Origin: Streptomyces sp. ISL-12
GTDB lineage: Bacteria; Actinomycetota; Actinomycetes; Streptomycetales; Streptomycetaceae
DNA: 64,000 nucleotides
Assembly: GCF_018614415.1 (NCBI RefSeq)
Contig: NZ_JAGGOO010000011.1
Coordinates: 1 to 64,000, forward strand
Reading direction: 5' to 3'
Of the stretch, positions 1-64,000 are shown piece by piece. Within the stretch, counting starts at the first letter, position 1; every line of letters begins with the position of its first letter. A model generated the notes under the pieces. It saw nothing but the letters and a program-made list of their open reading frames with translations. It did no database searches and was not told the DNA's origin. The translations under genes and the position numbers were made by a program.

Positions 1-57
1 GCTGCTCTTGAACCACGCCAGCTCAGAGGCGTCTCCGGCGGTGGTCTTGCGGATCAT
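1..57 (-). CDS. DUF397 protein, 5' part only
   Basis: The first 19 codons of a minus-strand gene run off the left edge. They read M-I-R-K-T-T-A-G-D-A-S-E-L-A-W-F-K-S-S, which matches the start of DUF397 proteins (the W-x-K-S-S motif). The ATG overlaps the stop codon of the upstream XRE/DUF5753 gene (ATGA), the usual arrangement of these Streptomyces pairs, so the two are probably translationally coupled. In studied examples the DUF397 partner works with the XRE protein in a toxin–antitoxin-like or regulatory pair. That role is inferred here from family knowledge. Confidence 0.75.
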   Translation of the reverse strand, partial: MIRKTTAGDASELAWFKSS

Positions 58-902
58 GTCTCTCCCAGCAGTTGTTCGATGAAGACCAGCGACTCCCGCG
101 GAGAGAGCGCCTGGGCTCGGATCGTGCCATACCGCAGCTCCAGGATGCGGAGGTGCTTGGGGTCCGAGGTCGGTCGCCCGTTGAACGCCCCATCGGATCG
201 GCCGACCGCCGACCCGTCCTCGAACTTCAGCAACTCGATCGTGCCGTCCGTCCCGGAGTGAGTCTCGCAGTCCATCGGCATCACCTGAAGCACGACATTG
301 TGCAACTGCCCCACCTCCAGCAGACGTTCGAGCTGCGGACGCCAGACCATTGTGCCTCCGATGGGACGACGCACCACCCCTTCTTCCAGGACGAAGCTGA
401 GCGCGGGAGCGGGTGAACGCTCGAAGACCGCCCGCCGGGCGATCCGCGCGGCCACCATGCGCTCTACGTCGTCCGGTGAGTACGGCGGCTGCGCGGCTCC
501 GATCACAGCTCGCGCATGCTCCGGCGTCTGCAACAACCCGTTGATGCTGTTGCTCTGGTACACGGCGATCTCAACCGCCTTCGCCTCCGCCTGCCCCTGT
601 GCCCGAACCCTCTTCGGGTACCGGACCTTCTTCACGTCCTCCCAGGTCGCGGAAATGAGCCCACCCGCGTTGAGTACTCGATCCGACCTGTCCAGATACG
701 TCTGCCGAGGAATCCGCCGCCCACCCTCGACCTTGTAGACCAGGTCCTCCCCGTACCCGATCGCCGCCCCGAACTCGGCGGCCCCCATCCCCGCAGCCTC
801 CCTCCGCAACTTCAACTGCCGCCCCACCGTCGCAATGACCGCGACCCCCCACTCATCGTCCGGGTCGACCTCCCACCCCGGCTCATCCACCTCGACGGCC
901 AT
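54..902 (-). CDS. XRE-family regulator with DUF5753 domain
   Basis: A 282-residue cytoplasmic regulator. The N-terminal third carries a helix-turn-helix (LRREAAGMGAAEFGAAIGY followed by VYKVEGGRRIP). The rest matches the DUF5753 sensor-like domain, with the typical V-Y-Q-S…I-N-G-L-L-Q-T-P-E-H-A-R-A segment and L-E-V-x-Q-L…V-V-L-Q-V-M-P. I chose the ATG at 902 rather than the longer frame to 1025 because GAAGGGG lies about 8 bases upstream and the extra residues look like non-coding translation. It is coupled to the downstream DUF397 gene and divergent from the ATPase at 1062. Confidence 0.85.
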   Translation of the reverse strand: MAVEVDEPGWEVDPDDEWGVAVIATVGRQLKLRREAAGMGAAEFGAAIGYGEDLVYKVEGGRRIPRQTYLDRSDRVLNAGGLISATWEDVKKVRYPKRVRAQGQAEAKAVEIAVYQSNSINGLLQTPEHARAVIGAAQPPYSPDDVERMVAARIARRAVFERSPAPALSFVLEEGVVRRPIGGTMVWRPQLERLLEVGQLHNVVLQVMPMDCETHSGTDGTIELLKFEDGSAVGRSDGAFNGRPTSDPKHLRILELRYGTIRAQALSPRESLVFIEQLLGET

Positions 903-1061
903 CACGCACCACCCCTTCGCCGAACCCGCAACGTCACCCACCGCCCTACCCCTCCACCCCGCACCGACAGCCCCGGACGCCCAGGACAAGCTCCGGACAG
1001 TCACGGCACGCATCCGCAGAGTCACTGTCCACGGTAAGCAAGGAACGCCACGCTGAGTGAC

Positions 1062-1520
1062 GTGAATCAGAAATGCCCCTTCAACGTGCGGCTCTCCTCA
1101 ACACCCCGAGGTGCCCGCCTCGCCCGTCTCCTGTCGACCGAGCAACTCCGCTCCTGGGGCCTCCCCACCCACCCCGCCGACCTCCTCGTCGCCGAACTGG
1201 CGGCCAACGCCGCGACCCACGGCCGAGTCCAGGGCCGCGACTTCCGCCTGGTACTCCACGTCATCGACGGCACCCTCCGCATCGAGGTCACCGACACACA
1301 GGGCGACCGCCTCCCCAAACCCCAGGACACGCCGCCGGACGCCGAAACCGGCCGTGGCCTGCTGCTCGTCGACGCGTTGGCCGACCGCTGGGGGGTAGCG
1401 GACGACCGCTTCCCGTGCAAGACCGTGTGGGCGGAACTGCGCCTCACGCCACCGGAACCCGATTCTCCGAACTCCGGTGCCGCGAGCGCCCCCGTGGCAC
1501 CCGCTCACTCGCCCGGGTGA
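1062..1520 (+). CDS. RsbW/SpoIIAB-like ATP-binding protein
   Basis: A 152-residue GHKL-fold ATPase of the anti-sigma or regulatory kinase type that is very abundant in Streptomyces. The N box is ELAANAATHG (about residues 45–54), the G1 box is EVTDTQGD, and the G2 box is ETGRGLLLVDALADRWG. It has no membrane segment or histidine phospho-acceptor, so it is a stand-alone ATPase domain. It is divergent from the XRE/DUF397 pair, a combination repeated at 30.6–32.2 kb. The partner (anti-anti-sigma or XRE protein) cannot be told from sequence. Confidence 0.8.
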   Translation: MNQKCPFNVRLSSTPRGARLARLLSTEQLRSWGLPTHPADLLVAELAANAATHGRVQGRDFRLVLHVIDGTLRIEVTDTQGDRLPKPQDTPPDAETGRGLLLVDALADRWGVADDRFPCKTVWAELRLTPPEPDSPNSGAASAPVAPAHSPG

Positions 1521-1647
1521 ACATCACCGGCCGGGCTGGCGTTCACGTCCCCCAACTGCCCTACGCTCAGCGGCAACAGAACGGCCCCCGCAGGGACGGC
1601 AATCCCGGAGCGAGGGCCTCACCACCCAGGAAGAAGAGACCTTCCCG

Positions 1648-1695
1648 ATGGATACCAAAACCCTATCGCGCCTTGCCCTCCCCGCTCCGGCGTGA
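1648..1695 (+). CDS. possible 15-residue leader peptide
   Basis: A short frame, ATG at 1648, reads MDTKTLSRLALPAPA and stops at TGA 1693–1695. A purine-rich AGGAAGAAGAG lies about 8–18 bases upstream. Its stop overlaps the ATG of the next gene (TGATG), which suggests translational coupling. Too short for statistical support. Confidence 0.3.
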   Translation: MDTKTLSRLALPAPA

Positions 1696-1961
1696 TGCAC
1701 GAAAACACCCGCCACACCACCCACTTCGTGGTGATCGGCAACCACCTCGCGCAACACAGCGAACTCTCCGGCCTGGCCATCGGCGTGGCCGTCCACATCC
1801 AGTCGCTGCCGACCGGCACACCCGCCGCCGACCCGGCCGAACCGGCGGAGGCGGTCCCCCTGCTGCGCGAGATCGCCGTACTGCGCGAGCTCACCGAGGC
1901 GGACGGCACCCTCAGCCTCAGCGCCCTGGAAGACCTCCGCCGCACACCCACCCACCCGTAA
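1695..1961 (+). CDS. short HTH-family protein, probably internally deleted
   Basis: An 88-residue protein. Its first ~45 residues (TTHFVVIGNHLAQHSELSGL, then A-I-G-V-A-V-H-I-Q-S-L-P-T-G) resemble the N-terminus of a common Streptomyces family of helix-turn-helix proteins, as I recall them. The helix-turn-helix that should follow S-L-P-T-G is missing, and the chain continues with an unrelated acidic, leucine-rich tail (LREIAVLRELTEADGTLSLS). It may be a deletion derivative or a small protein in its own right. An alternative GTG start is at 1692. There is no strong ribosome-binding site of its own; translation probably comes from the overlapping leader frame. Confidence 0.5.
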   Translation: MHENTRHTTHFVVIGNHLAQHSELSGLAIGVAVHIQSLPTGTPAADPAEPAEAVPLLREIAVLRELTEADGTLSLSALEDLRRTPTHP

Positions 1962-1977
1962 CCCCGCAAGGAACTCC

Positions 1978-2880
1978 ATGGTCAGCTCGTCGCACGAGGC
2001 GATGCACCGCGTCTTCCAGGACCACCCGACGCTCTTCTCCCGCGTCTCCCAAGCCCTCGGCGTCCCTCTGCCACCGCCCGTCTCGGTCAGCGTGCTGCCC
2101 AACGACGTGACGGAGACGGAGCCCATCGAACGCCGTATCGACACTCTGCTCCGCATCGAGACCCGGCACGACGGGTCCTTCCTGCTCGCCATCGAGGCAC
2201 AGCGGAAAAAGGACCCGGAGAAATCGGTCAGCTGGAGTTACTACCTCGCCTACCTGCGCAGCAAGTACCGCCTGCCGCCCCTCCTCCTCGTGGTCTGCCA
2301 GGACCGCGCCACGGCCGAGTGGGCGGCCCGACCGGAGCCCATCGGGTTCTGCTCATGGCCCTCGCTGACCGTTCGGCCCATCGTCGCCGGCCCCCACAAC
2401 ATGCCGGTGATCACCGACCCGGACCAGGTCCGCGAAGACCTCGCCCTGGCCGCGCTGGCCGCGATCGTCCACGGCGCGAGCCCGGACATCGAGGGCATAC
2501 TGAAGGCCATGTCGACGGCGCTCATGGACGAACCGGAGCCCGTCAGCATTCCCTTCGTCGAACTCATCTTCCGAGGACTGGGCAAGCTGCCCGCCGCAGA
2601 GATCTGGAGCAAACTGGTGGTCGTGGACCTTGATTTCTACCAGTCGGACTTCTTCCAGAAGGCGACCGAGAAAGCGCGCACCGAAGGCCGCGCCGAAGGC
2701 CGCGCCGAAGGCGAAACCCAACAGGCGGTCAAGGACGTCCTCGACGTCCTCGCCCAGCGCGGCATCGACGTCCCGCCGGAGGCACGCGAGCGCATCACCC
2801 ACTGCGGTGATCCCGAGCTGCTGCACACCTGGCTCCTGCGAGCCGTGACCGCGACCTCCCTCGACGAGGTCATCGACTGA
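1978..2880 (+). CDS. Rpn/PD-(D/E)XK-like nuclease-family protein
   Basis: A 300-residue protein of a family widespread in Streptomyces. Residues ~45–85 hold the probable PD-(D/E)XK-type core: E-R-R-I-D-T-L-L-R-I-E-T, then FLLAIEAQRKKDPEKSVSW followed by SYYLAYLRSKY. The catalytic E-x-K is present as E-A-Q. This is typical of recombination-promoting nuclease (Rpn)/transposase-like proteins. The C-terminal part contains a short tandem repeat (T-E-G-R-A-E-G-R-A-E-G) and a helical tail. The start is ATG at 1978 after AAGGA. Nuclease activity is inferred. Confidence 0.6.
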   Translation: MVSSSHEAMHRVFQDHPTLFSRVSQALGVPLPPPVSVSVLPNDVTETEPIERRIDTLLRIETRHDGSFLLAIEAQRKKDPEKSVSWSYYLAYLRSKYRLPPLLLVVCQDRATAEWAARPEPIGFCSWPSLTVRPIVAGPHNMPVITDPDQVREDLALAALAAIVHGASPDIEGILKAMSTALMDEPEPVSIPFVELIFRGLGKLPAAEIWSKLVVVDLDFYQSDFFQKATEKARTEGRAEGRAEGETQQAVKDVLDVLAQRGIDVPPEARERITHCGDPELLHTWLLRAVTATSLDEVID

Positions 2881-2912
2881 CAGCTCCCAGAAGCGCGCCC
2901 AGCAGGGGAGCG

Positions 2913-4025
2913 TCAGGTTCTCGTGACCTTCCCGCAGGTCATGTCCCGCTTCCCCGTCAACGGCTCGCTCCGGTCGTACGGATCGACCTCCGGCCCCGTC
3001 GCCGGCGAGCCCGTGGCGGACGCGCCCGTGAAGGACGGGTGGAGGTAACCGTCGTACACCTCGCACGCGGTGTTGCCGAAGTCGGCGTAGTACGACTTCG
3101 GCAGCAGCCGCCCCTCGGTGGCCTCCCACCGCTCCGGGTCGGCCAGCATCATCGTCACGTCCCGGCGGACGATCGTACGGTCGACGGCCTCGTCGCCCCC
3201 GACCCGCTCGACGGCGTAGACGAAGGTGTAGTCGGCGTGCACCTCGACCGAGCCCGGGTCGCCGGCCTCGTACGTCATCTCCCCGCGCACCTTCACCGCG
3301 CCCCCGATGACCCTGGCCTCGTCCGGGTCGAACCGGGTGAACAGCGTCAGCGGGTCGTCCTCCCGGCTCGGGTCGCTCAGCGACCGCTCCACCTGGTCCG
3401 TCAGGCCGGGACTCTTCGGGTCGAGCAGACCGATCGCCTTCTCCGGGCGCTCACCGCCGAGCACATCCGGGTCGAGGTGGGAGGCGACCAGCAGTTCCTT
3501 GGTCATCCGCAGCGCGGACGCCACGTCCGCCTCGCTCATGCCGCCGACCGCCTTCGCCTTCGGCAGCTCGATCCCTTCCGCGCCGTCGGCCCAGCCCAGC
3601 GCGGGCGACCCGCGGAACGGCTCCGCGCGGGTGGGCAGCCCGGAGTCCGGGGACTTCGCCTCCGTCGTCCCCGTGTCACCGAAGCGGTCCAGCAGGAGCG
3701 AGGGCCGTACGGCCACGACGGCGACGGCCGCGGCGAGCACCACGCCGGCCACGGCGAGGACACGGCGCCGGCGCGTACGCCGGCCGTTCAGCTCGTCCCA
3801 CGCGGGGCCGGTACGCCACCCGGGCGGGTCGGCCTGCCGGCCCTTCTTCCGCCGCCGGGCGGCTTCCTCCTCCTCCCGCAGCCGCCGCGCCACCATCCGC
3901 GCCCGCGCCGAGGGCTCCTCGGGCGGCGCTGCTCCCCCGCCCGGGGAGCCCTCGGCGGCGTCCTTCAGGAACGCCTCCAGCTCGGCGTCGGAAAGGGACG
4001 GTTCGTCACCGGACGAGTTACTCAC
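2913..4025 (-). CDS. single-pass membrane protein of unknown function
   Basis: A 370-residue protein. It begins with an acidic segment (~1–55), then a strongly basic stretch (RRLREEEEAARRRKKGRQ), and a single transmembrane helix at about residues 87–106 (VLAVAGVVLAAAVAVVAV). The rest is an extracytoplasmic domain of ~260 residues that I do not recognise. It has only one cysteine pair near the C-terminus (T-A-C-E-V-Y and M-T-C-G-K-V). Looks like a conserved Streptomyces cell-envelope protein; function unknown. Confidence 0.7.
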   Translation of the reverse strand: MSNSSGDEPSLSDAELEAFLKDAAEGSPGGGAAPPEEPSARARMVARRLREEEEAARRRKKGRQADPPGWRTGPAWDELNGRRTRRRRVLAVAGVVLAAAVAVVAVRPSLLLDRFGDTGTTEAKSPDSGLPTRAEPFRGSPALGWADGAEGIELPKAKAVGGMSEADVASALRMTKELLVASHLDPDVLGGERPEKAIGLLDPKSPGLTDQVERSLSDPSREDDPLTLFTRFDPDEARVIGGAVKVRGEMTYEAGDPGSVEVHADYTFVYAVERVGGDEAVDRTIVRRDVTMMLADPERWEATEGRLLPKSYYADFGNTACEVYDGYLHPSFTGASATGSPATGPEVDPYDRSEPLTGKRDMTCGKVTRT

Positions 4026-4153
4026 GGTTCACTCACAGGCAAGAGACGGGACATGTCGCGGGACCAGTTTTCCTCCCGGCACTGACAATGCCCATACCTA
4101 TGCGCGGCCTGTGATCAAATCGGACCCCGCTCGCCCGACTCTCCCCGCTCGCC

Positions 4154-5107
4154 CTACTCACCCCGCTCGCCCTGCTTGGACGCGACCCGCCCCACCGGCT
4201 CGGCCTCCGCCGCCAGCTCGTCGCACGCCGTCTTCCAGGCGCCGTCTCCGGGGACGAGCGCACCGCGCAGGTACGCCGCGGCGAGCCGGGCGACGGCCGC
4301 GACCCGCGCCGGGTCCTCGTCCGTCGTCTCCGCGGCGTCGTACCCGGCGATCCCGCCGAGGCCGTGTCCCGCGCCGAACACGGTGAGCAGGGACTTGGGG
4401 CCGGGAGCGAGGTGGTAGGGGTCGGCGTGCCAGTCCGGGCCCAGGTCCGTGAAGTGCCGGGAGTCGTCCTCGTCACCGGCGACGACCAGGGCGGGCGTCG
4501 TCATCGTGGAGAAGTCGATGGACCGGAAGACCGGGACCGCCTCGGTCATCGGGCCGGTCAGCACGTCCCCGCCCCGGCCGGGCGCGGCCAGCAGCACGCC
4601 CGCCTTGATGCGGGGTTCGAGCAGGCTCACCACCCGCCCGTCGTCGGGGTCGGTGGCCCGCGCCCCGAGCAGCAGGCTCGCGGTGTGGCCGCCGAGCGAG
4701 TGCCCGGCGACGGCGACCTTGCCGTGGTCGATCCGCCCGGCGAGCCCCGGCACCGCGGCCTCGACCACGTCGAGCCGGTCGAGGACGTGCGTCATGTCCT
4801 CGGCACGCGAGCGCCAGAACAGGGACCCGGAGCCGGGTCCGCTGTGCAGGTGGCTCAGCGTCCGGGAGCTGAGGTGGGTGGGCTGCACGACGGCGAAGCC
4901 CTGCGCGGCCCAGGCGTGCGCGAGCGGCGCGTAGCCGTTCAGGGAGGAGAGGTGGTTCGAGGGGCCGTGACCGTGCGAGAAGAGGATGACGGGCAGGCCG
5001 GCCGCCCCGGTCGCGGGCACGGTGACCCGCACCTGGAGGTCCACGGGACGTCCGGGCACCGGCAGGACGACGGGGCTGTACGAGAGAACAGGGGTCGGTG
5101 CGCTCAT
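4154..5107 (-). CDS. alpha/beta hydrolase, chlorophyllase/dienelactone type
   Basis: A 317-residue soluble serine hydrolase. The oxyanion-hole region is [11 protein letters not shown], the nucleophile elbow is G-H-S-L-G-G (serine near residue 160), and the late region [10 protein letters not shown] supplies the catalytic histidine. ATG at 5107 has GGAGGG 6–11 bases upstream, so I prefer it to the upstream frame at 5134. The substrate is unknown. A palindromic operator-like region lies directly upstream (5126–5155), which suggests control by a repressor encoded elsewhere. Confidence 0.8.
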
Positions 5108-5125
5108 GATGCGCCCTCCACTAAG

Positions 5126-5155
5126 CGGAACCATGTTCCGTTACGATACGGAACA
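5126..5155. promoter_or_regulatory. operator-like palindromes upstream of hydrolase gene
   Basis: Three alternating half-sites sit in 30 bases: CGGAAC (5126), GTTCCG (5135) and CGGAAC (5149). The last two form a 22-base dyad, TGTTCCGT–N6–ACGGAACA (5134–5155). The first two form CGGAACCATGTTCCG. This is the size and symmetry of TetR-type operators and lies 19 bases upstream of the hydrolase start. Confidence 0.6.
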
Positions 5156-5196
5156 CCGCTCCGTTCAGTCGACACACCCACACCCGGACACGGCGA

Positions 5197-5230
5197 AGGG
5201 GCCCGCACGACCGAAGTCGTACGGGCCCCT
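5197..5230 (-). terminator. terminator after tuf
   Basis: A 15-base stem with one mismatch (AGGGGCCCGCACGAC / GTCGTACGGGCCCCT) and loop CGAA, 25 bases past the tuf stop codon. It also separates tuf from the downstream hydrolase promoter. Confidence 0.8.
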
Positions 5231-5254
5231 CCGAGCCACTCAGGACAGGTCAGA

Positions 5255-6448
<1,194 letters not shown>

Positions 6449-6637
6449 GGGGGTCCTCCTGGAGTGGTTCTGAACGCCTTGCTTCATCGGCGCCAGGTGA
6501 TCTTTGCTGGATAGCCCGGGCCCGGGGGGCTTTCCGCCGACGGCCCGGCGGGTAGCCGGTTCGCGACGGAATGCCCTGATGCAGGCTCCGGAGTCAAGCC
6601 TAAGGCGTGGGAACGTGGTCCGTTAAACGGAGCCTCG

Positions 6638-8764
<2,127 letters not shown>

Positions 8765-8803
8765 AAGGCTTCAGTCTTCTCTCGGTCTCGATGGGGGTAG
8801 CGA

Positions 8804-9274
8804 CTACCAGCGGTAGTGCGCGAAGGCCTTGTTGGACTCGGCCATCTTGTGCGTGTCCTCGCGCTTCTTGACGGCCGCACCGAGGCCGTTCGAGGCGTCG
8901 AGAAGCTCGTTGAGCAGACGCTCGGTCATGGTCTTCTCGCGACGGGCGCGGGAGTAACCGACGAGCCAGCGCAGCGCGAGCGTGTTGGCGCGACCGGGCT
9001 TGACCTCGATCGGCACCTGGTACGTGGCGCCACCGACACGGCGGGACTTGACCTCGAGGGTCGGCTTGATGTTCTCCAGCGCGCGCTTCAGCGTGATGAT
9101 CGGGTCGTTGCCCGTCTTCTCACGCAGACCCTCCATGGCGCCGTAGACGATGCGCTCGGCGGTGGAGCGCTTGCCGTTGAGCAGCACCTTGTTGATCAGG
9201 GAGGTCACCAGAGGAGAGCCGTAGACCGGGTCGATGATGACCGGACGCTTCGGGGCGGGGCCCTTACGAGGCAT
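8804..9274 (-). CDS. rpsG: 30S ribosomal protein S7
   Basis: A 156-residue small-subunit assembly protein that binds the 16S 3' domain. It starts [12 protein letters not shown] and ends with the typical [15 protein letters not shown]. It follows rpsL with a 2-base gap, so the two are translated together. Confidence 0.98.
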
Positions 9275-9276
9275 TC

Positions 9277-9648
9277 TTACTTCTCCTTCTTGGCGCCGTA
9301 GCGGCTGCGAGCCTGCTTGCGGTTCTTGACACCCTGGGTGTCGAGGGAGCCGCGGATGATCTTGTAGCGAACACCCGGCAGGTCCTTCACACGGCCGCCG
9401 CGCACGAGCACGATGGAGTGCTCCTGCAGGTTGTGCCCCTCACCCGGAATGTAAGCGGTGACCTCGATCCCGCTGGTCAGACGCACACGCGCGACCTTAC
9501 GCAGGGCCGAGTTCGGCTTCTTCGGGGTGGTCGTGAACACACGCGTGCAGACGCCGCGGCGCTGAGGAGAACCCTCGAGTGCGGGCGTCTTGTTCTTCTC
9601 GACCTTGTCCTGCCGGCCCTTTCGGACCAGCTGCTGGATCGTAGGCAC
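9277..9648 (-). CDS. rpsL: 30S ribosomal protein S12
   Basis: A 123-residue decoding-centre protein with a GTG start. The segments associated with streptomycin resistance are wild type: T-T-P-K-K-P-N (Lys equivalent to K43) and [11 protein letters not shown] (Lys equivalent to K88). First gene of the str operon; in most streptomycetes rpoC lies a few genes upstream, whereas here about 22.6 kb separate rpoC from rpsL. Confidence 0.99.
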
Positions 9649-9934
9649 TACTTCTCCGGTCTCTTGTGCCGATGGGTACAGCTAACCTGGAACGTCGCCG
9701 ACCCACGCGGTCGGGTGTGTCGAATCCGGCGGACTCCCGCCGCGAGGCGAAAAGAGCACAGATTACGGTGGCCGCTCGCGGACCCCCGTACGGTTCACAG
9801 GCACGCACAGGAGCCAGGGCACACCCCAGGCACAAGGTCTGAGCGTACCTACCGCATTCGCTGTGGTCAAAACAAATGGGCGGCGACCTGCATCGCCATG
9901 CGGCCCCTGTCAAGACACCGCACCGAAAACGCGC
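9649..9934 (-). promoter_or_regulatory. str operon promoter/leader region
   Basis: A 286-base non-coding stretch between rpsL and the DUF1707 gene. It must hold the promoter and 5' leader of rpsL–tuf, but I cannot assign -35/-10 boxes with confidence. Confidence 0.4.
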
Positions 9935-10501
9935 TCAGCCGGCCGAGACCAGCCCCGCCACGACCAGCAGCAGGACGAAGAACACCCACCCGGCCACCGA
10001 CAGCCACCCCAGCACCAGCCCGGTCATGGCCAGCCCCTCGCCACGTTCCCCGCTCCGCCGCATCTCGGCCCGCGCCGCATGCCCGAGGATGACCGCGGGC
10101 ACCCCGCTCAGCCCGGCCGTGGCCACCGTGAGCACCCCGCAGACCAGCGCCCCGACCGCCTTGCCGTTGGTGACCGGCGGAGGCGGCAGAAACGTCGCCG
10201 GCACCCCCTGCCCGAGCGGCGCCGGCCCCTGCGGCAGATCAGCGACGAGCAACGCCAGCTCCCCCACGGTCCGCGCCTCGTACGCCCGCGCCACCCGCTT
10301 CTCGAACTCGGCGTGCTCCAGCCGCCCCTCCCCGTACCCGGCCCGCAGCACATCGACGGCCCGCTCGCGCTCGGCGTGGGAGGCGAGCATGGACGGCTGC
10401 CCCTGGCCCTGGCCCTGACCCTGGCCGTGCCACGGCTGCAGCGGCGGCTGCGGTTGCGGCGTGGGCTGCCAGGGCGGGTACGGCGACGGCGGTTGCGACA
10501 C
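9935..10501 (-). CDS. DUF1707/DUF4190 membrane protein
   Basis: A 188-residue protein. A proline/glutamine-rich start includes a (G-Q)n run from the repeated triplet-like sequence at ~10400–10430. A DUF1707 domain follows (RERAVDVLRAGYGEGRLEHA, then E-F-E-K-R-V-A-R-A-Y-E-A-R-T). Two hydrophobic helices (VGALVCGVLTVATAGLSGV and VLGWLSVAGWVFFVLLLVV) match DUF4190. GTG at 10501 has GGGAGG 6 bases upstream. Localisation is the membrane with the DUF1707 domain probably cytoplasmic. Function unknown. Confidence 0.8.
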   Translation of the reverse strand: MSQPPSPYPPWQPTPQPQPPLQPWHGQGQGQGQGQPSMLASHAERERAVDVLRAGYGEGRLEHAEFEKRVARAYEARTVGELALLVADLPQGPAPLGQGVPATFLPPPPVTNGKAVGALVCGVLTVATAGLSGVPAVILGHAARAEMRRSGERGEGLAMTGLVLGWLSVAGWVFFVLLLVVAGLVSAG

Positions 10502-10718
10502 GGAGCACCTCCCGAGGGGCGGGGTCTCTCCATGATGCGCTGCCGGAAGGCCGTATGGGAGCGGTACGTCCGGGCTGGACGGAAAAAGACCGAGAAGACG
10601 GACGGCGTTCCTGGTGCTCGGCCGGCCGCCACGTGGACGACAGACGCGCACAGCTCAACGCTCGCCCCTTTCCCCAGCCCAGAACACGCCTGCCCGCGCT
10701 CCGCGACCCTCGCGGAGG

Positions 10719-11165
10719 TCAGCCGCGTCGGCTGCGGCGAGTGGGGAACTCACGGTCGGCGGCGGCCGGGAGGAACTGCCCGGCGACGCGCAGGAACATC
10801 TCCCGCTGCTCAGCCGGAACGCCGAGGGCCGTGGCGGCCTCCTCCAGGGTGAGCCGTTCCCCGCCGCCGGGCCGGTCAGGGGCGTCCTGGGACGACGGCA
10901 GCGGCAGTTCCTCCTCGGTGAGCCGCCCGGAGCGGATCAGCATCTCCCGTACGGGGATGTCGAGGACGCGGGCCAGGCGCCGCATGGTCTCCAGGTCGGG
11001 CATGCTCTGGCCCTGCAGGAGCCGGGTGATGGCGGCTCGGTGCACCCCCGCCTCATCGGCCAGGCGCGACTTGCCGCCGCCGCGCGGACTGTCGATGTCG
11101 TAGCCCCGCCGACGGATCACCTCTTCGATCCAGGCCGTGAACGCTTCCAGTTCGCTGACTGTCAC
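10719..11165 (-). CDS. helix-turn-helix regulator, paralogue of the 13.5 kb gene
   Basis: A 148-residue XRE-like DNA-binding protein. The HTH is at about residues 25–75 (LADEAGVHRAAITRLLQGQS, then M-P-D-L-E-T-M-R-R-L-A-R-V-L). A C-terminal segment (LTLEEAATALGVPAEQREMF) is shared with its paralogue at 13529. The conserved start E-x-x-A-F-x-A-W-I-E and the block D-I-D-S-P-R-G-G-G-K-S-R are nearly identical in both. It is divergent from the WhiB-like operon. A 22-base motif 39 bases upstream is also found at exactly the same distance upstream of the paralogue, so both are probably controlled by the same factor, possibly themselves. Confidence 0.85.
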   Translation of the reverse strand: MTVSELEAFTAWIEEVIRRRGYDIDSPRGGGKSRLADEAGVHRAAITRLLQGQSMPDLETMRRLARVLDIPVREMLIRSGRLTEEELPLPSSQDAPDRPGGGERLTLEEAATALGVPAEQREMFLRVAGQFLPAAADREFPTRRSRRG

Positions 11166-11203
11166 GGATGCTCGCCTCCCTTCAGAGCGGGCCCAAGGCT
11201 ATC

Positions 11204-11225
11204 GCGCTTGCGCGCACGGAATTAC
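11204..11225 (-). promoter_or_regulatory. conserved motif upstream of regulator 1
   Basis: On the minus strand this 22-base block reads GTAATTCCG, three variable-type bases, then GCGCAAGC and two bases. It ends 39 bases before the start codon of the 10719–11165 gene. 19 of 22 bases match the block at 13469–13490. Confidence 0.65.
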
Positions 11226-11337
11226 AACTTTCGCAGACGCAATGTGGAGATTTCGTCGAGGAAGCGCTACTTCCGGACGCCGCGAGGCGCTACCTCACAC
11301 CCTCCGTATCCATCCGGAACCACACCGTCAGATTATC

Positions 11338-11363
11338 GTTGCGAGCTCGCACGCAATCTGTCA
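11338..11363 (+). promoter_or_regulatory. conserved motif upstream of WhiB operon
   Basis: GTTGCGAGCTCGCACGC, four bases, then TGTCA. The same 17-base block (one difference) and TGTCA with the same four-base gap occur at 14106–14131, upstream of the tail operon. It lies 120 bases before the WhiB-like start codon, in the 292-base divergent region, which otherwise holds no gene I can see. Confidence 0.65.
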
Positions 11364-11457
11364 GTGTGCCTTCGGCGCCGTTCCCTCGCTCCTCCCCCGC
11401 CGCCCGCCACCCCGGCATCCCGCACGCCTCGCACTGCTCGCGTTCCTCGGAGACCTC

Positions 11458-11730
11458 ATGGACCTCGCTCCTCTCACCGCCGTCGACCACAGCTGGACTG
11501 CCTCGGCCGCCTGCACCGGGCTGCCGCCCGAGGCGGTCTTCGCCGGTCGCCCCGCCCAGGCCGCCCCGGCCCTCGCCGCCTGCGCCCGTTGTCCGGTCGT
11601 ACGGCTCTGCGAGGCGACGGTGGCCCCCGCCGACAGCTGGTTCGACGGCGTGTGCGCGGGCCGGCTGTGGCACAACGGCCGCCCGGTCCCGCTGGACCGG
11701 GGCGGACGGCGCCGCACGACGGCCGCGTAA
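11458..11730 (+). CDS. WhiB-like iron-sulphur regulator
   Basis: A 90-residue Wbl protein. Four cysteines (C19, C42, C45, C51; C-x22-C-x2-C-x5-C) give the 4Fe-4S pattern. The usual turn motif G-[VI]-W-G-G is altered to G-V-C-A-G-R-L-W, adding a fifth cysteine, and a basic C-terminal tail (R-G-G-R-R-R) can contact DNA. Wbl proteins regulate development and are also encoded by actinophages. GGAG lies 8 bases before the ATG. First gene of a three-gene operon placed between two paralogous HTH regulators, so it is a candidate activator of the tail genes. Confidence 0.85.
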   Translation: MDLAPLTAVDHSWTASAACTGLPPEAVFAGRPAQAAPALAACARCPVVRLCEATVAPADSWFDGVCAGRLWHNGRPVPLDRGGRRRTTAA

Positions 11731-11785
11731 GCCGGAGCACTCCTTTTCCCCGATCCCGTACCACCCGCACGAGAAGGGCCACGCC

Positions 11786-12559
11786 ATGACCGAGCACCCG
11801 GCCGCACCGGCAGCCGCCACCCCGGACGAGGACGAGAACGAGGCTCGACGGAGCATGCGGGCGCCGGACGACGGCGCCGGTCCCGCGCGGGACGCGGCCC
11901 TGTGGGCGACGACCCTGCTGCGCCGATTCCCCGACCTCCTCGACGAGCTGGCTCCGTCGGCAGGCGCCCGTGCCACCACCGCCCGGCGCGCTCCCGGCCC
12001 TGCGGAGCGCGCCGCCCTGGCCGCTCTGCTCCGCGAGGAGCGCGCGGAGGCGTTGCGCAACGAGAAGGAGCACGGCCTCGCCGTCCCGGGCCACTCGGCG
12101 GCCCCCGTCCGGCTGCACGTGTCGGACGCGCTGCGCGACATCACGGACGGCGTGGTGGAACTGGAGGAGGCCCTGTACGACCGGCTCGGTCTCGGCCGCC
12201 CCCGCCGCGCCTCGGTGCCGGAACGGCTGACCCGCATCGGCGGACTGCTCGGCAAGACGGCCGCCGACCCCTTGCTCGCCCGCCACGCGCGCGACGAACT
12301 GCGCCGGATGGCCCGCCGCTGCGCCCGCGCCCTGGGCGAGACCGAGACCATGGTCCGGCTGCCCGGCCGCTGCCCGTGGTGCGACTCCGTCTCCCTGCGC
12401 GCCTTCCCCGACCGGGACGCCGTGCTGTGCGTCAACCCCGGCTGTCGGTGCGGGAACACGGAGTGCGACTGCGCCACCGACCCGGCCTTCCGCCACCTGT
12501 GGGAGCGGGACGCGTGGGAGGCCCTGACGGGTACGCGTTCGGCGGGTGAACGCCGATGA
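11786..12559 (+). CDS. cysteine-rich protein of unknown function
   Basis: A 257-residue protein starting MTEHPAAPAA. Central helical region (about 60–185) is alanine/arginine-rich. The C-terminal ~60 residues contain eight cysteines, in C-P-W-C-D-S and CVNPGCRCGNTECDC, so they probably bind zinc. Similar proteins are common in Streptomyces mobile or regulatory loci, but I know no function. It overlaps the next gene by ATGA, so the two are co-translated. Confidence 0.75.
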   Translation: MTEHPAAPAAATPDEDENEARRSMRAPDDGAGPARDAALWATTLLRRFPDLLDELAPSAGARATTARRAPGPAERAALAALLREERAEALRNEKEHGLAVPGHSAAPVRLHVSDALRDITDGVVELEEALYDRLGLGRPRRASVPERLTRIGGLLGKTAADPLLARHARDELRRMARRCARALGETETMVRLPGRCPWCDSVSLRAFPDRDAVLCVNPGCRCGNTECDCATDPAFRHLWERDAWEALTGTRSAGERR

Positions 12560-12774
12560 CGTCTCGCCCGTACGCCGCCGGCGCCACCCTGGTGACCGGC
12601 GTCCTGGCCGCGCAGGAGGCCGGGGTCGTCCCGGCGACGATCCGCAAGTGGGTCCAGCTCGGCCACCTCAGCCCGGCCGGCCGCCAGGGCCGCACCCACC
12701 TCTACCGCCTGGAGGACGTCTTCGCCGCCGAACGCACCACCCGGGCCCGTCCACTCCGCGACCGCACCGACTGA
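12556..12774 (+). CDS. small MerR/excisionase-like HTH protein
   Basis: A 72-residue protein with a winged-helix/excisionase-type fold (T-G-V-L-A-A-Q-E-A-G-V-V-P-A-T-I-R-K-W, then G-H-L-S-P-A-G-R-Q-G-R-T-H-L-Y). It starts inside the stop of the cysteine-rich gene. Such proteins either direct excision of integrated elements or act as regulators. No integrase is visible in this window, so a regulatory role is more likely. Confidence 0.75.
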   Translation: MTSRPYAAGATLVTGVLAAQEAGVVPATIRKWVQLGHLSPAGRQGRTHLYRLEDVFAAERTTRARPLRDRTD

Positions 12775-12800
12775 CCCCACCACCCCGCCACCCCGCGACC

Positions 12801-12960
12801 CCGCCGCTCCGCCGCTCCGCCGCTCCGCCACTCCGCCACTCCGCCACTCCGCCGCATGACAACGCCCCCGGCTCTCACCAGGACCGGGGGCCATCTCGTC
12901 CGGACGGCAACGGGCACCGTCGGGGACCGTCGGGGACCGTCGGGGACCGTCGGGGACCGG
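12801..12960. repeat. short tandem repeats downstream of HTH gene
   Basis: Two microsatellite-like arrays occupy the 292-base non-coding stretch 12775–13066. An 8-base unit (GCCGCTCC changing to GCCACTCC, about six copies) is at 12801–12853, and a 10-base unit (CGGGGACCGT, four to five copies) at 12911–12960. No gene seen. Confidence 0.85.
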
Positions 12961-13066
12961 CGCCGTGAGCGATCGAGGAGGGTCCGCGGCAGCCAGCGCG
13001 CGACGGTCACTTCGCGTGACGTCCACGTAGGTCACGGCGACCGTGGCCCGGCCGCCGGAGGCCCGA

Positions 13067-13306
13067 TCAGCGAGGGCCGGCGTTGACGGCGGAGGAGGAC
13101 CGGGCCACCAACGCCTCCTGCCACCCCGTCGCGAACCCCCGTACTTCCGCGTCGTCGACGCATCGCGCCCCGAACTCACCCACGACGGCGGCCAGAGTCC
13201 GTCCGACCTCACCGGTGTACCGGCCGGCCCGCGCTGATTCCACGGCCACCGCCACCGCGGCGGCCGTCACATCGGCAAGGCGCTCCCGCGGCCCGCCGGT
13301 CACCAT
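13067..13306 (-). CDS. small protein with G-W-x-[DE] motif
   Basis: A 79-residue helical, alanine/valine-rich protein ending V-R-G-F-A-T-G-W-Q-E-A-L-V-A-R-S. The block [AG]-[YF]-[AS]-[AT]-G-W-[SQ]-[DE] recurs in the products at 17633 and 16390, which suggests a family specific to this cluster. Function unknown. It is on the strand opposite to the tail genes. Confidence 0.5.
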   Translation of the reverse strand: MVTGGPRERLADVTAAAVAVAVESARAGRYTGEVGRTLAAVVGEFGARCVDDAEVRGFATGWQEALVARSSSAVNAGPR

Positions 13307-13468
13307 GCCCCGTCACCGCCGGCAACCGGCCCCCGCCCGCTCATCGTCGTCATGACCTCACCGTCCTGTTCGAAATCCTGTTCGAATTAATCCCCAGCGT
13401 AACGCAGAGTCCACACGAACACCCGGCATATGACGGACTGTTGCGATCATCCCCCGTCCCGGGAGCAG

Positions 13469-13490
13469 GTAATTCCGCGTGCGCAAGCAC
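13469..13490 (+). promoter_or_regulatory. conserved motif upstream of regulator 2
   Basis: GTAATTCCG, three bases, then GCGCAAGC and two bases. It ends 39 bases before the start codon of the 13529 regulator, as does the copy at 11204–11225 before its own gene. Likely an operator or an unusual promoter. Confidence 0.65.
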
Positions 13491-13528
13491 ACTAAACTTC
13501 GGGCCACCCCGAAGAGAGCGAGACCGAG

Positions 13529-13990
13529 ATGAACTCCCCCGAGCTGAGCGCCTTCGCCGCGTGGATCGAGGGCCTGATGCGCGACCGCGGATACGACATC
13601 GACAGCCCGCGCGGCGGCGGCAAGTCCCGCGTGGCCGACGAAGCGGGGGTGCACCGCACCGCCGTCACCCGGCTGTTCCAGCGGCAGAGCATGCCCGACC
13701 TGGAGACGGCCCGGCGGCTCGCGCGCGTCCTGGGGGTCCCGGTCCGCGACATGCTGATCCGCTCAGGGCGTCTGACGGCGGATGAACTGGTCGAAACGCG
13801 CAGCAGCCCGGCCTTCGGCCCCGACGCCACGGTCGCCGCTCCCCGGCCGACACTGGAGGAGGTCGCCGATCTCCTGGGAGTGCCCGCGGACCGGCGGGAG
13901 ATGTTCGTACGGGTGGTGGAGCAGTTCCTGCCGACGGAGGGACGGGACGAGGGCGAGGGCGGCGGCCGGCCGGCGCGCGCCTCCATCTGA
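13529..13990 (+). CDS. helix-turn-helix regulator, paralogue of the 10.7 kb gene
   Basis: A 153-residue XRE-like regulator. HTH is VADEAGVHRTAVTRLFQRQS at about residues 34–53, followed by M-P-D-L-E-T-A-R-R-L-A-R-V-L-G-V-P-V-R-D. The C-terminal module T-L-E-E-V-A-D-L-L-G-V-P-A-D-R-R-E-M-F is shared with the gene at 10719. It points toward the tail operon and is separated from it by a terminator (14029–14057). Start ATG 13529 follows GAAGAGAG. Likely a repressor or activator of the tail cluster; the direction of control cannot be read from sequence. Confidence 0.85.
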   Translation: MNSPELSAFAAWIEGLMRDRGYDIDSPRGGGKSRVADEAGVHRTAVTRLFQRQSMPDLETARRLARVLGVPVRDMLIRSGRLTADELVETRSSPAFGPDATVAAPRPTLEEVADLLGVPADRREMFVRVVEQFLPTEGRDEGEGGGRPARASI

Positions 13991-14028
13991 CGTCCACTCT
14001 CCCCTCACGCAGGTCTCCCCCTCGCACA

Positions 14029-14057
14029 GGCGCCCACGGAACCGTGGAGCGCCTTTT
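14029..14057 (+). terminator. terminator after regulator 2
   Basis: Stem GGCGCCCACGG with CCGTGG-A-GCGCC (one bulged A), two-base centre AA, followed by TTTT. It separates the regulator from the tail operon. The remaining 300 bases to 14358 hold the tail operon promoter region and no gene. Confidence 0.8.
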
Positions 14058-14105
14058 CCATTGCACCCCGCCGAGCCCGTCAAGCCCTTGAACCACAACC
14101 CATTA

Positions 14106-14131
14106 GTTGCGCGCTCGCACGCTCCATGTCA
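14106..14131 (+). promoter_or_regulatory. conserved motif upstream of tail operon
   Basis: GTTGCGCGCTCGCACGC, four bases, TGTCA: the second copy of the motif at 11338–11363, with one difference in 17 and identical spacing. It lies 253 bases before the first tail gene. Confidence 0.65.
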
Positions 14132-14358
14132 CAGTTGGTGCAGCGGCGGAGCTGTGCCCGCAGGTTCGGGCAGCAGCGTTCCCGCCGTCCCGCCGGGCTG
14201 TAGCGCCGCGCCCCTCCCCCGCCCCTCCGCGCGGCGCTCGCCCGGCGCCTCCGCGGCCCCTCGGCCGCGCCCCGCAGCCTGGCCCCGCACAGCCTCGCCC
14301 CACAGCACGTACCCCGCCCCGGCGCCCCGCGCGCCCCGCCGCCCCGAGGTGAACCGGC

Positions 14359-14775
14359 ATGACCACACCCGTCCCGCCCCCGAACGCCTTCATCGAAGTC
14401 GAGCGCCTGGTCGTCGAGATCCTGGAGGACGACCCCGCCCTGGCCACCGCGCTCGTCGCGGTCGAACCACCCGCCGGCTTCGACGGCACGGCCGCAGCCG
14501 TGCTGGTCAACCGGCGCGGCGGCGCCTGGGTCGGCGAACTGCACGTCGACGAGCCGCTGATCGAGCTGGAGGTGTACGGGCCGGACAAGGCCACCGCGCA
14601 CACCCTGGCCAACGCGGGCCGACGCGCGCTGCTGGCCGCCGCGGGCCGCACCTTCGGCACGAACGCCGTCACCGACGTCGTCGAACAGGACGGCCCGCGC
14701 TGGATGCCCGACTACCTGTACGCCGCGGCCAACCGCTACGTGTGCGTACTGAAGGTCGCGGTCGACGTCTACTGA
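14359..14775 (+). CDS. tail terminator/completion-like protein
   Basis: A 138-residue protein with the size, fold pattern and position of siphophage tail terminators: N-terminal helix (A-F-I-E-V-E-R-L-V-V-E-I-L), then beta strands (L-I-E-L-E-V-Y-G), a helix (A-H-T-L-A-N-A-G-R-R-A-L-L-A-A-A) and final strands. It directly precedes the major tail protein, the normal phage order. In a phage the terminator caps the tail tube for head joining; in a headless particle it would cap the tube end. Confidence 0.75.
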   Translation: MTTPVPPPNAFIEVERLVVEILEDDPALATALVAVEPPAGFDGTAAAVLVNRRGGAWVGELHVDEPLIELEVYGPDKATAHTLANAGRRALLAAAGRTFGTNAVTDVVEQDGPRWMPDYLYAAANRYVCVLKVAVDVY

Positions 14776-14814
14776 CCACCCCGCGCCCCGCCCCCGCGAG
14801 GCGCCCCACCAGCC

Positions 14815-14844
14815 CGAAGGCCCCGTCACCCGGCGGGGCCTTCG
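14815..14844 (+). terminator. hairpin before major tail protein gene
   Basis: An 11-base perfect stem CGAAGGCCCCG / CGGGGCCTTCG with an 8-base loop, 39 bases after the stop of the terminator gene. It has no long T-run, so it may also act as an mRNA processing or stability element. Confidence 0.65.
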
Positions 14845-14933
14845 TCGTGTCCGGGCGCCGTCCCGCGCGACCGGACACACCCCCGTATCACCTCTCACCC
14901 ATCACCCATCACCCATCACCAAGGAGTCCGAGC

Positions 14934-15545
14934 ATGGCAGGCACCAACACCTCCGAAATCCGTATCGCCGGCGTAGGCCGCCTCTTCATCGCCGACGCCG
15001 GGACGGCCATCCCGGAGACGTTCACCAGCACCGACACCGCCGGCGACTGGGGCACCGACTGGCAGGACCTCGGCTACACCTCCGGCGACGGCGTCACCTT
15101 CAGCAAGAAGGACAAGCTGGAGCCGGTCGACGTCTGGCAGGCCATCAGCCCGGTGCACTTCGTCTACTCCGACCGGGACCTGACGCTGAAGTTCTCGCTG
15201 CTCCAGTTCAACGAGGAGACGCTGCCGTTCTTCATGGGCGGCGGCAGCGTCGCCTCAGCGGGCGGCACCACCTCCGCGGGCGTCTACAAGTACAACATCG
15301 CGGACCGTCCGTACGCCGACGCCCGCGCCCTCGGCCTGGAGTTCACCGACCGGTCGGACAGCACGGCGGTGACGTACCGCCTCGGCATTCCGCGCGGTCA
15401 GGTCACCGCGGCCGACGACATCAAGCTGGCCCGCAAGGCCCCGGCGCAGCTCGGTATCACCTTCACCGCCATGGCCGCCCCGGACGGTTCGCCGCTGGCC
15501 AGCTTCGTGATGAAGGACGGCGCGTACGCCGCCTCGGCGGCCTGA
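14934..15545 (+). CDS. major tail tube protein
   Basis: A 203-residue phage major tail protein that polymerises into the tube of non-contractile tails. It has the typical alternating beta-strand pattern (I-R-I-A-G-V-G-R-L-F-I-A-D), the W-Q-D-L-G-Y-T-S-G-D-G-V segment near residue 45 and a late R-x-x-x-x-F-T-A region. Strong AAGGAG at 14921 and ATG at 14934. Flanked on both sides by perfect hairpins, consistent with independent mRNA dosage for the most abundant tail protein. Confidence 0.85.
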   Translation: MAGTNTSEIRIAGVGRLFIADAGTAIPETFTSTDTAGDWGTDWQDLGYTSGDGVTFSKKDKLEPVDVWQAISPVHFVYSDRDLTLKFSLLQFNEETLPFFMGGGSVASAGGTTSAGVYKYNIADRPYADARALGLEFTDRSDSTAVTYRLGIPRGQVTAADDIKLARKAPAQLGITFTAMAAPDGSPLASFVMKDGAYAASAA

Positions 15546-15552
15546 TCCACCG

Positions 15553-15584
15553 AGGGGCGGGGCGGCCGACACCGCCCCGCCCCT
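15553..15584 (+). terminator. hairpin after major tail protein gene
   Basis: A 13-base perfect stem AGGGGCGGGGCGG / CCGCCCCGCCCCT with a 6-base loop, 8 bases past the stop codon. It is followed by CTCTCTCC rather than T-runs, so it is probably a partial terminator or 3' stabiliser. Confidence 0.7.
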
Positions 15585-15633
15585 CTCTCCCCCTCTCTCC
15601 CCCTCTCACCCCCTCACTGACGAAGGAGCCTCC

Positions 15634-15924
15634 GTGTCCCGTTTCGATGTCAACGCGGCCCGCGCCCAGCGCCTCGAAGCCCTCGGCCGTACCTGGTCGT
15701 TCGAGCTCGACGGCGAGAGCTTCACCCTGCCCACGGAACTGTCCCGCGCGACCGCGAAGGCGCTGCGCAAGCTCGACGACAACGACGTGGACGGCCTGCT
15801 CCGCCTGCTCATGGGCGAGCAGCAGTTCGCCCGCTTCGAGCAGTACGAGGTCACCATGCAGGACATCGCCGCCATCCTGGAGGCCTACGGCAAGGAGACC
15901 GGGCTCGGCCTGGGGGAAGGCTGA
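15634..15924 (+). CDS. tail assembly chaperone, short form (gpG-like)
   Basis: A 96-residue protein (GTG start, AAGGAG at 15623). It reads R-T-W-S-F-E-L-D-G-E-S-F-T-L-P, then helical L-R-K-L-D-D-N-D-V-D-G-L-L-R-L-L and E-V-T-M-Q-D-I-A-A-I-L-E-A-Y. Its place between major tail protein and tape measure, with a second overlapping frame, is that of lambda gpG and relatives, which coat the tape measure during assembly. The stop TGA at 15922 lies 4 bases past a slippery sequence. Confidence 0.85.
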   Translation: MSRFDVNAARAQRLEALGRTWSFELDGESFTLPTELSRATAKALRKLDDNDVDGLLRLLMGEQQFARFEQYEVTMQDIAAILEAYGKETGLGLGEG

Positions 15925-16382
15925 GCCTCGTCGGGTTCGTCGACGAACACGCCGAGGCTCTCGAAGCGGACCTGCTCCGGCACTACGGGGTGGACCTGCT
16001 CGACTGGCACCGCGAACGCCTCTCCAGCCGGCGGCTCGCGGTGCTCATCAAGCACCTGCCGCGGGACAGCGCCCTCAACCGAGACCTGCACGGCGAGGCC
16101 GCTGACTGGTCGGTGACGGACCACCTGCTGGCCGCCGCCGTCGACCACCTCGCGGCGGCCAACTGGATGTTCGCCTCCGTCAACTCGGAGGAGGGCGACC
16201 AGCCGGAGCCACCGGTTCCGGTGCCGCGTCCGGGAGACGGGGCACAGGACGCGGATGCGGACGGGGAGGGGGACGGGGACGGCAACGCCGGCCCGGCCAC
16301 GGACACTCAGGCGGCGGGGACCGCGGAGGGAGCCGATCCCCAGGCTCCCTCCCCCGCCGAGCTGGCCCGGTTCTTCGCCTGA
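15634..16382 (+). CDS. tail assembly chaperone, -1 frameshift product (gpGT-like)
   Basis: A predicted 249-residue fusion. The first 95 codons are those of the short form. After a -1 slip at 15912–15918 reading continues from codon 15918 as R-L-S-L-V-G-F-V-D-E-H-A-E-A-L-E-A-D and LLRHYGVDLLDWHRERLSSR, then VLIKHLPRDSALNRDL and S-V-T-D-H-L-L-A-A-A-V-D-H-L-A-A-A-N-W. The W-H-R-E-R-L-S, H-L-P-x-D-S-A and D-H-L-L-A…A-N-W segments are characteristic of actinophage GT extensions. The open -1 frame starts before the gpG stop and has no good ribosome-binding site of its own, which supports frameshift expression. The C-terminal ~55 residues are acidic and low-complexity. Confidence 0.8.
15912..15918 (+). 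other. -1 ribosomal frameshift slippery site
   Basis: The heptamer G-GGG-GAA in the gpG reading frame (codons CTG-GGG-GAA-GGC-TGA). A -1 slip places the ribosome in the long downstream frame just before the TGA. The position near the end of gpG matches siphophage G/GT genes. Confidence 0.75.
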
Positions 16383-16389
16383 CCCGGGC

Positions 16390-17322
16390 TCAGCGGGGGT
16401 CGGGCGCCTCCGGCGGTACGCCGCGGCGCCGGCCGTCCGCCCGTCCCTCCAGGTCGTCGGCGAGGGCCCGGGCCCGCTTCGACAGCCGCCGGGAGTCGTC
16501 GGTACCGGCCGCGTCCGCCGCGACCTGCCGCCCGCTCGCCGGGTCGTCCGCACGGCGTCCCCTGTCCCGCCCGGCGGTTCCCGGATCGCCGGGCAGGTCC
16601 AGCGGGGGCACGCTCGGGCGGCCGTTGCGCCGGACCACCGGCCGATGCTCGGCGGGCGCCGGCCGCTTCTCCCGCACCTCACGTGCGGAGAGGAGCACGT
16701 CGGGCGAGGGCACGACGGTCGGACTCCCGGGTCCGTCCCGCCCCTCGTGCTCGTCCCGGTCCCGTTCCCTCCGCGGCTCCGGATCCGGCGAAGGCAGGGA
16801 CGGCGCAGTCGCCTTGGGTTCCGGCGCCGGCTTCGACACCGGTTGAACGGCACCCCGTTCCGCGCGCGTCATCTCGGCCGGTGCGCGCAGCAGAGGAACG
16901 TACGGAAGCTGGATGACGTCGCCGCCCGGACCGTCCTCGGTCCGCCGGGCGCGGTGGGGCCGGCGGCCGGTACGGGCGTCCGCCTGGCCCTGGAGATAGG
17001 CGGCGGTGATCCGTTCCTCGTAGGCGCGGCGGATCGCCGGGAACTGCTCGGCGACGACATCGGACCAGCCGGCGCTGTAGGCGGCCGTCTCCCGGCGGTC
17101 CAGCTCGGTGCGCGGCAGGGTGAGGAGCTCGCCGGGGTCGTAGCCGAGGCGCAGGACGAGTTCGCAGACGCGGGCTATGAGATGAGGAAGATCGGAGAAC
17201 TGTTCCAGCCAGTCGACCTCATGATCATTCCGCGCGTTGCTCGCGACGCCGTCCACCCCGCTGGCCTTGCCCTCACTCCGAGTCTCCCCACGCCCCCCAG
17301 CGTGCGGATGGCCGCCTGTCAC
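16390..17322 (-). CDS. antisense-oriented protein of unknown function in tail cluster
   Basis: A 310-residue protein on the opposite strand, between the chaperones and the tape-measure genes. Residues ~35–125 are helical and ordered (DWLEQFSDLPHLIARVCELV; AAYSAGWSDVVAEQFPAIRR; EERITAAYLQGQADAR). The remaining ~180 residues are highly charged, proline/arginine-rich and probably disordered. It shares the A-Y-x-A-G-W-S-D motif with the small proteins at 17633 and 13067. Its stop at 16390 is only 8 bases from the GT stop, so the two genes converge. Function unknown; a cluster-specific regulator or adaptor is possible. Confidence 0.6.
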   Translation of the reverse strand: MTGGHPHAGGRGETRSEGKASGVDGVASNARNDHEVDWLEQFSDLPHLIARVCELVLRLGYDPGELLTLPRTELDRRETAAYSAGWSDVVAEQFPAIRRAYEERITAAYLQGQADARTGRRPHRARRTEDGPGGDVIQLPYVPLLRAPAEMTRAERGAVQPVSKPAPEPKATAPSLPSPDPEPRRERDRDEHEGRDGPGSPTVVPSPDVLLSAREVREKRPAPAEHRPVVRRNGRPSVPPLDLPGDPGTAGRDRGRRADDPASGRQVAADAAGTDDSRRLSKRARALADDLEGRADGRRRGVPPEAPDPR

Positions 17323-17632
17323 CGTCCACCGTCGCCTGACGAGCCCTCACACTCGCCGACGGAAGAGACGGTTCATACGTTCCCTTACCCGACAGACGAA
17401 CGGCCGGATCCTACTCGACGCACCCAGCACGAGAGACGGCGCATCCCGCAACACCGCAGGTCCGACGCACCGAATCACGCAAAGACCGGGCCAATCACGG
17501 AACGGAACCACCGCATTACTCGTACACTCGTTCGATCCGACTCGCCGGCGCTTCGACCGTCCCGTACGACTCGATCGCCTCGGCGGGACGGCCGCACCAC
17601 AGCCCAGCGGACAGACCGGAAAGCAGGCCGAC
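17323..17632. promoter_or_regulatory. divergent intergenic region
   Basis: 310 bases between the antisense gene and the small gene at 17633. It must carry divergent promoters. I see no further gene and no clear copy of the 11338/14106 motif. Confidence 0.4.
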
Positions 17633-17833
17633 ATGGCGACTGGCACCAGCAACTCCCCGCACCAGCCGACCGACTCCTACGCCCGCCTCGCCCACCTCCT
17701 GCGCACCCCGGCCCCTGACGGCGAGACCCTGGTCGACCGGGTGTACGAGGAGCTGCTCGTCCGGGAGTCCCGCGCTTACGCGGCGGGCTGGTCGGACGCG
17801 CTCTCGGGAGCTCGCCGGGCGTCCCGGCCGTAG
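17633..17833 (+). CDS. small protein with A-Y-A-A-G-W-S-D motif
   Basis: A 66-residue protein. Predicted helices are S-Y-A-R-L-A-H-L-L-R-T and T-L-V-D-R-V-Y-E-E-L-L-V-R-E-S-R-A-Y-A-A-G-W-S-D-A-L. The last block is nearly the same as in the opposing gene's product (A-A-Y-S-A-G-W-S-D-V-V) and in the 13067 protein. The two genes are divergent and may share a partner. Function unknown. Confidence 0.55.
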   Translation: MATGTSNSPHQPTDSYARLAHLLRTPAPDGETLVDRVYEELLVRESRAYAAGWSDALSGARRASRP

Positions 17834-18559
17834 CCGCCGGCTTGCCCGCTCCCCACCCGCGGCACAGTGACTCCGCGAGTGCACGGTGCGTCGATCGGCG
17901 GTACCCGGACAGTCGCAGGACCGCGGCACCCGGGCCGACCGCGCACGCGGCCCTGATCCGCGCCTGACGACCAGCACGGCCATGTTTCCGGTCCTTCCGG
18001 ACCGGTCTGTCACCTGCCACTCCCGAGGCGGGCCACCAGGGCGAAGACTCCGAGTCTTGCTTTACCTCGCGCGCCGGCGAACGACGCAACAGGCCGCCGT
18101 AGCGGCCGACGCGTCAGGCCGGCGCACCAGTGAGGCAGAGCGGCGCCCTCGCGCCGCTCTGCATGAGCCCGCCAACGCCGAGCAGCAGAACAAGACAGCG
18201 AGCCGTCCGAGGCTCCAGTACCGGTGCCAAGGCCCGGCCGTCCGGACGACTGCCGGACGGAACACGTGTGGATCTCACGGCGGCACCATGCAACGCTGTT
18301 GCCCCGTCGCGCTGTTGCCCCGTCGCGCAGTTGATTCGCCGGCGGCGACCGAATGGGCGAGCGAGGGAGCCACGAGCAATGACCACCCAGGTATAGCCGA
18401 CAGGCGCGGAAGCGCGGCGAAGTGGAGTCCGGTCCTGACCACGGACCGACGGTGAACTGCTCGCCTTTCGCCTGAAAACGGCAGAAGACGCGGGCCCAGG
18501 GCGCCGACGGACTCACTCAGAAACGGCACTACAGCGCTGAAGCAGCGGTCGAACACAGA
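17834..18559. other. 726-base stretch without a convincing gene
   Basis: No frame has both plausible codon use and a ribosome-binding site. It contains a perfect stem-loop at 18135–18162 (GCAGAGCGGCGC, loop CCTC, GCGCCGCTCTGC), and a 16-base direct repeat (GCTGTTGCCCCGTCGC) in tandem at about 18294–18325. It may be a decayed gene or an untranslated regulatory RNA region. Confidence 0.5.
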
Positions 18560-18712
18560 TCACAACAGCCAGAACAAGGTCATCAGCCCCAGGCAAGCAA
18601 CCGCCACCCCACTCCATCTCGCAACCCCACCAGGATTGGGCGTGTACTCTGGATCTTTTCTCCCCGAATTCCAGATGGCATAGGCACACGTCGGGGGTCG
18701 CTCAGTATCCAT
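18560..18712 (-). CDS. 50-residue membrane protein
   Basis: An ATG at 18712 opens a 50-codon frame: M-D-T-E-R-P-P-T-C-A-Y-A-I-W-N-S-G-R-K-D-P, then a C-terminal membrane helix (SGVAVACLGLMTLFWLL). Its middle and end resemble the adjacent upstream gene's product (A-F-A-M-W-D-S-G-R-R-D-S…L-A-F-V-G-L-T-L-W-L-L), so the two look like tandem relatives. GAGG lies 7 bases upstream, and there is a 9-base gap to the upstream gene. Function unknown. Confidence 0.5.
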   Translation of the reverse strand: MDTERPPTCAYAIWNSGRKDPEYTPNPGGVARWSGVAVACLGLMTLFWLL

Positions 18713-18721
18713 CTCCCTGCC

Positions 18722-18922
18722 TCACGCACCTCGCATCGACAGCAGCCACAGAGTGAGCCCTACGAACGCCAAACCGGCGCCAACATCGAATGCCACGAGT
18801 TTGGGCCTCGGTACTCCATTGGAGTCCCTCCGGCCCGAGTCCCACATCGCGAAAGCAAAGAAGAAGAATACGCACGCAACCCCCAAAGCCCCCACGGCCA
18901 TGAAGAAATACCAAATTGCCAC
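18722..18922 (-). CDS. small two-helix membrane protein
   Basis: A 66-residue protein with two hydrophobic helices (IWYFFMAVGALGVACVFFFF and VGAGLAFVGLTLWLL), separated by a polar loop A-M-W-D-S-G-R-R-D-S-N-G-V-P-R-P-K. GTG at 18922 with AAAGGGG 6 bases upstream is the best start; a longer frame begins at 18937. The local base composition is clearly less GC-rich than its neighbours, a sign of separate origin. It lies opposite to the tail genes, like a phage moron. An immunity or membrane-modifying role is possible but unsupported. Confidence 0.6.
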   Translation of the reverse strand: MAIWYFFMAVGALGVACVFFFFAFAMWDSGRRDSNGVPRPKLVAFDVGAGLAFVGLTLWLLSMRGA

Positions 18923-19080
18923 GCCCACCCCTTTCACCAGTCGTGAACATTGCCGATGTTACCGAAAGATCGAGACGCAAAGCAAGAGCACACTCTTCAC
19001 GTCATTAGTCAGCTATGATCCGTTTTGAAGGCTTTTATCACACGCTCGAGATTGCTTGACCCCCGGAAAGGGAGCTACTC

Positions 19081-19839
19081 GTGGGACAGCACACCACTGA
19101 CGAGGTCTACGAAAAGGTGGTCGACGTCGAGGGGAAGCTCGACACTCACCACAAGTCCTCCGTTACCACGTCACATTTCGACACCAAGGTCAAGGACCTT
19201 GAGGAAGCCATAAAGAAAGGGCCGGAAAAGGCAGATCCTCAGAACTGGAAAGATCTCGTCAAGGAGATGTCTCCAGTCAAGGAGTTCATCGCCGCCACCA
19301 AGGGTGGCGACATGATATCTACATTTATTCTCACTGCGACTGCCGTTGCCGCTGGCGTCGGAATCATCGTCGGTCTCGCGGCAGCATTCAAAAAACTGAC
19401 TTTGGCCTGGACGGGGCGGGAGCGGCAGGCCTTCGCTTTCGGTGCCCCTAGGCCGGAATCTGACCGTCAGCGGCAGTACATCGGCCGCCTTCCAGACGGC
19501 CAGGTAAGGGCGAACGGTAGGCCGAGAAGGTGGGGCTTGAGGCCAGAGGATGCGGCCACCGCCAACGTCACCGCTGGCGCCGCAGCCCAGCCGGCCGCCC
19601 TCCCCTCGGAAGAGCGCATCACCGCCGTCACGGACGCGATGCGCGAACTCAACTCTCAGATCGGCACCTACCGCGAAAAGGTCCGCGGACTCGCCACCCC
19701 TCGCGCCATGCGCCAAATGGCCTCCGCCGCCAAGAAGCTGGAGAGCGCGGCGAAGAAGCACCAGAACATCAGTGGGCTCGCCAACTCGATCGGTGATCTC
19801 AACCGTGAAATGCGTGAACTGGCCGCGACCGCGGGCTGA
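19081..19839 (+). CDS. membrane-spanning protein upstream of tape measure
   Basis: A 252-residue protein, GTG start after AAAGGGAG. N-terminal helical region (~1–75), one or two membrane helices at about 80–105 (MISTFILTATAVAAGVGIIV then G-L-A-A-A-F), a variable linker, and a C-terminal helical part (LNSQIGTYREKVRGLATPRA…MASAAKKLESAAKKHQNIS). It sits 21 bases before the tape-measure gene and is probably co-transcribed. I do not recognise the family; a tail-tip or membrane-penetration role would fit its position. Confidence 0.65.
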   Translation: MGQHTTDEVYEKVVDVEGKLDTHHKSSVTTSHFDTKVKDLEEAIKKGPEKADPQNWKDLVKEMSPVKEFIAATKGGDMISTFILTATAVAAGVGIIVGLAAAFKKLTLAWTGRERQAFAFGAPRPESDRQRQYIGRLPDGQVRANGRPRRWGLRPEDAATANVTAGAAAQPAALPSEERITAVTDAMRELNSQIGTYREKVRGLATPRAMRQMASAAKKLESAAKKHQNISGLANSIGDLNREMRELAATAG

Positions 19840-19860
19840 CCACCGTCCAGGAGAAAACTC

Positions 19861-21051
19861 ATGAGCCTCGTCAGTTCACTGAAGAAGGCATCCGGCTCTC
19901 TTCAGGACTTCAAGCAGAAGGCCGGCACCGCCGGAACCGCCGCCAAGAATCTGGGCAGCGCCGGCCAGAAGGGCGCCGGACAGCTCAAGACTCTGAAGAC
20001 GGCCTCCCAGAGCACCGAGAAGGAGCTCAAGGACCTCAAGTCCGCCGCCGACAAGGCCGAAAAATCGGTCGCCAAGGCCGGCAAGACCGGTACCACCGCC
20101 GGCAAGAACCTCGGCAAGTACGAATCCGGGGCGACCAAGGCGGCCAAGGGCCAGGACAAGATGAACAAGTCGATGAAGGGCAACTTCTTCGGCATGCTCA
20201 TGGACCTGCTCATGCCGCTCATCCAGAAGGTCGTCGAGATGGCGACCAAGTCGAAGACCATGCAGAAGGTCCTCAAGACCGCCTTCGGCGTCATCAAGTC
20301 CGTGATCAGCACCGTCATGAAGGCCATCGGGCCGATCATGAAGAACGCCGCCAAGCTGATCAAGTCCATCTGGAAGGGCATCAAGACGGCCATCTCTGCC
20401 GTCGTCAAGGCCGTCGCCACGGTCATCAAGACCTATGTCGCCATCTGGAAGAAGGTCATCACCACCGCGCTGAAGGCGATCAAGACCGTCGTCTCCAGTG
20501 TCTGGAAGGGCATCAAGGCCGTCATCTCCCCGGTCGTCAACTGGGTCAAGTCCGCGATCCCCAACGCCTTCCGTGCCGTCAAGGACAAGCTGTCCAGCAT
20601 CTGGGGCGGCCTCAAGGGCATCGCCGGCCGCGCCTTCGACGGCATCAAGAGCGCGGTCAAGGGCCCGCTGAACTCGGTCATCGGCATCATCAACCGCGCG
20701 ATCGGTGCCCTCAACGGCATCAAGGTCTCCATCCCCGGCTGGGTCCCCGGCGTCGGCGGCAAGACCTTCGGCGTCAACCTCCCGAAGATCCCCATGCTGG
20801 CCACCGGCGGTGTCGTCATGCCCCGCTCCGGCGGCGTCCCGGCGATCCTCGCCGAGGCCGGTGAGGCGGAGGCCGTCCTGCCGCTGAGCAAGCTCGACCA
20901 GCTGCTGCGCCGGGCCGCCGGGCGCCAGGCGTACGCCGGCACCGCCGGAGCGGACAGCGCGCTGTACATCGAGCACTACTACGCCGCCGAGACCAGCAAC
21001 GCCCAGCAGACCGCCCACGCCCTGGAGTTCCTGGCGAAGGCACGCGGATGA
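19861..21051 (+). CDS. tape measure-like protein 1
   Basis: A 396-residue protein. Residues 1–100 form a lysine/alanine-rich coiled coil. From 105 to 260 there are repeated amphipathic or hydrophobic helices (GMLMDLLMPLIQKVVEMA, V-I-K-S-V-I-S-T-V-M-K-A-I). The C-terminus has L-A-T-G-G-V-V-M-P-R-S-G-G-V-P-A-I-L-A-E-A-G-E-A-E-A-V-L-P-L-S, the motif common to the ends of many siphophage tape measures. At roughly 1.5 angstrom per residue, known for tape measures, it would give about 59 nm. RBS AGGAGA. Confidence 0.85.
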   Translation: MSLVSSLKKASGSLQDFKQKAGTAGTAAKNLGSAGQKGAGQLKTLKTASQSTEKELKDLKSAADKAEKSVAKAGKTGTTAGKNLGKYESGATKAAKGQDKMNKSMKGNFFGMLMDLLMPLIQKVVEMATKSKTMQKVLKTAFGVIKSVISTVMKAIGPIMKNAAKLIKSIWKGIKTAISAVVKAVATVIKTYVAIWKKVITTALKAIKTVVSSVWKGIKAVISPVVNWVKSAIPNAFRAVKDKLSSIWGGLKGIAGRAFDGIKSAVKGPLNSVIGIINRAIGALNGIKVSIPGWVPGVGGKTFGVNLPKIPMLATGGVVMPRSGGVPAILAEAGEAEAVLPLSKLDQLLRRAAGRQAYAGTAGADSALYIEHYYAAETSNAQQTAHALEFLAKARG

Positions 21052-22322
21052 GTGCCGCAAGCGTGCCTGCCGACCCGCTGCGCGGGTTCGTGCCGGCGAT
21101 CACCACCCTGCGGTCCCGGGCCGACCAGAGCCGCACCGCCGTACGCACCCTCGGCAGTCAGATCAACAGGGCGGCATCGGGCGCCGACCTGGTCCGCACC
21201 GCCGCCGCCCAAACCGCCACCGTCATCCGCGGGATCAAGACCACCGCCGACGCCGCCGCCACCTCCCTCACCCGAACCGCCCGCTCCGCCACCACCGCCG
21301 CCCCCGGCATCAAGTCCGTGGGAGCCAACGCCAAGCGCTCCTCCACCGCCCTCCGCAAGCTCGGCTCCGCCCTCGGCGGGGTCTTCGCGATCGTCGGCGC
21401 GCTCATCTCGGCGTCCGGTGTCCTCGGCCCCCTCCTCGGCACCTTCGGCACCGCCCTCACCATCGCCTCCGGCGTCATGCTGGTGATCAACGCCCTCACC
21501 CGCGCCAACCCCATCGGCTTCGTCACCGGCCTGCTCCTCCCGGTCGCCGGCTGGCTGATCGACCTGGCGCTCAACTCCGAGACCGGGCAACGCCTGATGG
21601 AGCAGCTCGCCACGCTGATCCTCCAGTACGTCGAGGGCTACCTGACCCTCATGACCCCGCTGCTCAAGGCCGTCGGGACCGCCGTGAACACCTACGTCAC
21701 CGCCTACCTCGACGTCATCACCACCGCGCTCACCGTGATCGGCACCCTCCTCGGCACCGGCTTCGCCGTGCTCAGGGCGCTGACCACCGGGGACACCCGG
21801 GCGCTCAGCGGCCGGGTGTCGTCGATCTGGCGGGGCTTCAAGGACCGGGTGAAACCGATCCTGACCTGGATCACCGTCGACATCCCCCGGATGTTCACCC
21901 GGGCCAAGGAGGCCACCTCCCGCACCCTCCGCGCCATCGGGCAGTTCATGACGACCGGCGCGCAGACCGTCGCCGGCGTGGTCAAGGGCCCGATCCAGGG
22001 CCTCATCGCCTTCGCCAACTGGATCATCGACGGCCTCAACGACCTCAGCTTCAGCTTCCTCGGCAAGAAGTTCGGCGTCCACCTGAAGAAGATCCCGCAG
22101 CTCGCCGAGGGCGGCGTCGTCCATCCGGCCGCGGTGCCCGGCGCCGCCACCGTCAAGCCGCTCACCTCACTCGGCCGCTACCTCCCGGCGCCCTCCCGCG
22201 CCACCACCACCGGGCCCGCCTCCCTCGCCGGCCGCCCCAAAGTCCGCGTCTACGAGGAACGCCAGGGCAGCAGCCCGATGACCGTCGCGGAAGACCTCCT
22301 CTTCCTGCGCCGCGCCGCCTGA
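21048..22322 (+). CDS. tape measure-like protein 2
   Basis: A 424-residue protein, overlapping the first tape-measure gene by ATGA. It has an alanine/threonine-rich helical start, a hydrophobic middle with membrane-like segments at about 105–185 (ALGGVFAIVGALISASGVLG; GFVTGLLLPVAGWLIDLAL), and a C-terminal F-G-V-H-L-K-K-I-P-Q-L-A-E-G-G-V-V-H-P block aligned with F-G-V-N-L-P-K-I-P-M-L-A-T-G-G-V-V-M-P of its neighbour. The two are diverged paralogues or a split tape measure. Together they would span about 123 nm. Confidence 0.8.
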   Translation: MSAASVPADPLRGFVPAITTLRSRADQSRTAVRTLGSQINRAASGADLVRTAAAQTATVIRGIKTTADAAATSLTRTARSATTAAPGIKSVGANAKRSSTALRKLGSALGGVFAIVGALISASGVLGPLLGTFGTALTIASGVMLVINALTRANPIGFVTGLLLPVAGWLIDLALNSETGQRLMEQLATLILQYVEGYLTLMTPLLKAVGTAVNTYVTAYLDVITTALTVIGTLLGTGFAVLRALTTGDTRALSGRVSSIWRGFKDRVKPILTWITVDIPRMFTRAKEATSRTLRAIGQFMTTGAQTVAGVVKGPIQGLIAFANWIIDGLNDLSFSFLGKKFGVHLKKIPQLAEGGVVHPAAVPGAATVKPLTSLGRYLPAPSRATTTGPASLAGRPKVRVYEERQGSSPMTVAEDLLFLRRAA

Positions 22323-22640
22323 CGCGCCACCGGAGCCAGGCCCGCACGACTGCCGCCGAACGCCACCGGAGCCAGGCCCGCACGACTGCCGCCTGACGCG
22401 CCACCGGAGCCACGCCCGCACCACTGCCGCCGAACGCCACCACAGCCACACCCGAACCACCGGAACCACCTGAACCACCTGAACCACCTGAACCACCTGA
22501 ACCGCCCGAACCTCCCGAACCACCCGAACCACCCAAAAAACCGCCCGGCCACACCGTCGGCGGCCTCCGGCATGCCCGCGACCGGCGTACTCCGCCCACC
22601 AGCCCCACCAGCCCCACCAGCCCCACCAGCGACCCAAGCG
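22323..22640. repeat. nested minisatellite arrays between tape measure and Dit genes
   Basis: The whole 333-base spacer is repetitive. There are about four copies of a ~36-base unit starting CGCCACCGGAGCCAGGCCCG (22323–22450), then a 9-base unit (ACCACCTGA and variants, about eight copies), then a 9-base CCCACCAGC unit (four copies) ending just before the GAGGTGA ribosome-binding site of the next gene. There is no gene; expansion or contraction by slippage is likely. Confidence 0.85.
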
Positions 22641-22655
22641 AGGTGACGGCCCCTC

Positions 22656-23603
22656 ATGGCCACAACCGTCCTCAGCCCCACCGCGTCCACCACCCCCGAC
22701 GACACCCCCGGCTCCCTCATCACCCTCGACGGCCAGCTCCAGTGGGGCTCCCTCCTCATGGGCACCGGCACCCCCTACCCCGTCGACCGCGCCGGCATCA
22801 CCGGCTGGGACGACCTCCCGGAGCTGGACCTCGGCGATGTCCTCCGCCCCGACCAGCACGGCGCCTGGCCCGGCGACCGCTGGGCCCAGCCCCGCCTGGT
22901 CGGCGCCACCGTCTGGCTCGCCCCGCCGGCCGGCACCGACCCCCTCGCCACCACCACGGCGTTCCGCGCCGCCACCGGCCCCGACGGCCAGGAACGCTGG
23001 CTGGCGGTCCGGCTGCTCGGCGAGACCCTGGCCGTGCGCGCCCGGGTCAGCCGCCGGGTCGTTCCGCAGGACCGCTCGTACGCCACCGCGGGCTTCGCCA
23101 AGGTCAGCCTCCAGTGGACCGCGACCGACCCGCGCCGCTACGCCCCCGCGCTGCACGAGGCGCTCACCGGGCTGCCGGTCGCGGAACCGGGCCTGGTCTG
23201 GGAGGACGCGGCCGGCTCCGGACTGTCCTGGCCGCTGGACTGGGGCGGTGCCGGGGCCGCCGGTTCGATCGCCGCGGTCAACGCGGGCGGCGCCTCGGTC
23301 CGTCCGGTCGTCGAGTTCCGCGGGCCCGTGCAGCGGCCCTCGCTGACCCGGCTCTCCGACGGCCGCCAGCTCCGGTACGACCTGGCGCTCGGCCCCGGCG
23401 ACCTCCTCACCGTCGACACCGAGGCCGGCACGGTCCTGCTCAACGGCACCGCCTCCCGTATCTACACGGCCACCCCCGACTCGTCCCCCGAGCAGCTGTT
23501 CACGCTCGAACCCGGCACCACCGACCTGGCGTTCCGCTCCGACGACGTCACCCCGTCCGCCGCCGCCTCGGTCACCGTCCGCTGGCGCGACGCCCACTGG
23601 TGA
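22656..23603 (+). CDS. distal tail (Dit-like) protein
   Basis: A 315-residue protein of the phage-tail family that forms the ring at the tail tip. The N-terminal part (about 1–165) shows the mixed beta pattern of Dit domains with a central F-A-K-V-S-L-Q-W-T-A-T-D-P-R-R-Y segment. That segment is the typical junction to the C-terminal galectin-like domain (V-V-E-F-R-G-P-V-Q-R-P and later strands). Its position straight after the tape measure is standard. Confidence 0.75.
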   Translation: MATTVLSPTASTTPDDTPGSLITLDGQLQWGSLLMGTGTPYPVDRAGITGWDDLPELDLGDVLRPDQHGAWPGDRWAQPRLVGATVWLAPPAGTDPLATTTAFRAATGPDGQERWLAVRLLGETLAVRARVSRRVVPQDRSYATAGFAKVSLQWTATDPRRYAPALHEALTGLPVAEPGLVWEDAAGSGLSWPLDWGGAGAAGSIAAVNAGGASVRPVVEFRGPVQRPSLTRLSDGRQLRYDLALGPGDLLTVDTEAGTVLLNGTASRIYTATPDSSPEQLFTLEPGTTDLAFRSDDVTPSAAASVTVRWRDAHW

Positions 23604-23652
23604 TCCGACCCGCGCCCCACCCAAAACCCATGAACAACGCGAAAGGAAACCC

Positions 23653-24858
23653 ATGCCCCTGCGCACCGCATGGCTCGTCAACCGCACCGACGCCGAGAAC
23701 GGCCAGTCCCGCGCCGACACCCGGCTCGCCCCGCTCGGCGCCGTCACCCCGGTCAGCGGACTGGCCGGCCGCAGCGGACTGATCCCGGGCTCGCCGGACG
23801 GCAAGTCGCTGGCCTCGGCGTTCTACGTGTTCAGCTCGACCGCCGGGATGACCGCGACGATCGCGCCGGGACGGGCCGTCGTCCAGGGCTCGGAGACCGC
23901 CGGCGCGTACCCGGTCGTCCTCACCGACTACACCAGCGTCACCTTCGCCGACGGCGACGCCAACAACGACCGTACGGACCTGGTCGTCCTGCGGATCTAC
24001 GACGCGCAGGCCGACAACTCCGGCCGCACCGAGGCGGTCCTGGAGGTCGTCCAGGGACCCACCGACGGTTCCCGCGCCCTTCCGCGGGTCCCGGACGCCT
24101 CCCTGCCGCTGGCGAGCGTGCTGGTCCGGGCGGGCTCCTCGGTCGGCGCCGGCGGTATCGACTGGGCCACCGCCGTCGACGACCTGCGCACCACCACCGT
24201 CGGCGTGGGCGGCATCCTGCCGCTGTACGGCAACACCGCCGAGGCGGGCGCCTACCCGGGCCAGTACCGGGACGTCAGCTCCACGCTCCAGCGGTGGAAC
24301 GGCGACGCCTGGGTGGACTACCCGGCCCAGCTCGGCGGCATCGCCCCGACCGGGCGGATCGCCACCGGCTCGTACGTCGGCCAGTACCGGGACAACAACG
24401 GCCGGCTGGAGCGCTGGAGCGGCACCGCCTGGGTGCTGGCGGTGCCCAGCCCGGTGTTCGCGTACAACAACGACGGCGGCTACTGCAAGACGACCACCTG
24501 GTCGGAGGCGCTGACCGGGACCACGGGGCCGACGGTCACCGCGACCTTCACCGCGCCGATCTCCGGGAGCGTCCTGGTCACCGTCGGGTTCCAGGGCCAG
24601 CCGTCGGTGGAGGGCGGCTGGGGCCGGATGTCCGCCAACATCCGCAAGGGCGGGGTTCTCGTCACCGGCCTCGGTGCCGACGAGACCCGGTCGGCCATCG
24701 ACACCAACCGCGGCAACCAGTCGGTGACGACCACCTTCCCGGTCACCGGGCTCACCGCGGGCGCGACGTACACGGCCGTCTCGGCGTACTCGTCCAACGC
24801 GACGACCAACAACCACTGGTTCGACAACCGGTTCGTCCGCGTCGACCCGATGCTCTGA
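23653..24858 (+). CDS. tail-tip/fibre protein with duplicated module
   Basis: A 401-residue protein. The first ~180 residues resemble the upper baseplate or fibre-anchor proteins of actinophages (V-F-S-S-T-A-G-M-T-A-T-I-A-P-G-R-A-V-V-Q-G, D-R-T-D-L-V-V-L-R-I-Y-D). Two repeats follow: GAYPGQYRDVSSTLQRWNGD and GSYVGQYRDNNGRLERWSGT. A C-terminal beta-rich domain (~260–401) ends with A-T-T-N-N-H-W-F-D-N-R-F-V-R-V-D-P. The last domain is a candidate carbohydrate- or receptor-binding module. Confidence 0.65.
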   Translation: MPLRTAWLVNRTDAENGQSRADTRLAPLGAVTPVSGLAGRSGLIPGSPDGKSLASAFYVFSSTAGMTATIAPGRAVVQGSETAGAYPVVLTDYTSVTFADGDANNDRTDLVVLRIYDAQADNSGRTEAVLEVVQGPTDGSRALPRVPDASLPLASVLVRAGSSVGAGGIDWATAVDDLRTTTVGVGGILPLYGNTAEAGAYPGQYRDVSSTLQRWNGDAWVDYPAQLGGIAPTGRIATGSYVGQYRDNNGRLERWSGTAWVLAVPSPVFAYNNDGGYCKTTTWSEALTGTTGPTVTATFTAPISGSVLVTVGFQGQPSVEGGWGRMSANIRKGGVLVTGLGADETRSAIDTNRGNQSVTTTFPVTGLTAGATYTAVSAYSSNATTNNHWFDNRFVRVDPML

Positions 24859-24868
24859 GGAGCGCCGC

Positions 24869-26017
24869 GTGACGAGTTCCCCCGGAAGTTCTCCCCGTAG
24901 TTCCCCCATGACCGCCTACACCCCGCTCACCCCGGTCTACCGAGCCGTCTTCTGCGACCTGCGCACCGATCAGGTGATCGACGTGCTGCCGCTGACGGAC
25001 ACCAAGTTCGACGACTACATCGGCAAGTCCGGCTCGCTGTCGGCCACCGTCCCGCTGCCGAACGCCGCGCTGGCCCGCCGGGCCCGCGCCGCGCTGGTGC
25101 CCGGCCGGACCGCGGTGTGGCTGGAGCGGGACGGTGACATCTGGTGGGGCGGGGTGCTGTGGACCTGCACCCCGTCCAGCGACGAACGCGGCCGGATGCG
25201 GGCCGCGTTCCAGGCCGGCACCTTCGACTCCTACCTCGACCACCGCATCCTCTCCGCTCCGCTGTCCTACACCGCCCTTGACCAGTTCGAGATCGCACGG
25301 GAGCTGGTGGCCCACGCCCAGGACCAGCCGGGCGGCGACATCGGCATCCAGCTCGGGCACGAGATGTCCGGGGTGGCGCGGGACGTCTCCTACTCGTATG
25401 CATCCCTCAGCCGGATCCGCGAACTCCTCGATTCGCTGGCCCAGCTGGCGGACGGGTTCGAGTGGCGGGTGCACTGCTACCGGGACCCCGAGGGCCGCCG
25501 GGCCAAGCGGCTCCAGCTCGGGCACCCGAGGATCACCGCGAGCGCCTCGGACATCGTCCTGGACCACCCGGGCCAGGTCATCACCTACAGCCTGCCGGCC
25601 GACTCCACCGTGCAGGCCGACGTGTGGGTGGCACGCGGTGACTCGCCCAACAGCGACCAGTCGGAGGAGTCGCAGCCGCTCACCGTGTCCGTCGAGGCCC
25701 CCGAGGACCTGGCGGAGGGCTGGCCCCGGCTGGAGTCCACCTCGGACCACAGCGGGGTCACCGACGAGGCGACGCTGCGTTCGCTGGCCGAGGCGCAGCT
25801 CGCCGAGCAGCGGTTGCCCGAGGTCATCCCGGAGATCACGGTCCGGCTCGACGGGCGGATCACCCCGGCGCTGCTCGGCGCCGGCGTCCGGCTGCGGCTG
25901 CGCGACCTGTGGCACCAGGACCCGCGGGACGAGCGGTACCGCGTCGTCGGCATCGCCGTGGAGCCGCCGCAGCGCGGCAAGTCCGAGACGGCCACCCTCT
26001 ACCTGGAAGGCGTGTGA
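24869..26017 (+). CDS. tail hub protein, ReqiPepy6 Gp37-like
   Basis: A 382-residue protein of the tail-associated/baseplate hub class. Key segments are Y-R-A-V-F-C-D-L-R-T-D-Q-V-I-D-V-L-P-L, W-L-E-R-D-G-D-I-W-W-G-G-V-L-W, D-S-Y-L-D-H-R, and a late R-x-R-L-R-D-L-W-H-Q-D-P…Y-R-V-V-G-I-A-V-E-P-P. These are typical of Gp37-like proteins that follow Dit in actinobacterial siphophages. GTG at 24869 is preceded by GAGGAG; an ATG at 24908 is an alternative. Confidence 0.7.
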   Translation: MTSSPGSSPRSSPMTAYTPLTPVYRAVFCDLRTDQVIDVLPLTDTKFDDYIGKSGSLSATVPLPNAALARRARAALVPGRTAVWLERDGDIWWGGVLWTCTPSSDERGRMRAAFQAGTFDSYLDHRILSAPLSYTALDQFEIARELVAHAQDQPGGDIGIQLGHEMSGVARDVSYSYASLSRIRELLDSLAQLADGFEWRVHCYRDPEGRRAKRLQLGHPRITASASDIVLDHPGQVITYSLPADSTVQADVWVARGDSPNSDQSEESQPLTVSVEAPEDLAEGWPRLESTSDHSGVTDEATLRSLAEAQLAEQRLPEVIPEITVRLDGRITPALLGAGVRLRLRDLWHQDPRDERYRVVGIAVEPPQRGKSETATLYLEGV

Positions 26018-26020
26018 TCC

Positions 26021-26755
26021 GTGGCGACCATCCCGACCGACCTCCTCGACCGTATCCGGACCATCGAGCGCCGCATCCGCGAGCTGATGGCGTCGGCCAA
26101 CAGCAGCCCGCCGATGAACCAGGTCGGCAGCGGTGACATCGTCGTCGGTGACCAGGGCCGCATCCGGGCCCGGACCTCTCTCGGCGACGATCTGCTCCTC
26201 GTCGGCCGGGTCGAGCCGGACCGGGACACCGACGCCCGGCAGTACCAGCAGGGACTGGAACTGCGCCGCGACGACGGTTCGATGGCCCTGTCGCTGATCA
26301 CCGCCGACCCGGTGAACAGCCCCGTCCAGCAGCTGCGGGTGCTCGACCACCAGGGCAACACGCTGCTCGCCACCGACGCGGTCCACGGCGGGCTGGCCCG
26401 CCCCTACCTGGCCTTCCCGCTGCCCGTCCCGGTCGACACCGCTCGCTGGGAGTCGACCACCGCCACCGACTGGACCACGCTCTACGCCGGTCCGGGCATC
26501 GCCCAGCACCCGCGCGTCCAGTGCGAGGTCGCCGTCTCCGGCAGCGTCGGCGCCGCCGTACGGCTGTTGGTCGACGGCATCCCGGTGGCCGCCGAGCAGA
26601 CCGTCACCGACGCCTCGACGCGGTACGCCACCTTCACCGGGAACACCGCTGCCGCCTTCGGCGACCCGGTCACCTTCGAGATCCAGGCCAGGGTCGCGGC
26701 GGCCGGCGACACCGTCGCCTGCGTACCGCGGGCGCTGTACGGCATCCAGTCCTGA
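26021..26755 (+). CDS. tail-tip protein of unknown detail
   Basis: A 244-residue protein, GTG start 3 bases after the hub gene. N-terminal helix (L-L-D-R-I-R-T-I-E-R-R-I-R-E-L-M) suggests trimerisation. Next is a glycine-rich beta region (G-S-G-D-I-V-V-G-D-Q-G-R-I-R-A-R), then a beta-sandwich-like C-terminus (V-Q-C-E-V-A-V-S-G-S-V-G-A-A-V-R-L-L-V-D-G-I-P-V). Probably a fibre or baseplate component. Confidence 0.6.
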   Translation: MATIPTDLLDRIRTIERRIRELMASANSSPPMNQVGSGDIVVGDQGRIRARTSLGDDLLLVGRVEPDRDTDARQYQQGLELRRDDGSMALSLITADPVNSPVQQLRVLDHQGNTLLATDAVHGGLARPYLAFPLPVPVDTARWESTTATDWTTLYAGPGIAQHPRVQCEVAVSGSVGAAVRLLVDGIPVAAEQTVTDASTRYATFTGNTAAAFGDPVTFEIQARVAAAGDTVACVPRALYGIQS

Positions 26756-26784
26756 CCCCCTCCCCGAGAAGCAACGGAGTCCCC

Positions 26785-28233
26785 GTGCTGCCCGAATCCA
26801 TCCCCACCGTCCACCTCACCGCCCAGTACCTCGGCCTCGACGGCCGCCCCCTCGGCGGCACCGTCGAGTTCGCGCCGCCGTCCCTGCTCACCCACTCCGA
26901 CGCCGACGTGTTCGTCGGTGGTCCGACGACCGCGGCCCTGGACAGCGAGGGCCGCCTCGACGTGACGCTGCCCGCGACCGACGCCGACGGCTGGAACCCG
27001 CTGGCCTGGGCGTACACGGTCACCGAACGCCTCAGCGGCCTGTCCAGCAGCCGCACCTACCGCATCGCCCTGGCCCAGTCGGTGCCCGAGGTGGACCTCG
27101 CCGACCTGGCGCCCGCCGACCCGGCCGGTCCCCAGTACGTGACCGTGCCCGGCCCGCCGGGACCGCAGGGCGAGCCGGGTCCGCAGGGCCCCGCCGGTCC
27201 GGTCCGCTCGGTCAACGGCCACACCGAGGCCGACATCATCCTGACCGCCTCCGAGGTCGGCGCCCTCGCCACCTCGGCGGCCGGGCAGGCGAGCGGCGTC
27301 GCCCAGCTCGACGCCACCGGCAAGGTGCCGCTCGCCCAGCTGCCCGACGGCACCGGTGACGGCGTCACCTCGGTCAACGGCCTGACCGGCGCGGTCACCC
27401 TGGCCGCCGCCGACCTCGGGGCGCTCACCCCGGCCGCGGCCGACGCCCGGTACCTGGCGATCGACGGCGCGCCCGTGCTCTCCGTCAACGGCCAGACCGG
27501 CGCGGTCACGCTGACCGCCTCCGGTCTCGGCGCGGTCCCCGCCGACCAGGCCGTGCTGCTCACCGGCGACCAGACCGTCGCGGGCGCCAAGACCTTCGCC
27601 ACCGTCCCCGCCGTCTCCGCCGACCCGGCCACCGACAACCAGCTGGTGCGCCGGTCGTACGTCGACACGCGGGTGCCCTCGGGCATGTGGACGCCGTCGG
27701 CGCTGGGCTTCAAGGCGTGGGCGTTCGACCCGGCGGCGTCCTCCCCGTCCACCGCCCAGTACTGCATCAACGGCAACGTGTACCTCGTCGGCGTGCCCCT
27801 GACCACGGCCGGGACCATCACCAACGTCTGCTTCTTCGTGGCCGGTTACGTCGGCACCGGTCTCGCCGCCACCTCCTTCGCCGGGCTCTACGACAGCGCG
27901 GGCAAGAGGGTCGGCGTCACCGGCGCGCTGAACACGCTGATCACCGCGACCGAGGGCACCACGTTCGTCCTGAAGCTGACCACCGCCTACACCGCCGCGG
28001 CCGGCAACTACTGGGTGGCGCTGCTGATCAACGGCCCGGACCCGCGGACCAACGGCCCCGGCTTCCTGGTCGGGGCGAGCATGGGCAGCTACCCGGGCGG
28101 CAGCGCCCGGATGCCCGGCGCCTTCGTCCGGCACGGCCGCCTGCCCACCACCGGCCTGACCGCACTGCCCACTTCGTTCACCCCGTCCACGATCGTGGCC
28201 GACTCCAACGCGATCTGGGCCGCGGTCTCCTGA
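26785..28233 (+). CDS. tail fibre with collagen-like and repeat modules
   Basis: A 482-residue putative receptor-binding fibre, GTG start at 26785. An N-terminal attachment domain (~1–115) is followed by a short collagen-like run (GPPGPQGEPGPQGPAGP). Three copies follow of the fibre-shaft repeat V-N-G-x-T-G/E-A-V/D-x-x-L-T/A-A-x-x-L/V-G-A, with an L-T-G-D-Q-T-V-A-G-A-K-T-F repeat. The C-terminal head (~300–482) is rich in G-N-Y-W-V-A-L-L-I-N-G-P type strands. These modules are typical of siphophage fibres, and the head should set target range. Confidence 0.8.
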   Translation: MLPESIPTVHLTAQYLGLDGRPLGGTVEFAPPSLLTHSDADVFVGGPTTAALDSEGRLDVTLPATDADGWNPLAWAYTVTERLSGLSSSRTYRIALAQSVPEVDLADLAPADPAGPQYVTVPGPPGPQGEPGPQGPAGPVRSVNGHTEADIILTASEVGALATSAAGQASGVAQLDATGKVPLAQLPDGTGDGVTSVNGLTGAVTLAAADLGALTPAAADARYLAIDGAPVLSVNGQTGAVTLTASGLGAVPADQAVLLTGDQTVAGAKTFATVPAVSADPATDNQLVRRSYVDTRVPSGMWTPSALGFKAWAFDPAASSPSTAQYCINGNVYLVGVPLTTAGTITNVCFFVAGYVGTGLAATSFAGLYDSAGKRVGVTGALNTLITATEGTTFVLKLTTAYTAAAGNYWVALLINGPDPRTNGPGFLVGASMGSYPGGSARMPGAFVRHGRLPTTGLTALPTSFTPSTIVADSNAIWAAVS

Positions 28234-28254
28234 CCTGTCCCGACCCTTTTCCCG

Positions 28255-28285
28255 CAGGCCGGCACGGACCTCCCGTGCCGGCCTG
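28255..28285 (+). terminator. hairpin between fibre and lysis genes
   Basis: A 13-base perfect stem CAGGCCGGCACGG / CCGTGCCGGCCTG, loop ACCTC, followed by TTCC. It may limit read-through into the amidase genes. Confidence 0.75.
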
Positions 28286-28313
28286 TTCCTCACTCACCGC
28301 AAGGAGGCCCACC

Positions 28314-29177
28314 ATGGCCACCCCCCTGACCGCCGACACCCTCGTCACCGCGCTGACCGCCGAGGGCGTCACCGTCGTCGAACACGGCGACTGGCGCACC
28401 CACAACCGCAACAGCGTCGGAACCTGGGGCCCCGTCAACGGCGTGATGGTGCATCACACCGTCACCTCCGGCACCACCGCTTCCGTCGACCTCTGCTACG
28501 ACGGCACCACCGACCTGCCCGGTCCGCTCTGCCACGGCGTGATCGACAAGGACGGCACGGTGTACCTGGTCGGCAACGGCCGCGCCAACCACGCCGGACT
28601 GGGCGACACCGACGTCCTGACCGCCGTGATCGCCGAGACCGCGCTGCCCGCCCCCGACAGCGACGACGTCGACGGCAACACCCGCTTCTACGGCTTCGAG
28701 TGCGTCAACCTCGGCGACGGCTCCGACCCGTGGCCCGAGGCCCAGCTGGAGGCGATCGCCCGGGTCTGCGCCGCGATCTGCCGCGCCCACGGCTGGAACG
28801 CCGCCTCCGTCATCGGCCACCTGGAGTGGACGTTCCGCAAGATCGACCCCAGGGGTTTCTCCATGGCCTCGATGCGCACCCGGGTCGCCGCCCTGCTGGC
28901 CACCGCGCCGGGCGGCTCCGCCGCGCACTACCAGCCGTTCCCCGGCGACGCCTTCTTCAAGTCCGCCCCGAACTCCACCATCGTCGCCGCGATGGGCGGC
29001 CGGCTCGTCGCCGAGGGCTGCTCGGCGTACACCACCGGCCCCGGCCCGCAGTGGAGCGAGGCCGACCGCGCCTCGTACGCCCTGTGGCAGCAGAAGCTCG
29101 GCTACACCGGCGCCGACGCCGACGGCTGGCCGGGCGCCACCTCGTGGAACGCCCTGAAGGTCCCCTACACCGCCTGA
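28314..29177 (+). CDS. N-acetylmuramoyl-L-alanine amidase 1
   Basis: A 287-residue endolysin-type amidase that cuts the MurNAc–L-Ala bond. The Amidase_2 (T7 lysozyme-like) fold is at about 20–195. Zinc ligands are H47 or H48 (M-V-H-H-T-V-T), H169 (V-I-G-H-L-E-W) and D178; K176 in F-R-K-I-D-P matches the catalytic lysine. The C-terminal part (205–287; G-Y-T-G-A-D-A-D-G-W-P-G-A-T-S-W) resembles a peptidoglycan-binding module of streptomycete phage lysins. No signal peptide. AAGGAGG precedes ATG 28314. Confidence 0.9.
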   Translation: MATPLTADTLVTALTAEGVTVVEHGDWRTHNRNSVGTWGPVNGVMVHHTVTSGTTASVDLCYDGTTDLPGPLCHGVIDKDGTVYLVGNGRANHAGLGDTDVLTAVIAETALPAPDSDDVDGNTRFYGFECVNLGDGSDPWPEAQLEAIARVCAAICRAHGWNAASVIGHLEWTFRKIDPRGFSMASMRTRVAALLATAPGGSAAHYQPFPGDAFFKSAPNSTIVAAMGGRLVAEGCSAYTTGPGPQWSEADRASYALWQQKLGYTGADADGWPGATSWNALKVPYTA

Positions 29178-29200
29178 TCCGCTCCCCGGAGGACCACCGC

Positions 29201-30073
29201 ATGTCCACACCCCTCACCGCCACCGCCCTCGTCGCCGCCCTCAAGGCCGAGGGCGTCTCCGTCGTCGAACACGCCGGCTGGCGCACCCACAACCGCAACA
29301 GCAAGGGCGCCTGGGGCCCGGTCAACGGCGTGATGATCCACCACACCGTCACCTCCGGCACCACAGCCACCGTCAACCTCTGCTACAACGGCCGCTCCGA
29401 CCTCCCCGGCCCGCTCTGCCACGGCGTCATCGCCAAGGACGGCACGGTCCACCTGGTCGGCAACGGCCGCGCCAACCACGCCGGCAGCGGCGACGCCGAC
29501 GTCCTGGCCGCCGTCGTCGCCGAGCGCGCGACCCTGCCCGCCCCGAACCAGCAGAACACGGACGGCAACACCCGTTTCTACGGCTTCGAGTGCGTCAACC
29601 TCGGCGACGGCGAGGACCCCTGGCCGGAGGCCCAGCTGGACGCCATCGCCCGCACCGCGGCGGCCATCTGCCGCGCCCACGGCTGGAGCGCGGCCTCGGT
29701 GATCGGCCACAAGGAGTGGACGAACACCAAGATCGACCCGCGCGGCTTCACCATGCCGTCCCTGCGCACCCGCGTCGCGACACTGCTCGGCAAGAAGCCC
29801 ACGCCCACCACCCCGACCTACCAGCCCTTCCCGGGCGCCGCCTGGTTCAAGGACAGGCCGAAGTCACCGATCGTCACGGCGATGGGCAAGCGCCTGGTCG
29901 CGGCCGGCTGCTCGGCGTACTCCACCGGCCCCGGCCCGCAGTGGACCGACGCCGACCGCAACAGCTACGCGAAGTGGCAGCGCAAGCTCGGCTACACCGG
30001 CACCGACGCCGACGGCTGGCCGGGCGCCACCTCCTGGGCCGCGCTGAGGGTGCCGTACACCAGCGGGACGTGA
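29201..30073 (+). CDS. N-acetylmuramoyl-L-alanine amidase 2
   Basis: A 290-residue close paralogue of the preceding amidase, 23 bases downstream, with the same domain order and the same catalytic residues (M-I-H-H-T-V-T; V-I-G-H-K-E-W; K-I-D-P-R-G). Differences concentrate in the linker near residue 200 and around residues 105–120. A clear tandem duplication. Either both lyse the producer or one is particle-associated. Confidence 0.9.
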   Translation: MSTPLTATALVAALKAEGVSVVEHAGWRTHNRNSKGAWGPVNGVMIHHTVTSGTTATVNLCYNGRSDLPGPLCHGVIAKDGTVHLVGNGRANHAGSGDADVLAAVVAERATLPAPNQQNTDGNTRFYGFECVNLGDGEDPWPEAQLDAIARTAAAICRAHGWSAASVIGHKEWTNTKIDPRGFTMPSLRTRVATLLGKKPTPTTPTYQPFPGAAWFKDRPKSPIVTAMGKRLVAAGCSAYSTGPGPQWTDADRNSYAKWQRKLGYTGTDADGWPGATSWAALRVPYTSGT

Positions 30074-30078
30074 CGCCC

Positions 30079-30333
30079 GTGTCCGACGCCACCAGACGCA
30101 CCCTGCGCACCGTCGTCCAGACCGCCGTGGCCCTGTGCGTCCTGCTGCCGTCGCTGGTCGACACGGCGGGCCTGCCCCGCAGTCTGCCCTGGGTCGCCGG
30201 GGCCCTGGCCGTGTCCGGCGCGGTGACCCGGGCGATGGCCCTGCCGGCCGTGCAGTCCCGGCTCCCCGCCTGGCTGCGCACGGAAGCACCCGAACCGAAC
30301 CCGAACGACAAGACCGAGAAGAACACGACATGA
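30079..30333 (+). CDS. holin-like membrane protein
   Basis: An 84-residue protein with two hydrophobic stretches (TAVALCVLLPSLVDTAG and WVAGALAVSGAVTRAMAL) and a charged C-terminus (P-N-P-N-D-K-T-E-K-N-T-T). Size, topology and position after the amidases fit an actinophage holin, which would open the membrane for amidase release. GTG start; overlaps the next gene (ATGA). Confidence 0.7.
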   Translation: MSDATRRTLRTVVQTAVALCVLLPSLVDTAGLPRSLPWVAGALAVSGAVTRAMALPAVQSRLPAWLRTEAPEPNPNDKTEKNTT

Positions 30334-30581
30334 GCGACGATCAAGCCACCGTGGCCGTCGAACTGGAACGCCTGCGCGGCACGGTGGAAGCCGGCTTCGC
30401 CCGGGCCGACGGCTCCCTCGCGCTGCTGGTCCAGCGCAGCGACCAGACCGACAAGCAACTCGCCGACCACGAACAACGCCTGGACGCCCTGGAACGCTCC
30501 CGCTGGCCACTGGCGAGCATCGGCGTCCTGGCCGCCCTGGCCACCACGGTGGTCACCACCCTGCAACTGACCGCCCGCTGA
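30330..30581 (+). CDS. coiled-coil, tail-anchored membrane protein (second holin-like)
   Basis: An 83-residue protein. A long coiled coil (about 8–58: V-E-L-E-R-L-R-G-T-V-E-A-G-F-A-R-A-D, Q-L-A-D-H-E-Q-R-L-D-A-L-E) ends in one C-terminal membrane helix (LASIGVLAALATTVVTTLQL). This architecture is frequent next to holins in actinophage lysis cassettes. Co-translated with the holin-like gene. Last gene of the tail cluster. Confidence 0.7.
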   Translation: MSDDQATVAVELERLRGTVEAGFARADGSLALLVQRSDQTDKQLADHEQRLDALERSRWPLASIGVLAALATTVVTTLQLTAR

Positions 30582-30588
30582 ACCCGCC

Positions 30589-30626
30589 GAGGGGCGGTCG
30601 TCCCCAGCGCCCTACGACCGCCCCTC
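30589..30626. terminator. bidirectional terminator ending the tail cluster
   Basis: A 13-base perfect stem GAGGGGCGGTCGT / ACGACCGCCCCTC between two convergent genes, 8 bases past the stop of the last tail-cluster gene. Confidence 0.75.
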
Positions 30627-31038
30627 ACACCCCGAAGGTGCACCACACCTGCTTCTCGTCGAACCCCGTACGGTGCCACCCCCACCGCCGCGACACCGCC
30701 TCGACCAGCCGCAGCCCCCGCCCGCCCTCACTCCAGGGATCGTCCCCGCCGGCCGCCACGGCAGGTGCCAGCTCGGGCGCCTGGTCGAGCACCATCACCC
30801 GCAGCATCGACGGCACGAGGGCCAGCTCAAGACCGGCGAGCCCGCCCCCGTGCCGCACGGCATTGGTGCACATCTCGCTCACCACCAGCTCGACGGTGTC
30901 CGCGAGATCCCCGAGCTTCCACTGCTCGTACAGCCACACCCGGGTCCGATGCCGCGCCTCGGCGACGGGACGCACCGGATCGAGTGCGGAGACGTCCCAG
31001 CCGACGCGGGTGGGGGTGGCGTCGAAGCGGCAGTCCAT
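30625..31038 (-). CDS. RsbW-like ATP-binding protein
   Basis: A 137-residue GHKL ATPase. N box ELVVSEMCTNAVRHGGG, G1 VMVLDQAPELAP (weak), G2 E-G-G-R-G-L-R-L-V-E-A-V-S-R-R-W-G-W. ATG at 31038 has GAGG 7 bases upstream; the longer upstream frame is not supported. It is divergent from the XRE/DUF5753 gene, mirroring the set at 0–1.5 kb. Confidence 0.8.
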   Translation of the reverse strand: MDCRFDATPTRVGWDVSALDPVRPVAEARHRTRVWLYEQWKLGDLADTVELVVSEMCTNAVRHGGGLAGLELALVPSMLRVMVLDQAPELAPAVAAGGDDPWSEGGRGLRLVEAVSRRWGWHRTGFDEKQVWCTFGV

Positions 31039-31195
31039 CGGGCACCTCGCTGAGGTCGAGTAGTGACGTGCGCCGCACAGTAGCGCCTTGTCCCCAACAC
31101 GTGAGACGCCATTCACCCCAACGAGTTGAGTATCGGCGTTCGATGGACGAGCCCGACACCGGTGGGCAAACTGGCGCCAGCGAGGAAAGGAAGAC

Positions 31196-32047
31196 ATGGC
31201 ACCCAGGCACGCCCCGACCTTCCGGCAACGCCGTTTCGGCGCTGAACTGCGGCGGCTGCGGGAAGCCGCAGGGATGTCGGCACCACGCGCGGCAGAACTC
31301 CTCGGCACCGACCGCACCACCATTTCCAACACCGAAGCCGGCCGCTTCGGCATCAGCGAGCAGCGCCTTCGGCGCATGGCCGCCATCTACGAGTGCGACG
31401 ACCCGACGCTGATCGACGCACTGGCCGGGATGACGGGCGGACGCCGCACCGGCTGGTGGGACGAGTACCGGGGCAAGGTACCCCCGGACTTTCTGGACGT
31501 GGCCGAACTGGAACACCACGCGGTCCGGCTCCGTACCCTCCAGACAGCTCACCTGCCCGGCATGTTCCACACCGAGGAGCACGCCCGGGCCATCTTCGAC
31601 CTCTTCATCCCGGCGCTCCCCCGTCTGGAAGTCGAACTACGGATCGCGCAACGTCTGTCCCGGCACTCCGTGATCACACGGGAGCCACCGACACCGTACG
31701 TAGGCCTCATCCACGAAACCGCGCTCCGCATGCAGATCGGCGGTCGCCACGTCACCCGCGCCCAGTTGAAGCACCTGCTTTCGGAGAGCGAACGGGAGAA
31801 CGTCTCGCTGCTGGTCATCCCGTTCAGCGCGGGCGGCTTCCCCATGGCCGGCGACTCCGTGCTCTACGCGACAGCCTCCAGCCCGCACCTGGACACAGTG
31901 CAGGTGGATGCCCCCACGGGCGCCATCTTCTTCGACGCTCGCGGGCAACTGGCCAACTTCCGCCGTCGTATGGACGCAGTCGAACAACTGGCGTTGAATC
32001 GCAGCCAGTCGAGGGACGCCATCCTGGACATTCTCAAGGAGCTGTAG
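31196..32047 (+). CDS. XRE-family regulator with DUF5753 domain
   Basis: A 283-residue regulator. HTH at about 12–70 (FGAELRRLREAAGMSAPRAA then T-D-R-T-T-I-S-N-T-E-A-G-R-F-G-I-S). DUF5753 follows from ~95 (E-H-H-A-V-R-L-R-T-L-Q-T-A-H-L-P-G-M-F-H-T-E-E-H-A-R-A; V-S-L-L-V-I-P-F). AGGAAAGGAAG precedes the ATG. It is followed 2 bases later by its DUF397 partner. Confidence 0.9.
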   Translation: MAPRHAPTFRQRRFGAELRRLREAAGMSAPRAAELLGTDRTTISNTEAGRFGISEQRLRRMAAIYECDDPTLIDALAGMTGGRRTGWWDEYRGKVPPDFLDVAELEHHAVRLRTLQTAHLPGMFHTEEHARAIFDLFIPALPRLEVELRIAQRLSRHSVITREPPTPYVGLIHETALRMQIGGRHVTRAQLKHLLSESERENVSLLVIPFSAGGFPMAGDSVLYATASSPHLDTVQVDAPTGAIFFDARGQLANFRRRMDAVEQLALNRSQSRDAILDILKEL

Positions 32048-32049
32048 AA

Positions 32050-32220
32050 GTGCCCGAGGTGAAGTGGACCAAGTCCTCGTACTCCGAGGCATCCGGCAAC
32101 AACTGCGTGGAGATAGCCGAACTCGGCCCCACCATCCTCATCCGCGACTCCAAACACCCCCACCACCCCCGCACCACCGTCAGCCGCACCACCTGGACGG
32201 CCTTCACCCGCACCCTCTGA
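32050..32220 (+). CDS. DUF397 protein
   Basis: A 56-residue protein (GTG at 32050). It reads W-T-K-S-S-Y-S-E-A-S-G-N-N-C-V-E-I-A and then I-L-I-R-D-S-K-H-P, the two hallmark motifs of DUF397. Paired with the XRE gene just upstream. Confidence 0.9.
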   Translation: MPEVKWTKSSYSEASGNNCVEIAELGPTILIRDSKHPHHPRTTVSRTTWTAFTRTL

Positions 32221-32238
32221 AACCCCGCACCCACGCCG

Positions 32239-32271
32239 AAGGGCGGCCACCCCACCGGGGTGACCGCCCTT
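32239..32271. terminator. bidirectional terminator before rpoC end
   Basis: A 15-base stem with one mismatch (AAGGGCGGCCACCCC / GGGGTGACCGCCCTT) and loop ACC, between the convergent DUF397 and rpoC genes. Confidence 0.8.
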
Positions 32272-32286
32272 CAGATCCCTCGACTC

Positions 32287-36183
<3,897 letters not shown>

Positions 36184-36276
36184 TATGCGTCAATCCCTCT
36201 CAGGGTTGTAAGTCATGGGGTCTGATACGGGGGTCCTGGGGCCGGCCGGGCTCAGTCGAGCCCGGCCGGACTCCCG

Positions 36277-39200
36277 TCAGACCTCTTCGACGCTGCTCGG
36301 CTCGCGCCGGGACAGGTCGATGCCAAGCTCCTCCGCCGCGCGGAAGACGTCCTCGTCGGTGTCGCGCATCTCGATGGACATGCCGTCCGAGGACAGCACC
36401 TCCACGTTGAGGCACAGGGACTGCATCTCCTTGATGAGCACCTTGAAGGACTCGGGGATGCCGGGCTCAGGGATGTTCTCGCCCTTGACGATGGCCTCGT
36501 AGACCTTCACGCGGCCGGTGACGTCGTCGGACTTGATGGTCAGCAGCTCCTGGAGGGCGTAAGCGGCGCCGTACGCCTCCAGCGCCCACACCTCCATCTC
36601 ACCGAAGCGCTGGCCACCGAACTGGGCCTTACCACCCAGCGGCTGCTGGGTGATCATGCTGTACGGACCGGTCGAGCGGGCGTGCAGCTTGTCGTCGACC
36701 AGGTGGTGCAGCTTGAGGATGTACATGTAGCCGACCGAGATCGGGTCCGGGAACGGCTCACCGCTGCGGCCGTCGAACAGCCGCGCCTTGCCGGACGGGA
36801 GCACCATGCGCTCGCCGTCGCGGTTGGGGATGGTGTGCTGGAGCAGACCCGCCAGCTCGTCCTCACGCGCGCCGTCGAAGACCGGGGTGGCGACGTTGGT
36901 GCCGGGCTCGACCTTGTCGGCGCCGATCACCTGGAGCCGCTGGGCCCACTCCTCCGCGAGGCCGGAGACGTCCCAGCCGCGGCTGGCGAGCCAGCCGAGG
37001 TGGATCTCCAGGACCTGTCCCGGGTTCATTCGGGACGGGACACCCAGCGGGTTCAGGATGATGTCGACCGGCGTGCCGTCCTCCAGGAACGGCATGTCCT
37101 CGATCGGGTTGATCTTGGAGATGACGCCCTTGTTGCCGTGGCGGCCGGCGAGCTTGTCACCGTCGGTGATCTTGCGCTTCTGCGCGACGTAGACGCGCAC
37201 CAGCTGGTTGACACCGGGGGGAAGCTCGTCGCCCTCCTCGCGGTCGAAGACGCGGACGCCGATGACCTTGCCGGTCTCGCCGTGCGGCACCTTCAGCGAG
37301 GTGTCACGGACCTCACGGGCCTTCTCACCGAAGATCGCGCGCAGCAGGCGCTCCTCGGGCGTCAGCTCGGTCTCGCCCTTGGGCGTGACCTTGCCGACCA
37401 GGATGTCGCCGGCGATGACCTCGGCGCCGATGCGGATGATGCCGCGCTCGTCGAGGTCGGCGAGGACCTCCTCGGAGACGTTCGGGATGTCCCGGGTGAT
37501 CTCCTCGGGGCCGAGCTTGGTGTCACGGGCGTCGACCTCGTGCTCCTCGATGTGGATCGAGGAGAGGACGTCGTCCTGCACGAGGCGCTGCGACAGGATG
37601 ATCGCGTCCTCGTAGTTGTGACCCTCCCACGGCATGAACGCGACCAGCAGGTTCTTGCCGAGCGCCATCTCGCCGTTCTCGGTGGCCGGACCGTCGGCCA
37701 GGACCTGGCCGGTGATGATCCGGTCGCCCTCGTTGACGATGACCTTCTGGTTGACCGAGGTGCCCTGGTTGGAGCGGGCGAACTTGGCCAGGCGGTACGT
37801 GATGTACGTGCCGTCGTCGTTGGCGGTGGTGATGTAGTCGGCGGAGACCTCCTGGACCACACCCGGCTTCTCGGCCTTGACCACGTCACCGGCGTCGACC
37901 GCGGAGCGGTACTCCATGCCGGTGCCGACCAGCGGCGACTCGCTCTTGATGAGCGGCACGGCCTGGCGCATCATGTTCGCGCCCATGAGGGCACGGTTGG
38001 CGTCGTCGTGCTCCAGGAACGGGATCATGGCGGTCGCGACCGACACCATCTGGCGCGGCGAGACGTCCATGTAGTCGACGTCCTCGCCCGTGACGTAGTC
38101 GACCTCGCCGCCGCGGCGGCGGACCAGGACGCGGGCCTCGGCGAACCGCATGTCGTCGGTGAGCGTGGCGTTGGCCTGCGCGATGACGAAGCGGTCCTCC
38201 TCGTCGGCGGTCAGGTAGTCGACCTCGTCGGTGACCTGGCCGTCGACGACCTTGCGGTACGGGGTCTCGACGAAACCGAACGCGTTGACCCGGCCGTAGG
38301 AGGCGAGCGAGCCGATCAGACCGATGTTCGGGCCTTCGGGCGTCTCGATCGGGCACATGCGGCCGTAGTGCGAGGGGTGCACGTCACGGACCTCGAAGCC
38401 GGCCCGCTCACGGGAGAGACCACCCGGGCCAAGAGCCGACAGGCGGCGCTTGTGGGTGAGACCCGACAGCGGGTTGTTCTGGTCCATGAACTGCGACAGC
38501 TGGCTGGTGCCGAAGAACTCCTTGATGGAGGCGACGACCGGCCGGATGTTGATCAGCGTCTGCGGCGTGATCGCCTCGACGTCCTGGGTCGTCATGCGCT
38601 CCCGCACGACGCGCTCCATACGCGCCAGACCCGTACGGACCTGGTTCTGGATGAGCTCGCCGACGCTGCGCAGACGACGGTTGCCGAAGTGGTCGATGTC
38701 GTCGGTCTCGACGACGACCGGCTGGCCGTTGTCGCCGACCGTCTCGGTCTCGCCGGCGTGCAGCTTGACCAGGTACTTGATCGTCGCGATGACGTCCTCG
38801 ACGGTCAGGATGCCCGCGTCGAGGGGGGCGTCCGCGCCGAGCTTCTTGTTGACCTTGTAGCGGCCGACCTTGGCGAGGTCGTAGCGCTTCGGGTTGAAGT
38901 ACAGGTTCTCGAGCAGCGTCTGCGCGGCCTCGCGGGTCGGGGGCTCGCCCGGACGCAGCTTGCGGTAGATGTCGAGCAGCGCGTCGTCCTGGCCCTGGGT
39001 GTGGTCCTTCTCCAGGGTGGCGCGCATGGACTCGTACTCGCCGAACTCCTCCAGGATCTGCTCGGTGGTCCAGCCGAGCGCCTTGAGGAGGACGGTCACG
39101 GACTGCTTGCGCTTGCGGTCGATGCGCACACCGACCATGTCGCGCTTGTCGATCTCCATCTCCAGCCAGGCACCCCGGGACGGGATGATCTTGGCGGAGA

Positions 39201-39762
39201 AGATGTCCTTGTCGGACGTCTTGTCGATGGAGGAGTCGAAGTAGACACCCGGGGACCGGACGAGCTGCGACACCACGACACGCTCGGTGCCGTTGATGAC
39301 GAAGGTGCCCTTGTTCGTCATGAGCGGGAAGTCGCCCATGAAGACGGTCTGGGACTTGATCTCGCCGGTCTCGTTGTTGGTGAACTCGGCGGTGACGAAG
39401 AGCGGGGCGGCGAACGTGAAGTCGCGCTCCTTGCACTCGTCGATGGAGTTCTTCGGCGGCTCGAAGCGGTGGTCGCGGAAGGTCAGCGACATCGACCCGG
39501 AGAAGTCCTCGATCGGGGAGATCTCCTCGAAGATCTCCTCCAGGCCGGACTTGGTGGGGACGTCGTGACCCGACTCGAGAGCCTCCTCGACGCGAGCCTT
39601 CCAAGCGTCGTTGCCGAGCAGCCAGTCGAAGCTCTCGGTTTGCAGCGCGAGAAGGTTCGGAACCTCGAGGGGCTCCTTGATCTTTGCAAAGGAGATGCGC
39701 AGCGGGGCGGTGCTGGCAGCGTTGTTCGTATTCGCGGTCGAGGCATTGCGCGAGGCGGCCAA
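36277..39762 (-). CDS. rpoB: RNA polymerase beta subunit
   Basis: 1161 residues from a TTG at 39762 ([13 protein letters not shown]), the start used in streptomycetes; the extra upstream codons of the longer frame are not conserved. The rifampicin region [20 protein letters not shown] / [18 protein letters not shown] is wild type, so rifampicin sensitivity is expected. Essential transcription enzyme; operon with rpoC. Confidence 0.99.
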
Positions 39763-40235
39763 GAGGGGGTCCTTCCGAGGGCTCGGACTCACTACGCGCG
39801 TACCGGTCCCTCACCCCACACGGAGACAGACTTCCCGTTGTGGCCGTTCGGCCAGGTCAGAGATGGTCCGGTTTCCGTGCTCGAGCGAGGGCATGCCCCT
39901 GGTGACGGGCAGGGAGCAGCTAACAGGCAGCGCAAAGGGTCAGTGTAGCCACTTGGCACACTGATGTCCAGTCCCGCTCTACGGAGCGCCTCACTACCCT
40001 CATCTCAACGCCTGCGGCAAGCCTGCCCTCAACGCACGGTGATACTTCCCTCTGCGCCGCCGATCCATGCCTCGGAACCCGGATCGTTGTGACGACGCGT
40101 CCTGAGAATTGCGCGCTGCGTGCGGTTCGTCAAGGCCCCCCTTGCCCGAACCGGAGCGCTCGAAGACACAACGAAGATCACCATACCTCGCACACACACA
40201 GTCGCAAGGCAACCACGGCGAGGGCCCGGGAACGA
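39763..40235 (-). promoter_or_regulatory. rpoB upstream region
   Basis: About 470 non-coding bases between rpoB and the rplL terminator. It is expected to contain the rpoBC promoters; no gene seen and no promoter box I can assign surely. Confidence 0.4.
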
Positions 40236-40271
40236 CGAAGAGCGACCACCCGGATGGATGATCGCTCTTCG
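40236..40271 (-). terminator. terminator after rplJL
   Basis: A 10-base perfect stem CGAAGAGCGA / TCGCTCTTCG with a 16-base loop, 70 bases past the rplL stop; on the minus strand it is followed by TCGTTCCC. Confidence 0.65.
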
Positions 40272-40340
40272 GTGCGTACGCGTTACAGCCCTGGCGGAAT
40301 GTTTACCGCGCTACGGGCCGCCGACGCGGTCGCGAAGGTC

Positions 40341-40730
40341 TTACTTGACCTCGACGGAGGCGCCGGCGCCCTTGAGGGACTCGGCGGCCTTCTCGGCGGC
40401 GTCCTTGGCAACCTTCTCCAGGACGGGCTTCGGGGCGCCGTCCACCAGGTCCTTGGCCTCCTTCAGGCCGAGGGAGGTCAGCTCGCGCACGACCTTGATG
40501 ACCTGGATCTTCTTGTCGCCGGCACCGGTGAGGATGACGTCGAACTCGTCCTTCTCCTCGGCCTGCTCGGCGGCGGCGCCACCAGCGGCACCACCTGCGA
40601 CGACGACCGGCGCGGCAGCGGCGGCGGTGACGTCGAACTTCTCCTCGAACGCCTTCACGAACTCGGAGAGCTCGATGAGGGTCATCTCCTCGAACTGCGC
40701 GAGCAGGTCTTCCTGGCTGAGCTTCGCCAT
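40341..40730 (-). CDS. rplL: 50S ribosomal protein L7/L12
   Basis: A 129-residue stalk protein. N-terminal dimerisation helices ([15 protein letters not shown]), an alanine/glycine hinge at ~45–58, and the C-terminal factor-binding domain ([12 protein letters not shown]…[10 protein letters not shown]). Downstream of rplJ. Confidence 0.98.
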
Positions 40731-40872
40731 GATGGCGGTCCTTCCACTATTCGGCAGGGGGTGCCGGATGTACTGGGTGACGCGGGCGTGTGCCTTACGG
40801 CATTACTGCGTAGACGTCGGGCCCGCTGCGACCCTTGCCGCTCAGGCGGCGCGGGTCAGAAAGCGAGCCGAA

Positions 40873-41403
40873 TTACTCGGCACCGCCCTGCTCGTCCTGC
40901 TTGGCACGGAGCGCGTCCACGGTGCGGACGAGCTTCGAGGGCAGCGCCTGGAAGACGGAGGCAGCCTGGGACTGCTTCGCCTTGAAGGCACCGGCCAGCT
41001 TGGAGAGCAGAACCTCGCGGGACTCGAGGTCCGCAAGCTTCTTGATCTCGTCGGCGGACAGCGCCTTGCCGTCAAGGACACCGCCCTTGATGACGAGATT
41101 CGGGTTGTCCTTGGCGAAGTCGCGCAGACCCTTCGCCGACTCCACCGGGTCACCGGTGATGAAGGCGACAGCCGTCGGACCACTGAAGTAGTCGTCCAGC
41201 GTCGTGATCCCGGCCTCGTTGGCCGCAATCTTGGTCAGCGTGTTCTTCACCACGGCGTACTGGGCGTTCTCACCGAGCGACCGGCGCAGCGTCTTGAGCT
41301 GCGCCACGGTGAGACCGCGGTACTCGGTCAGCACGGCGGCGTTCGAGTTGCGGAACTGGTCCGTCAGCTCGGCAACCGCGGCAGCCTTGTCGGGCCTCGC
41401 CAT
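40873..41403 (-). CDS. rplJ: 50S ribosomal protein L10
   Basis: A 176-residue stalk base protein ([20 protein letters not shown]…[13 protein letters not shown]). It binds L12 dimers and, as a complex, represses its own mRNA through a leader. GGAAGGAGG is upstream. Confidence 0.98.
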
Positions 41404-41680
41404 AGAGCCTCGGCCTCCTTCCGGGTGATTCGGACCGCGCGGACCCGAAGGAGGACTGGGGAAAACGAAACGCCCCGGCGCAGGCGCACGGGGCGTAGCT
41501 CAACCGGTTTTCCTCCGCACGCGCACGGTACGGATTCCGTCGGGAGCTTCTCCACTGACACCTGCGCGGGTCGTCCGCTGTTCAGCGGATCCTTCGGCCA
41601 CCGCACCTTCTTGCGAACGTGCGGCAACGACCAGCGGTCTTTGGCTTCTCAAGGAGAGTACGCGACCGGATCGCCGGCAG
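41404..41680 (-). promoter_or_regulatory. putative L10 leader with attenuator
   Basis: The 345-base gap 41404–41748 holds the rplJ 5' leader. On the minus strand it contains paired segments around GATCCGCTGAACAGCGGA and a GCGCAGGTGTCAGTGG stretch, similar to L10-leader RNAs. A hairpin CGCCCCG…CGGGGCG (41471–41495) follows, with TTTCGTTTT. That hairpin is a likely intrinsic attenuator before rplJ. Named from overall resemblance. Confidence 0.55.
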
Positions 41681-41748
41681 GCAAATCCGGTCAGCGGACC
41701 GTCGTCATGACCTCAGTGGACCGTCGTCATGACCGGGACGGGAGCGGC

Positions 41749-42756
41749 TCAGGCGCCGGAGGAGTCCAGCGCCTCCAGATCGGCCAGCTCCTTCTCGATG
41801 TCGTCGAGCTGCTTGTCGAGGTCCTCGGTGGAGCCGGTGCCGGTGGAACCGGTCGCGTCGGAGAGGTCGCCGAGCGCGTCGCCCATGCTCTTGAGCATCT
41901 CGAACAGGTCGGTGGTCTCACTGGCCGGCGGCACCTCGACCTCGGCCTTGGCGCCGTAGTCCGAGAACTTCATGCTCGTGTCGATGTCGCCCTCGGGGGA
42001 CTCGATCGTCACGTCCATGCGGACCGGCAGGTCGTTCTCGTCGACCCAGACCTCGGTGTCGTAGCCCTTGACGCCGGACTTCTCGATGTTGTCCAGGAGC
42101 TGCTTGCGCTCCGCGGGCTCCAGCACGTCCAGGCTCTCGTTGCTCTCCATCATCTCCTTGACGGTGAGCATGCCCTTGTAGTGGTCGGCCTCGACGCCGC
42201 CGATCTTCTCGGTGCCGACGTGCTTGAGGCTGGGCGACTCCAGCATCATGGCGAGCTGCTCGGCCGGGTTCTGGTTCACGTTCTCCAGGCTCGAGGTCAT
42301 CTGCTTGGCCAGCGCCTCGTCCCCGGACGCCTCCGCCACGGCGGCCAGGTCGAACTTCATCCAGCGCTTGCCGCCCATGTCCTTGGCGGCCTCGGCCCCC
42401 ATGTCCATGTACATGACGTTGTCCTGCCAGATCATGCGCATCTGGTCGGGAGCGTTCGCCCCGGCGGCCGCGAACGCGGAGCCCTTCATCGTCATATCCA
42501 TGACGGTCGGGTCCCAGCCCATCACGCCGCTCATGGTCATGTCGCCGCCCGCCGCGGTCGGCATCGACATGGTCATCTCGATCTTGGCCGACTTGGCCTC
42601 GGCGGTCTTCTCGTACGCCGCCGTGATCACCTGGTGGACCGTCCGCTCGGCGGCCCCGTCCTTCTCCGCGCCACAGCCGACGGCACCGCCGGCCAGCACC
42701 AGCGCCGCGATTCCGGCGAGGGTGGCCCCGCCCCGCTTACCTATACCGAGCTCCAT
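41749..42756 (-). CDS. LppX/LprG-like lipoprotein
   Basis: A 335-residue secreted lipoprotein (start ATG 42756 with GGGGGG upstream). Signal peptide K-R-G-G-A-T-L-A-G-I-A-A-L-V-L-A-G-G with lipobox A-V-G-C near residue 28. The mature part is methionine-rich and matches the lipid-binding-fold family (V-M-G-W-D-P-T…W-Q-D-N-V-M-Y-M-D-M-G; W-V-D-E-N-D-L-P-V-R-M-D), with an acidic coiled tail. It may carry lipids or act as a surface protein. Paralogue of the next gene. Confidence 0.8.
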   Translation of the reverse strand: MELGIGKRGGATLAGIAALVLAGGAVGCGAEKDGAAERTVHQVITAAYEKTAEAKSAKIEMTMSMPTAAGGDMTMSGVMGWDPTVMDMTMKGSAFAAAGANAPDQMRMIWQDNVMYMDMGAEAAKDMGGKRWMKFDLAAVAEASGDEALAKQMTSSLENVNQNPAEQLAMMLESPSLKHVGTEKIGGVEADHYKGMLTVKEMMESNESLDVLEPAERKQLLDNIEKSGVKGYDTEVWVDENDLPVRMDVTIESPEGDIDTSMKFSDYGAKAEVEVPPASETTDLFEMLKSMGDALGDLSDATGSTGTGSTEDLDKQLDDIEKELADLEALDSSGA

Positions 42757-42813
42757 GATTCCCCCCAAGGAAACAAAAGGAACAGTTTGCTGATCTTTGA
42801 AAACTCTGTGAGC

Positions 42814-43680
42814 TTATCCCAGCGGATCTCCGGCTTCCCCCTCCTCGCCGCCCGCCCCGCTCAACAGTTCGGTCACGTCCCGGGTGTCGTCCGCCGGGGG
42901 CTGTTCGGCGCGGACCCGTACGCCGTAGTCGTGGTAGTGGGCGGTCTGGGTCAGCGCGCCGTCCGCCGTGGTCGCCTTCTCCACCTTTTTGACCATCAGG
43001 TCCCGGTCGTCTATCCAGACCTCGACGGTCTGGCCGGTGACACCGGCGTCCATGTCCCGGACCGTGCCCGAGTAGTGCGTGGTGCGCCTGCCGCGCACCC
43101 GCTCCGCGCCGACCTCCCGCACGTCGTCGGAGGCCAGCAGCAGGTCCAGGGACCGGTCGGGGGTCGCGGCCCGTATCCGGTCCCCCAGTTCCGCTCCGGA
43201 GCCGCCCGCCAGGTCGTCCAGGTCGTCGTACGCGTATCTGACCCAGTGCCGGCCACCCGCCCGCGCCGCGAAGGCGTCGCCCATGCGCGCGTAGTACGCG
43301 TCGGGCAGATAGCGGGCCTCCATCGACGCGCTGCCCAGTTGCCGCATGCTGTCGGCCAGGGTGCCGCCGGTGTAGGTCAGGGTGAGGGTGCCGGTGACCC
43401 CCTCGGTCCAGCCGAGGACGCCGTCCGCCGTCAGGGAGATCGTGGAGCCGATCCGCGTCGTGGACGTCACCCGGGCGGACCGGGCCGACTCCGTCGCCCG
43501 CTCGGCCGCACGCAGCCCGGCGGTCACGGCGGCCGGCACGGAGGCGGCCGGCCGGCCGTCGTCGGCGTCCGACGGGCCGCAGCCGGTCCCGCCCGCCACC
43601 AGCACCGCGATCACCGCGGCCACCGTGAGCGCGGTCCGCCCCGTCGGCCACCGCACGCCCGTCCCCGCCATCGCCGTCAC
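42814..43680 (-). CDS. LppX/LprG-like lipoprotein paralogue
   Basis: A 288-residue lipoprotein. Signal peptide A-L-T-V-A-A-V-I-A-V-L-V-A-G-G with lipobox G-T-G-C. Shared features with its neighbour: V-L-G-W-T-E-G, Y-Y-A-R-M-G, V-W-I-D-D-R-D-L-M-V-K-K, Y-H-D-Y-G. GTG at 43680 sits right after a G-run; ATG at 43671 is an alternative start. The two lipoprotein genes are separated by 57 bases, a tandem pair within the ribosomal gene region. Confidence 0.75.
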   Translation of the reverse strand: MTAMAGTGVRWPTGRTALTVAAVIAVLVAGGTGCGPSDADDGRPAASVPAAVTAGLRAAERATESARSARVTSTTRIGSTISLTADGVLGWTEGVTGTLTLTYTGGTLADSMRQLGSASMEARYLPDAYYARMGDAFAARAGGRHWVRYAYDDLDDLAGGSGAELGDRIRAATPDRSLDLLLASDDVREVGAERVRGRRTTHYSGTVRDMDAGVTGQTVEVWIDDRDLMVKKVEKATTADGALTQTAHYHDYGVRVRAEQPPADDTRDVTELLSGAGGEEGEAGDPLG

Positions 43681-43758
43681 CCGCCCCCCCCAGCCGTCGC
43701 CCCACCTGTCCCGTATCAGAAAGCTAACGCAGAGCACTGACAACCGGCCCGGACGGGG

Positions 43759-43794
43759 ACGGGCCCCGCACCCTGGAAGGGGTGCGGGGCCCGT
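43759..43794 (-). terminator. terminator after rplA
   Basis: A 15-base perfect stem ACGGGCCCCGCACCC / GGGTGCGGGGCCCGT with a 6-base loop, 25 bases beyond the rplA stop. Confidence 0.8.
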
Positions 43795-43818
43795 GAACCG
43801 GTGGGGCGAGCCGTCGGC

Positions 43819-44544
43819 TCAGACCGCGGCCGGGTCCTCCTCGACGAGGAGGTTGCGGGTGCGGTTGGAGTCGACCGGAATGCCGGGGCCCATCGTGGTG
43901 CTGATGGCGGCCTTCTTGATGTAGCGGCCCTTGGCGGCGGACGGCTTCAGACGGAGGATCTCCTCCAGGGCCGCGCCGTAGTTCTCCACCAGCTTGGTGT
44001 CGTCGAACGACGTCTTGCCGATGATGAAGTGCAGGTTCGCGTGCTTGTCGACACGGAACTCGATCTTGCCGCCCTTGATCTCGGTCACGGCCTTGGCCAC
44101 GTCCGGGGTCACGGTGCCCGTCTTCGGGTTCGGCATCAGACCACGCGGGCCGAGGACGCGGCCGAGGCGGCCGACCTTGCCCATGAGGTCCGGGGTGGCG
44201 ACGACGGCGTCGAAGTCCAGACGGCCCTTCGACACCTCGTCGATCAGTTCGTCGGAGCCGACGATGTCGGCGCCCGCGGCGGTCGCGGCCTCGGCACGGT
44301 CACCGGTCGCGAAGACCAGGACCCGGGCGGTCTTGCCGGTGCCGTGCGGGAGGTTCACGGTGCCACGGACCATCTGGTCGGCCTTGCGCGGGTCGACACC
44401 CAGGCGGAAGGCGACCTCGACGGTGCCGTCGAACTTGGTCGTGGAGGTCTCCTTGGCGAGACGGACGGCCTCGAGCGGGGCGTACAGCTTCTCCCGGTCG
44501 ATCTTGGCGTCCGCAGCGCGGAGAGACTTGCTGCGCTTGCTCAC
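43819..44544 (-). CDS. rplA: 50S ribosomal protein L1
   Basis: A 241-residue L1-stalk protein, with the typical [14 protein letters not shown] motif. L1 commonly represses the rplKA mRNA in bacteria. Downstream of rplK with an 84-base gap. Confidence 0.98.
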
Positions 44545-44628
44545 TGTTGCTCCTGTTGGCTCTTGAGGAGTCGTGGTCCGGGCCGAGCAGGCCCTTCCAC
44601 TACTACTGCTGGGTTACGGGGGTGGAGG

Positions 44629-45063
44629 TCAGCCCTCGACCGTGACGCCCATGGAACGGGCGGTGCCGGCGATGATCTTCTCGGCGGCGTCCAGGTCGTT
44701 GGCGTTGAGGTCGGGCATCTTGGTGGTGGCGATCTCACGGACCTGGTCACGCGTGATCTTCGCGACCTTGGTCTTGTGCGGCTCGCCGGAGCCCTTCTCC
44801 ACGCCCGCGGCCTTGAGGATCATCTTCGCGGCCGGCGGGGTCTTGGTGATGAAGGTGAAGGTGCGGTCCTCGTAGACCGTGATCTCCACCGGGATGACCC
44901 AGCCACGCTGCGACTCGGTCGCGGCGTTGTAGGCCTTGCAGAACTCCATGATGTTCACGCCGTGCTGACCCAGCGCGGGGCCGACCGGCGGAGCCGGGTT
45001 CGCGGCACCGGCCTGGATCTGGAGCTTGATGAGCCCCGTGACCTTCTTCTTCTTGGGAGGCAT
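44629..45063 (-). CDS. rplK: 50S ribosomal protein L11
   Basis: A 144-residue protein ([20 protein letters not shown]…[20 protein letters not shown]). It forms the GTPase-associated centre with 23S RNA, needed for stringent response and the target of thiostrepton. Confidence 0.98.
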
Positions 45064-45167
45064 GGCTCTCCGGGTCCTTTCGATTCGGGTCCTGCCAGCG
45101 GCCGGGCGACAACTCGGACGCAGGCATACCGCACAACGATAACGGGTATAGATGCGCGGCTGAAAAC

Positions 45168-45211
45168 CGAGCAGGTCAGACGCTCGCCGGAGCGACCGTC
45201 TGACCTGCTCG
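45168..45211 (-). terminator. terminator/attenuator between nusG and rplK
   Basis: A 15-base perfect stem CGAGCAGGTCAGACG / CGTCTGACCTGCTCG; on the minus strand it is followed by GTTTTCAG. It may partly end nusG transcripts before rplK. Confidence 0.75.
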
Positions 45212-45231
45212 GACGTAGGTGAGCCAGAAGG

Positions 45232-46095
45232 TCAGTTCTTCTGGATCTGGTCGAAGGAGAGCTCGACCGGCGTCTCGCGGCCGAAGATCTCGACGAGGCC
45301 CTTGACCTTCTTCGAGTCGGCGTTGATCTCGTTGATCGTGGCCTGCAGCGTGGCGAACGGGCCGTCGGTGACGGTGACCGAGTCGCCGACCTCGAAGTCC
45401 AGCACCTGGACCTCGACCTTGCGCTGCGGCGCCGGCTTGCCCTCGGCCTCGGCTGCCTCGCGGGCGGCCTTCTCCTCGGCCTCGGGGGCGAGCATCTTGA
45501 CGATCTCGTCCAGGGTCAGCGGGTACGGGTCGTAGGCGTTGCCGACGAAGCCGGTGACGCCGGGGGTGTTGCGGACGACGCCCCAGGACTCGTTGGTCAG
45601 GTCCATGCGGACCAGGACGTAACCCGGCAGCTTGTTCTGGCGGATCGTCTTGCGGTCGCCGTTCTTGATCTGGACGACCTCTTCCTGCGGCACCTCGGCC
45701 TGGAAGATGTAGTCCTCGACGTTGAGCGAGACGGCGCGCTGCTCCAGGTTGGTCTTCACGCGGTTCTCGTAGCCGGCGTACGTGTGGATGACGTACCACT
45801 CGCCGGGCAGGACGCGCAGTTCCTGGCGGAGCTTCTCGACCGGGTCGATGTCGGGCTCGTCCTCGGCCTCCGCCTCGTCGGCGGCGTCCTCGTCGGACTC
45901 GGCGTCTTCCGCGTCCTCGTCCTCGTCGGACTCGGGGGCCTCGATCTCGTCGGCGGTCTCGTCCGCGGCGGCATCGGCAGCCTGGGCCTCCGGGGAGGCC
46001 GCGGTGTCCTCGTTGTCCGCGCCCTCGACGGCGTCGAGCTCGTCCTCGACGGACTCGACCGGCTCGAGGGCGTCGTTCACGTTCGGGTCAGACAC
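45232..46095 (-). CDS. nusG: transcription antitermination factor NusG
   Basis: A 287-residue protein with a long acidic N-terminal extension (~1–90, D/E/A-rich, typical of Streptomyces), the NGN domain ([15 protein letters not shown]), and a C-terminal KOW domain ([15 protein letters not shown]). It links RNA polymerase with Rho or the ribosome. Confidence 0.97.
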
Positions 46096-46175
46096 GGTGG
46101 CTGCTTCTTCCTGGATACATAGGGGTGGAACACGCGAAAGGAGCGCCGGGTACCTCGGCGCTCTTCGCTCGCGGG

Positions 46176-46463
46176 TCAGCCGAAGACGTACTTGGCGGCG
46201 TGGCTGAGCCCATAGTCAATCACGGTGACCAGGCCGATCATGATGACGACGAAGATGATCACCACAGTGGTGTACGTCGTCAGCTGATTGCGACTCGGCC
46301 AGACCACCTTGCGGAGTTCCGCGATGATCTGGCGGTAGAAGAGTGCGAGACGCTTCAGGGGGCCCTTCTTGGCACGCTTGCCGCCCTTGCGCTGCTTCTT
46401 CTTGGAGTCCGGCGCCTCGTCCTGGGCATCAGGCATGTCGATGGAGCCCACGGCGTCCGTCAC
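46176..46463 (-). CDS. secE: preprotein translocase subunit SecE
   Basis: A 95-residue single-pass protein. Basic N-terminus ([13 protein letters not shown]), conserved [13 protein letters not shown], then one membrane helix ([19 protein letters not shown]). Part of SecYEG, clamping SecY. Upstream of nusG as in other bacteria. Confidence 0.97.
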
Positions 46464-46571
46464 TCGTCCTCACCTGATTCCGGGTCGTGGCCGTGCCGCG
46501 CCCGGTCTGAGCCGCACGGCGGTGCATTGCTGTACGTACATGCGCACACATCCTGGCGAAGGTGTGTGTAG

Positions 46572-46644
46572 CAGGGCCGGAGGGACTTGAACCCCCAACC
46601 GCTGGTTTTGGAGACCAGTGCTCTACCAATTGAGCTACGACCCT
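46572..46644 (-). tRNA. tRNA-Trp (CCA)
   Basis: 73 bases. Acceptor AGGGTCG/CGGCCCT, D-arm AGCTCAATTGGTAGAGC, anticodon loop CTCCAAA (anticodon CCA), T-arm GGGGGTTCAAGTCCCTC, discriminator G. It precedes secE, as in other streptomycetes. The 3' CCA is not encoded. Confidence 0.97.
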
Positions 46645-46916
46645 TTGCGTGTCCCCCAACGTACCGCATCCACTCGGATGCTTGGTGTGCACCGGGTGAG
46701 CGCGGGCTGCTGGAGGCCGACGAGGTGTGAGTGTACGTGGTTCGGCGCCGGGCGTCGAACAGAAAGCACCAGGAGAGGACCGGATACGGCCCGGGTGACC
46801 GAAGATCGCCCTGGCCGGGAGGCGGTTCCGGACTGTTGTTCACAGCTATGTCCGGACCTGTTCAGTCCGTGAAACCCGCGTGCCGGGCAGGTTTCCGGTC
46901 TGGAACGATGGGGCGC

Positions 46917-48143
46917 ATGAGCGCTGCAACCCCTCCCACCGAGCGCCGGGTCTCCGCCCGAGTCGGCGCGATCTCCGAGTCCGCCACCCTCGCCGTCGAC
47001 GCCAAGGCGAAGGCCCTCAAGGCCGCCGGGCGGCCGGTGATCGGCTTCGGCGCCGGTGAGCCGGACTTCCCGACGCCCGACTACATCGTCGAGGCGGCGA
47101 TCGAGGCCTGCAAGAACCCGAAGTACCACCGCTACACCCCGGCCGGTGGTCTGCCCGAGCTGAAGGCCGCGATCGCCGCGAAGACCCTGCGCGACTCCGG
47201 CTACGAGGTCGACGCCTCCCAGATCCTCGTCACCAACGGCGGCAAGCAGGCCATCTACGAGGCGTTCGCCGCGATCCTGGACCCGGGCGACGAGGTCATC
47301 GTCCCGGCGCCGTACTGGACGACGTACCCGGAGTCGATCCGGCTGGCCGGCGGTGTCCCGGTCGAGGTCGTCGCGGACGAGACGACCGGCTACCGGGTCA
47401 GCGTCGAGCAGCTGGAGGCGGCCCGCACGGAGAAGACCAAGGTCGTCCTCTTCGTCTCCCCGTCCAACCCGACCGGCGCGGTCTACACCGAGGCCGAGAC
47501 CGAGGCCATCGGCCACTGGGCCGTCGAGCACGGCCTGTGGGTGCTGACCGACGAGATCTACGAGCACCTGGTCTACGGCGGCGCCACGGCCGTGTCGCTC
47601 CCGGCGGTCGTGCCCGAGCTGCGCGACAAGTGCATCGTGGTCAACGGTGTCGCCAAGACGTACGCGATGACCGGCTGGCGGGTGGGCTGGGTCATCGGCC
47701 CCAAGGACGTGGTGAAGGCCGCCGCCAACCTCCAGTCGCACGCCACCTCCAACGTCGCCAACGTCTCCCAGGCCGCCGCGCTGGCCGCCGTCTCCGGCAG
47801 CCTGGACGCCGTCGCGACGATGCGCGAGGCGTTCGACCGCCGCCGCAGGACGATCGTGCGGATGCTCAACGAGATCGACGGCGTGCTCTGCCCCGAGCCC
47901 GAGGGCGCGTTCTACGCCTACCCGTCGGTCAAGGCGCTGATCGGCAAGGAGATCCGCGGCCGCCGCCCGAAGGACACGGTCGAGCTGGCCGCGCTCATCC
48001 TGGAGGAGGCCGAGGTCGCGGTGGTACCCGGCGAGGCCTTCGGCACGCCCGGCTACCTGCGGCTGTCGTACGCGCTGGGCGACGAGGACCTCGTCGAGGG
48101 CGTCAGCCGCGTCCAGAAGCTGCTGGCGGAGGCCAGGGACTGA
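46917..48143 (+). CDS. class I aminotransferase (aspartate aminotransferase type)
   Basis: A 408-residue PLP enzyme. Substrate and PLP regions: [34 protein letters not shown] and D-E-I-Y-E-H-L-V-Y. The PLP lysine lies in [14 protein letters not shown], and the alpha-carboxylate arginine in [13 protein letters not shown] 46917 begins [11 protein letters not shown]; an in-frame ATG lies at 46908. Opposite in direction to tRNA-Trp/secE. Likely glutamate/aspartate transamination. Confidence 0.9.
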
Positions 48144-48159
48144 CGCCTGCCGCCGTACC

Positions 48160-48193
48160 GGGGAGGTCATAGGAACGTTCCTATGACCTCCCC
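48160..48193. terminator. strong terminator after aminotransferase
   Basis: A 16-base perfect dyad GGGGAGGTCATAGGAA / TTCCTATGACCTCCCC followed by GTTCTTT, 16 bases past the stop codon. Confidence 0.9.
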
Positions 48194-48267
48194 GTTCTTT
48201 GTGCGAGCAAGACCCCGTCCGAGGAACCGGCTACCGGGACGCACACGACGTACGGCAAGATCCTTGG

Positions 48268-49317
48268 ATGGAGCGTGTACGTGATGTCACTGAGCTGCCG
48301 AAGGCCCATCTGCACCTGCACTTCACCGGTTCGATGCGGCCCGCCACCCTGCTGGAACTCGCCGACAAGCACGGTGTCCGGCTGCCCGACGCCCTGACCG
48401 ACGCGCTGTCCGGCGGCCATTCGCCGAAGCTGCGGGCGACGGACGAACGCGGCTGGTTCCGCTTCCAGCGGCTCTACGACGCCGCCCGCTCGTGCCTCAG
48501 AGAGCCCGAGGACATCCAGCGGCTGGTGCGGGAGGCCGCCGAGGAGGACCTCAGGGACGGCTCGGGCTGGCTGGAGATCCAGGTCGACCCGACCTCGTAC
48601 GCGCCGCGCCTGGGCGGGCTGATCCCGGCGCTGGAGATCATCCTGGACGCGGTGGACACGACCGTGCGGGAGACCGGGCTCGGGATGCGGGTGCTGGTGG
48701 CCGCCAACCGCATGAAGCACCCGCTGGACGCCCGTACGCTGGCCCGCCTCGCGGTGCGCTACGCCGACCGCGGCGTGGTCGGCTTCGGGCTCTCCAACGA
48801 CGAGCGGCGCGGCATGGCCCGGGACTTCGACCGGGCCTTCGCCATCGCCCGGGACGGTGGGCTGCTCTCCGCGCCGCACGGCGGCGAGCTGACCGGCCCG
48901 GCCTCGGTGCGGGACTGCCTGGACGACCTGGCGGCCGACCGGATCGGGCACGGCGTCCGGGCGGCGGAGGACCCCCGGCTGCTGAAGCGGCTGGCCGACC
49001 GGCAGATCACCTGCGAGGTCTGCCCGGCGTCCAACGTGGCCCTGGGCGTCTACGAGAAGCCGCAGGACGTCCCGCTGCGCACGCTGTTCGACGCGGGGGT
49101 GCCGCTGGCGCTGGGCGCGGACGACCCGCTGCTGTTCGGCTCCCGGCTGGCCGCGCAGTACGAGATCGCGCGCCGGTACCACGGCTTCACCGACGCCGAA
49201 CTGGCCGAACTGGCCCGGCAGTCGGTGCGCGGCTCGGCCGCCCCCGAGGACATCAAGGCGAAGCTGCTGTCGGGCGTCGACGCCTGGATCGGAGCGGTGC
49301 CTCCCGGCGAGGATTGA
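48268..49317 (+). CDS. add: adenosine deaminase
   Basis: A 349-residue metal-dependent deaminase. Zinc ligands H-L-H-L-H-F-T-G, H in P-H-G-G-E-L-T-G-P with catalytic E, R-I-G-H-G-V-R-A, and D-D in L-G-A-D-D-P-L-L-F-G. C-P-A-S-N-V-A-L-G is also typical. ATG 48268 chosen since the longer frame reads through the terminator. It could deaminate adenosine or a related purine; family is sure, substrate less so. Confidence 0.85.
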   Translation: MERVRDVTELPKAHLHLHFTGSMRPATLLELADKHGVRLPDALTDALSGGHSPKLRATDERGWFRFQRLYDAARSCLREPEDIQRLVREAAEEDLRDGSGWLEIQVDPTSYAPRLGGLIPALEIILDAVDTTVRETGLGMRVLVAANRMKHPLDARTLARLAVRYADRGVVGFGLSNDERRGMARDFDRAFAIARDGGLLSAPHGGELTGPASVRDCLDDLAADRIGHGVRAAEDPRLLKRLADRQITCEVCPASNVALGVYEKPQDVPLRTLFDAGVPLALGADDPLLFGSRLAAQYEIARRYHGFTDAELAELARQSVRGSAAPEDIKAKLLSGVDAWIGAVPPGED

Positions 49318-49354
49318 CGGACGGCAGTCGGGTGTCGAGCAGGGGAGGTACGCC

Positions 49355-49987
49355 ATGCGGCTGACGGTTGTCGGAGCCACCGGCGGTGTGGGCCGGGAAA
49401 TCGTCCGGCAGGCGCTGGACGCCGGGCACCGGGTCACGGCGGTGGTACGGGACCCTGCCCGGCTGCCGGTGACCGGTGAGCGGCTGGAGGTGTTCCGGGC
49501 GGAGCTGTCCGATGCCGGGCGGCTGCGGCCCGCGGTCGCCGGACGGGACGCGGTGCTGTCCGGGCTCGGCGCCCGCACGTGGAAGGAGGCCGGCGTCACG
49601 AGCCGGCTGACCCGTACGGTGCTGGCGGCCATGGCGGCGGAGGAGGTACGGCGTCTGGTGGTGGTGAGCGCCTCGCCGCTCGGCCCGGCGGCGGACGCGG
49701 ACGGCCTCGTGGACCGCGCACTGCGCGCCCTGCTCTGGAAGGGCCTGGGGGACGTCTACGGCGACCTGCGCCGGATGGAGTCCGACCTGGCCGCCGGCAC
49801 CGCCGACTGGACGGTCGTACGGCCGCCGCGGCTCTTGGACGAGCCGGGCACCGGCCGGTACCGGAAGGTGGTCGGCGGCAACCCGGCCAAGGGCCGCTCC
49901 CTGGCCCGCGCGGACGTGGCCCACGCGATGCTGGCGTCCGTCGCGGACCCGGCGACGGTACGGCAGGCGGTCGGGATCGCCTGCTGA
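49355..49987 (+). CDS. NAD(P)-binding epimerase-like protein
   Basis: A 210-residue atypical short-chain dehydrogenase (SDR_a5/NmrA-like). Nucleotide-binding V-V-G-A-T-G-G-V-G-R-E-I at the N-terminus, V-V-V-S-A-S-P-L-G near 110, and T-V-V-R-P-P-R-L-L. The standard Tyr-x3-Lys is not obvious. GGGGAGG upstream. Confidence 0.75.
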   Translation: MRLTVVGATGGVGREIVRQALDAGHRVTAVVRDPARLPVTGERLEVFRAELSDAGRLRPAVAGRDAVLSGLGARTWKEAGVTSRLTRTVLAAMAAEEVRRLVVVSASPLGPAADADGLVDRALRALLWKGLGDVYGDLRRMESDLAAGTADWTVVRPPRLLDEPGTGRYRKVVGGNPAKGRSLARADVAHAMLASVADPATVRQAVGIAC

Positions 49988-50004
49988 GACCGGTCCGGTA
50001 CGGG

Positions 50005-51060
50005 TCAGAGACTGACGCCGACGGTCACCGGTTCGTTGACGAGGGTGACCCCGAAGGCGTCCCGGACACCGGCGACGACCTCGCGGGCCAGGGCGAGCAG
50101 GTCCTCCGTGGTGGCCGCGCCCCGGTTGGTGAGGGCGAGGGTGTGCTTGGTGGAGATTCGCGCGGGTCCGGTGCCGTAGCCCTTGGTGAAGCCCGCCTTG
50201 TCGATCAGCCAGGCGGCGGAGGTCTTGGTGCGCCCTTCCCCCGCCGGGTAGGCGGGCGGCTCCACGCCGTCGCCGAGCCGTGCCCGCACGCGCGCGTGGA
50301 AGGCGGCGAACTCCTCGTCGGTGAGGATCGGGTTGGTGAAGAACGACCCGGCCGACCAGGTGTCGTGGTCCTCGGGGTCGAGGACCATGCCCTTGCCCGC
50401 GCGCAGCTTCAGCACGGTCTCCCGGGCGGCCTCCAGGGGGACGCGGTCGCCAGGCTCGACGCCGAGGGCGCGGGCGGTCTCGGCGTACTTGACCGGCCCG
50501 GAGAGCCCGTCGGCGTCCTCCAGGGCGAAGCGGACGCGCAGGACGACGTAACGGTCGGGTTCGGCCTTGAAGCGGCTGTGGCGGTAGGAGAACGCGCACT
50601 GCTCCGCCGTGAGGGTGACCGTCTCCCCGGTGGTGCGGTCGTAGGCGACGACCTCGGTGATGGTCGAGGCGACCTCCTGGCCGTACGCCCCCACGTTCTG
50701 GATGGGGGTCGCGCCGGCCGAGCCGGGGATGCCCGCCAGGCATTCGACGCCCGCGAGCCCCGCCTCGACCGTGCGGGCGACGGCGTCGGTCCAGACCTCG
50801 CCGGCGGCCAGCTCCAGACGGGTGCCGTCGAGGGCGAAGCCCTTGGTGGCGACGACGAGCGCGGTGCCGTCGAAGCCCTTGTCGCCGATGACCAGGTTGG
50901 AGCCGCCGCCGATCACCAGCAGGGGCGTGCCGGTGTCGTCGGCCTCGCGGACGGCGGCGATCACCTCGGCGTCGGTCGTGGCGGTGACCAGCCGGGTCGC
51001 GGGGCCGCCCAGCCGGAAGGTGGTCAGCGGGGCGAGGGGGGCGTCGTGGAGTTCCTGCAC
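50005..51060 (-). CDS. murB: UDP-N-acetylenolpyruvoylglucosamine reductase
   Basis: A 351-residue FAD enzyme of peptidoglycan synthesis. FAD-binding L-T-T-F-R-L-G-G-P-A, V-I-G-G-G-S-N-L-V-I, and G-S-A-G-A-T-P-I-Q-N-V-G-A-Y-G-Q-E. Active-site Y-R-H-S-R-F and A-G-S-F-F-T-N-P. GTG at 51060 chosen over the longer frame, which continues into low-complexity sequence. Converges on the gene at 49355. Confidence 0.95.
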   Translation of the reverse strand: MQELHDAPLAPLTTFRLGGPATRLVTATTDAEVIAAVREADDTGTPLLVIGGGSNLVIGDKGFDGTALVVATKGFALDGTRLELAAGEVWTDAVARTVEAGLAGVECLAGIPGSAGATPIQNVGAYGQEVASTITEVVAYDRTTGETVTLTAEQCAFSYRHSRFKAEPDRYVVLRVRFALEDADGLSGPVKYAETARALGVEPGDRVPLEAARETVLKLRAGKGMVLDPEDHDTWSAGSFFTNPILTDEEFAAFHARVRARLGDGVEPPAYPAGEGRTKTSAAWLIDKAGFTKGYGTGPARISTKHTLALTNRGAATTEDLLALAREVVAGVRDAFGVTLVNEPVTVGVSL

Positions 51061-51170
51061 GCGCCCAAGACTACGAGACGGCACCGACAGCGCGGCGGGC
51101 GAGGAACGGGCGGGGCGTTCCTCGCCCGTTCCTCGCCCGCACGCGCGTGTGCGGGGTGGTTCGCGCGGGT

Positions 51171-51554
51171 TCATTCAAGGCGCTTGAGCGCCTCGTCCCA
51201 GTCCACCGGGAGGCTGTCGACGCTCGTCGTCCAGGTGACGAACTTGGCGTCCCTCATCTGCGCGGCCAGACCGTCGGCCGTCGGCCCGTGGGCGCCCGAG
51301 CGGGCGAACGCCTTGAGGGCCTGGGGCGACTCCCAGGCGGACAGGGTCCAGTAGGTCCGCCGGAAGGGCCGCGCTTTCAGGGTGGCGCCGTACGCGCCGG
51401 GCGCCCGGCTCACCTGCCGCCACACCCCGGGGGTCCGGACGAGGAAGCGGAGCGCTCCCCACAGGGTGCGGGTCTCGAAGCGGGAGGCGAAGACGTGGAC
51501 GTCGGCGGCGGCGCGCGGCGGGGGGTTCGGCGTGATCCAGGGAAGGGTGGGCAT
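51171..51554 (-). CDS. DUF3291-type protein
   Basis: A 127-residue soluble protein resembling dimeric alpha/beta-barrel DUF3291 proteins: V-F-A-S-R-F-E-T-R-T-L-W-G-A-L-R-F-L, T-Y-W-T-L-S-A-W-E-S-P-Q-A-L-K-A-F. Possible monooxygenase-like function. GAAAGGAG precedes the ATG. Confidence 0.65.
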   Translation of the reverse strand: MPTLPWITPNPPPRAAADVHVFASRFETRTLWGALRFLVRTPGVWRQVSRAPGAYGATLKARPFRRTYWTLSAWESPQALKAFARSGAHGPTADGLAAQMRDAKFVTWTTSVDSLPVDWDEALKRLE

Positions 51555-51612
51555 GACGGGCTCCTTTCGGTGCTGCGGGTCCGGGGGTCAGCTCGGTGCC
51601 GCGGTCCGGGGG

Positions 51613-53400
51613 TCAGCGGGAGACAGCTTCGGCGGCCGGTGCGGGCGACGGCCCGGTCCCGGCCTCGGTCTCGGCGACCGGTGCGGGCAACGGCCCGCTC
51701 CCGGCCTCGGTCTCGGCGACCTGTGCGGGCGACGGCCCGGTCCCGGCCTCGGCTTCGGCGACCGGTGCGGGCAACGGCCCGCTCCCGGCCTCGGCTTCGG
51801 CTACCGGTGCGGGCAACGGCCCGCTCCCGGCCTCGGCTTCGGCGACCGGTGCGGGCAACGGCCCGCTCCCGGCCTCGGCTTCGGCGACCGGTGCGGGCAA
51901 CGGCCCGCTCCCGGCCTCGGCTTCGGCGACCGGTGCGGGCGACGGCCCGCTCCCGGCGTCGGTCTCGGCGGCCGGTGCGGGCGCCCGTCCGGCACCTTCG
52001 TCGGCCGGGGCCGCGGGACCGGACCCGCGGCGTGCCGGGATCAGCAGCGCCGCCACTCCGGCGACCGCGACCGCCGCGGCTCCGGTGACCAGCGCGGGCC
52101 GCAGGCCGTCGACGAAGGTCAGCGCGGTCTCGTAGCCGCCCTGGGCGGAGAAGATCGAGCCCATCACGGCGACGCCGAGCGCCCCGCCCACCTCGCGCAG
52201 GGCGTTGTTCGCGCCGGAGGCGATGCCCTGTTCGTGGGTACGGACGCTGGACATCACCAGGTGCGAGGCGGGGGCGAAGAACAGGGCCATGCCGACGCCG
52301 CTGATGACCAGGCCGGGCAGCTGGACGGCGTAGGACGCGTCCGTGGTGATCACGAGGGCCAGCTGGCCGAGCCCGGCGGCCTGGAGGAAGAGGCCCGTGG
52401 CGACGACCGGTCGGCCGCCGAAGCGGTCGGCCAGGAGGCCGGCGACGGGCGCGACGAGCATCGGCATGCCGGTCCAGGGCAGCATGCGCAGCCCCGCCTC
52501 GGTGGGCGAGTAGCCGAGCACGCCCTGGAGGTACTGGCTGAGCAGGAAGACCGAGCCGAACACGCCGAGGAACATCAGCAGACTCGCCGCGTTGATCCCG
52601 GCGAAGGCCCGGGAGCGGAACAGCCGCATCGGGAGCACGGGGTTCTTCGCGTGGATGCCGTGGCGGACGAACCCGGCGAGCAGCGCGGCCCCGCCGAACA
52701 GGGACAGCAGGACCACGGTGTCGGTCCAGCCGTCGGCGGGTCCGCGCACCAGGCCGTACACGATCCCGAACAGACCGCCGCTCGCGAGCAGGGTGCCGGG
52801 TATGTCGAGCCGGCCGCCGGTGCCGTGGGACTCGGCGAGCCGCAGGCGGGCGAGGGGCAGCAGGGCGATGCCCAGGGGCACGTTCAGCCAGAAGATCCAC
52901 TGCCAGGAGATGTGCTCCGTCAGCGCGCCGCCGATCAGCGGCCCGGAGGCCACCGCGAGTCCGTTGACCGCGCCCCAGATGCCGTACGCCATGCCGCGCC
53001 TGGCGGCGGGTACCGCGGCCGTCAACAGGGTGAGCGTCAGCGGCATCATGATCGCCGCGCCGACGCCCTGGACCGCGCGGGCCGCGATGAGGCCGCCGAT
53101 GCCGGGCGCCAGGGCCGCGCCGGCGGAGGCCGCCGTGAAGACGGCCGTGCCGACGAGGAAGAGCCTGCGGCGGCCGAAGCGGTCGCCGAGGGCCGCGCCG
53201 GTCATCAGGAGGCAGGCGAAGGTGAGCGTGTAGGCGCTCACCGTCCATTCGAGGTCGTGGAGTGCCCCGCCGAGGTCCTCCCGGATGGCGGGCAGGGCGG
53301 TGGTGACGACGAGGTTGTCCAGGGCGGCCATGAACCCGGCCACGCTGGTGATGACGAGTGCCCAGGCCGCTCCTCCGCGGCGCGGGGTCTGCTGTGACAT
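51613..53400 (-). CDS. DHA2-family multidrug exporter with repetitive C-terminus
   Basis: A 595-residue 14-helix MFS exporter (EmrB/QacA type). Opening helix W-A-L-V-I-T-S-V-A-G-F-M-A-A-L-D-N-L-V-V-T-T-A-L-P, motif A G-D-R-F-G-R-R-R-L-F-L-V-G. Helices run to ~475. The last ~125 residues are cytoplasmic 14-residue repeats (P-A-P-V-A-E-A-E-A-G-S-G-P-L and variants), absent from normal family members. ATG 53400 has GGGGGAG. Downstream of a TetR gene with shared operators, so it is probably repressed by it and induced by its substrate. Confidence 0.85.
   Translation of the reverse strand: MSQQTPRRGGAAWALVITSVAGFMAALDNLVVTTALPAIREDLGGALHDLEWTVSAYTLTFACLLMTGAALGDRFGRRRLFLVGTAVFTAASAGAALAPGIGGLIAARAVQGVGAAIMMPLTLTLLTAAVPAARRGMAYGIWGAVNGLAVASGPLIGGALTEHISWQWIFWLNVPLGIALLPLARLRLAESHGTGGRLDIPGTLLASGGLFGIVYGLVRGPADGWTDTVVLLSLFGGAALLAGFVRHGIHAKNPVLPMRLFRSRAFAGINAASLLMFLGVFGSVFLLSQYLQGVLGYSPTEAGLRMLPWTGMPMLVAPVAGLLADRFGGRPVVATGLFLQAAGLGQLALVITTDASYAVQLPGLVISGVGMALFFAPASHLVMSSVRTHEQGIASGANNALREVGGALGVAVMGSIFSAQGGYETALTFVDGLRPALVTGAAAVAVAGVAALLIPARRGSGPAAPADEGAGRAPAPAAETDAGSGPSPAPVAEAEAGSGPLPAPVAEAEAGSGPLPAPVAEAEAGSGPLPAPVAEAEAGSGPLPAPVAEAEAGTGPSPAQVAETEAGSGPLPAPVAETEAGTGPSPAPAAEAVSR
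51625..51990. repeat. 42-base minisatellite in exporter gene
   Basis: About eight and a half tandem copies of a 42-base unit (for example GGCGACCGGTGCGGGCAACG followed by GCCCGCTCCCGGCCTCGGCTTC). It encodes the 14-residue tail repeat. Central copies are identical, which points to recent expansion. Confidence 0.9.
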
Positions 53401-53431
53401 GACTCCCCCAGAGGTTGTCACTGACTCTTTG

Positions 53432-53451
53432 GTTAGTAATTGATGACTAAC
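53432..53451. promoter_or_regulatory. TetR operator upstream of exporter gene
   Basis: GTTAGTAATTGATGACTAAC: half-sites GTTAGT–N8–ACTAAC, 31 bases before the exporter start. The same half-sites and spacing occur at 54071–54090. Confidence 0.8.
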
Positions 53452-53492
53452 TTTCCTGGCCAAAAGAAAAGGGCGCGAAGCCCTTCCCCGGC

Positions 53493-54062
53493 TCACACCC
53501 CGCCCCGCCCCGCGGACTCGTCCGGCCCGTACACGCCTTCCCAGACCCGGTGTCCGGGCGGGAACCCCATCGCCACCAGGGAGTTGATGAGCATGCCCTT
53601 CGCCATGAAGTCACCCGTGTCGGTGATGTCACCGCCGAGCCGCAGGTTGACCGTGTCCCACAGCCGCATCCAGCCGGCCCGCACGACCTCACCGAACTCA
53701 TGGTCGCCCGCCTGCTCGGCGGCGCCCACGGTGAGGTACATCTGCATCTGCATCAGCAGCCGTTCGGGCCGCTCCATGATGACCTCGGAGTAGGCGTGCC
53801 CCATGGCGCGCAAGGCCTCTTCGCCCGTCAGCCCCTGGCCCGCCTCCTCGAAGGTACGGATGGTCTCCTCGATGCACCGCTCGGCGGCGGCGAGGAAGAT
53901 CGCCTGCTTGCCGGGGAAGAGCCGGAAGAGATACGGCTGCGAGACACCGACCCGCTTGGCGATCGTCTCGGTCGACGTGCCGTAGTAGCCGCCACGGGCG
54001 AACTCGGACATCGCCGCACGGACGATACTCTCGCGCCGCTCCTCCGCACTCATCCTGACCAT
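53493..54062 (-). CDS. TetR-family repressor
   Basis: A 189-residue regulator. N-terminal HTH: ESIVRAAMSEFARGGYYGTS then T-E-T-I-A-K-R-V-G-V-S-Q-P-Y-L-F-R-L-F, followed by an all-helical ligand domain. Same orientation as the exporter gene, 92 bases upstream of it. Palindromes GTTAGT–N8–ACTAAC lie before both genes, so it likely represses both itself and the exporter. Confidence 0.9.
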   Translation of the reverse strand: MVRMSAEERRESIVRAAMSEFARGGYYGTSTETIAKRVGVSQPYLFRLFPGKQAIFLAAAERCIEETIRTFEEAGQGLTGEEALRAMGHAYSEVIMERPERLLMQMQMYLTVGAAEQAGDHEFGEVVRAGWMRLWDTVNLRLGGDITDTGDFMAKGMLINSLVAMGFPPGHRVWEGVYGPDESAGRGGV

Positions 54063-54070
54063 GAAGCCAG

Positions 54071-54090
54071 GTTAGTACTCAATCACTAAC
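54071..54090. promoter_or_regulatory. TetR operator upstream of its own gene
   Basis: GTTAGTACTCAATCACTAAC, 8 bases upstream of the TetR start codon; same half-sites and spacing as 53432–53451. Confidence 0.8.
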
Positions 54091-54164
54091 TACAGCAAGC
54101 CGTACGGACGGGTAAGGGGCGTCCTCATGGGAGACCGCCCCTTACTTGTCCTGCTCCCTGGGCC

Positions 54165-54593
54165 TCAGCCCAGCCGCACGACCGCCCGGGACATCCCCAG
54201 CACCTTCTGGCCGGCGCTGGTCGCCGTGAGATCCACGCGGACGGTGTTGTCGTCGAGCTTGGCGGCGACCTTGGCGCTGACCTCGACCGTGGCGCCCCGG
54301 CCGTCGTCCGGGACGACGACCGGCTTGGTGAAGCGGACGCCGTACTCGACGACCGCGCCCGGGTCGCCGGTCCAGTCGGTGACCACCCGGATCGCCTCGG
54401 CCATGGTGAACATGCCGTGCGCGATGACGTCCGGCAGGCCGACCTCCTTGGCGAACCGCTCGTTCCAGTGGATCGGGTTGAAGTCCCCGGACGCGCCCGC
54501 GTACCGGACGAGGGTGTCGCGGGTCACGGGGAAGGACTGCGCCGGCAGTTCGGTGCCGACCTCGACGTCGTCGTACGCGATCTTCGCCGTCAT
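54165..54593 (-). CDS. MaoC-like dehydratase (HadB-like)
   Basis: A 142-residue hot-dog-fold enzyme. Y-A-G-A-S-G-D-F-N-P-I-H-W-N supplies the hydratase D and H; G-L-P-D-V-I-A-H-G-M-F-T-M-A-E is also typical. It works with the HadA-like subunit encoded just upstream, as the (3R)-hydroxyacyl-ACP dehydratase. 7-base spacing, so co-translated. Confidence 0.85.
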   Translation of the reverse strand: MTAKIAYDDVEVGTELPAQSFPVTRDTLVRYAGASGDFNPIHWNERFAKEVGLPDVIAHGMFTMAEAIRVVTDWTGDPGAVVEYGVRFTKPVVVPDDGRGATVEVSAKVAAKLDDNTVRVDLTATSAGQKVLGMSRAVVRLG

Positions 54594-54600
54594 CGGATGC

Positions 54601-55053
54601 TCACACCTCCTCGGCCGCGCGGGCGACCAGCTTCGTCCAGGCGGTCACGACGTGCTCGCCGGCCTCGTCGTGGACCTCACCGCGGATGTCCAGGATGTCG
54701 TTGCCCGCGAGGGACTTGACCGACTCGATGGTCGAGGTGACGGTGAGCCGGTCGCCGGCCCGCACGGGGCGGACGTAGGCGAACTTCTGGTCCCCGTGCA
54801 CCACCCGGCTGTAGTCGAGCCCGAGCTGCGGGTCCTGGATGACCTCTCCGGCGGCCCGGAAGGTGATGGAGAACACGAAGGTCGGCGGCGCGATCACATC
54901 GGGGTGGCCGAGCGCCTTGGCGGCTTCGGGGTCGGTGTACGCCGGGCTCGTGTCCCCCACCGCCTCCGCGAACTCACGGATCTTCTCCCGGCCCACCTCG
55001 TAGGGCGCGGTGGGCGGATAGGTCCGCCCCACGAAGGACTGGTCGAGCGCCAT
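54601..55053 (-). CDS. MaoC-like dehydratase (HadA-like)
   Basis: A 150-residue UPF0336/HadA-type hot-dog protein (M-A-L-D-Q-S-F-V-G-R-T-Y; F-A-E-A-V-G-D-T-S-P-A-Y-T-D; V-I-A-P-P-T-F-V-F-S). ATG 55053 has AGGAGG upstream. Pairs with the HadB-like subunit; role in fatty-acid or mycolate-like dehydratase activity is inferred. Confidence 0.85.
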   Translation of the reverse strand: MALDQSFVGRTYPPTAPYEVGREKIREFAEAVGDTSPAYTDPEAAKALGHPDVIAPPTFVFSITFRAAGEVIQDPQLGLDYSRVVHGDQKFAYVRPVRAGDRLTVTSTIESVKSLAGNDILDIRGEVHDEAGEHVVTAWTKLVARAAEEV

Positions 55054-55169
55054 GGGCTCGGTACCTCCTGCTGCTCTCTGCGGTTGCCGCTGCGGCGTCC
55101 GCCACCTGGACCGGAACGACGCGAGGCCGCCCCCAGACCTCGGGGACGGCCTCGCGTACGAGCCTGAAA

Positions 55170-55334
55170 TTATCGCGTTTCGCGGTGCGCGGTGTGCGCG
55201 TTGCAACGCGGGCAGTGCTTCTTCATCTCCAGTCGGTCCGGGTTGTTACGCCGGTTCTTCTTGGTGATGTAGTTCCGCTCCTTGCACTCCACGCAGGCCA
55301 GCGTGATCTTCGGGCGGACGTCGGTGGCAGCCAC
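55170..55334 (-). CDS. rpmG: 50S ribosomal protein L33
   Basis: A 54-residue protein from GTG 55334 with AAGGAG upstream: [22 protein letters not shown] then [16 protein letters not shown]. The two C-x2-C pairs make this the zinc-binding (C+) form. Followed by the HadA/HadB pair, as commonly seen in streptomycetes. Confidence 0.95.
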
Positions 55335-55424
55335 GTGAGTGCTCCTTGACGAACGGATGGGACTGGACTAACGCATAGAAGAGTAGCCGATCGAAGGACC
55401 GACCCCGCAATCGGCTACTTAGAG

Positions 55425-55497
55425 TAGCGGTGACCGGACTTGAACCGGTGACACAGCGATTATGAGCCGCTTGCTCTACCGACTGAGCTACACCGCT
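55425..55497 (-). tRNA. tRNA-Met (CAT)
   Basis: 73 bases. Acceptor AGCGGTG/CACCGCT, D-arm AGCTCAGTCGGTAGAGC, anticodon loop CTCATAA (CAT), T-arm CCGGTTCAAGTCCGG, discriminator A. Elongator type, since it has a normal first pair and no GGG triplet in the anticodon stem. Confidence 0.95.
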
Positions 55498-55543
55498 GCG
55501 ATGCGATCGGGCCCCGCCTGACGGCGGGAACCTCTCACACCAG

Positions 55544-55616
55544 AGCCCCAAAACGGAATCGAACCGTTGACCTTCTCCTTACCATGGAGACGCTCTGCCG
55601 ACTGAGCTATTGGGGC
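55544..55616 (-). tRNA. tRNA-Thr (GGT)
   Basis: 73 bases. Acceptor GCCCCAA/TTGGGGC, anticodon loop ATGGTAA (GGT), T-arm ACGGTTCGATTCCGT, discriminator T. Upstream of tRNA-Met and rpmG on the same strand, likely one transcript. Confidence 0.95.
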
Positions 55617-55851
55617 GAGCGATGAAGACATTACACGGTCGGCAGCCGTTCGCCCAAATCCGTTTCGCGGCTCCTGCCCCGACCCGTCGCCCGCCCGTCC
55701 GGGCACGTCCGAGGGGCGCCCGACGGGGGCCGACCACACCGGTATGACTATTGCGCTCCTCCGCGTCGCGGACGGGCCACCGTCCTAGGCTCGACTCACT
55801 CTGCGTGATCATGCGTCCCCCACTGCGCAGCCCCGAGCCCAGAGGAGCGCG

Positions 55852-57111
55852 ATGCCCGACAGCCAGCCGCAGCGGCCCTCCCGCTCCTCCTCCCGGCCGG
55901 GCGCCTCCGACCACGGCGCGCTGCTGCTGTCGGGGGCCCGGCTCACCGACGGCAGGACCGTGGACGTACGGCTGCACGGCGGCCGCATCGAGGCCGTCGG
56001 CACGGCGGGCAGCCTCTCGCCGGTCCACCCGCCCGGCGCCCGCGTGGACCTCACCGGCTACCTCCTCCTGCCGGCCCCCGCCGAACCCCACGCGCACGCC
56101 GACACCGCCCTGACCGCCGACTCCGGCGGCCCGGTCTCCTACGCGCCGCGGGACGTCCAGCGCCGGGCCACCCAGGCGGCGTTGCTGCAACTGGGGCACG
56201 GCTCCACGTCGTCGCGGGCACACGTGCGCGTGGGCGGCGTTCCGGGGCTCGGCGCCCTGACCGCCGTACTGCGGGCCCGGCGGGCGCTGCGCGGCCTGGT
56301 CGAACTGACGACGGTGGCGATGCCGGGGGTGCTGACCGGGACGGCCGGGGCCGACGGGCTGGCGATGCTGCGGGACGCGTTGAAGATGGGCGCGGGGGTG
56401 GTGGGCGGGTGCCCGGACCTGGACCCCGATCCGACGGGGTACGTGGAGGCGGTCCTGGAGGTCGCCGCCGAGCACGGCTGCCCCGTCGACCTGCACACGG
56501 ACGCCGCCGACCCGGCCCGGCTGGCCCGGCTGGCGGCGATGGCGGGCGGGCTGCGGCCGGGCGTGACCCTGGGTCCTTGCGGTGGACTTGACGCACTGCC
56601 GGCCGAGGTCGCCCACCGGACGGCGGACCAACTGGCGGCGGCCGGGGTGACGGTGGTGTGCCTGCCGCAGGGCGGCTGCGGCGACGCCGGCGGCCGCGCG
56701 GCGGCCCCGGTACGGCTGCTGCGGCGGGCCGGCGTACGGGTGGCGGCCGGCAGCGGCGCGCTGCGCGACGTGGCCAACCCGGTGGGGCGCGGGGACCCGT
56801 TGGAGGCGGCGTACCTGCTGGCCTCCCGGCACGGGCTGCGGCCGGAGGAGGCGTACGAGGCGGTGAGCGGGTCGGCCCGGGCGGCACTGGGCCTGCCCGA
56901 GGTACGGGTGGAGGCGGGCTTTCCGGCCGAACTCCTCGCGGTGCGCGGGGACCGGCTCGCGGGGGCGCTCTCGTTGGCGTACAGCCGGATCGTGGTGCAC
57001 GGGGGGCGCGTGGTGGCGCGGACCAGCGCGGTACGGGAGTACGGCGACTGCACGGCGGCCACGGCCGCGGAGCTGGGGCTGCCCCGGCAGGGGCACGGGC
57101 AGGTGCCCTGA
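55852..57111 (+). CDS. amidohydrolase-like protein with altered metal site
   Basis: A 419-residue protein related to cytosine deaminase-type amidohydrolases. The first H-x-H is kept (E-P-H-A-H-A-D-T). The following D-L-H-T-D keeps a histidine. But the usual G-H-C motif is G-P-C-G-G-L and the usual G-S-D-N-x-R-D is G-S-G-A-L-R-D, so one histidine and one aspartate of the metal site are missing. It may be inactive or act on a different substrate. The 3' half is extremely GC-rich. Confidence 0.65.
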   Translation: MPDSQPQRPSRSSSRPGASDHGALLLSGARLTDGRTVDVRLHGGRIEAVGTAGSLSPVHPPGARVDLTGYLLLPAPAEPHAHADTALTADSGGPVSYAPRDVQRRATQAALLQLGHGSTSSRAHVRVGGVPGLGALTAVLRARRALRGLVELTTVAMPGVLTGTAGADGLAMLRDALKMGAGVVGGCPDLDPDPTGYVEAVLEVAAEHGCPVDLHTDAADPARLARLAAMAGGLRPGVTLGPCGGLDALPAEVAHRTADQLAAAGVTVVCLPQGGCGDAGGRAAAPVRLLRRAGVRVAAGSGALRDVANPVGRGDPLEAAYLLASRHGLRPEEAYEAVSGSARAALGLPEVRVEAGFPAELLAVRGDRLAGALSLAYSRIVVHGGRVVARTSAVREYGDCTAATAAELGLPRQGHGQVP

Positions 57112-57220
57112 CCGGGACGGTCGCGGCCGGGTGGTGTCGCGCGTCCTGTCGGGCCGGGGGCCGGGGGACGGCCGGGGAGCCGTGCGGCGGAGGCGGCCGC
57201 CGAGGCGTACGGTCGAAGAC

Positions 57221-57877
57221 ATGCGCATTGTCATCGCTGGTGGTCATGGTCAGATCGCGCTGCGGCTGGAGCGGTTGCTCGCCGCGCGCGGGGACGAGGT
57301 GGCGGGCATCATCCGCAGGGCCGAGCAGGCCGACGATCTGCGTGAGGCCGGCGCCGAACCGGTCGTCCTGGACCTGGAGTCGGCCTCCGTCGACGAGGTC
57401 GCCGAGCGGCTGCGGGGCGCGGACGCGGCGGTCTTCGCGGCGGGCGCGGGCCCGGGCAGCGGGACGGCCCGCAAGGAGACGGTGGACAAGGCCGCGGCGG
57501 TGCTGTTCGCGGACGCGGCGGTCCGGGCCGGGGTACGGCGTTTCGTGGTCGTGTCGTCCATGGCCGCCGACCCCGAGCACCAGGGCGACGAGGTCTTCGA
57601 CGTCTACCTGCGCGCCAAGGGCGAGGCCGACGCGTACGTACGGTCGCTGGACGCGCTGGACTGGACGATCCTGCGCCCGGGCGCCCTCACGGACGACGCC
57701 GGTACCGGCCTGGTCCGGCTGGAGGCGCGTACCGGTCGCGGCCCCGTCCCGCGCGACGACGTGGCCGCCGTGCTGGCGGAACTGGTGGACACCCCGGCGA
57801 CGACCGGCCTGACGCTCGAACTGGTCAGCGGTTCGACGCCGGTGTCGGTGGCGGTGAAGTCGGTGGCCGGCAACTGA
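57221..57877 (+). CDS. NAD(P)-dependent epimerase-like protein (SDR_a5)
   Basis: A 218-residue Rossmann protein. I-V-I-A-G-G-H-G-Q-I-A-L is the nucleotide-binding loop; V-V-V-S-S-M-A-A-D-P, then D-W-T-I-L-R-P-G-A-L-T-D-D. Similar to the YwnB/YtfG group of uncertain substrate. Confidence 0.8.
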   Translation: MRIVIAGGHGQIALRLERLLAARGDEVAGIIRRAEQADDLREAGAEPVVLDLESASVDEVAERLRGADAAVFAAGAGPGSGTARKETVDKAAAVLFADAAVRAGVRRFVVVSSMAADPEHQGDEVFDVYLRAKGEADAYVRSLDALDWTILRPGALTDDAGTGLVRLEARTGRGPVPRDDVAAVLAELVDTPATTGLTLELVSGSTPVSVAVKSVAGN

Positions 57878-57904
57878 GCGCCCGGCCCCGCCCCGGGCGG
57901 CCGC

Positions 57905-58117
57905 TCAGAACAGGGGCAGCTGCCCGGGGAAGTCGGGCACGGCGTACCCGTCCAGCGAGGGCTGTACGGCGCCGATCTGCGCGTGCCGACGGGAACCGGG
58001 ACAGGACGTGAGCTCTCCGCTCTCCCGCGCGCCGGGCGGATCGTGCCGCGCGTACCGGCCGGCGACGACGGCGATCTCACGACGGCACTCGGGGCAGAGA
58101 CGGCGACGGGACGACAT
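57905..58117 (-). CDS. small zinc-ribbon-like protein
   Basis: A 70-residue protein, R-R-R-L-C-P-E-C-R-R-E-I-A-V-V-A-G-R-Y-A-R-H-D-P-P. One C-x2-C plus H and C further on (T-S-C-P-G-S-R-R-H) could bind zinc. Conserved-looking small Streptomyces protein, function unknown. Confidence 0.6.
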   Translation of the reverse strand: MSSRRRLCPECRREIAVVAGRYARHDPPGARESGELTSCPGSRRHAQIGAVQPSLDGYAVPDFPGQLPLF

Positions 58118-58145
58118 GGGGCCAGTGTGCCGCAGCCCTATGACA

Positions 58146-58188
58146 AAGACCCCCTCCGCACTGCGTTTCCGCAGGTGGAGGGGGTCTT
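58146..58188 (-). terminator. terminator after tRNA-Tyr
   Basis: Outer stem AAGACCCCCTCC/GGAGGGGGTCTT with inner hairpin CTGCG–TTTC–CGCAG, 9 bases past the tRNA 3' end on the minus strand. Confidence 0.75.
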
Positions 58189-58196
58189 CCCCAGTG

Positions 58197-58278
58197 TGGC
58201 GGCGCCAGGATTCGAACCTGGGAAGGCTGAGCCGGCAGATTTACAGTCTGCTCCCTTTGGCCGCTCGGGCACACCGCC
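58197..58278 (-). tRNA. tRNA-Tyr (GTA)
   Basis: 82 bases, class II with a long variable arm. Acceptor GGCGGTG/CGCCGCC region, anticodon loop CTGTAAA (GTA), variable arm CCGGCTCAGCCTT, T-arm CCAGGTTCGAATCCTGG, discriminator A. Confidence 0.95.
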
Positions 58279-58442
58279 GGGGTTCGCTGCCCTTCGAACC
58301 GCTTTTCGGCGGTGCTCCGTGGCAACGACGTAAACAATACCCGATGCCACGGGGTGCTTCGCCACCCGATTGATCTGCGCCTGGGGCGTGGCGGGTGGCT
58401 AGGCTTGGCCGACACGCAACCGGACACAAGGAGCCACAGGAC

Positions 58443-58931
58443 ATGGCCGACTCCAGTTTCGACATCGTCTCGAAGGTCGAGCGGCAGGAGGTCGACAACG
58501 CCCTCAACCAGGCCGCCAAGGAGATCTCTCAGCGCTACGACTTCAAGAACGTGGGCGCCTCGATCTCGTGGTCCGGCGAGAAGATCCTCATGGAGGCGAA
58601 CTCCGAGGAACGGGTCAAGGCCATCCTCGACGTCTTCCAGTCCAAGCTGATCAAGCGCGGCATCTCGCTGAAGGCCCTGGACGCCGGTGAGCCGCAGCTC
58701 TCCGGCAAGGAGTACAAGATCTTCGCGTCGATCGAGGAGGGCATCTCCCAGGACAACGCGAAGAAGGTGGCGAAGATCATCCGCGATGAGGGGCCGAAGG
58801 GCGTGAAGGCCCAGGTGCAGGGCGACGAGCTCCGGGTCTCCTCCAAGAGCCGCGACGACCTGCAGACCGTGATCGCGCTGCTGAAGGGCAAGGACTTCGA
58901 CTTCGCGCTGCAGTTCGTGAACTACCGCTAG
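58443..58931 (+). CDS. yajQ: YajQ-family nucleotide-binding protein
   Basis: A 162-residue protein ([47 protein letters not shown]). Some members bind cyclic di-GMP. Its stop codon TAG is formed by a target TA and the first G of the IS630-type element, so insertion did not change the protein. Confidence 0.93.
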
Positions 58932-60084
58932 TGTCCTGCGCCAGTAGTTGCTCGTTAGTAGGCGTGTGACTTCTGCTGCTGGTGCGTCAGTTCCTCGTCG
59001 GGGCCCGAAGCTGGAACCGTTGCTGCTGTCCGAGGACGAGCGGGCGGAGTTGGAACGGTGGACGCGTCGGGCGACATCGGCCCAGGCCCTGGCCCTGCGG
59101 GCGCGGATTGTGCTGGCATGCGCTGGTCCAGAAGTACCGCCGATCGTCGCGGTCGCCCGCGAGTTGCGGGTGGCCGCGGACACGGTCCGCAAGTGGCGGC
59201 GGCGCTTCCTTGCCGAACGGCTGGACGGGCTGGCCGACGAGCCCCGGCCGGGCCGGCCACCCACCATCAGCGTCGACCAGGTGGAGGCGGTCGTGGTCAC
59301 GACGCTGGAGCAGATCCCGAAGAACGCCACCCACTGGTCGAGGAAATCGATGGCGGAGCACAGCGGCCTGTCGAAGTCCACGGTCGGCCGGATCTGGCGG
59401 CAGTTCCAGCTCAAGCCGCATCTGGCCGACACCTTCAAGCTGTCGACGGACCCGTTGTTCGTGGAGAAGGTCTACGACGTCGTGGGTCTGTACTTCAACC
59501 CGCCCGAGGGTGCCGTGGTCCTCTCGGTGGACGAGAAGTCGCAGATCCAAGCCCTGGACCGCTCCCAGCCGGTACTGCCGATGATGCCCGGCATGCCCGA
59601 GCGGCGTACCCATGATTACGTCCGTAACGGCCTGACCACCTTGTTCGCCGCGTTCGATGTCGCCACCGGTGAGGTCATCACGGCCCTGCACCGCCGACAC
59701 CGGGCCGTGGAGTTCAAGAAGTTCCTGGTCCGGATCGACAAGGAGGTGCCCGCTCACCTTCAGGTCCACCTGATCGTGGACAACTACGGCACCCACAAGA
59801 CCCCGGCGATCAGGGCCTGGCTGGCCAAACACCCTCGGTTCGAGCTGCACTTCACCCCGACCGGCTCCTCCTGGATCAACCAGGTCGAGCGGTGGTTCGG
59901 CTACCTGGCCCACCAGATGATCCGCCGCGGCGCACACAAGAACATCCAGGCCCTCGAAGCCGACATCCGGGCATGGGTCAAGGACGGGAACGAAAACCCC
60001 AAGCCGTTCATCTGGACCAAGACAGCCGAAGAGATCCTCGACTCCCTCGCCCGCTTCTGCCGACGGATCTCCGGCGCAGGACAC
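58931..60084 (+). mobile_element. IS630-family insertion sequence
   Basis: A 1154-base element with perfect terminal repeats GTGTCCTGCGCC / GGCGCAGGACAC. It is flanked by TA on both sides (58929–58930 and 60085–60086), the target duplication expected for IS630. One transposase gene, intact. Inserted exactly within the yajQ stop codon. Confidence 0.93.
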
Positions 60085-60087
60085 TAG
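58966..60087 (+). CDS. IS630-family transposase
   Basis: A 373-residue DDE transposase (GTG start at 58966). N-terminal HTH domains (E-R-A-E-L-E-R-W-T-R-R; A-D-T-V-R-K-W-R-R-R-F), catalytic residues in L-S-V-D-E-K-S-Q, L-I-V-D-N-Y-G-T-H-K and N-Q-V-E-R-W-F (D, D, E). Full length, no frameshift, so potentially active. Its stop codon uses the duplicated TA plus a flanking G. Confidence 0.95.
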   Translation: MTSAAGASVPRRGPKLEPLLLSEDERAELERWTRRATSAQALALRARIVLACAGPEVPPIVAVARELRVAADTVRKWRRRFLAERLDGLADEPRPGRPPTISVDQVEAVVVTTLEQIPKNATHWSRKSMAEHSGLSKSTVGRIWRQFQLKPHLADTFKLSTDPLFVEKVYDVVGLYFNPPEGAVVLSVDEKSQIQALDRSQPVLPMMPGMPERRTHDYVRNGLTTLFAAFDVATGEVITALHRRHRAVEFKKFLVRIDKEVPAHLQVHLIVDNYGTHKTPAIRAWLAKHPRFELHFTPTGSSWINQVERWFGYLAHQMIRRGAHKNIQALEADIRAWVKDGNENPKPFIWTKTAEEILDSLARFCRRISGAGH

Positions 60088-60555
60088 GAGATCCACTACA
60101 ACCCCCACGATGTCCGCCAGATCTGGGTCCGGCTTCCCGACGGTGAACTCACCGAGATTCCGTGGATCCACCGCGACCACGTCCACCGGCCCTTCGACGA
60201 ACGCACCTGGCAGCACATCCGCACCCAGGCCGTTGACGGCAACCACGGTGACACCGAGCAGTACGAAGCCGGCCTCGCCGACGCCCTCGACCAGCTCATG
60301 CGGCGCGTCCACAGCGGCCACGCCACCAAAACGGAGCAGGCTCTCATGGCCCGCACCGCTCACATCCCGCTCCCCACAGCCCGCGCTGGGGAGCACGACA
60401 CCGAAGCACCCGCCGACAACCCGGCGCAGCAAGGCGACGAAGGCAACGACGACAGCATCGACGACCTCGACGACCTGCCAGACGACGACGCCAGCCCCGC
60501 CCCGACCACCGGGTCCGGGCTCTACAACGCGCACGAGGAAGCCGCCACATGGTGA
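60088..60555 (+). pseudogene. 3' fragment of TniA/TnsB-like transposase gene
   Basis: An open frame with no proper start, beginning right at the IS end: E-I-H-Y-N-P-H-D-V-R-Q-I-W-V-R-L-P-D-G-E-L-T-E-I-P-W-I-H-R-D-H. This resembles the beta-barrel (Mu-type C-terminal) region of retroviral-type transposases in Tni/Tn7-like elements. An acidic tail (D-D-L-D-D-L-P-D-D-D) follows. The catalytic core is lost, so only a remnant. Confidence 0.65.
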
Positions 60556-60680
60556 ATCCGAGCCAGACAAGCGCGGGCAGCACACAAGGCGGCAGCGGTG
60601 AGACCGAGGTGTCCTGGCCCCTGACCACCTGGCAAGGCTGGGACCGCTTCGCCACCGCCGACCCGCGGATCACGCCAGAA
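60549..60680 (+). pseudogene. 5' fragment of TniB-like ATPase gene
   Basis: It overlaps the TniA fragment's stop (ATGGTGA), as in intact operons. It reads W-P-L-T-T-W-Q-G-W-D-R-F-A-T-A-D-P, similar to the start of TniB-type ATP-binding proteins. After about residue 44 the frame enters unrelated GC-rich sequence with a 20-base direct repeat (TTCCGCCCCGCCCCGTGCAT, around 60712–60751). Truncated. Confidence 0.5.
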
Positions 60681-60826
60681 CCGGCGCATCCCCCTCACGC
60701 TCACCGCACCTTCCGCCCCGCCCCGTGCATGTTCCGCCCCGCCCCGTGCATGCTGGGTACCGGAGCGCGGGGCGACCCGCCGACCGCTCCGACGAGCCGC
60801 GGTGGACACGAGGGGTAGGGGGAAGC

Positions 60827-61483
60827 ATGCGGGGTGACCGGCCGGTCGGTGTGGTGCTATTGGACGATCATCCGGTGGTGCTCGCCGGGATCGAGCACTG
60901 GTACACCTCGTCCGCCCATCCCATCGAAGTGCTGGCCAAGGGACGCGACGTGTCGGTCGCTCTCACCGGGCCGGGCAGGGACGCCGACGTCGTGGTCCTC
61001 GACCTTCAGCTGTCGCAGGGTGGCCCGGCCTATCCGGAGCTGAAGCATCTGGTCGTACACCAGCGGCAGGTCGTCGTCTACACCATGAAGGACAGCCCGG
61101 AGACGGCACTGACCTGCCTGGACCTGGGGGCGTTCACCTACCTCACCAAGGCCGAGGGCGAGCGTCACCTGGTCGCCGCCACGCTGGCCGCCGCGCAGGG
61201 CGTTCCCTATACACCGCCCGCGCTGGCGGGAGCGTTCGGCAGCGACACCCGGCGGAGCCGTCCGGCACTCACGACACGTGAGATCGACGTGCTGCTGGAG
61301 TGGTTCAAGTCGGAGTCCAAAGTGATGGTCGCCGAGAGCCTCGGCCTGTCCGTGCGCACGGTGAACACATATCTCGACCGCGTCCGCATCAAGTACGCCA
61401 ACGCCGGGCGGCCCGCGTCCACCAAGGCCATCCTCGTCGCCAGGGCCGTTCAGGACGGGCTGGTCTCCCTCGACGAACTCTGA
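60827..61483 (+). CDS. NarL/FixJ-type response regulator
   Basis: A 218-residue regulator. Receiver acidic pair D13/D14 (V-V-L-L-D-D-H-P), phospho-acceptor D59 (V-V-V-L-D-L-Q-L-S), K108 (F-T-Y-L-T-K-A-E). LuxR-type HTH at ~150–215 (LTTREIDVLLEWFKSESKVM; S-L-G-L-S-V-R-T-V-N-T-Y). AGGGGGAAG precedes the ATG. Convergent with the two kinase genes, overlapping the end of one by 34 bases. Confidence 0.9.
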   Translation: MRGDRPVGVVLLDDHPVVLAGIEHWYTSSAHPIEVLAKGRDVSVALTGPGRDADVVVLDLQLSQGGPAYPELKHLVVHQRQVVVYTMKDSPETALTCLDLGAFTYLTKAEGERHLVAATLAAAQGVPYTPPALAGAFGSDTRRSRPALTTREIDVLLEWFKSESKVMVAESLGLSVRTVNTYLDRVRIKYANAGRPASTKAILVARAVQDGLVSLDEL

Positions 61484-62709
61484 GCGCCGATCACGGCAGG
61501 CGCAGGTGCCGAGCACACGCTCTCCACCCACAGCCGGCCCTCGCCGCTGACGGCACGTACCCGCACCTCGTCCGAGTGGGCCGGGGTCACCGGCGCGGCC
61601 GATCCGTCGACGACCACCCCCACGCTGACGCGACCGCCACCGCGTACCACCGTGGCCCTGGCCGTGCCGTGTGCGGCGGTCAGCACGGCCAGTACGGGTT
61701 CGATCAACGCCCTGCGCAGCTCCCGTGGCAGTTCGACGGGCGCGCCCCGGACGGCGAGCTGCACGCCGACGCCGTTGCGCTCAGCCACGTCGATCCCGGC
61801 GCGCAGTTCGTGCACGAGGGGGTCGGCGGCATAGTCGTGCTCGGCGAGGAGTCGGCGCAGCCGGGCCGCCTCCAGGGCGCACCGGCGGCGCACTCCGTCG
61901 TCCCGTGGGTCGAGTGAGCCGTCCGCCAGCCCGGTGAGCAGGGGGAAAACCGTCGAGCCGAGCGCCCGGTAGCGGGCCCGCTGATCCTGGTGCAGATGCC
62001 CGGCCACCGCCGCTTCCGTACGCAGGCGCTGCTGTTCCCGCAGTGCCGCACCGGCGGATTCCGCCCTGTCGCTGAGCAGCCGGATGCCCAGGGCCACGGT
62101 GATCTGGAAGCCGCACACCGCCACGACAACGACGGCCATCGCGGCCCCCTGCTGCCGCGTCGGCAGGTCGTTCAGCGACAGCTGCGCGAGCATGAGCAGC
62201 AGGTGCCCGGACAGGAACGCCCACGTGGTCCTGAGCGGCCGGTCCATCAGCAGGACGACGCCGAACCAACCGGTCGTCTGGAAGGACCAGTGCCAGGTGC
62301 TGAGGACATACCTGTCCGGCAGATCAGCCGTGGCCACGGCCGACCCGATGACCGCGCAGGCGACACCCGCGACCGGCCACACCGATGCCGCCGGGCGAGC
62401 GCGCCCCGTCCCTGCCGCCGCGAGCCTTCCGGACCCGGTGTGCCGACGGGACCACTCCCGCGCCGCGCTGACCATGAGGACAAGCAGCACCAGCGTCAGC
62501 AGACCGAACGCGCAGAGCTGCAGCCAGGGCCGCCGGTAACCGTGCAGCAGGCTCAGCAGAGCGGGCAACGCCAGTCCCAGATGGACGGCGGCCAGGATGC
62601 CCACCGCCGCGAGCCTGGCACCCGTCAGCAGACGCTCGGAGATCCGCGCGGTCAGCAGCTCCGCCGGCAGGCCGAGGGCACCGAGGGTGTCGCTCCGCGG
62701 ATCACACAC
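61450..62709 (-). CDS. membrane histidine kinase-like protein, degenerate ATPase
   Basis: A 419-residue protein (GTG 62709, overlapping the upstream kinase gene). Several N-terminal membrane helices (~25–225: LLTLVLLVLMVSAA, W-P-V-A-G-V-A-C-A-V-I-G-S-A, AMAVVVVAVCGFQITVALGI). A helical dimerisation-like segment contains H-L-H-Q-D-Q-R-A-R-Y-R-A-L-G-S. The C-terminal ATP-binding domain lacks clear N and G boxes (E-P-V-L-A-V-L-T-A-A-H; S-V-G-V-V-V-D-G-S-A-A-P). Likely a regulatory partner, not an active kinase. Confidence 0.65.
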   Translation of the reverse strand: MCDPRSDTLGALGLPAELLTARISERLLTGARLAAVGILAAVHLGLALPALLSLLHGYRRPWLQLCAFGLLTLVLLVLMVSAAREWSRRHTGSGRLAAAGTGRARPAASVWPVAGVACAVIGSAVATADLPDRYVLSTWHWSFQTTGWFGVVLLMDRPLRTTWAFLSGHLLLMLAQLSLNDLPTRQQGAAMAVVVVAVCGFQITVALGIRLLSDRAESAGAALREQQRLRTEAAVAGHLHQDQRARYRALGSTVFPLLTGLADGSLDPRDDGVRRRCALEAARLRRLLAEHDYAADPLVHELRAGIDVAERNGVGVQLAVRGAPVELPRELRRALIEPVLAVLTAAHGTARATVVRGGGRVSVGVVVDGSAAPVTPAHSDEVRVRAVSGEGRLWVESVCSAPAPAVIGAQSSSRETSPS

Positions 62710-63874
62710 GAGGCCACTCCAGACGTACCCGTGTCCCCTGCCCCGGCCGGGAGCGCACCTCGGCCCGGCCACCGACCACGCGCATCCGGTCCACGATCGA
62801 CCGCGCCAGCCCCTGCTTGTGCTCGGGCACCTTCGTGACGTCGAAGCCACGGCCCCGGTCCTCGATCGTGACGACCGTCTGCTCCGCCACCTGCTCCACC
62901 GCGATCCGTGCCTCGCTCACCCCGGCGTGCCGCACCACGTTGCGCAACGCCTCACCGCTGCTGTCCCGCAGCGCCGCCACGGCCGGGCGCCACAACCACA
63001 GGGGGGTGCCGTCGGCGGCGCCGTACTCTTCTCGTCCGTCGCCGGGCCCGCGCAGCTGGACCACGAGGGGGTGCCGCGCCAGTTCCCGTGACAACTCGGC
63101 CATCAGGTCCGCTGTGCCGGTCGGTTCCTCCACGTTCCGCAGCCGGTCCAGGTCCCGGGCCGCCTGTGCGCGCACCACTTCGACCGGCACCGGGGACCCT
63201 GGCAGCGACACCATCAGCATCGTGGTACAGGCCGTGTCATGGAGCGTTGCCAGGTGCGTTCGCTCAGCGGCTCGCCGGGACTCGGCCACCCGCAGATCAC
63301 GCTGGACAGCGGCCGTCTCGTCGACCGCTCTGTCCACCTCCCTGCTGGACCGGTGCACGATGACGTGGAGCGCGCGGGACATGGCCGCCTGGAGGAGCAG
63401 CAGGCCGATGTGGGGCAGGGCCTCGGTCCAGGTGTCCGGCTGCCCCTGGGCGGCACCGGCCAGGGCGACGCCGACGAGATCGGCGGCGGCCAGGTACACG
63501 GCCACGACGGCGCCGGTGGGCACCGGGTGGGTCAGCTGGTACCCGACGGCCACGAAGCTGATCACCACATTGATCCAGGTGCTGCCGTGCCCGGTCTGCG
63601 CGGCCGGAACGGTCAGACCCTGGCTCAGGCACAGTCCGGTCATCACCACGAGGTCGGTCACCAGGAGCGTGCGCGCCCCCGGGGCGGCCCGGAACCAGAA
63701 GCGGTACAGCAAGCTCCACACGATCGCCACCGCGGAGACGCCTCCTGCCGCGGCCATCCCGCCCACCGGCATCGCGGGGACCACGAGCAGCGTGCACGCA
63801 CAGACGACCACGGTTCGGAAGAGGGGCACGTACCGCCGCAGCAGCTCTGTCAACTCTCTCTCCGTAGGTCCCAT
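62702..63874 (-). CDS. membrane sensor histidine kinase (HisKA_3)
   Basis: About 390 residues from ATG 63874 (alternative starts at 63913 and 63997). Five or six membrane helices at the N-terminus, then H-L-A-T-L-H-D-T-A-C-T-T-M-L (phospho-acceptor H), N box E-A-L-R-N-V-V-R-H-A-G, G1 I-E-D-R-G-R-G-F-D, and a final R-x-G-Q-G-T-R-V-R-L-E-W. It should phosphorylate the response regulator at 60827. Signal unknown. Confidence 0.8.
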   Translation of the reverse strand: MGPTERELTELLRRYVPLFRTVVVCACTLLVVPAMPVGGMAAAGGVSAVAIVWSLLYRFWFRAAPGARTLLVTDLVVMTGLCLSQGLTVPAAQTGHGSTWINVVISFVAVGYQLTHPVPTGAVVAVYLAAADLVGVALAGAAQGQPDTWTEALPHIGLLLLQAAMSRALHVIVHRSSREVDRAVDETAAVQRDLRVAESRRAAERTHLATLHDTACTTMLMVSLPGSPVPVEVVRAQAARDLDRLRNVEEPTGTADLMAELSRELARHPLVVQLRGPGDGREEYGAADGTPLWLWRPAVAALRDSSGEALRNVVRHAGVSEARIAVEQVAEQTVVTIEDRGRGFDVTKVPEHKQGLARSIVDRMRVVGGRAEVRSRPGQGTRVRLEWPRV

Positions 63875-64000
63875 CGACCGCCGTTCGTCCGAAGAGCACA
63901 CGTGGCCGACCATCCTGACAAAGTCCCCAGCCGGACACGACGGCTTTCCCTCAATATGTGGGTCGAACGACCGACACACCCACCCCTCTCCCGTCACTAA

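Follow-up and report, generated by a model that had tools for sequence, protein, structure and literature searches.

A headless siphophage tail cluster with candidate payload-immunity pairs at a recurrent chromosomal site in Streptomyces

A stretch of Streptomyces DNA (64,000 nucleotides, hereafter the window) carries, at 14359-30581, what its genes identify as a complete operon for a non-contractile tail, lysis cassette included; head genes were not found with it. The cluster also holds phage-type repressors, WhiB-like and MerR-like genes, and a variable candidate payload gene that is often faced, across relatives, by a covarying membrane-protein gene (Table 1). At gene level, we think it reasonably probable that this is a domesticated headless siphophage tail working as an F-type tailocin, equipped with polymorphic payload-immunity pairs.

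Table 1. Features of the tail cluster and its borders in the window.
Feature	Position	Strand	Evidence
rpsL, left border of insertion site (str operon)	9277..9648	-	tblastn 99% identity to rpsL of relatives
tmDUF, membrane protein gene of the empty site, outside the cluster	9935..10651	-	
xre1, XRE-type repressor related to phage immunity repressor	10719..11165	-	phrog_3949 9.5e-20
wbl, WhiB-like regulator	11458..11730	+	PF02467 4.7e-6, exceeds curated cut-off
znf257, conserved Cys-containing protein	11786..12559	+	in 67/83 loci; weak PHROG matches
MerR/HTH_17-like small protein	12556..12774	+	phrog_2474 6e-16; Pfam HTH_17 below cut-off
xre2, second XRE-type repressor	13529..13990	+	HTH_3 6.5e-10; 33% identity to Darolandstone repressor
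Tail terminator	14359..14775	+	phrog_123 1.1e-18
Tail tube	14934..15545	+	phrog_117 1e-38; Pfam PF25681 6e-58
Tail assembly chaperone G	15634..15924	+	phrog_10551 5e-27
Tail chaperone T part, -1 frame (putative frameshift)	15990..16382	+	phrog_3656 1e-18
m310, conserved slot gene	16390..17322	-	50-58% identity in G262, G327, G068; no family match
p66, small conserved slot gene	17633..17833	+	in 35/83 loci
Shorter second copy of partner gene, probable remnant	18560..18712	-	partner-family profile E 4.6e-8
imm71, candidate immunity protein, divergent from payload gene	18722..18937	-	71 aa, two hydrophobic segments
p252, polymorphic payload candidate, directly upstream of tape measure	19081..19839	+	
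Tape measure 1 (TMP1)	19861..21051	+	phrog_1535 2e-27
Tape measure 2, tandem	21048..22322	+	phrog_3981 1e-27; in 77/83 loci
Distal tail protein (Dit)	22656..23603	+	phrog_5577 2e-95; Pfam SPP1_Dit 5e-9
Tail-tip structural protein, 401 aa	23653..24858	+	phrog_3398 2.5e-74, PHROG label 'head and packaging'
Tail hub / minor tail protein	24869..26017	+	phrog_1885 8e-96; 54% identity to Streptomyces phage Darolandstone gp19
Conserved tail-tip protein, 244 aa	26021..26755	+	phrog_9849 1e-81
Tail fibre with collagen-like stretch	26785..28233	+	phrog_14726 9e-135
Endolysin (Amidase_2)	28314..29177	+	PF01510 3e-25
Second endolysin (Amidase_2)	29201..30073	+	PF01510 6e-25
Small protein, possible holin	30079..30333	+	phrog_4316 1e-24; phrog_443 holin weak (E 0.008); Darolandstone gp23 homologue
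Small protein, possible holin partner	30330..30581	+	phrog_5225 3e-27; Darolandstone gp24 homologue
rpoC, right border of insertion site	32287..36183	-	95-97% identity to rpoC of relatives

RESULTS

The cluster encodes a siphophage-type tail and lies at a recurrent site. PHROG and Pfam profile searches recovered, with open frames, the siphophage tail parts named in an initial annotation of this DNA. Its hub holds as a hub or minor tail protein; the label "Gp37-like" finds no support, as this gene has no Pfam match at E ≤ 0.1 and no NCBIfam match at E ≤ 0.01. Both endolysins of its lysis cassette stand, and its holin assignment is weak. The cluster extends further than proposed there, since conserved regulators begin at 10719. 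Neither a sheath nor a spike family occurs among the cluster's PHROG or Pfam matches, as that annotation had stated, so that the cluster lacks the hallmarks of a contractile injection system or R-type tailocin; TMP1 has a single low-ranked baseplate-hub PHROG amid many tape-measure matches. We read the 401-aa protein as tail tip because its homologue, Darolandstone gp18, is placed between Dit-like and hub genes. The chaperone T frame stays open through G, and the relative frame is identical in 78/80 loci; a pattern search found no canonical XXXYYYZ slippery heptamer.

Across the genomes compared, the headless tail of Streptomyces usually occupies one spot, flanked by two essential operons. Here it sits between rpsL and rpoC, and rpsL lies upstream of the cluster in 56 of 80 named loci. 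The rpsL-rpoC gap measures 450-1603 bp in 10 of 16 genomes that lack the cluster, and tmDUF is found within the same interval in 6 of these 16.

The tail recurs in many species with mostly intact genes. Strong relatives of the tube (E ≤ 4e-59) are present in 82/392 Streptomyces genomes, and relatives at E ≤ 1e-20 in 7 of the 17 sampled genera of Streptomycetaceae. Among 50,697 phage records the tube has no close relative (best, 29% identity); viral contigs hold one clear relative (L151, 48%). Frames are intact in the window and in 90/90 tube, 87/88 TMP1 and 82/82 Dit genes, and dN/dS is at most 0.4 in 41 of 50 values. Decay appears uncommon on inspection: the cluster is truncated in G166, the tube is split across two frames in G224, and short genes occur for TMP1 in L073, the hub in L094 and the 401-aa protein in two loci. 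One stop was flagged in 9/82 strong tube rows; in G202, the row examined, the tube ORF is whole (189 aa). Similarity of tube, TMP1 and Dit tracks that of the neighbouring EF-G (Spearman 0.40-0.41; 0/500 permutations), as expected from partly vertical descent.

Head genes were not found beside the tail. TerL, portal, MuF and capsid queries and one integrase query gave no match in the window or the remainder of its contig; those for TerL, portal, MuF and major capsid gave none in L071-L150 or the 17 first-set stretches, and head-gene queries none in six further loci or in G068 (L217). These queries came from three phages, and remote head families could escape them; they did match the prophage control G036, and prophages with Kromp-like tubes gave terminase, portal or protease matches in 3 of 4 cases. 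Genome-wide, PF03354, PF04860 (portal) and PF05065 (capsid) had no match, and PF03237 found one terminase-like protein elsewhere (G000:C144). No integrase or replication module was recognised among the scanned cluster proteins, the integrase search being one query. The headlessness and intact frames on which the initial annotation had relied are largely borne out, as is the conserved presence that it had proposed to check, and adjoining head genes or widespread decay, which it had named as refuting, did not appear. That the cluster is a prophage remnant in decay, or supplies the tail half of a gene transfer agent or a helper-dependent element, is most improbable: the truncated G166 copy, the few short genes and the distant terminase-like gene point that way, against frames that are mostly intact, dN/dS values under 1, no linked head-gene matches in any tested locus and no PF04860 or PF05065 protein in the genome.

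A variable gene occupies the slot between chaperone and tape measure. This slot was missing from the initial reading of a domesticated headless tail, which withstood the sequence tests and was incomplete in this respect, as the slot may hold the killing part. An ORF stands at the payload position in 86 of 89 slots. Where TMP1 scores reach at least 0.90, median normalised payload similarity is 0.24 (9 pairs) and 0.17 (51 pairs), against chaperone medians of 0.98 and 0.95 in the same pairs; among the 9 pairs of the class most similar in TMP1, just 56% of payload scores fall below 0.3. Payload similarity grows with EF-G similarity (Spearman 0.35), so that slot variation is not pure exchange. It is the C-terminal part of the payload that is more widely shared, and only 43/81 payloads have a strongly hydrophobic segment. 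Structure prediction yielded no fold (pLDDT 40, mostly helical at very low confidence). Payloads have no match in PADLOC or NCBIfam, and p252 none in phage records or viral contigs; the matches seen are sub-threshold and link one payload to XhlA (E 8e-4) and p252 to PT-TG (E 0.03). Both p252 (dN/dS 0.218 versus L071; GC3 0.74 versus 0.94 in TMP1) and imm71 (0.215; GC3 0.69) combine a dN/dS near 0.22 with GC3 below that of flanking genes, as in a moved cassette.

Candidate partners are membrane proteins, mostly on the opposite strand. A minus-strand ORF with at least two hydrophobic segments is present in 41 of 81 loci and a plus-strand one in 5 (resampled means, 0.17 and 0). DUF3592-like proteins of at least 80 aa occur in 46/89 slots (59 minus, 5 plus, up to 5 per slot), as called by a profile iterated from seeds found in these same slots, with three Pfam matches below cut-off. 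Of the 40/81 loci without a minus-strand two-segment ORF, 13 carry a protein called as DUF3592-like, which in some of them overlaps the payload or lies on the plus strand. The exchanged gene with an adjacent cognate partner that characterises polymorphic toxin-immunity systems is what these putative pairs present, with neither kind of partner recognised in 27/81 loci, mostly of an S. exfoliatus-like group (L087-L114); payloads there are also strongly divergent, and the three slots displayed leave little room for a partner.

Partner similarity tracks payload similarity (Spearman 0.49 versus a permuted mean of 0.087, reached in 0/2000 permutations), locus pairs being non-independent in these similarity statistics; some pairs have similar partners and dissimilar payloads. 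Matches to the imm71 family (E<1e-7) occur in only 6/89 slots, exactly those with strong p252-type payloads, the profile having been built from partners noticed beside such payloads, with L081 and L084 outside it. No imm71 match accompanies weaker relatives of p252 (L094, L085, L083 and others; E 1e-16 or weaker). The p252/imm71 pair recurs, divergent, in G068, and imm71 relatives also lie apart from tail genes in three genomes. Payload groups defined by motif showed no correspondence with DUF3592 (Fisher p 0.25), and no promoter-like site was found in the payload-partner gap.

DISCUSSION

We weighed whether the tail alone could be the weapon. A plain F-type tailocin would kill by opening the membrane, with its specificity in the tip proteins and with slot genes as unrelated accessories that drift or recombine freely. 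The complete tail and lysis cassette fit this, as do the half of slots without a clear two-segment partner. The tip does not simply follow tube and tape measure: relative to the window, L073-L086 have 66-87% identity in TMP1 and 52-55% in Dit, most of L113-L131 have 55-64% and 66-71%, and from one locus group to another the identity of the tip is not coupled to that of the backbone. Against it, p252 has a dN/dS of 0.22, the payload position is nearly always filled, and the payload covaries with a divergent membrane gene. In addition, pairs with TMP1 scores of at least 0.8 have tip-protein medians of 0.73-0.87 and payload medians of 0.07-0.24, the fibre at 26785-28233 being compared within the fetched stretches of relatives. 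We consider this explanation unlikely, and the strongest competitor to a tailocin with payload-immunity pairs.

The regulators could indicate action within or on the producer. The repressor xre1 (33% identical to that of Darolandstone, E 1e-18) and the MerR-like gene are each present in 67/83 loci, and wbl in 52/83; the MerR-like protein also has weak matches, at E 2e-4 and 6e-3, to two families of terminase small subunits, the MerR-like match being stronger. A cytoplasmic or developmental cell-death device under WhiB-like and MerR-like control would resemble the Streptomyces contractile system, which acts from the cytoplasm to mediate cell death (PMC10066040). The window has no LexA-type GAACNNNNGTTC site, which would also fit, though only 0.7 are expected by chance. 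The phage-type repressors, the pair of endolysins and the holin-like genes point instead to release by lysis, polymorphic partners suggest inter-strain conflict, and the lack of TTA codons in every cluster gene weighs slightly the same way. We regard a producer-directed device as quite unlikely.

Superinfection control is less probable still. The payload would then partner the tape measure or serve as an assembly factor, and incoming tails or phages would be excluded by the membrane genes. Payload genes do end 13-106 nt upstream of the tape measure, their products are predicted, at very low confidence, to be mostly helical, and the partners are membrane proteins. A protein in such a role should co-evolve with the tape measure. 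However, TMP1 similarity has no predictive value for DUF3592 similarity (Spearman 0.03), payload similarity is low despite TMP1 scores above 0.9, and none of the three phages read has a gene in this slot.

The tail resembles known phages and particles in part. Darolandstone gp17-24 follow the order of the cluster's Dit, 401-aa protein, hub, 244-aa protein, fibre, endolysins and two small genes; the hub is 48-54% identical to those of the Streptomyces phages Darolandstone, Raleigh and SV1, and the tube 29-31% identical to that of Kromp. Unlike the cluster, Darolandstone and Kromp have head and packaging genes, one long tape measure and no such slot gene, and Darolandstone carries an integrase. 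Domesticated phage-tail-like structures are described as widespread in Streptomyces (PMC8910223); the eCIS/SLP systems are likewise domesticated but contractile, whereas the cluster's tail families are of siphophage type. With F-pyocins and Listeria monocins, it shares a headless non-contractile tail with regulatory and lysis modules, the monocin being described as a headless tail operon with regulatory and holin/endolysin modules and no excision or replication module (PMC6872733). The Streptomyces cluster differs in its tandem tape measures, its WhiB-like and MerR-like genes, its payload/partner slot and the lack of a detected LexA-type site. Like polymorphic toxin-immunity systems, it has an exchangeable effector, an adjacent small membrane partner mostly on the opposite strand, and several, sometimes shortened, partner copies per slot; it differs in having a non-contractile tail as carrier and a C-terminal shared part, and its toxin is a candidate one. 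We know of no toxin-immunity pair in F-type tailocins. Searches of the open-access literature listed nothing similar to a tail with such a slot; according to a tailocin review, non-contractile tailocins are classed by tail, the fibre confers specificity, and resistance resides in the lipopolysaccharide of the target (PMC12090994).

A tailocin with payload-immunity pairs would work as follows. Release from the repressors would permit tail assembly. The payload protein would travel alongside the tape measure inside the tube, and lysis of the producer would fall to the amidase and holin-like genes. Once the tip had bound a related actinomycete, the tail would eject both tape measure and payload into the target's envelope, where the payload, often with a hydrophobic helix in its variable half, may damage the membrane. 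Kin would survive through a matching membrane protein expressed independently of the tail operon. The payload-immunity pair, more than the fibre, would determine much of the kill spectrum.

We give an even chance that this is the first non-contractile phage-tail weapon with polymorphic protein payloads and cognate membrane immunity, in which Streptomycetaceae would recognise kin by swapping a payload-immunity cassette beside the tape measure and not by changing fibres. How F-type tailocins kill is described as largely unknown (PMC8910223); a tail that is conserved, a payload that can be exchanged and a membrane partner to match would make that question directly testable. If the explanation is correct, the cluster would represent a system of antagonism that is widespread in the main antibiotic-producing genus, and may offer a non-contractile chassis for protein delivery to actinomycetes.

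Gene content of the tail cluster

The window, a Streptomyces-type chromosome, carries a siphophage tail cluster between rpsL and rpoC. PHROG and Pfam matches confirm the terminator, tube, chaperones, two tape measures, distal tail protein (Dit), hub, and fibres proposed in the initial annotation, and its lysis amidases are two Amidase_2 endolysins. The tube gave no match in a PDB profile search. Genes were called from ORF lists, GC3 plots, and inspection of starts.

Coordinates of features in the window
Feature	Position	Strand	Description
rpsL	9277-9648		Left flank of tail cluster
m310	16390-17322	-	Conserved slot gene
p66	17633-17833	+	Conserved slot gene
Shorter imm71-type gene	18560-18712		Second copy
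imm71	18722-18937	-	Candidate membrane partner of p252
p252	19081-19839	+	Payload candidate
TMP1 and TMP2	19861-22322		Tandem tape-measure-like proteins
tRNA-Arg (ccg) call	23187-23270		Within Dit gene
Gene labelled "head and packaging"	23653-24858		PHROG label
Hub	24869-26017
Gene trio	30625-32220		Downstream of lysis genes
rpoC	32287-36183		Right flank of tail cluster

The chaperone T part lies in the -1 frame of G, and this relative frame is identical in 78 of 80 loci; a canonical slippery heptamer was sought in the overlap, and none matched. The tape measures, TMP1 and TMP2, are 396 and 424 amino acids long and overlap by four bases. At 0.15 nm for each tape-measure residue, a tail would measure roughly 60-120 nm. 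Tandem proteins of similar length are present in most loci. Products gp17-24 of the phage Darolandstone match the Dit-to-lysis genes in identical order. One gene bears the PHROG label "head and packaging", yet its Darolandstone homologue sits among tail-tip genes. An ARAGORN tRNA call inside the Dit gene is probably a chance hit. The trio beyond the lysis genes, which we take to be ATPase-like, XRE, and DUF397-like, lies within the payload slot in genome G068 (L217).

Absence of head genes

The cluster is not accompanied by detectable head genes. Queries for TerL, portal, MuF, and capsid, taken from the phages Darolandstone, Kromp, and Galactica, had no match in the window or the remainder of its contig, as the initial annotation had claimed for the locus. 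Across loci L071-L153 and the stretches of the first set, the only matches were in the prophage control G036. Head queries also gave zero matches in six additional loci (G262, G327, G096, G140, G228, and G128) and in G068. On another prophage contig, G168, the scaffold and connector queries matched. Among four genomes with a tube nearer that of Kromp, three had terminase, portal, or protease matches; the fourth, G371, had only connector-type matches in the stretch fetched. In the source genome, PF03354, PF04860, and PF05065 had no match, and PF03237 had one, on a different contig from the window.

Kromp gp13 carries the annotation head-to-tail connector; cluster loci, at 40-44 bits, are among the 12 records that it matched. 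We take it to be the tail terminator; it directly precedes the tube in G343, G016, and G202.

The source genome has a second, different tail cluster on contig C5 (~29-42 kb; L064, L065). It comprises a neck or tail-completion protein, a tube, a 1422-aa tape measure, a hub-like gene, an amidase, and a small lysis gene, with an adjoining regulator on the opposite strand. No head query matched in 39 kb, and no head family was found among ten ORFs scanned.

Integrity and selection

Frames of the tail genes are mostly intact, and dN/dS values lie below 1. Once genes at contig ends are set aside, the reading frame is intact for the tube (90/90), TrP (89/89), TMP1 (87/88), TMP2 (87/87), Dit (82/82), the 401-aa protein (80/82), and the hub (45/46); the chaperone T part falls below the length threshold in 9 of 91. 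For tail-operon genes, including p252, 41 of 50 dN/dS values from five close pairs are ≤0.4, with a maximum of 0.72 (TMP2). TMP2 exceeds TMP1 in four of the five pairs.

A decaying prophage remnant is very unlikely given these mostly intact frames and dN/dS values. The decay in relatives that the initial annotation had considered looks uncommon; one case is the cluster of G166, truncated on the left. A contractile system is also rejected: in agreement with the earlier reading, there are no sheath-type families among the PHROG and Pfam matches.

Distribution, chromosomal site, and descent

The cluster recurs in many Streptomyces species, with strains of S. griseus and S. exfoliatus among the carriers. 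Searching the species collection with a tube profile yielded 98 relatives, of which 80 were retained (L071-L150), 78 of them with a Streptomyces title. The same profile matched three of 2.9 million viral contigs, one of which (L151) carries this cluster. Among 392 sampled Streptomyces genomes, 130 match at E≤0.001 and 82 at E≤4e-59; at the latter level, no fetched and tested locus has a TerL, portal, MuF, or capsid match. By tube match alone, 31 of 200 sampled family genomes (Streptomyces included) are positive at E≤1e-20, representing 7 of 17 genera.

The chromosomal site is recurrent. rpsL lies upstream of the cluster in 56 of the 80 named loci. Both rpsL and rpoC flank it in 10 of the 17 other genomes fetched first (rpoC alone in two, at a contig start; neither within the stretch in four; contig too short in one), and also in G262 and G327. 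Twenty cluster-less genomes were searched for rpsL and 16 fetched, none of them with a strong match to the tube. Ten of these 16 have rpsL and rpoC 450-1603 bp apart; in the other six the distance is 2973-9523 bp.

Locus order is repressor, WhiB-like, znf257 (a conserved Cys-containing gene), MerR-like, terminator, tube, chaperones, tape measures, and tip. The regulator block, from the repressor to the MerR-like gene, is inverted relative to the window, where present, in L072-L086 and some later loci. SOS control finds little favour, with no LexA-type site in 64 kb; this absence is weak evidence because only ~0.7 would be expected by chance. Control by bldA is not supported: no cluster gene contains a TTA codon.

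Tube, TMP1, and Dit similarity track EF-G similarity (Spearman 0.41, 0.41, and 0.40; 0/500 permutations each), which suggests that descent of the cluster is at least partly vertical. The payload correlates somewhat less (0.35).

A polymorphic slot with a candidate payload gene

The interval between chaperone and TMP1, here called the slot, is highly variable. It spans 0.55-6.9 kb, unlike in Darolandstone, Kromp, and Galactica, which have no slot between chaperone and tape measure. Removing five duplicates from 94 slots left 89, of which 86 have a plus-strand ORF ending 13-106 nt upstream of TMP1 (p252 in the window) and three have no payload candidate. Two other slot genes, m310 and p66, had no match in family searches; a short motif common to both, AYxAGWxD, was spotted by eye.

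Payload similarity falls where the rest of the cluster stays conserved. Nine pairs have a TMP1 score ≥0.95; among them, payloads score a median of 0.24 (56% below 0.3) and chaperones one of 0.98. At TMP1 scores of 0.90-0.95 (51 pairs), the medians are 0.17 (75% below 0.3) and 0.95. Tip genes have medians of 0.73-0.87 in pairs with TMP1 ≥0.8.

The C-terminal part of the payload is the more widely shared. Matches to the p252 profile in other groups mostly span positions 141-252, and pairs such as G259 and G023 have the C-terminus in common with dissimilar N-terminal parts. Over all pairs, however, C-terminal quarters resemble each other only slightly more than N-terminal quarters do. The frameshifted L084 copy was excluded from the p252 alignment.

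No known toxin fold or family was found above cut-off, including in PADLOC and PDB profile searches. PADLOC returned weak HTH matches only, and the p252 AlphaFold model has a pLDDT of 40. Matches of p252 to viral fusion proteins (PDB, E 0.03-0.1) were taken as chance coiled-coil resemblance. A sequence motif considered as a marker for payloads of the DUF3592 type showed no association (p 0.25).

Candidate membrane partners

Many slots have, on the opposite strand and divergent from the payload gene, genes predicted to encode small membrane proteins. With a profile iterated from seeds seen in the slots, DUF3592-like proteins occur in 46 of 89 slots (E<1e-5). Genes of at least 80 aa number 59 minus and five plus, with a maximum of five per slot, and some overlap the payload ORF; including shorter pieces gives 64, five, and seven. 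Three of four tested proteins matched Pfam DUF3592, below cut-off (E 3e-5 to 2e-3). Partners were analyzed in 81 loci (score ≥12, >100 bp before the payload): in 41 of them an ORF on the minus strand encodes two or more hydrophobic segments, and in five an ORF on the plus strand does, against resampled means of 0.17 and 0.

Partner similarity tracks payload similarity. The similarity of DUF3592-like genes shows no relation to that of TMP1 (Spearman 0.03). Payload and DUF3592-like similarity correlate at a Spearman value of 0.57 (85 pairs, TMP1 ≥0.8). For all partners, the correlation is 0.49 (45 loci, 144 pairs, TMP1 ≥0.75), against a permuted mean of 0.087, with 0/2000 permutations reaching it.

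The partner in the window, imm71, is not DUF3592-like. Its family has matches (E<1e-7) in six of 89 slots, the ones in which the payload is strongly p252-type (E≤1e-43). Four of these six slots (excluding L081 and L084) supplied the profile, together with G068, which was found by genome searches and has p252 with two divergent imm71 copies, one with a stop that was excluded from the alignment. Both p252 and imm71 have a dN/dS of ~0.22 and the lowest GC3 in the cluster (0.74 and 0.69). A promoter scan of the gap between payload and partner found nothing. Relatives of imm71 occur beyond tail clusters in G376, G226, and G059.

Several points weigh against the payload-partner reading, among them the imm71 relatives beyond tail clusters and the lack of a toxin match above cut-off. 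Forty of the 81 loci have no two-segment minus-strand ORF, 27 of which also have no DUF3592-like call. In the large S. exfoliatus-like group, payloads vary and the slots inspected leave little room for a partner. Payload similarity also depends in part on host relatedness.

Individual slots vary further. The 6.9-kb L081 slot has four DUF3592-like and two imm71-like genes beside a single payload, and by gene content resembles an immunity array. The L126 and L130 slots have no recognised partner; their opposite-strand genes look alike by eye (..FWLD..FWQFF..) and are perhaps a further partner family.

Prior literature and proposed mechanism

In searches of the open-access literature (subscription papers and preprints being outside its scope), the titles and abstract openings retrieved mention no non-contractile Streptomyces tail particle, and neither an rpsL-rpoC tail locus nor payload-immunity pairs of tailocins. 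An earlier description of such a Streptomyces locus elsewhere is possible.

From these gene-level observations, we propose that release of the repressor would start tail production, followed by tail assembly, with the payload travelling in the tail with the tape measure. Lysis of the producer would then free the tails to bind a target, where ejection may lead to membrane damage. Kin would be shielded by the partner protein.
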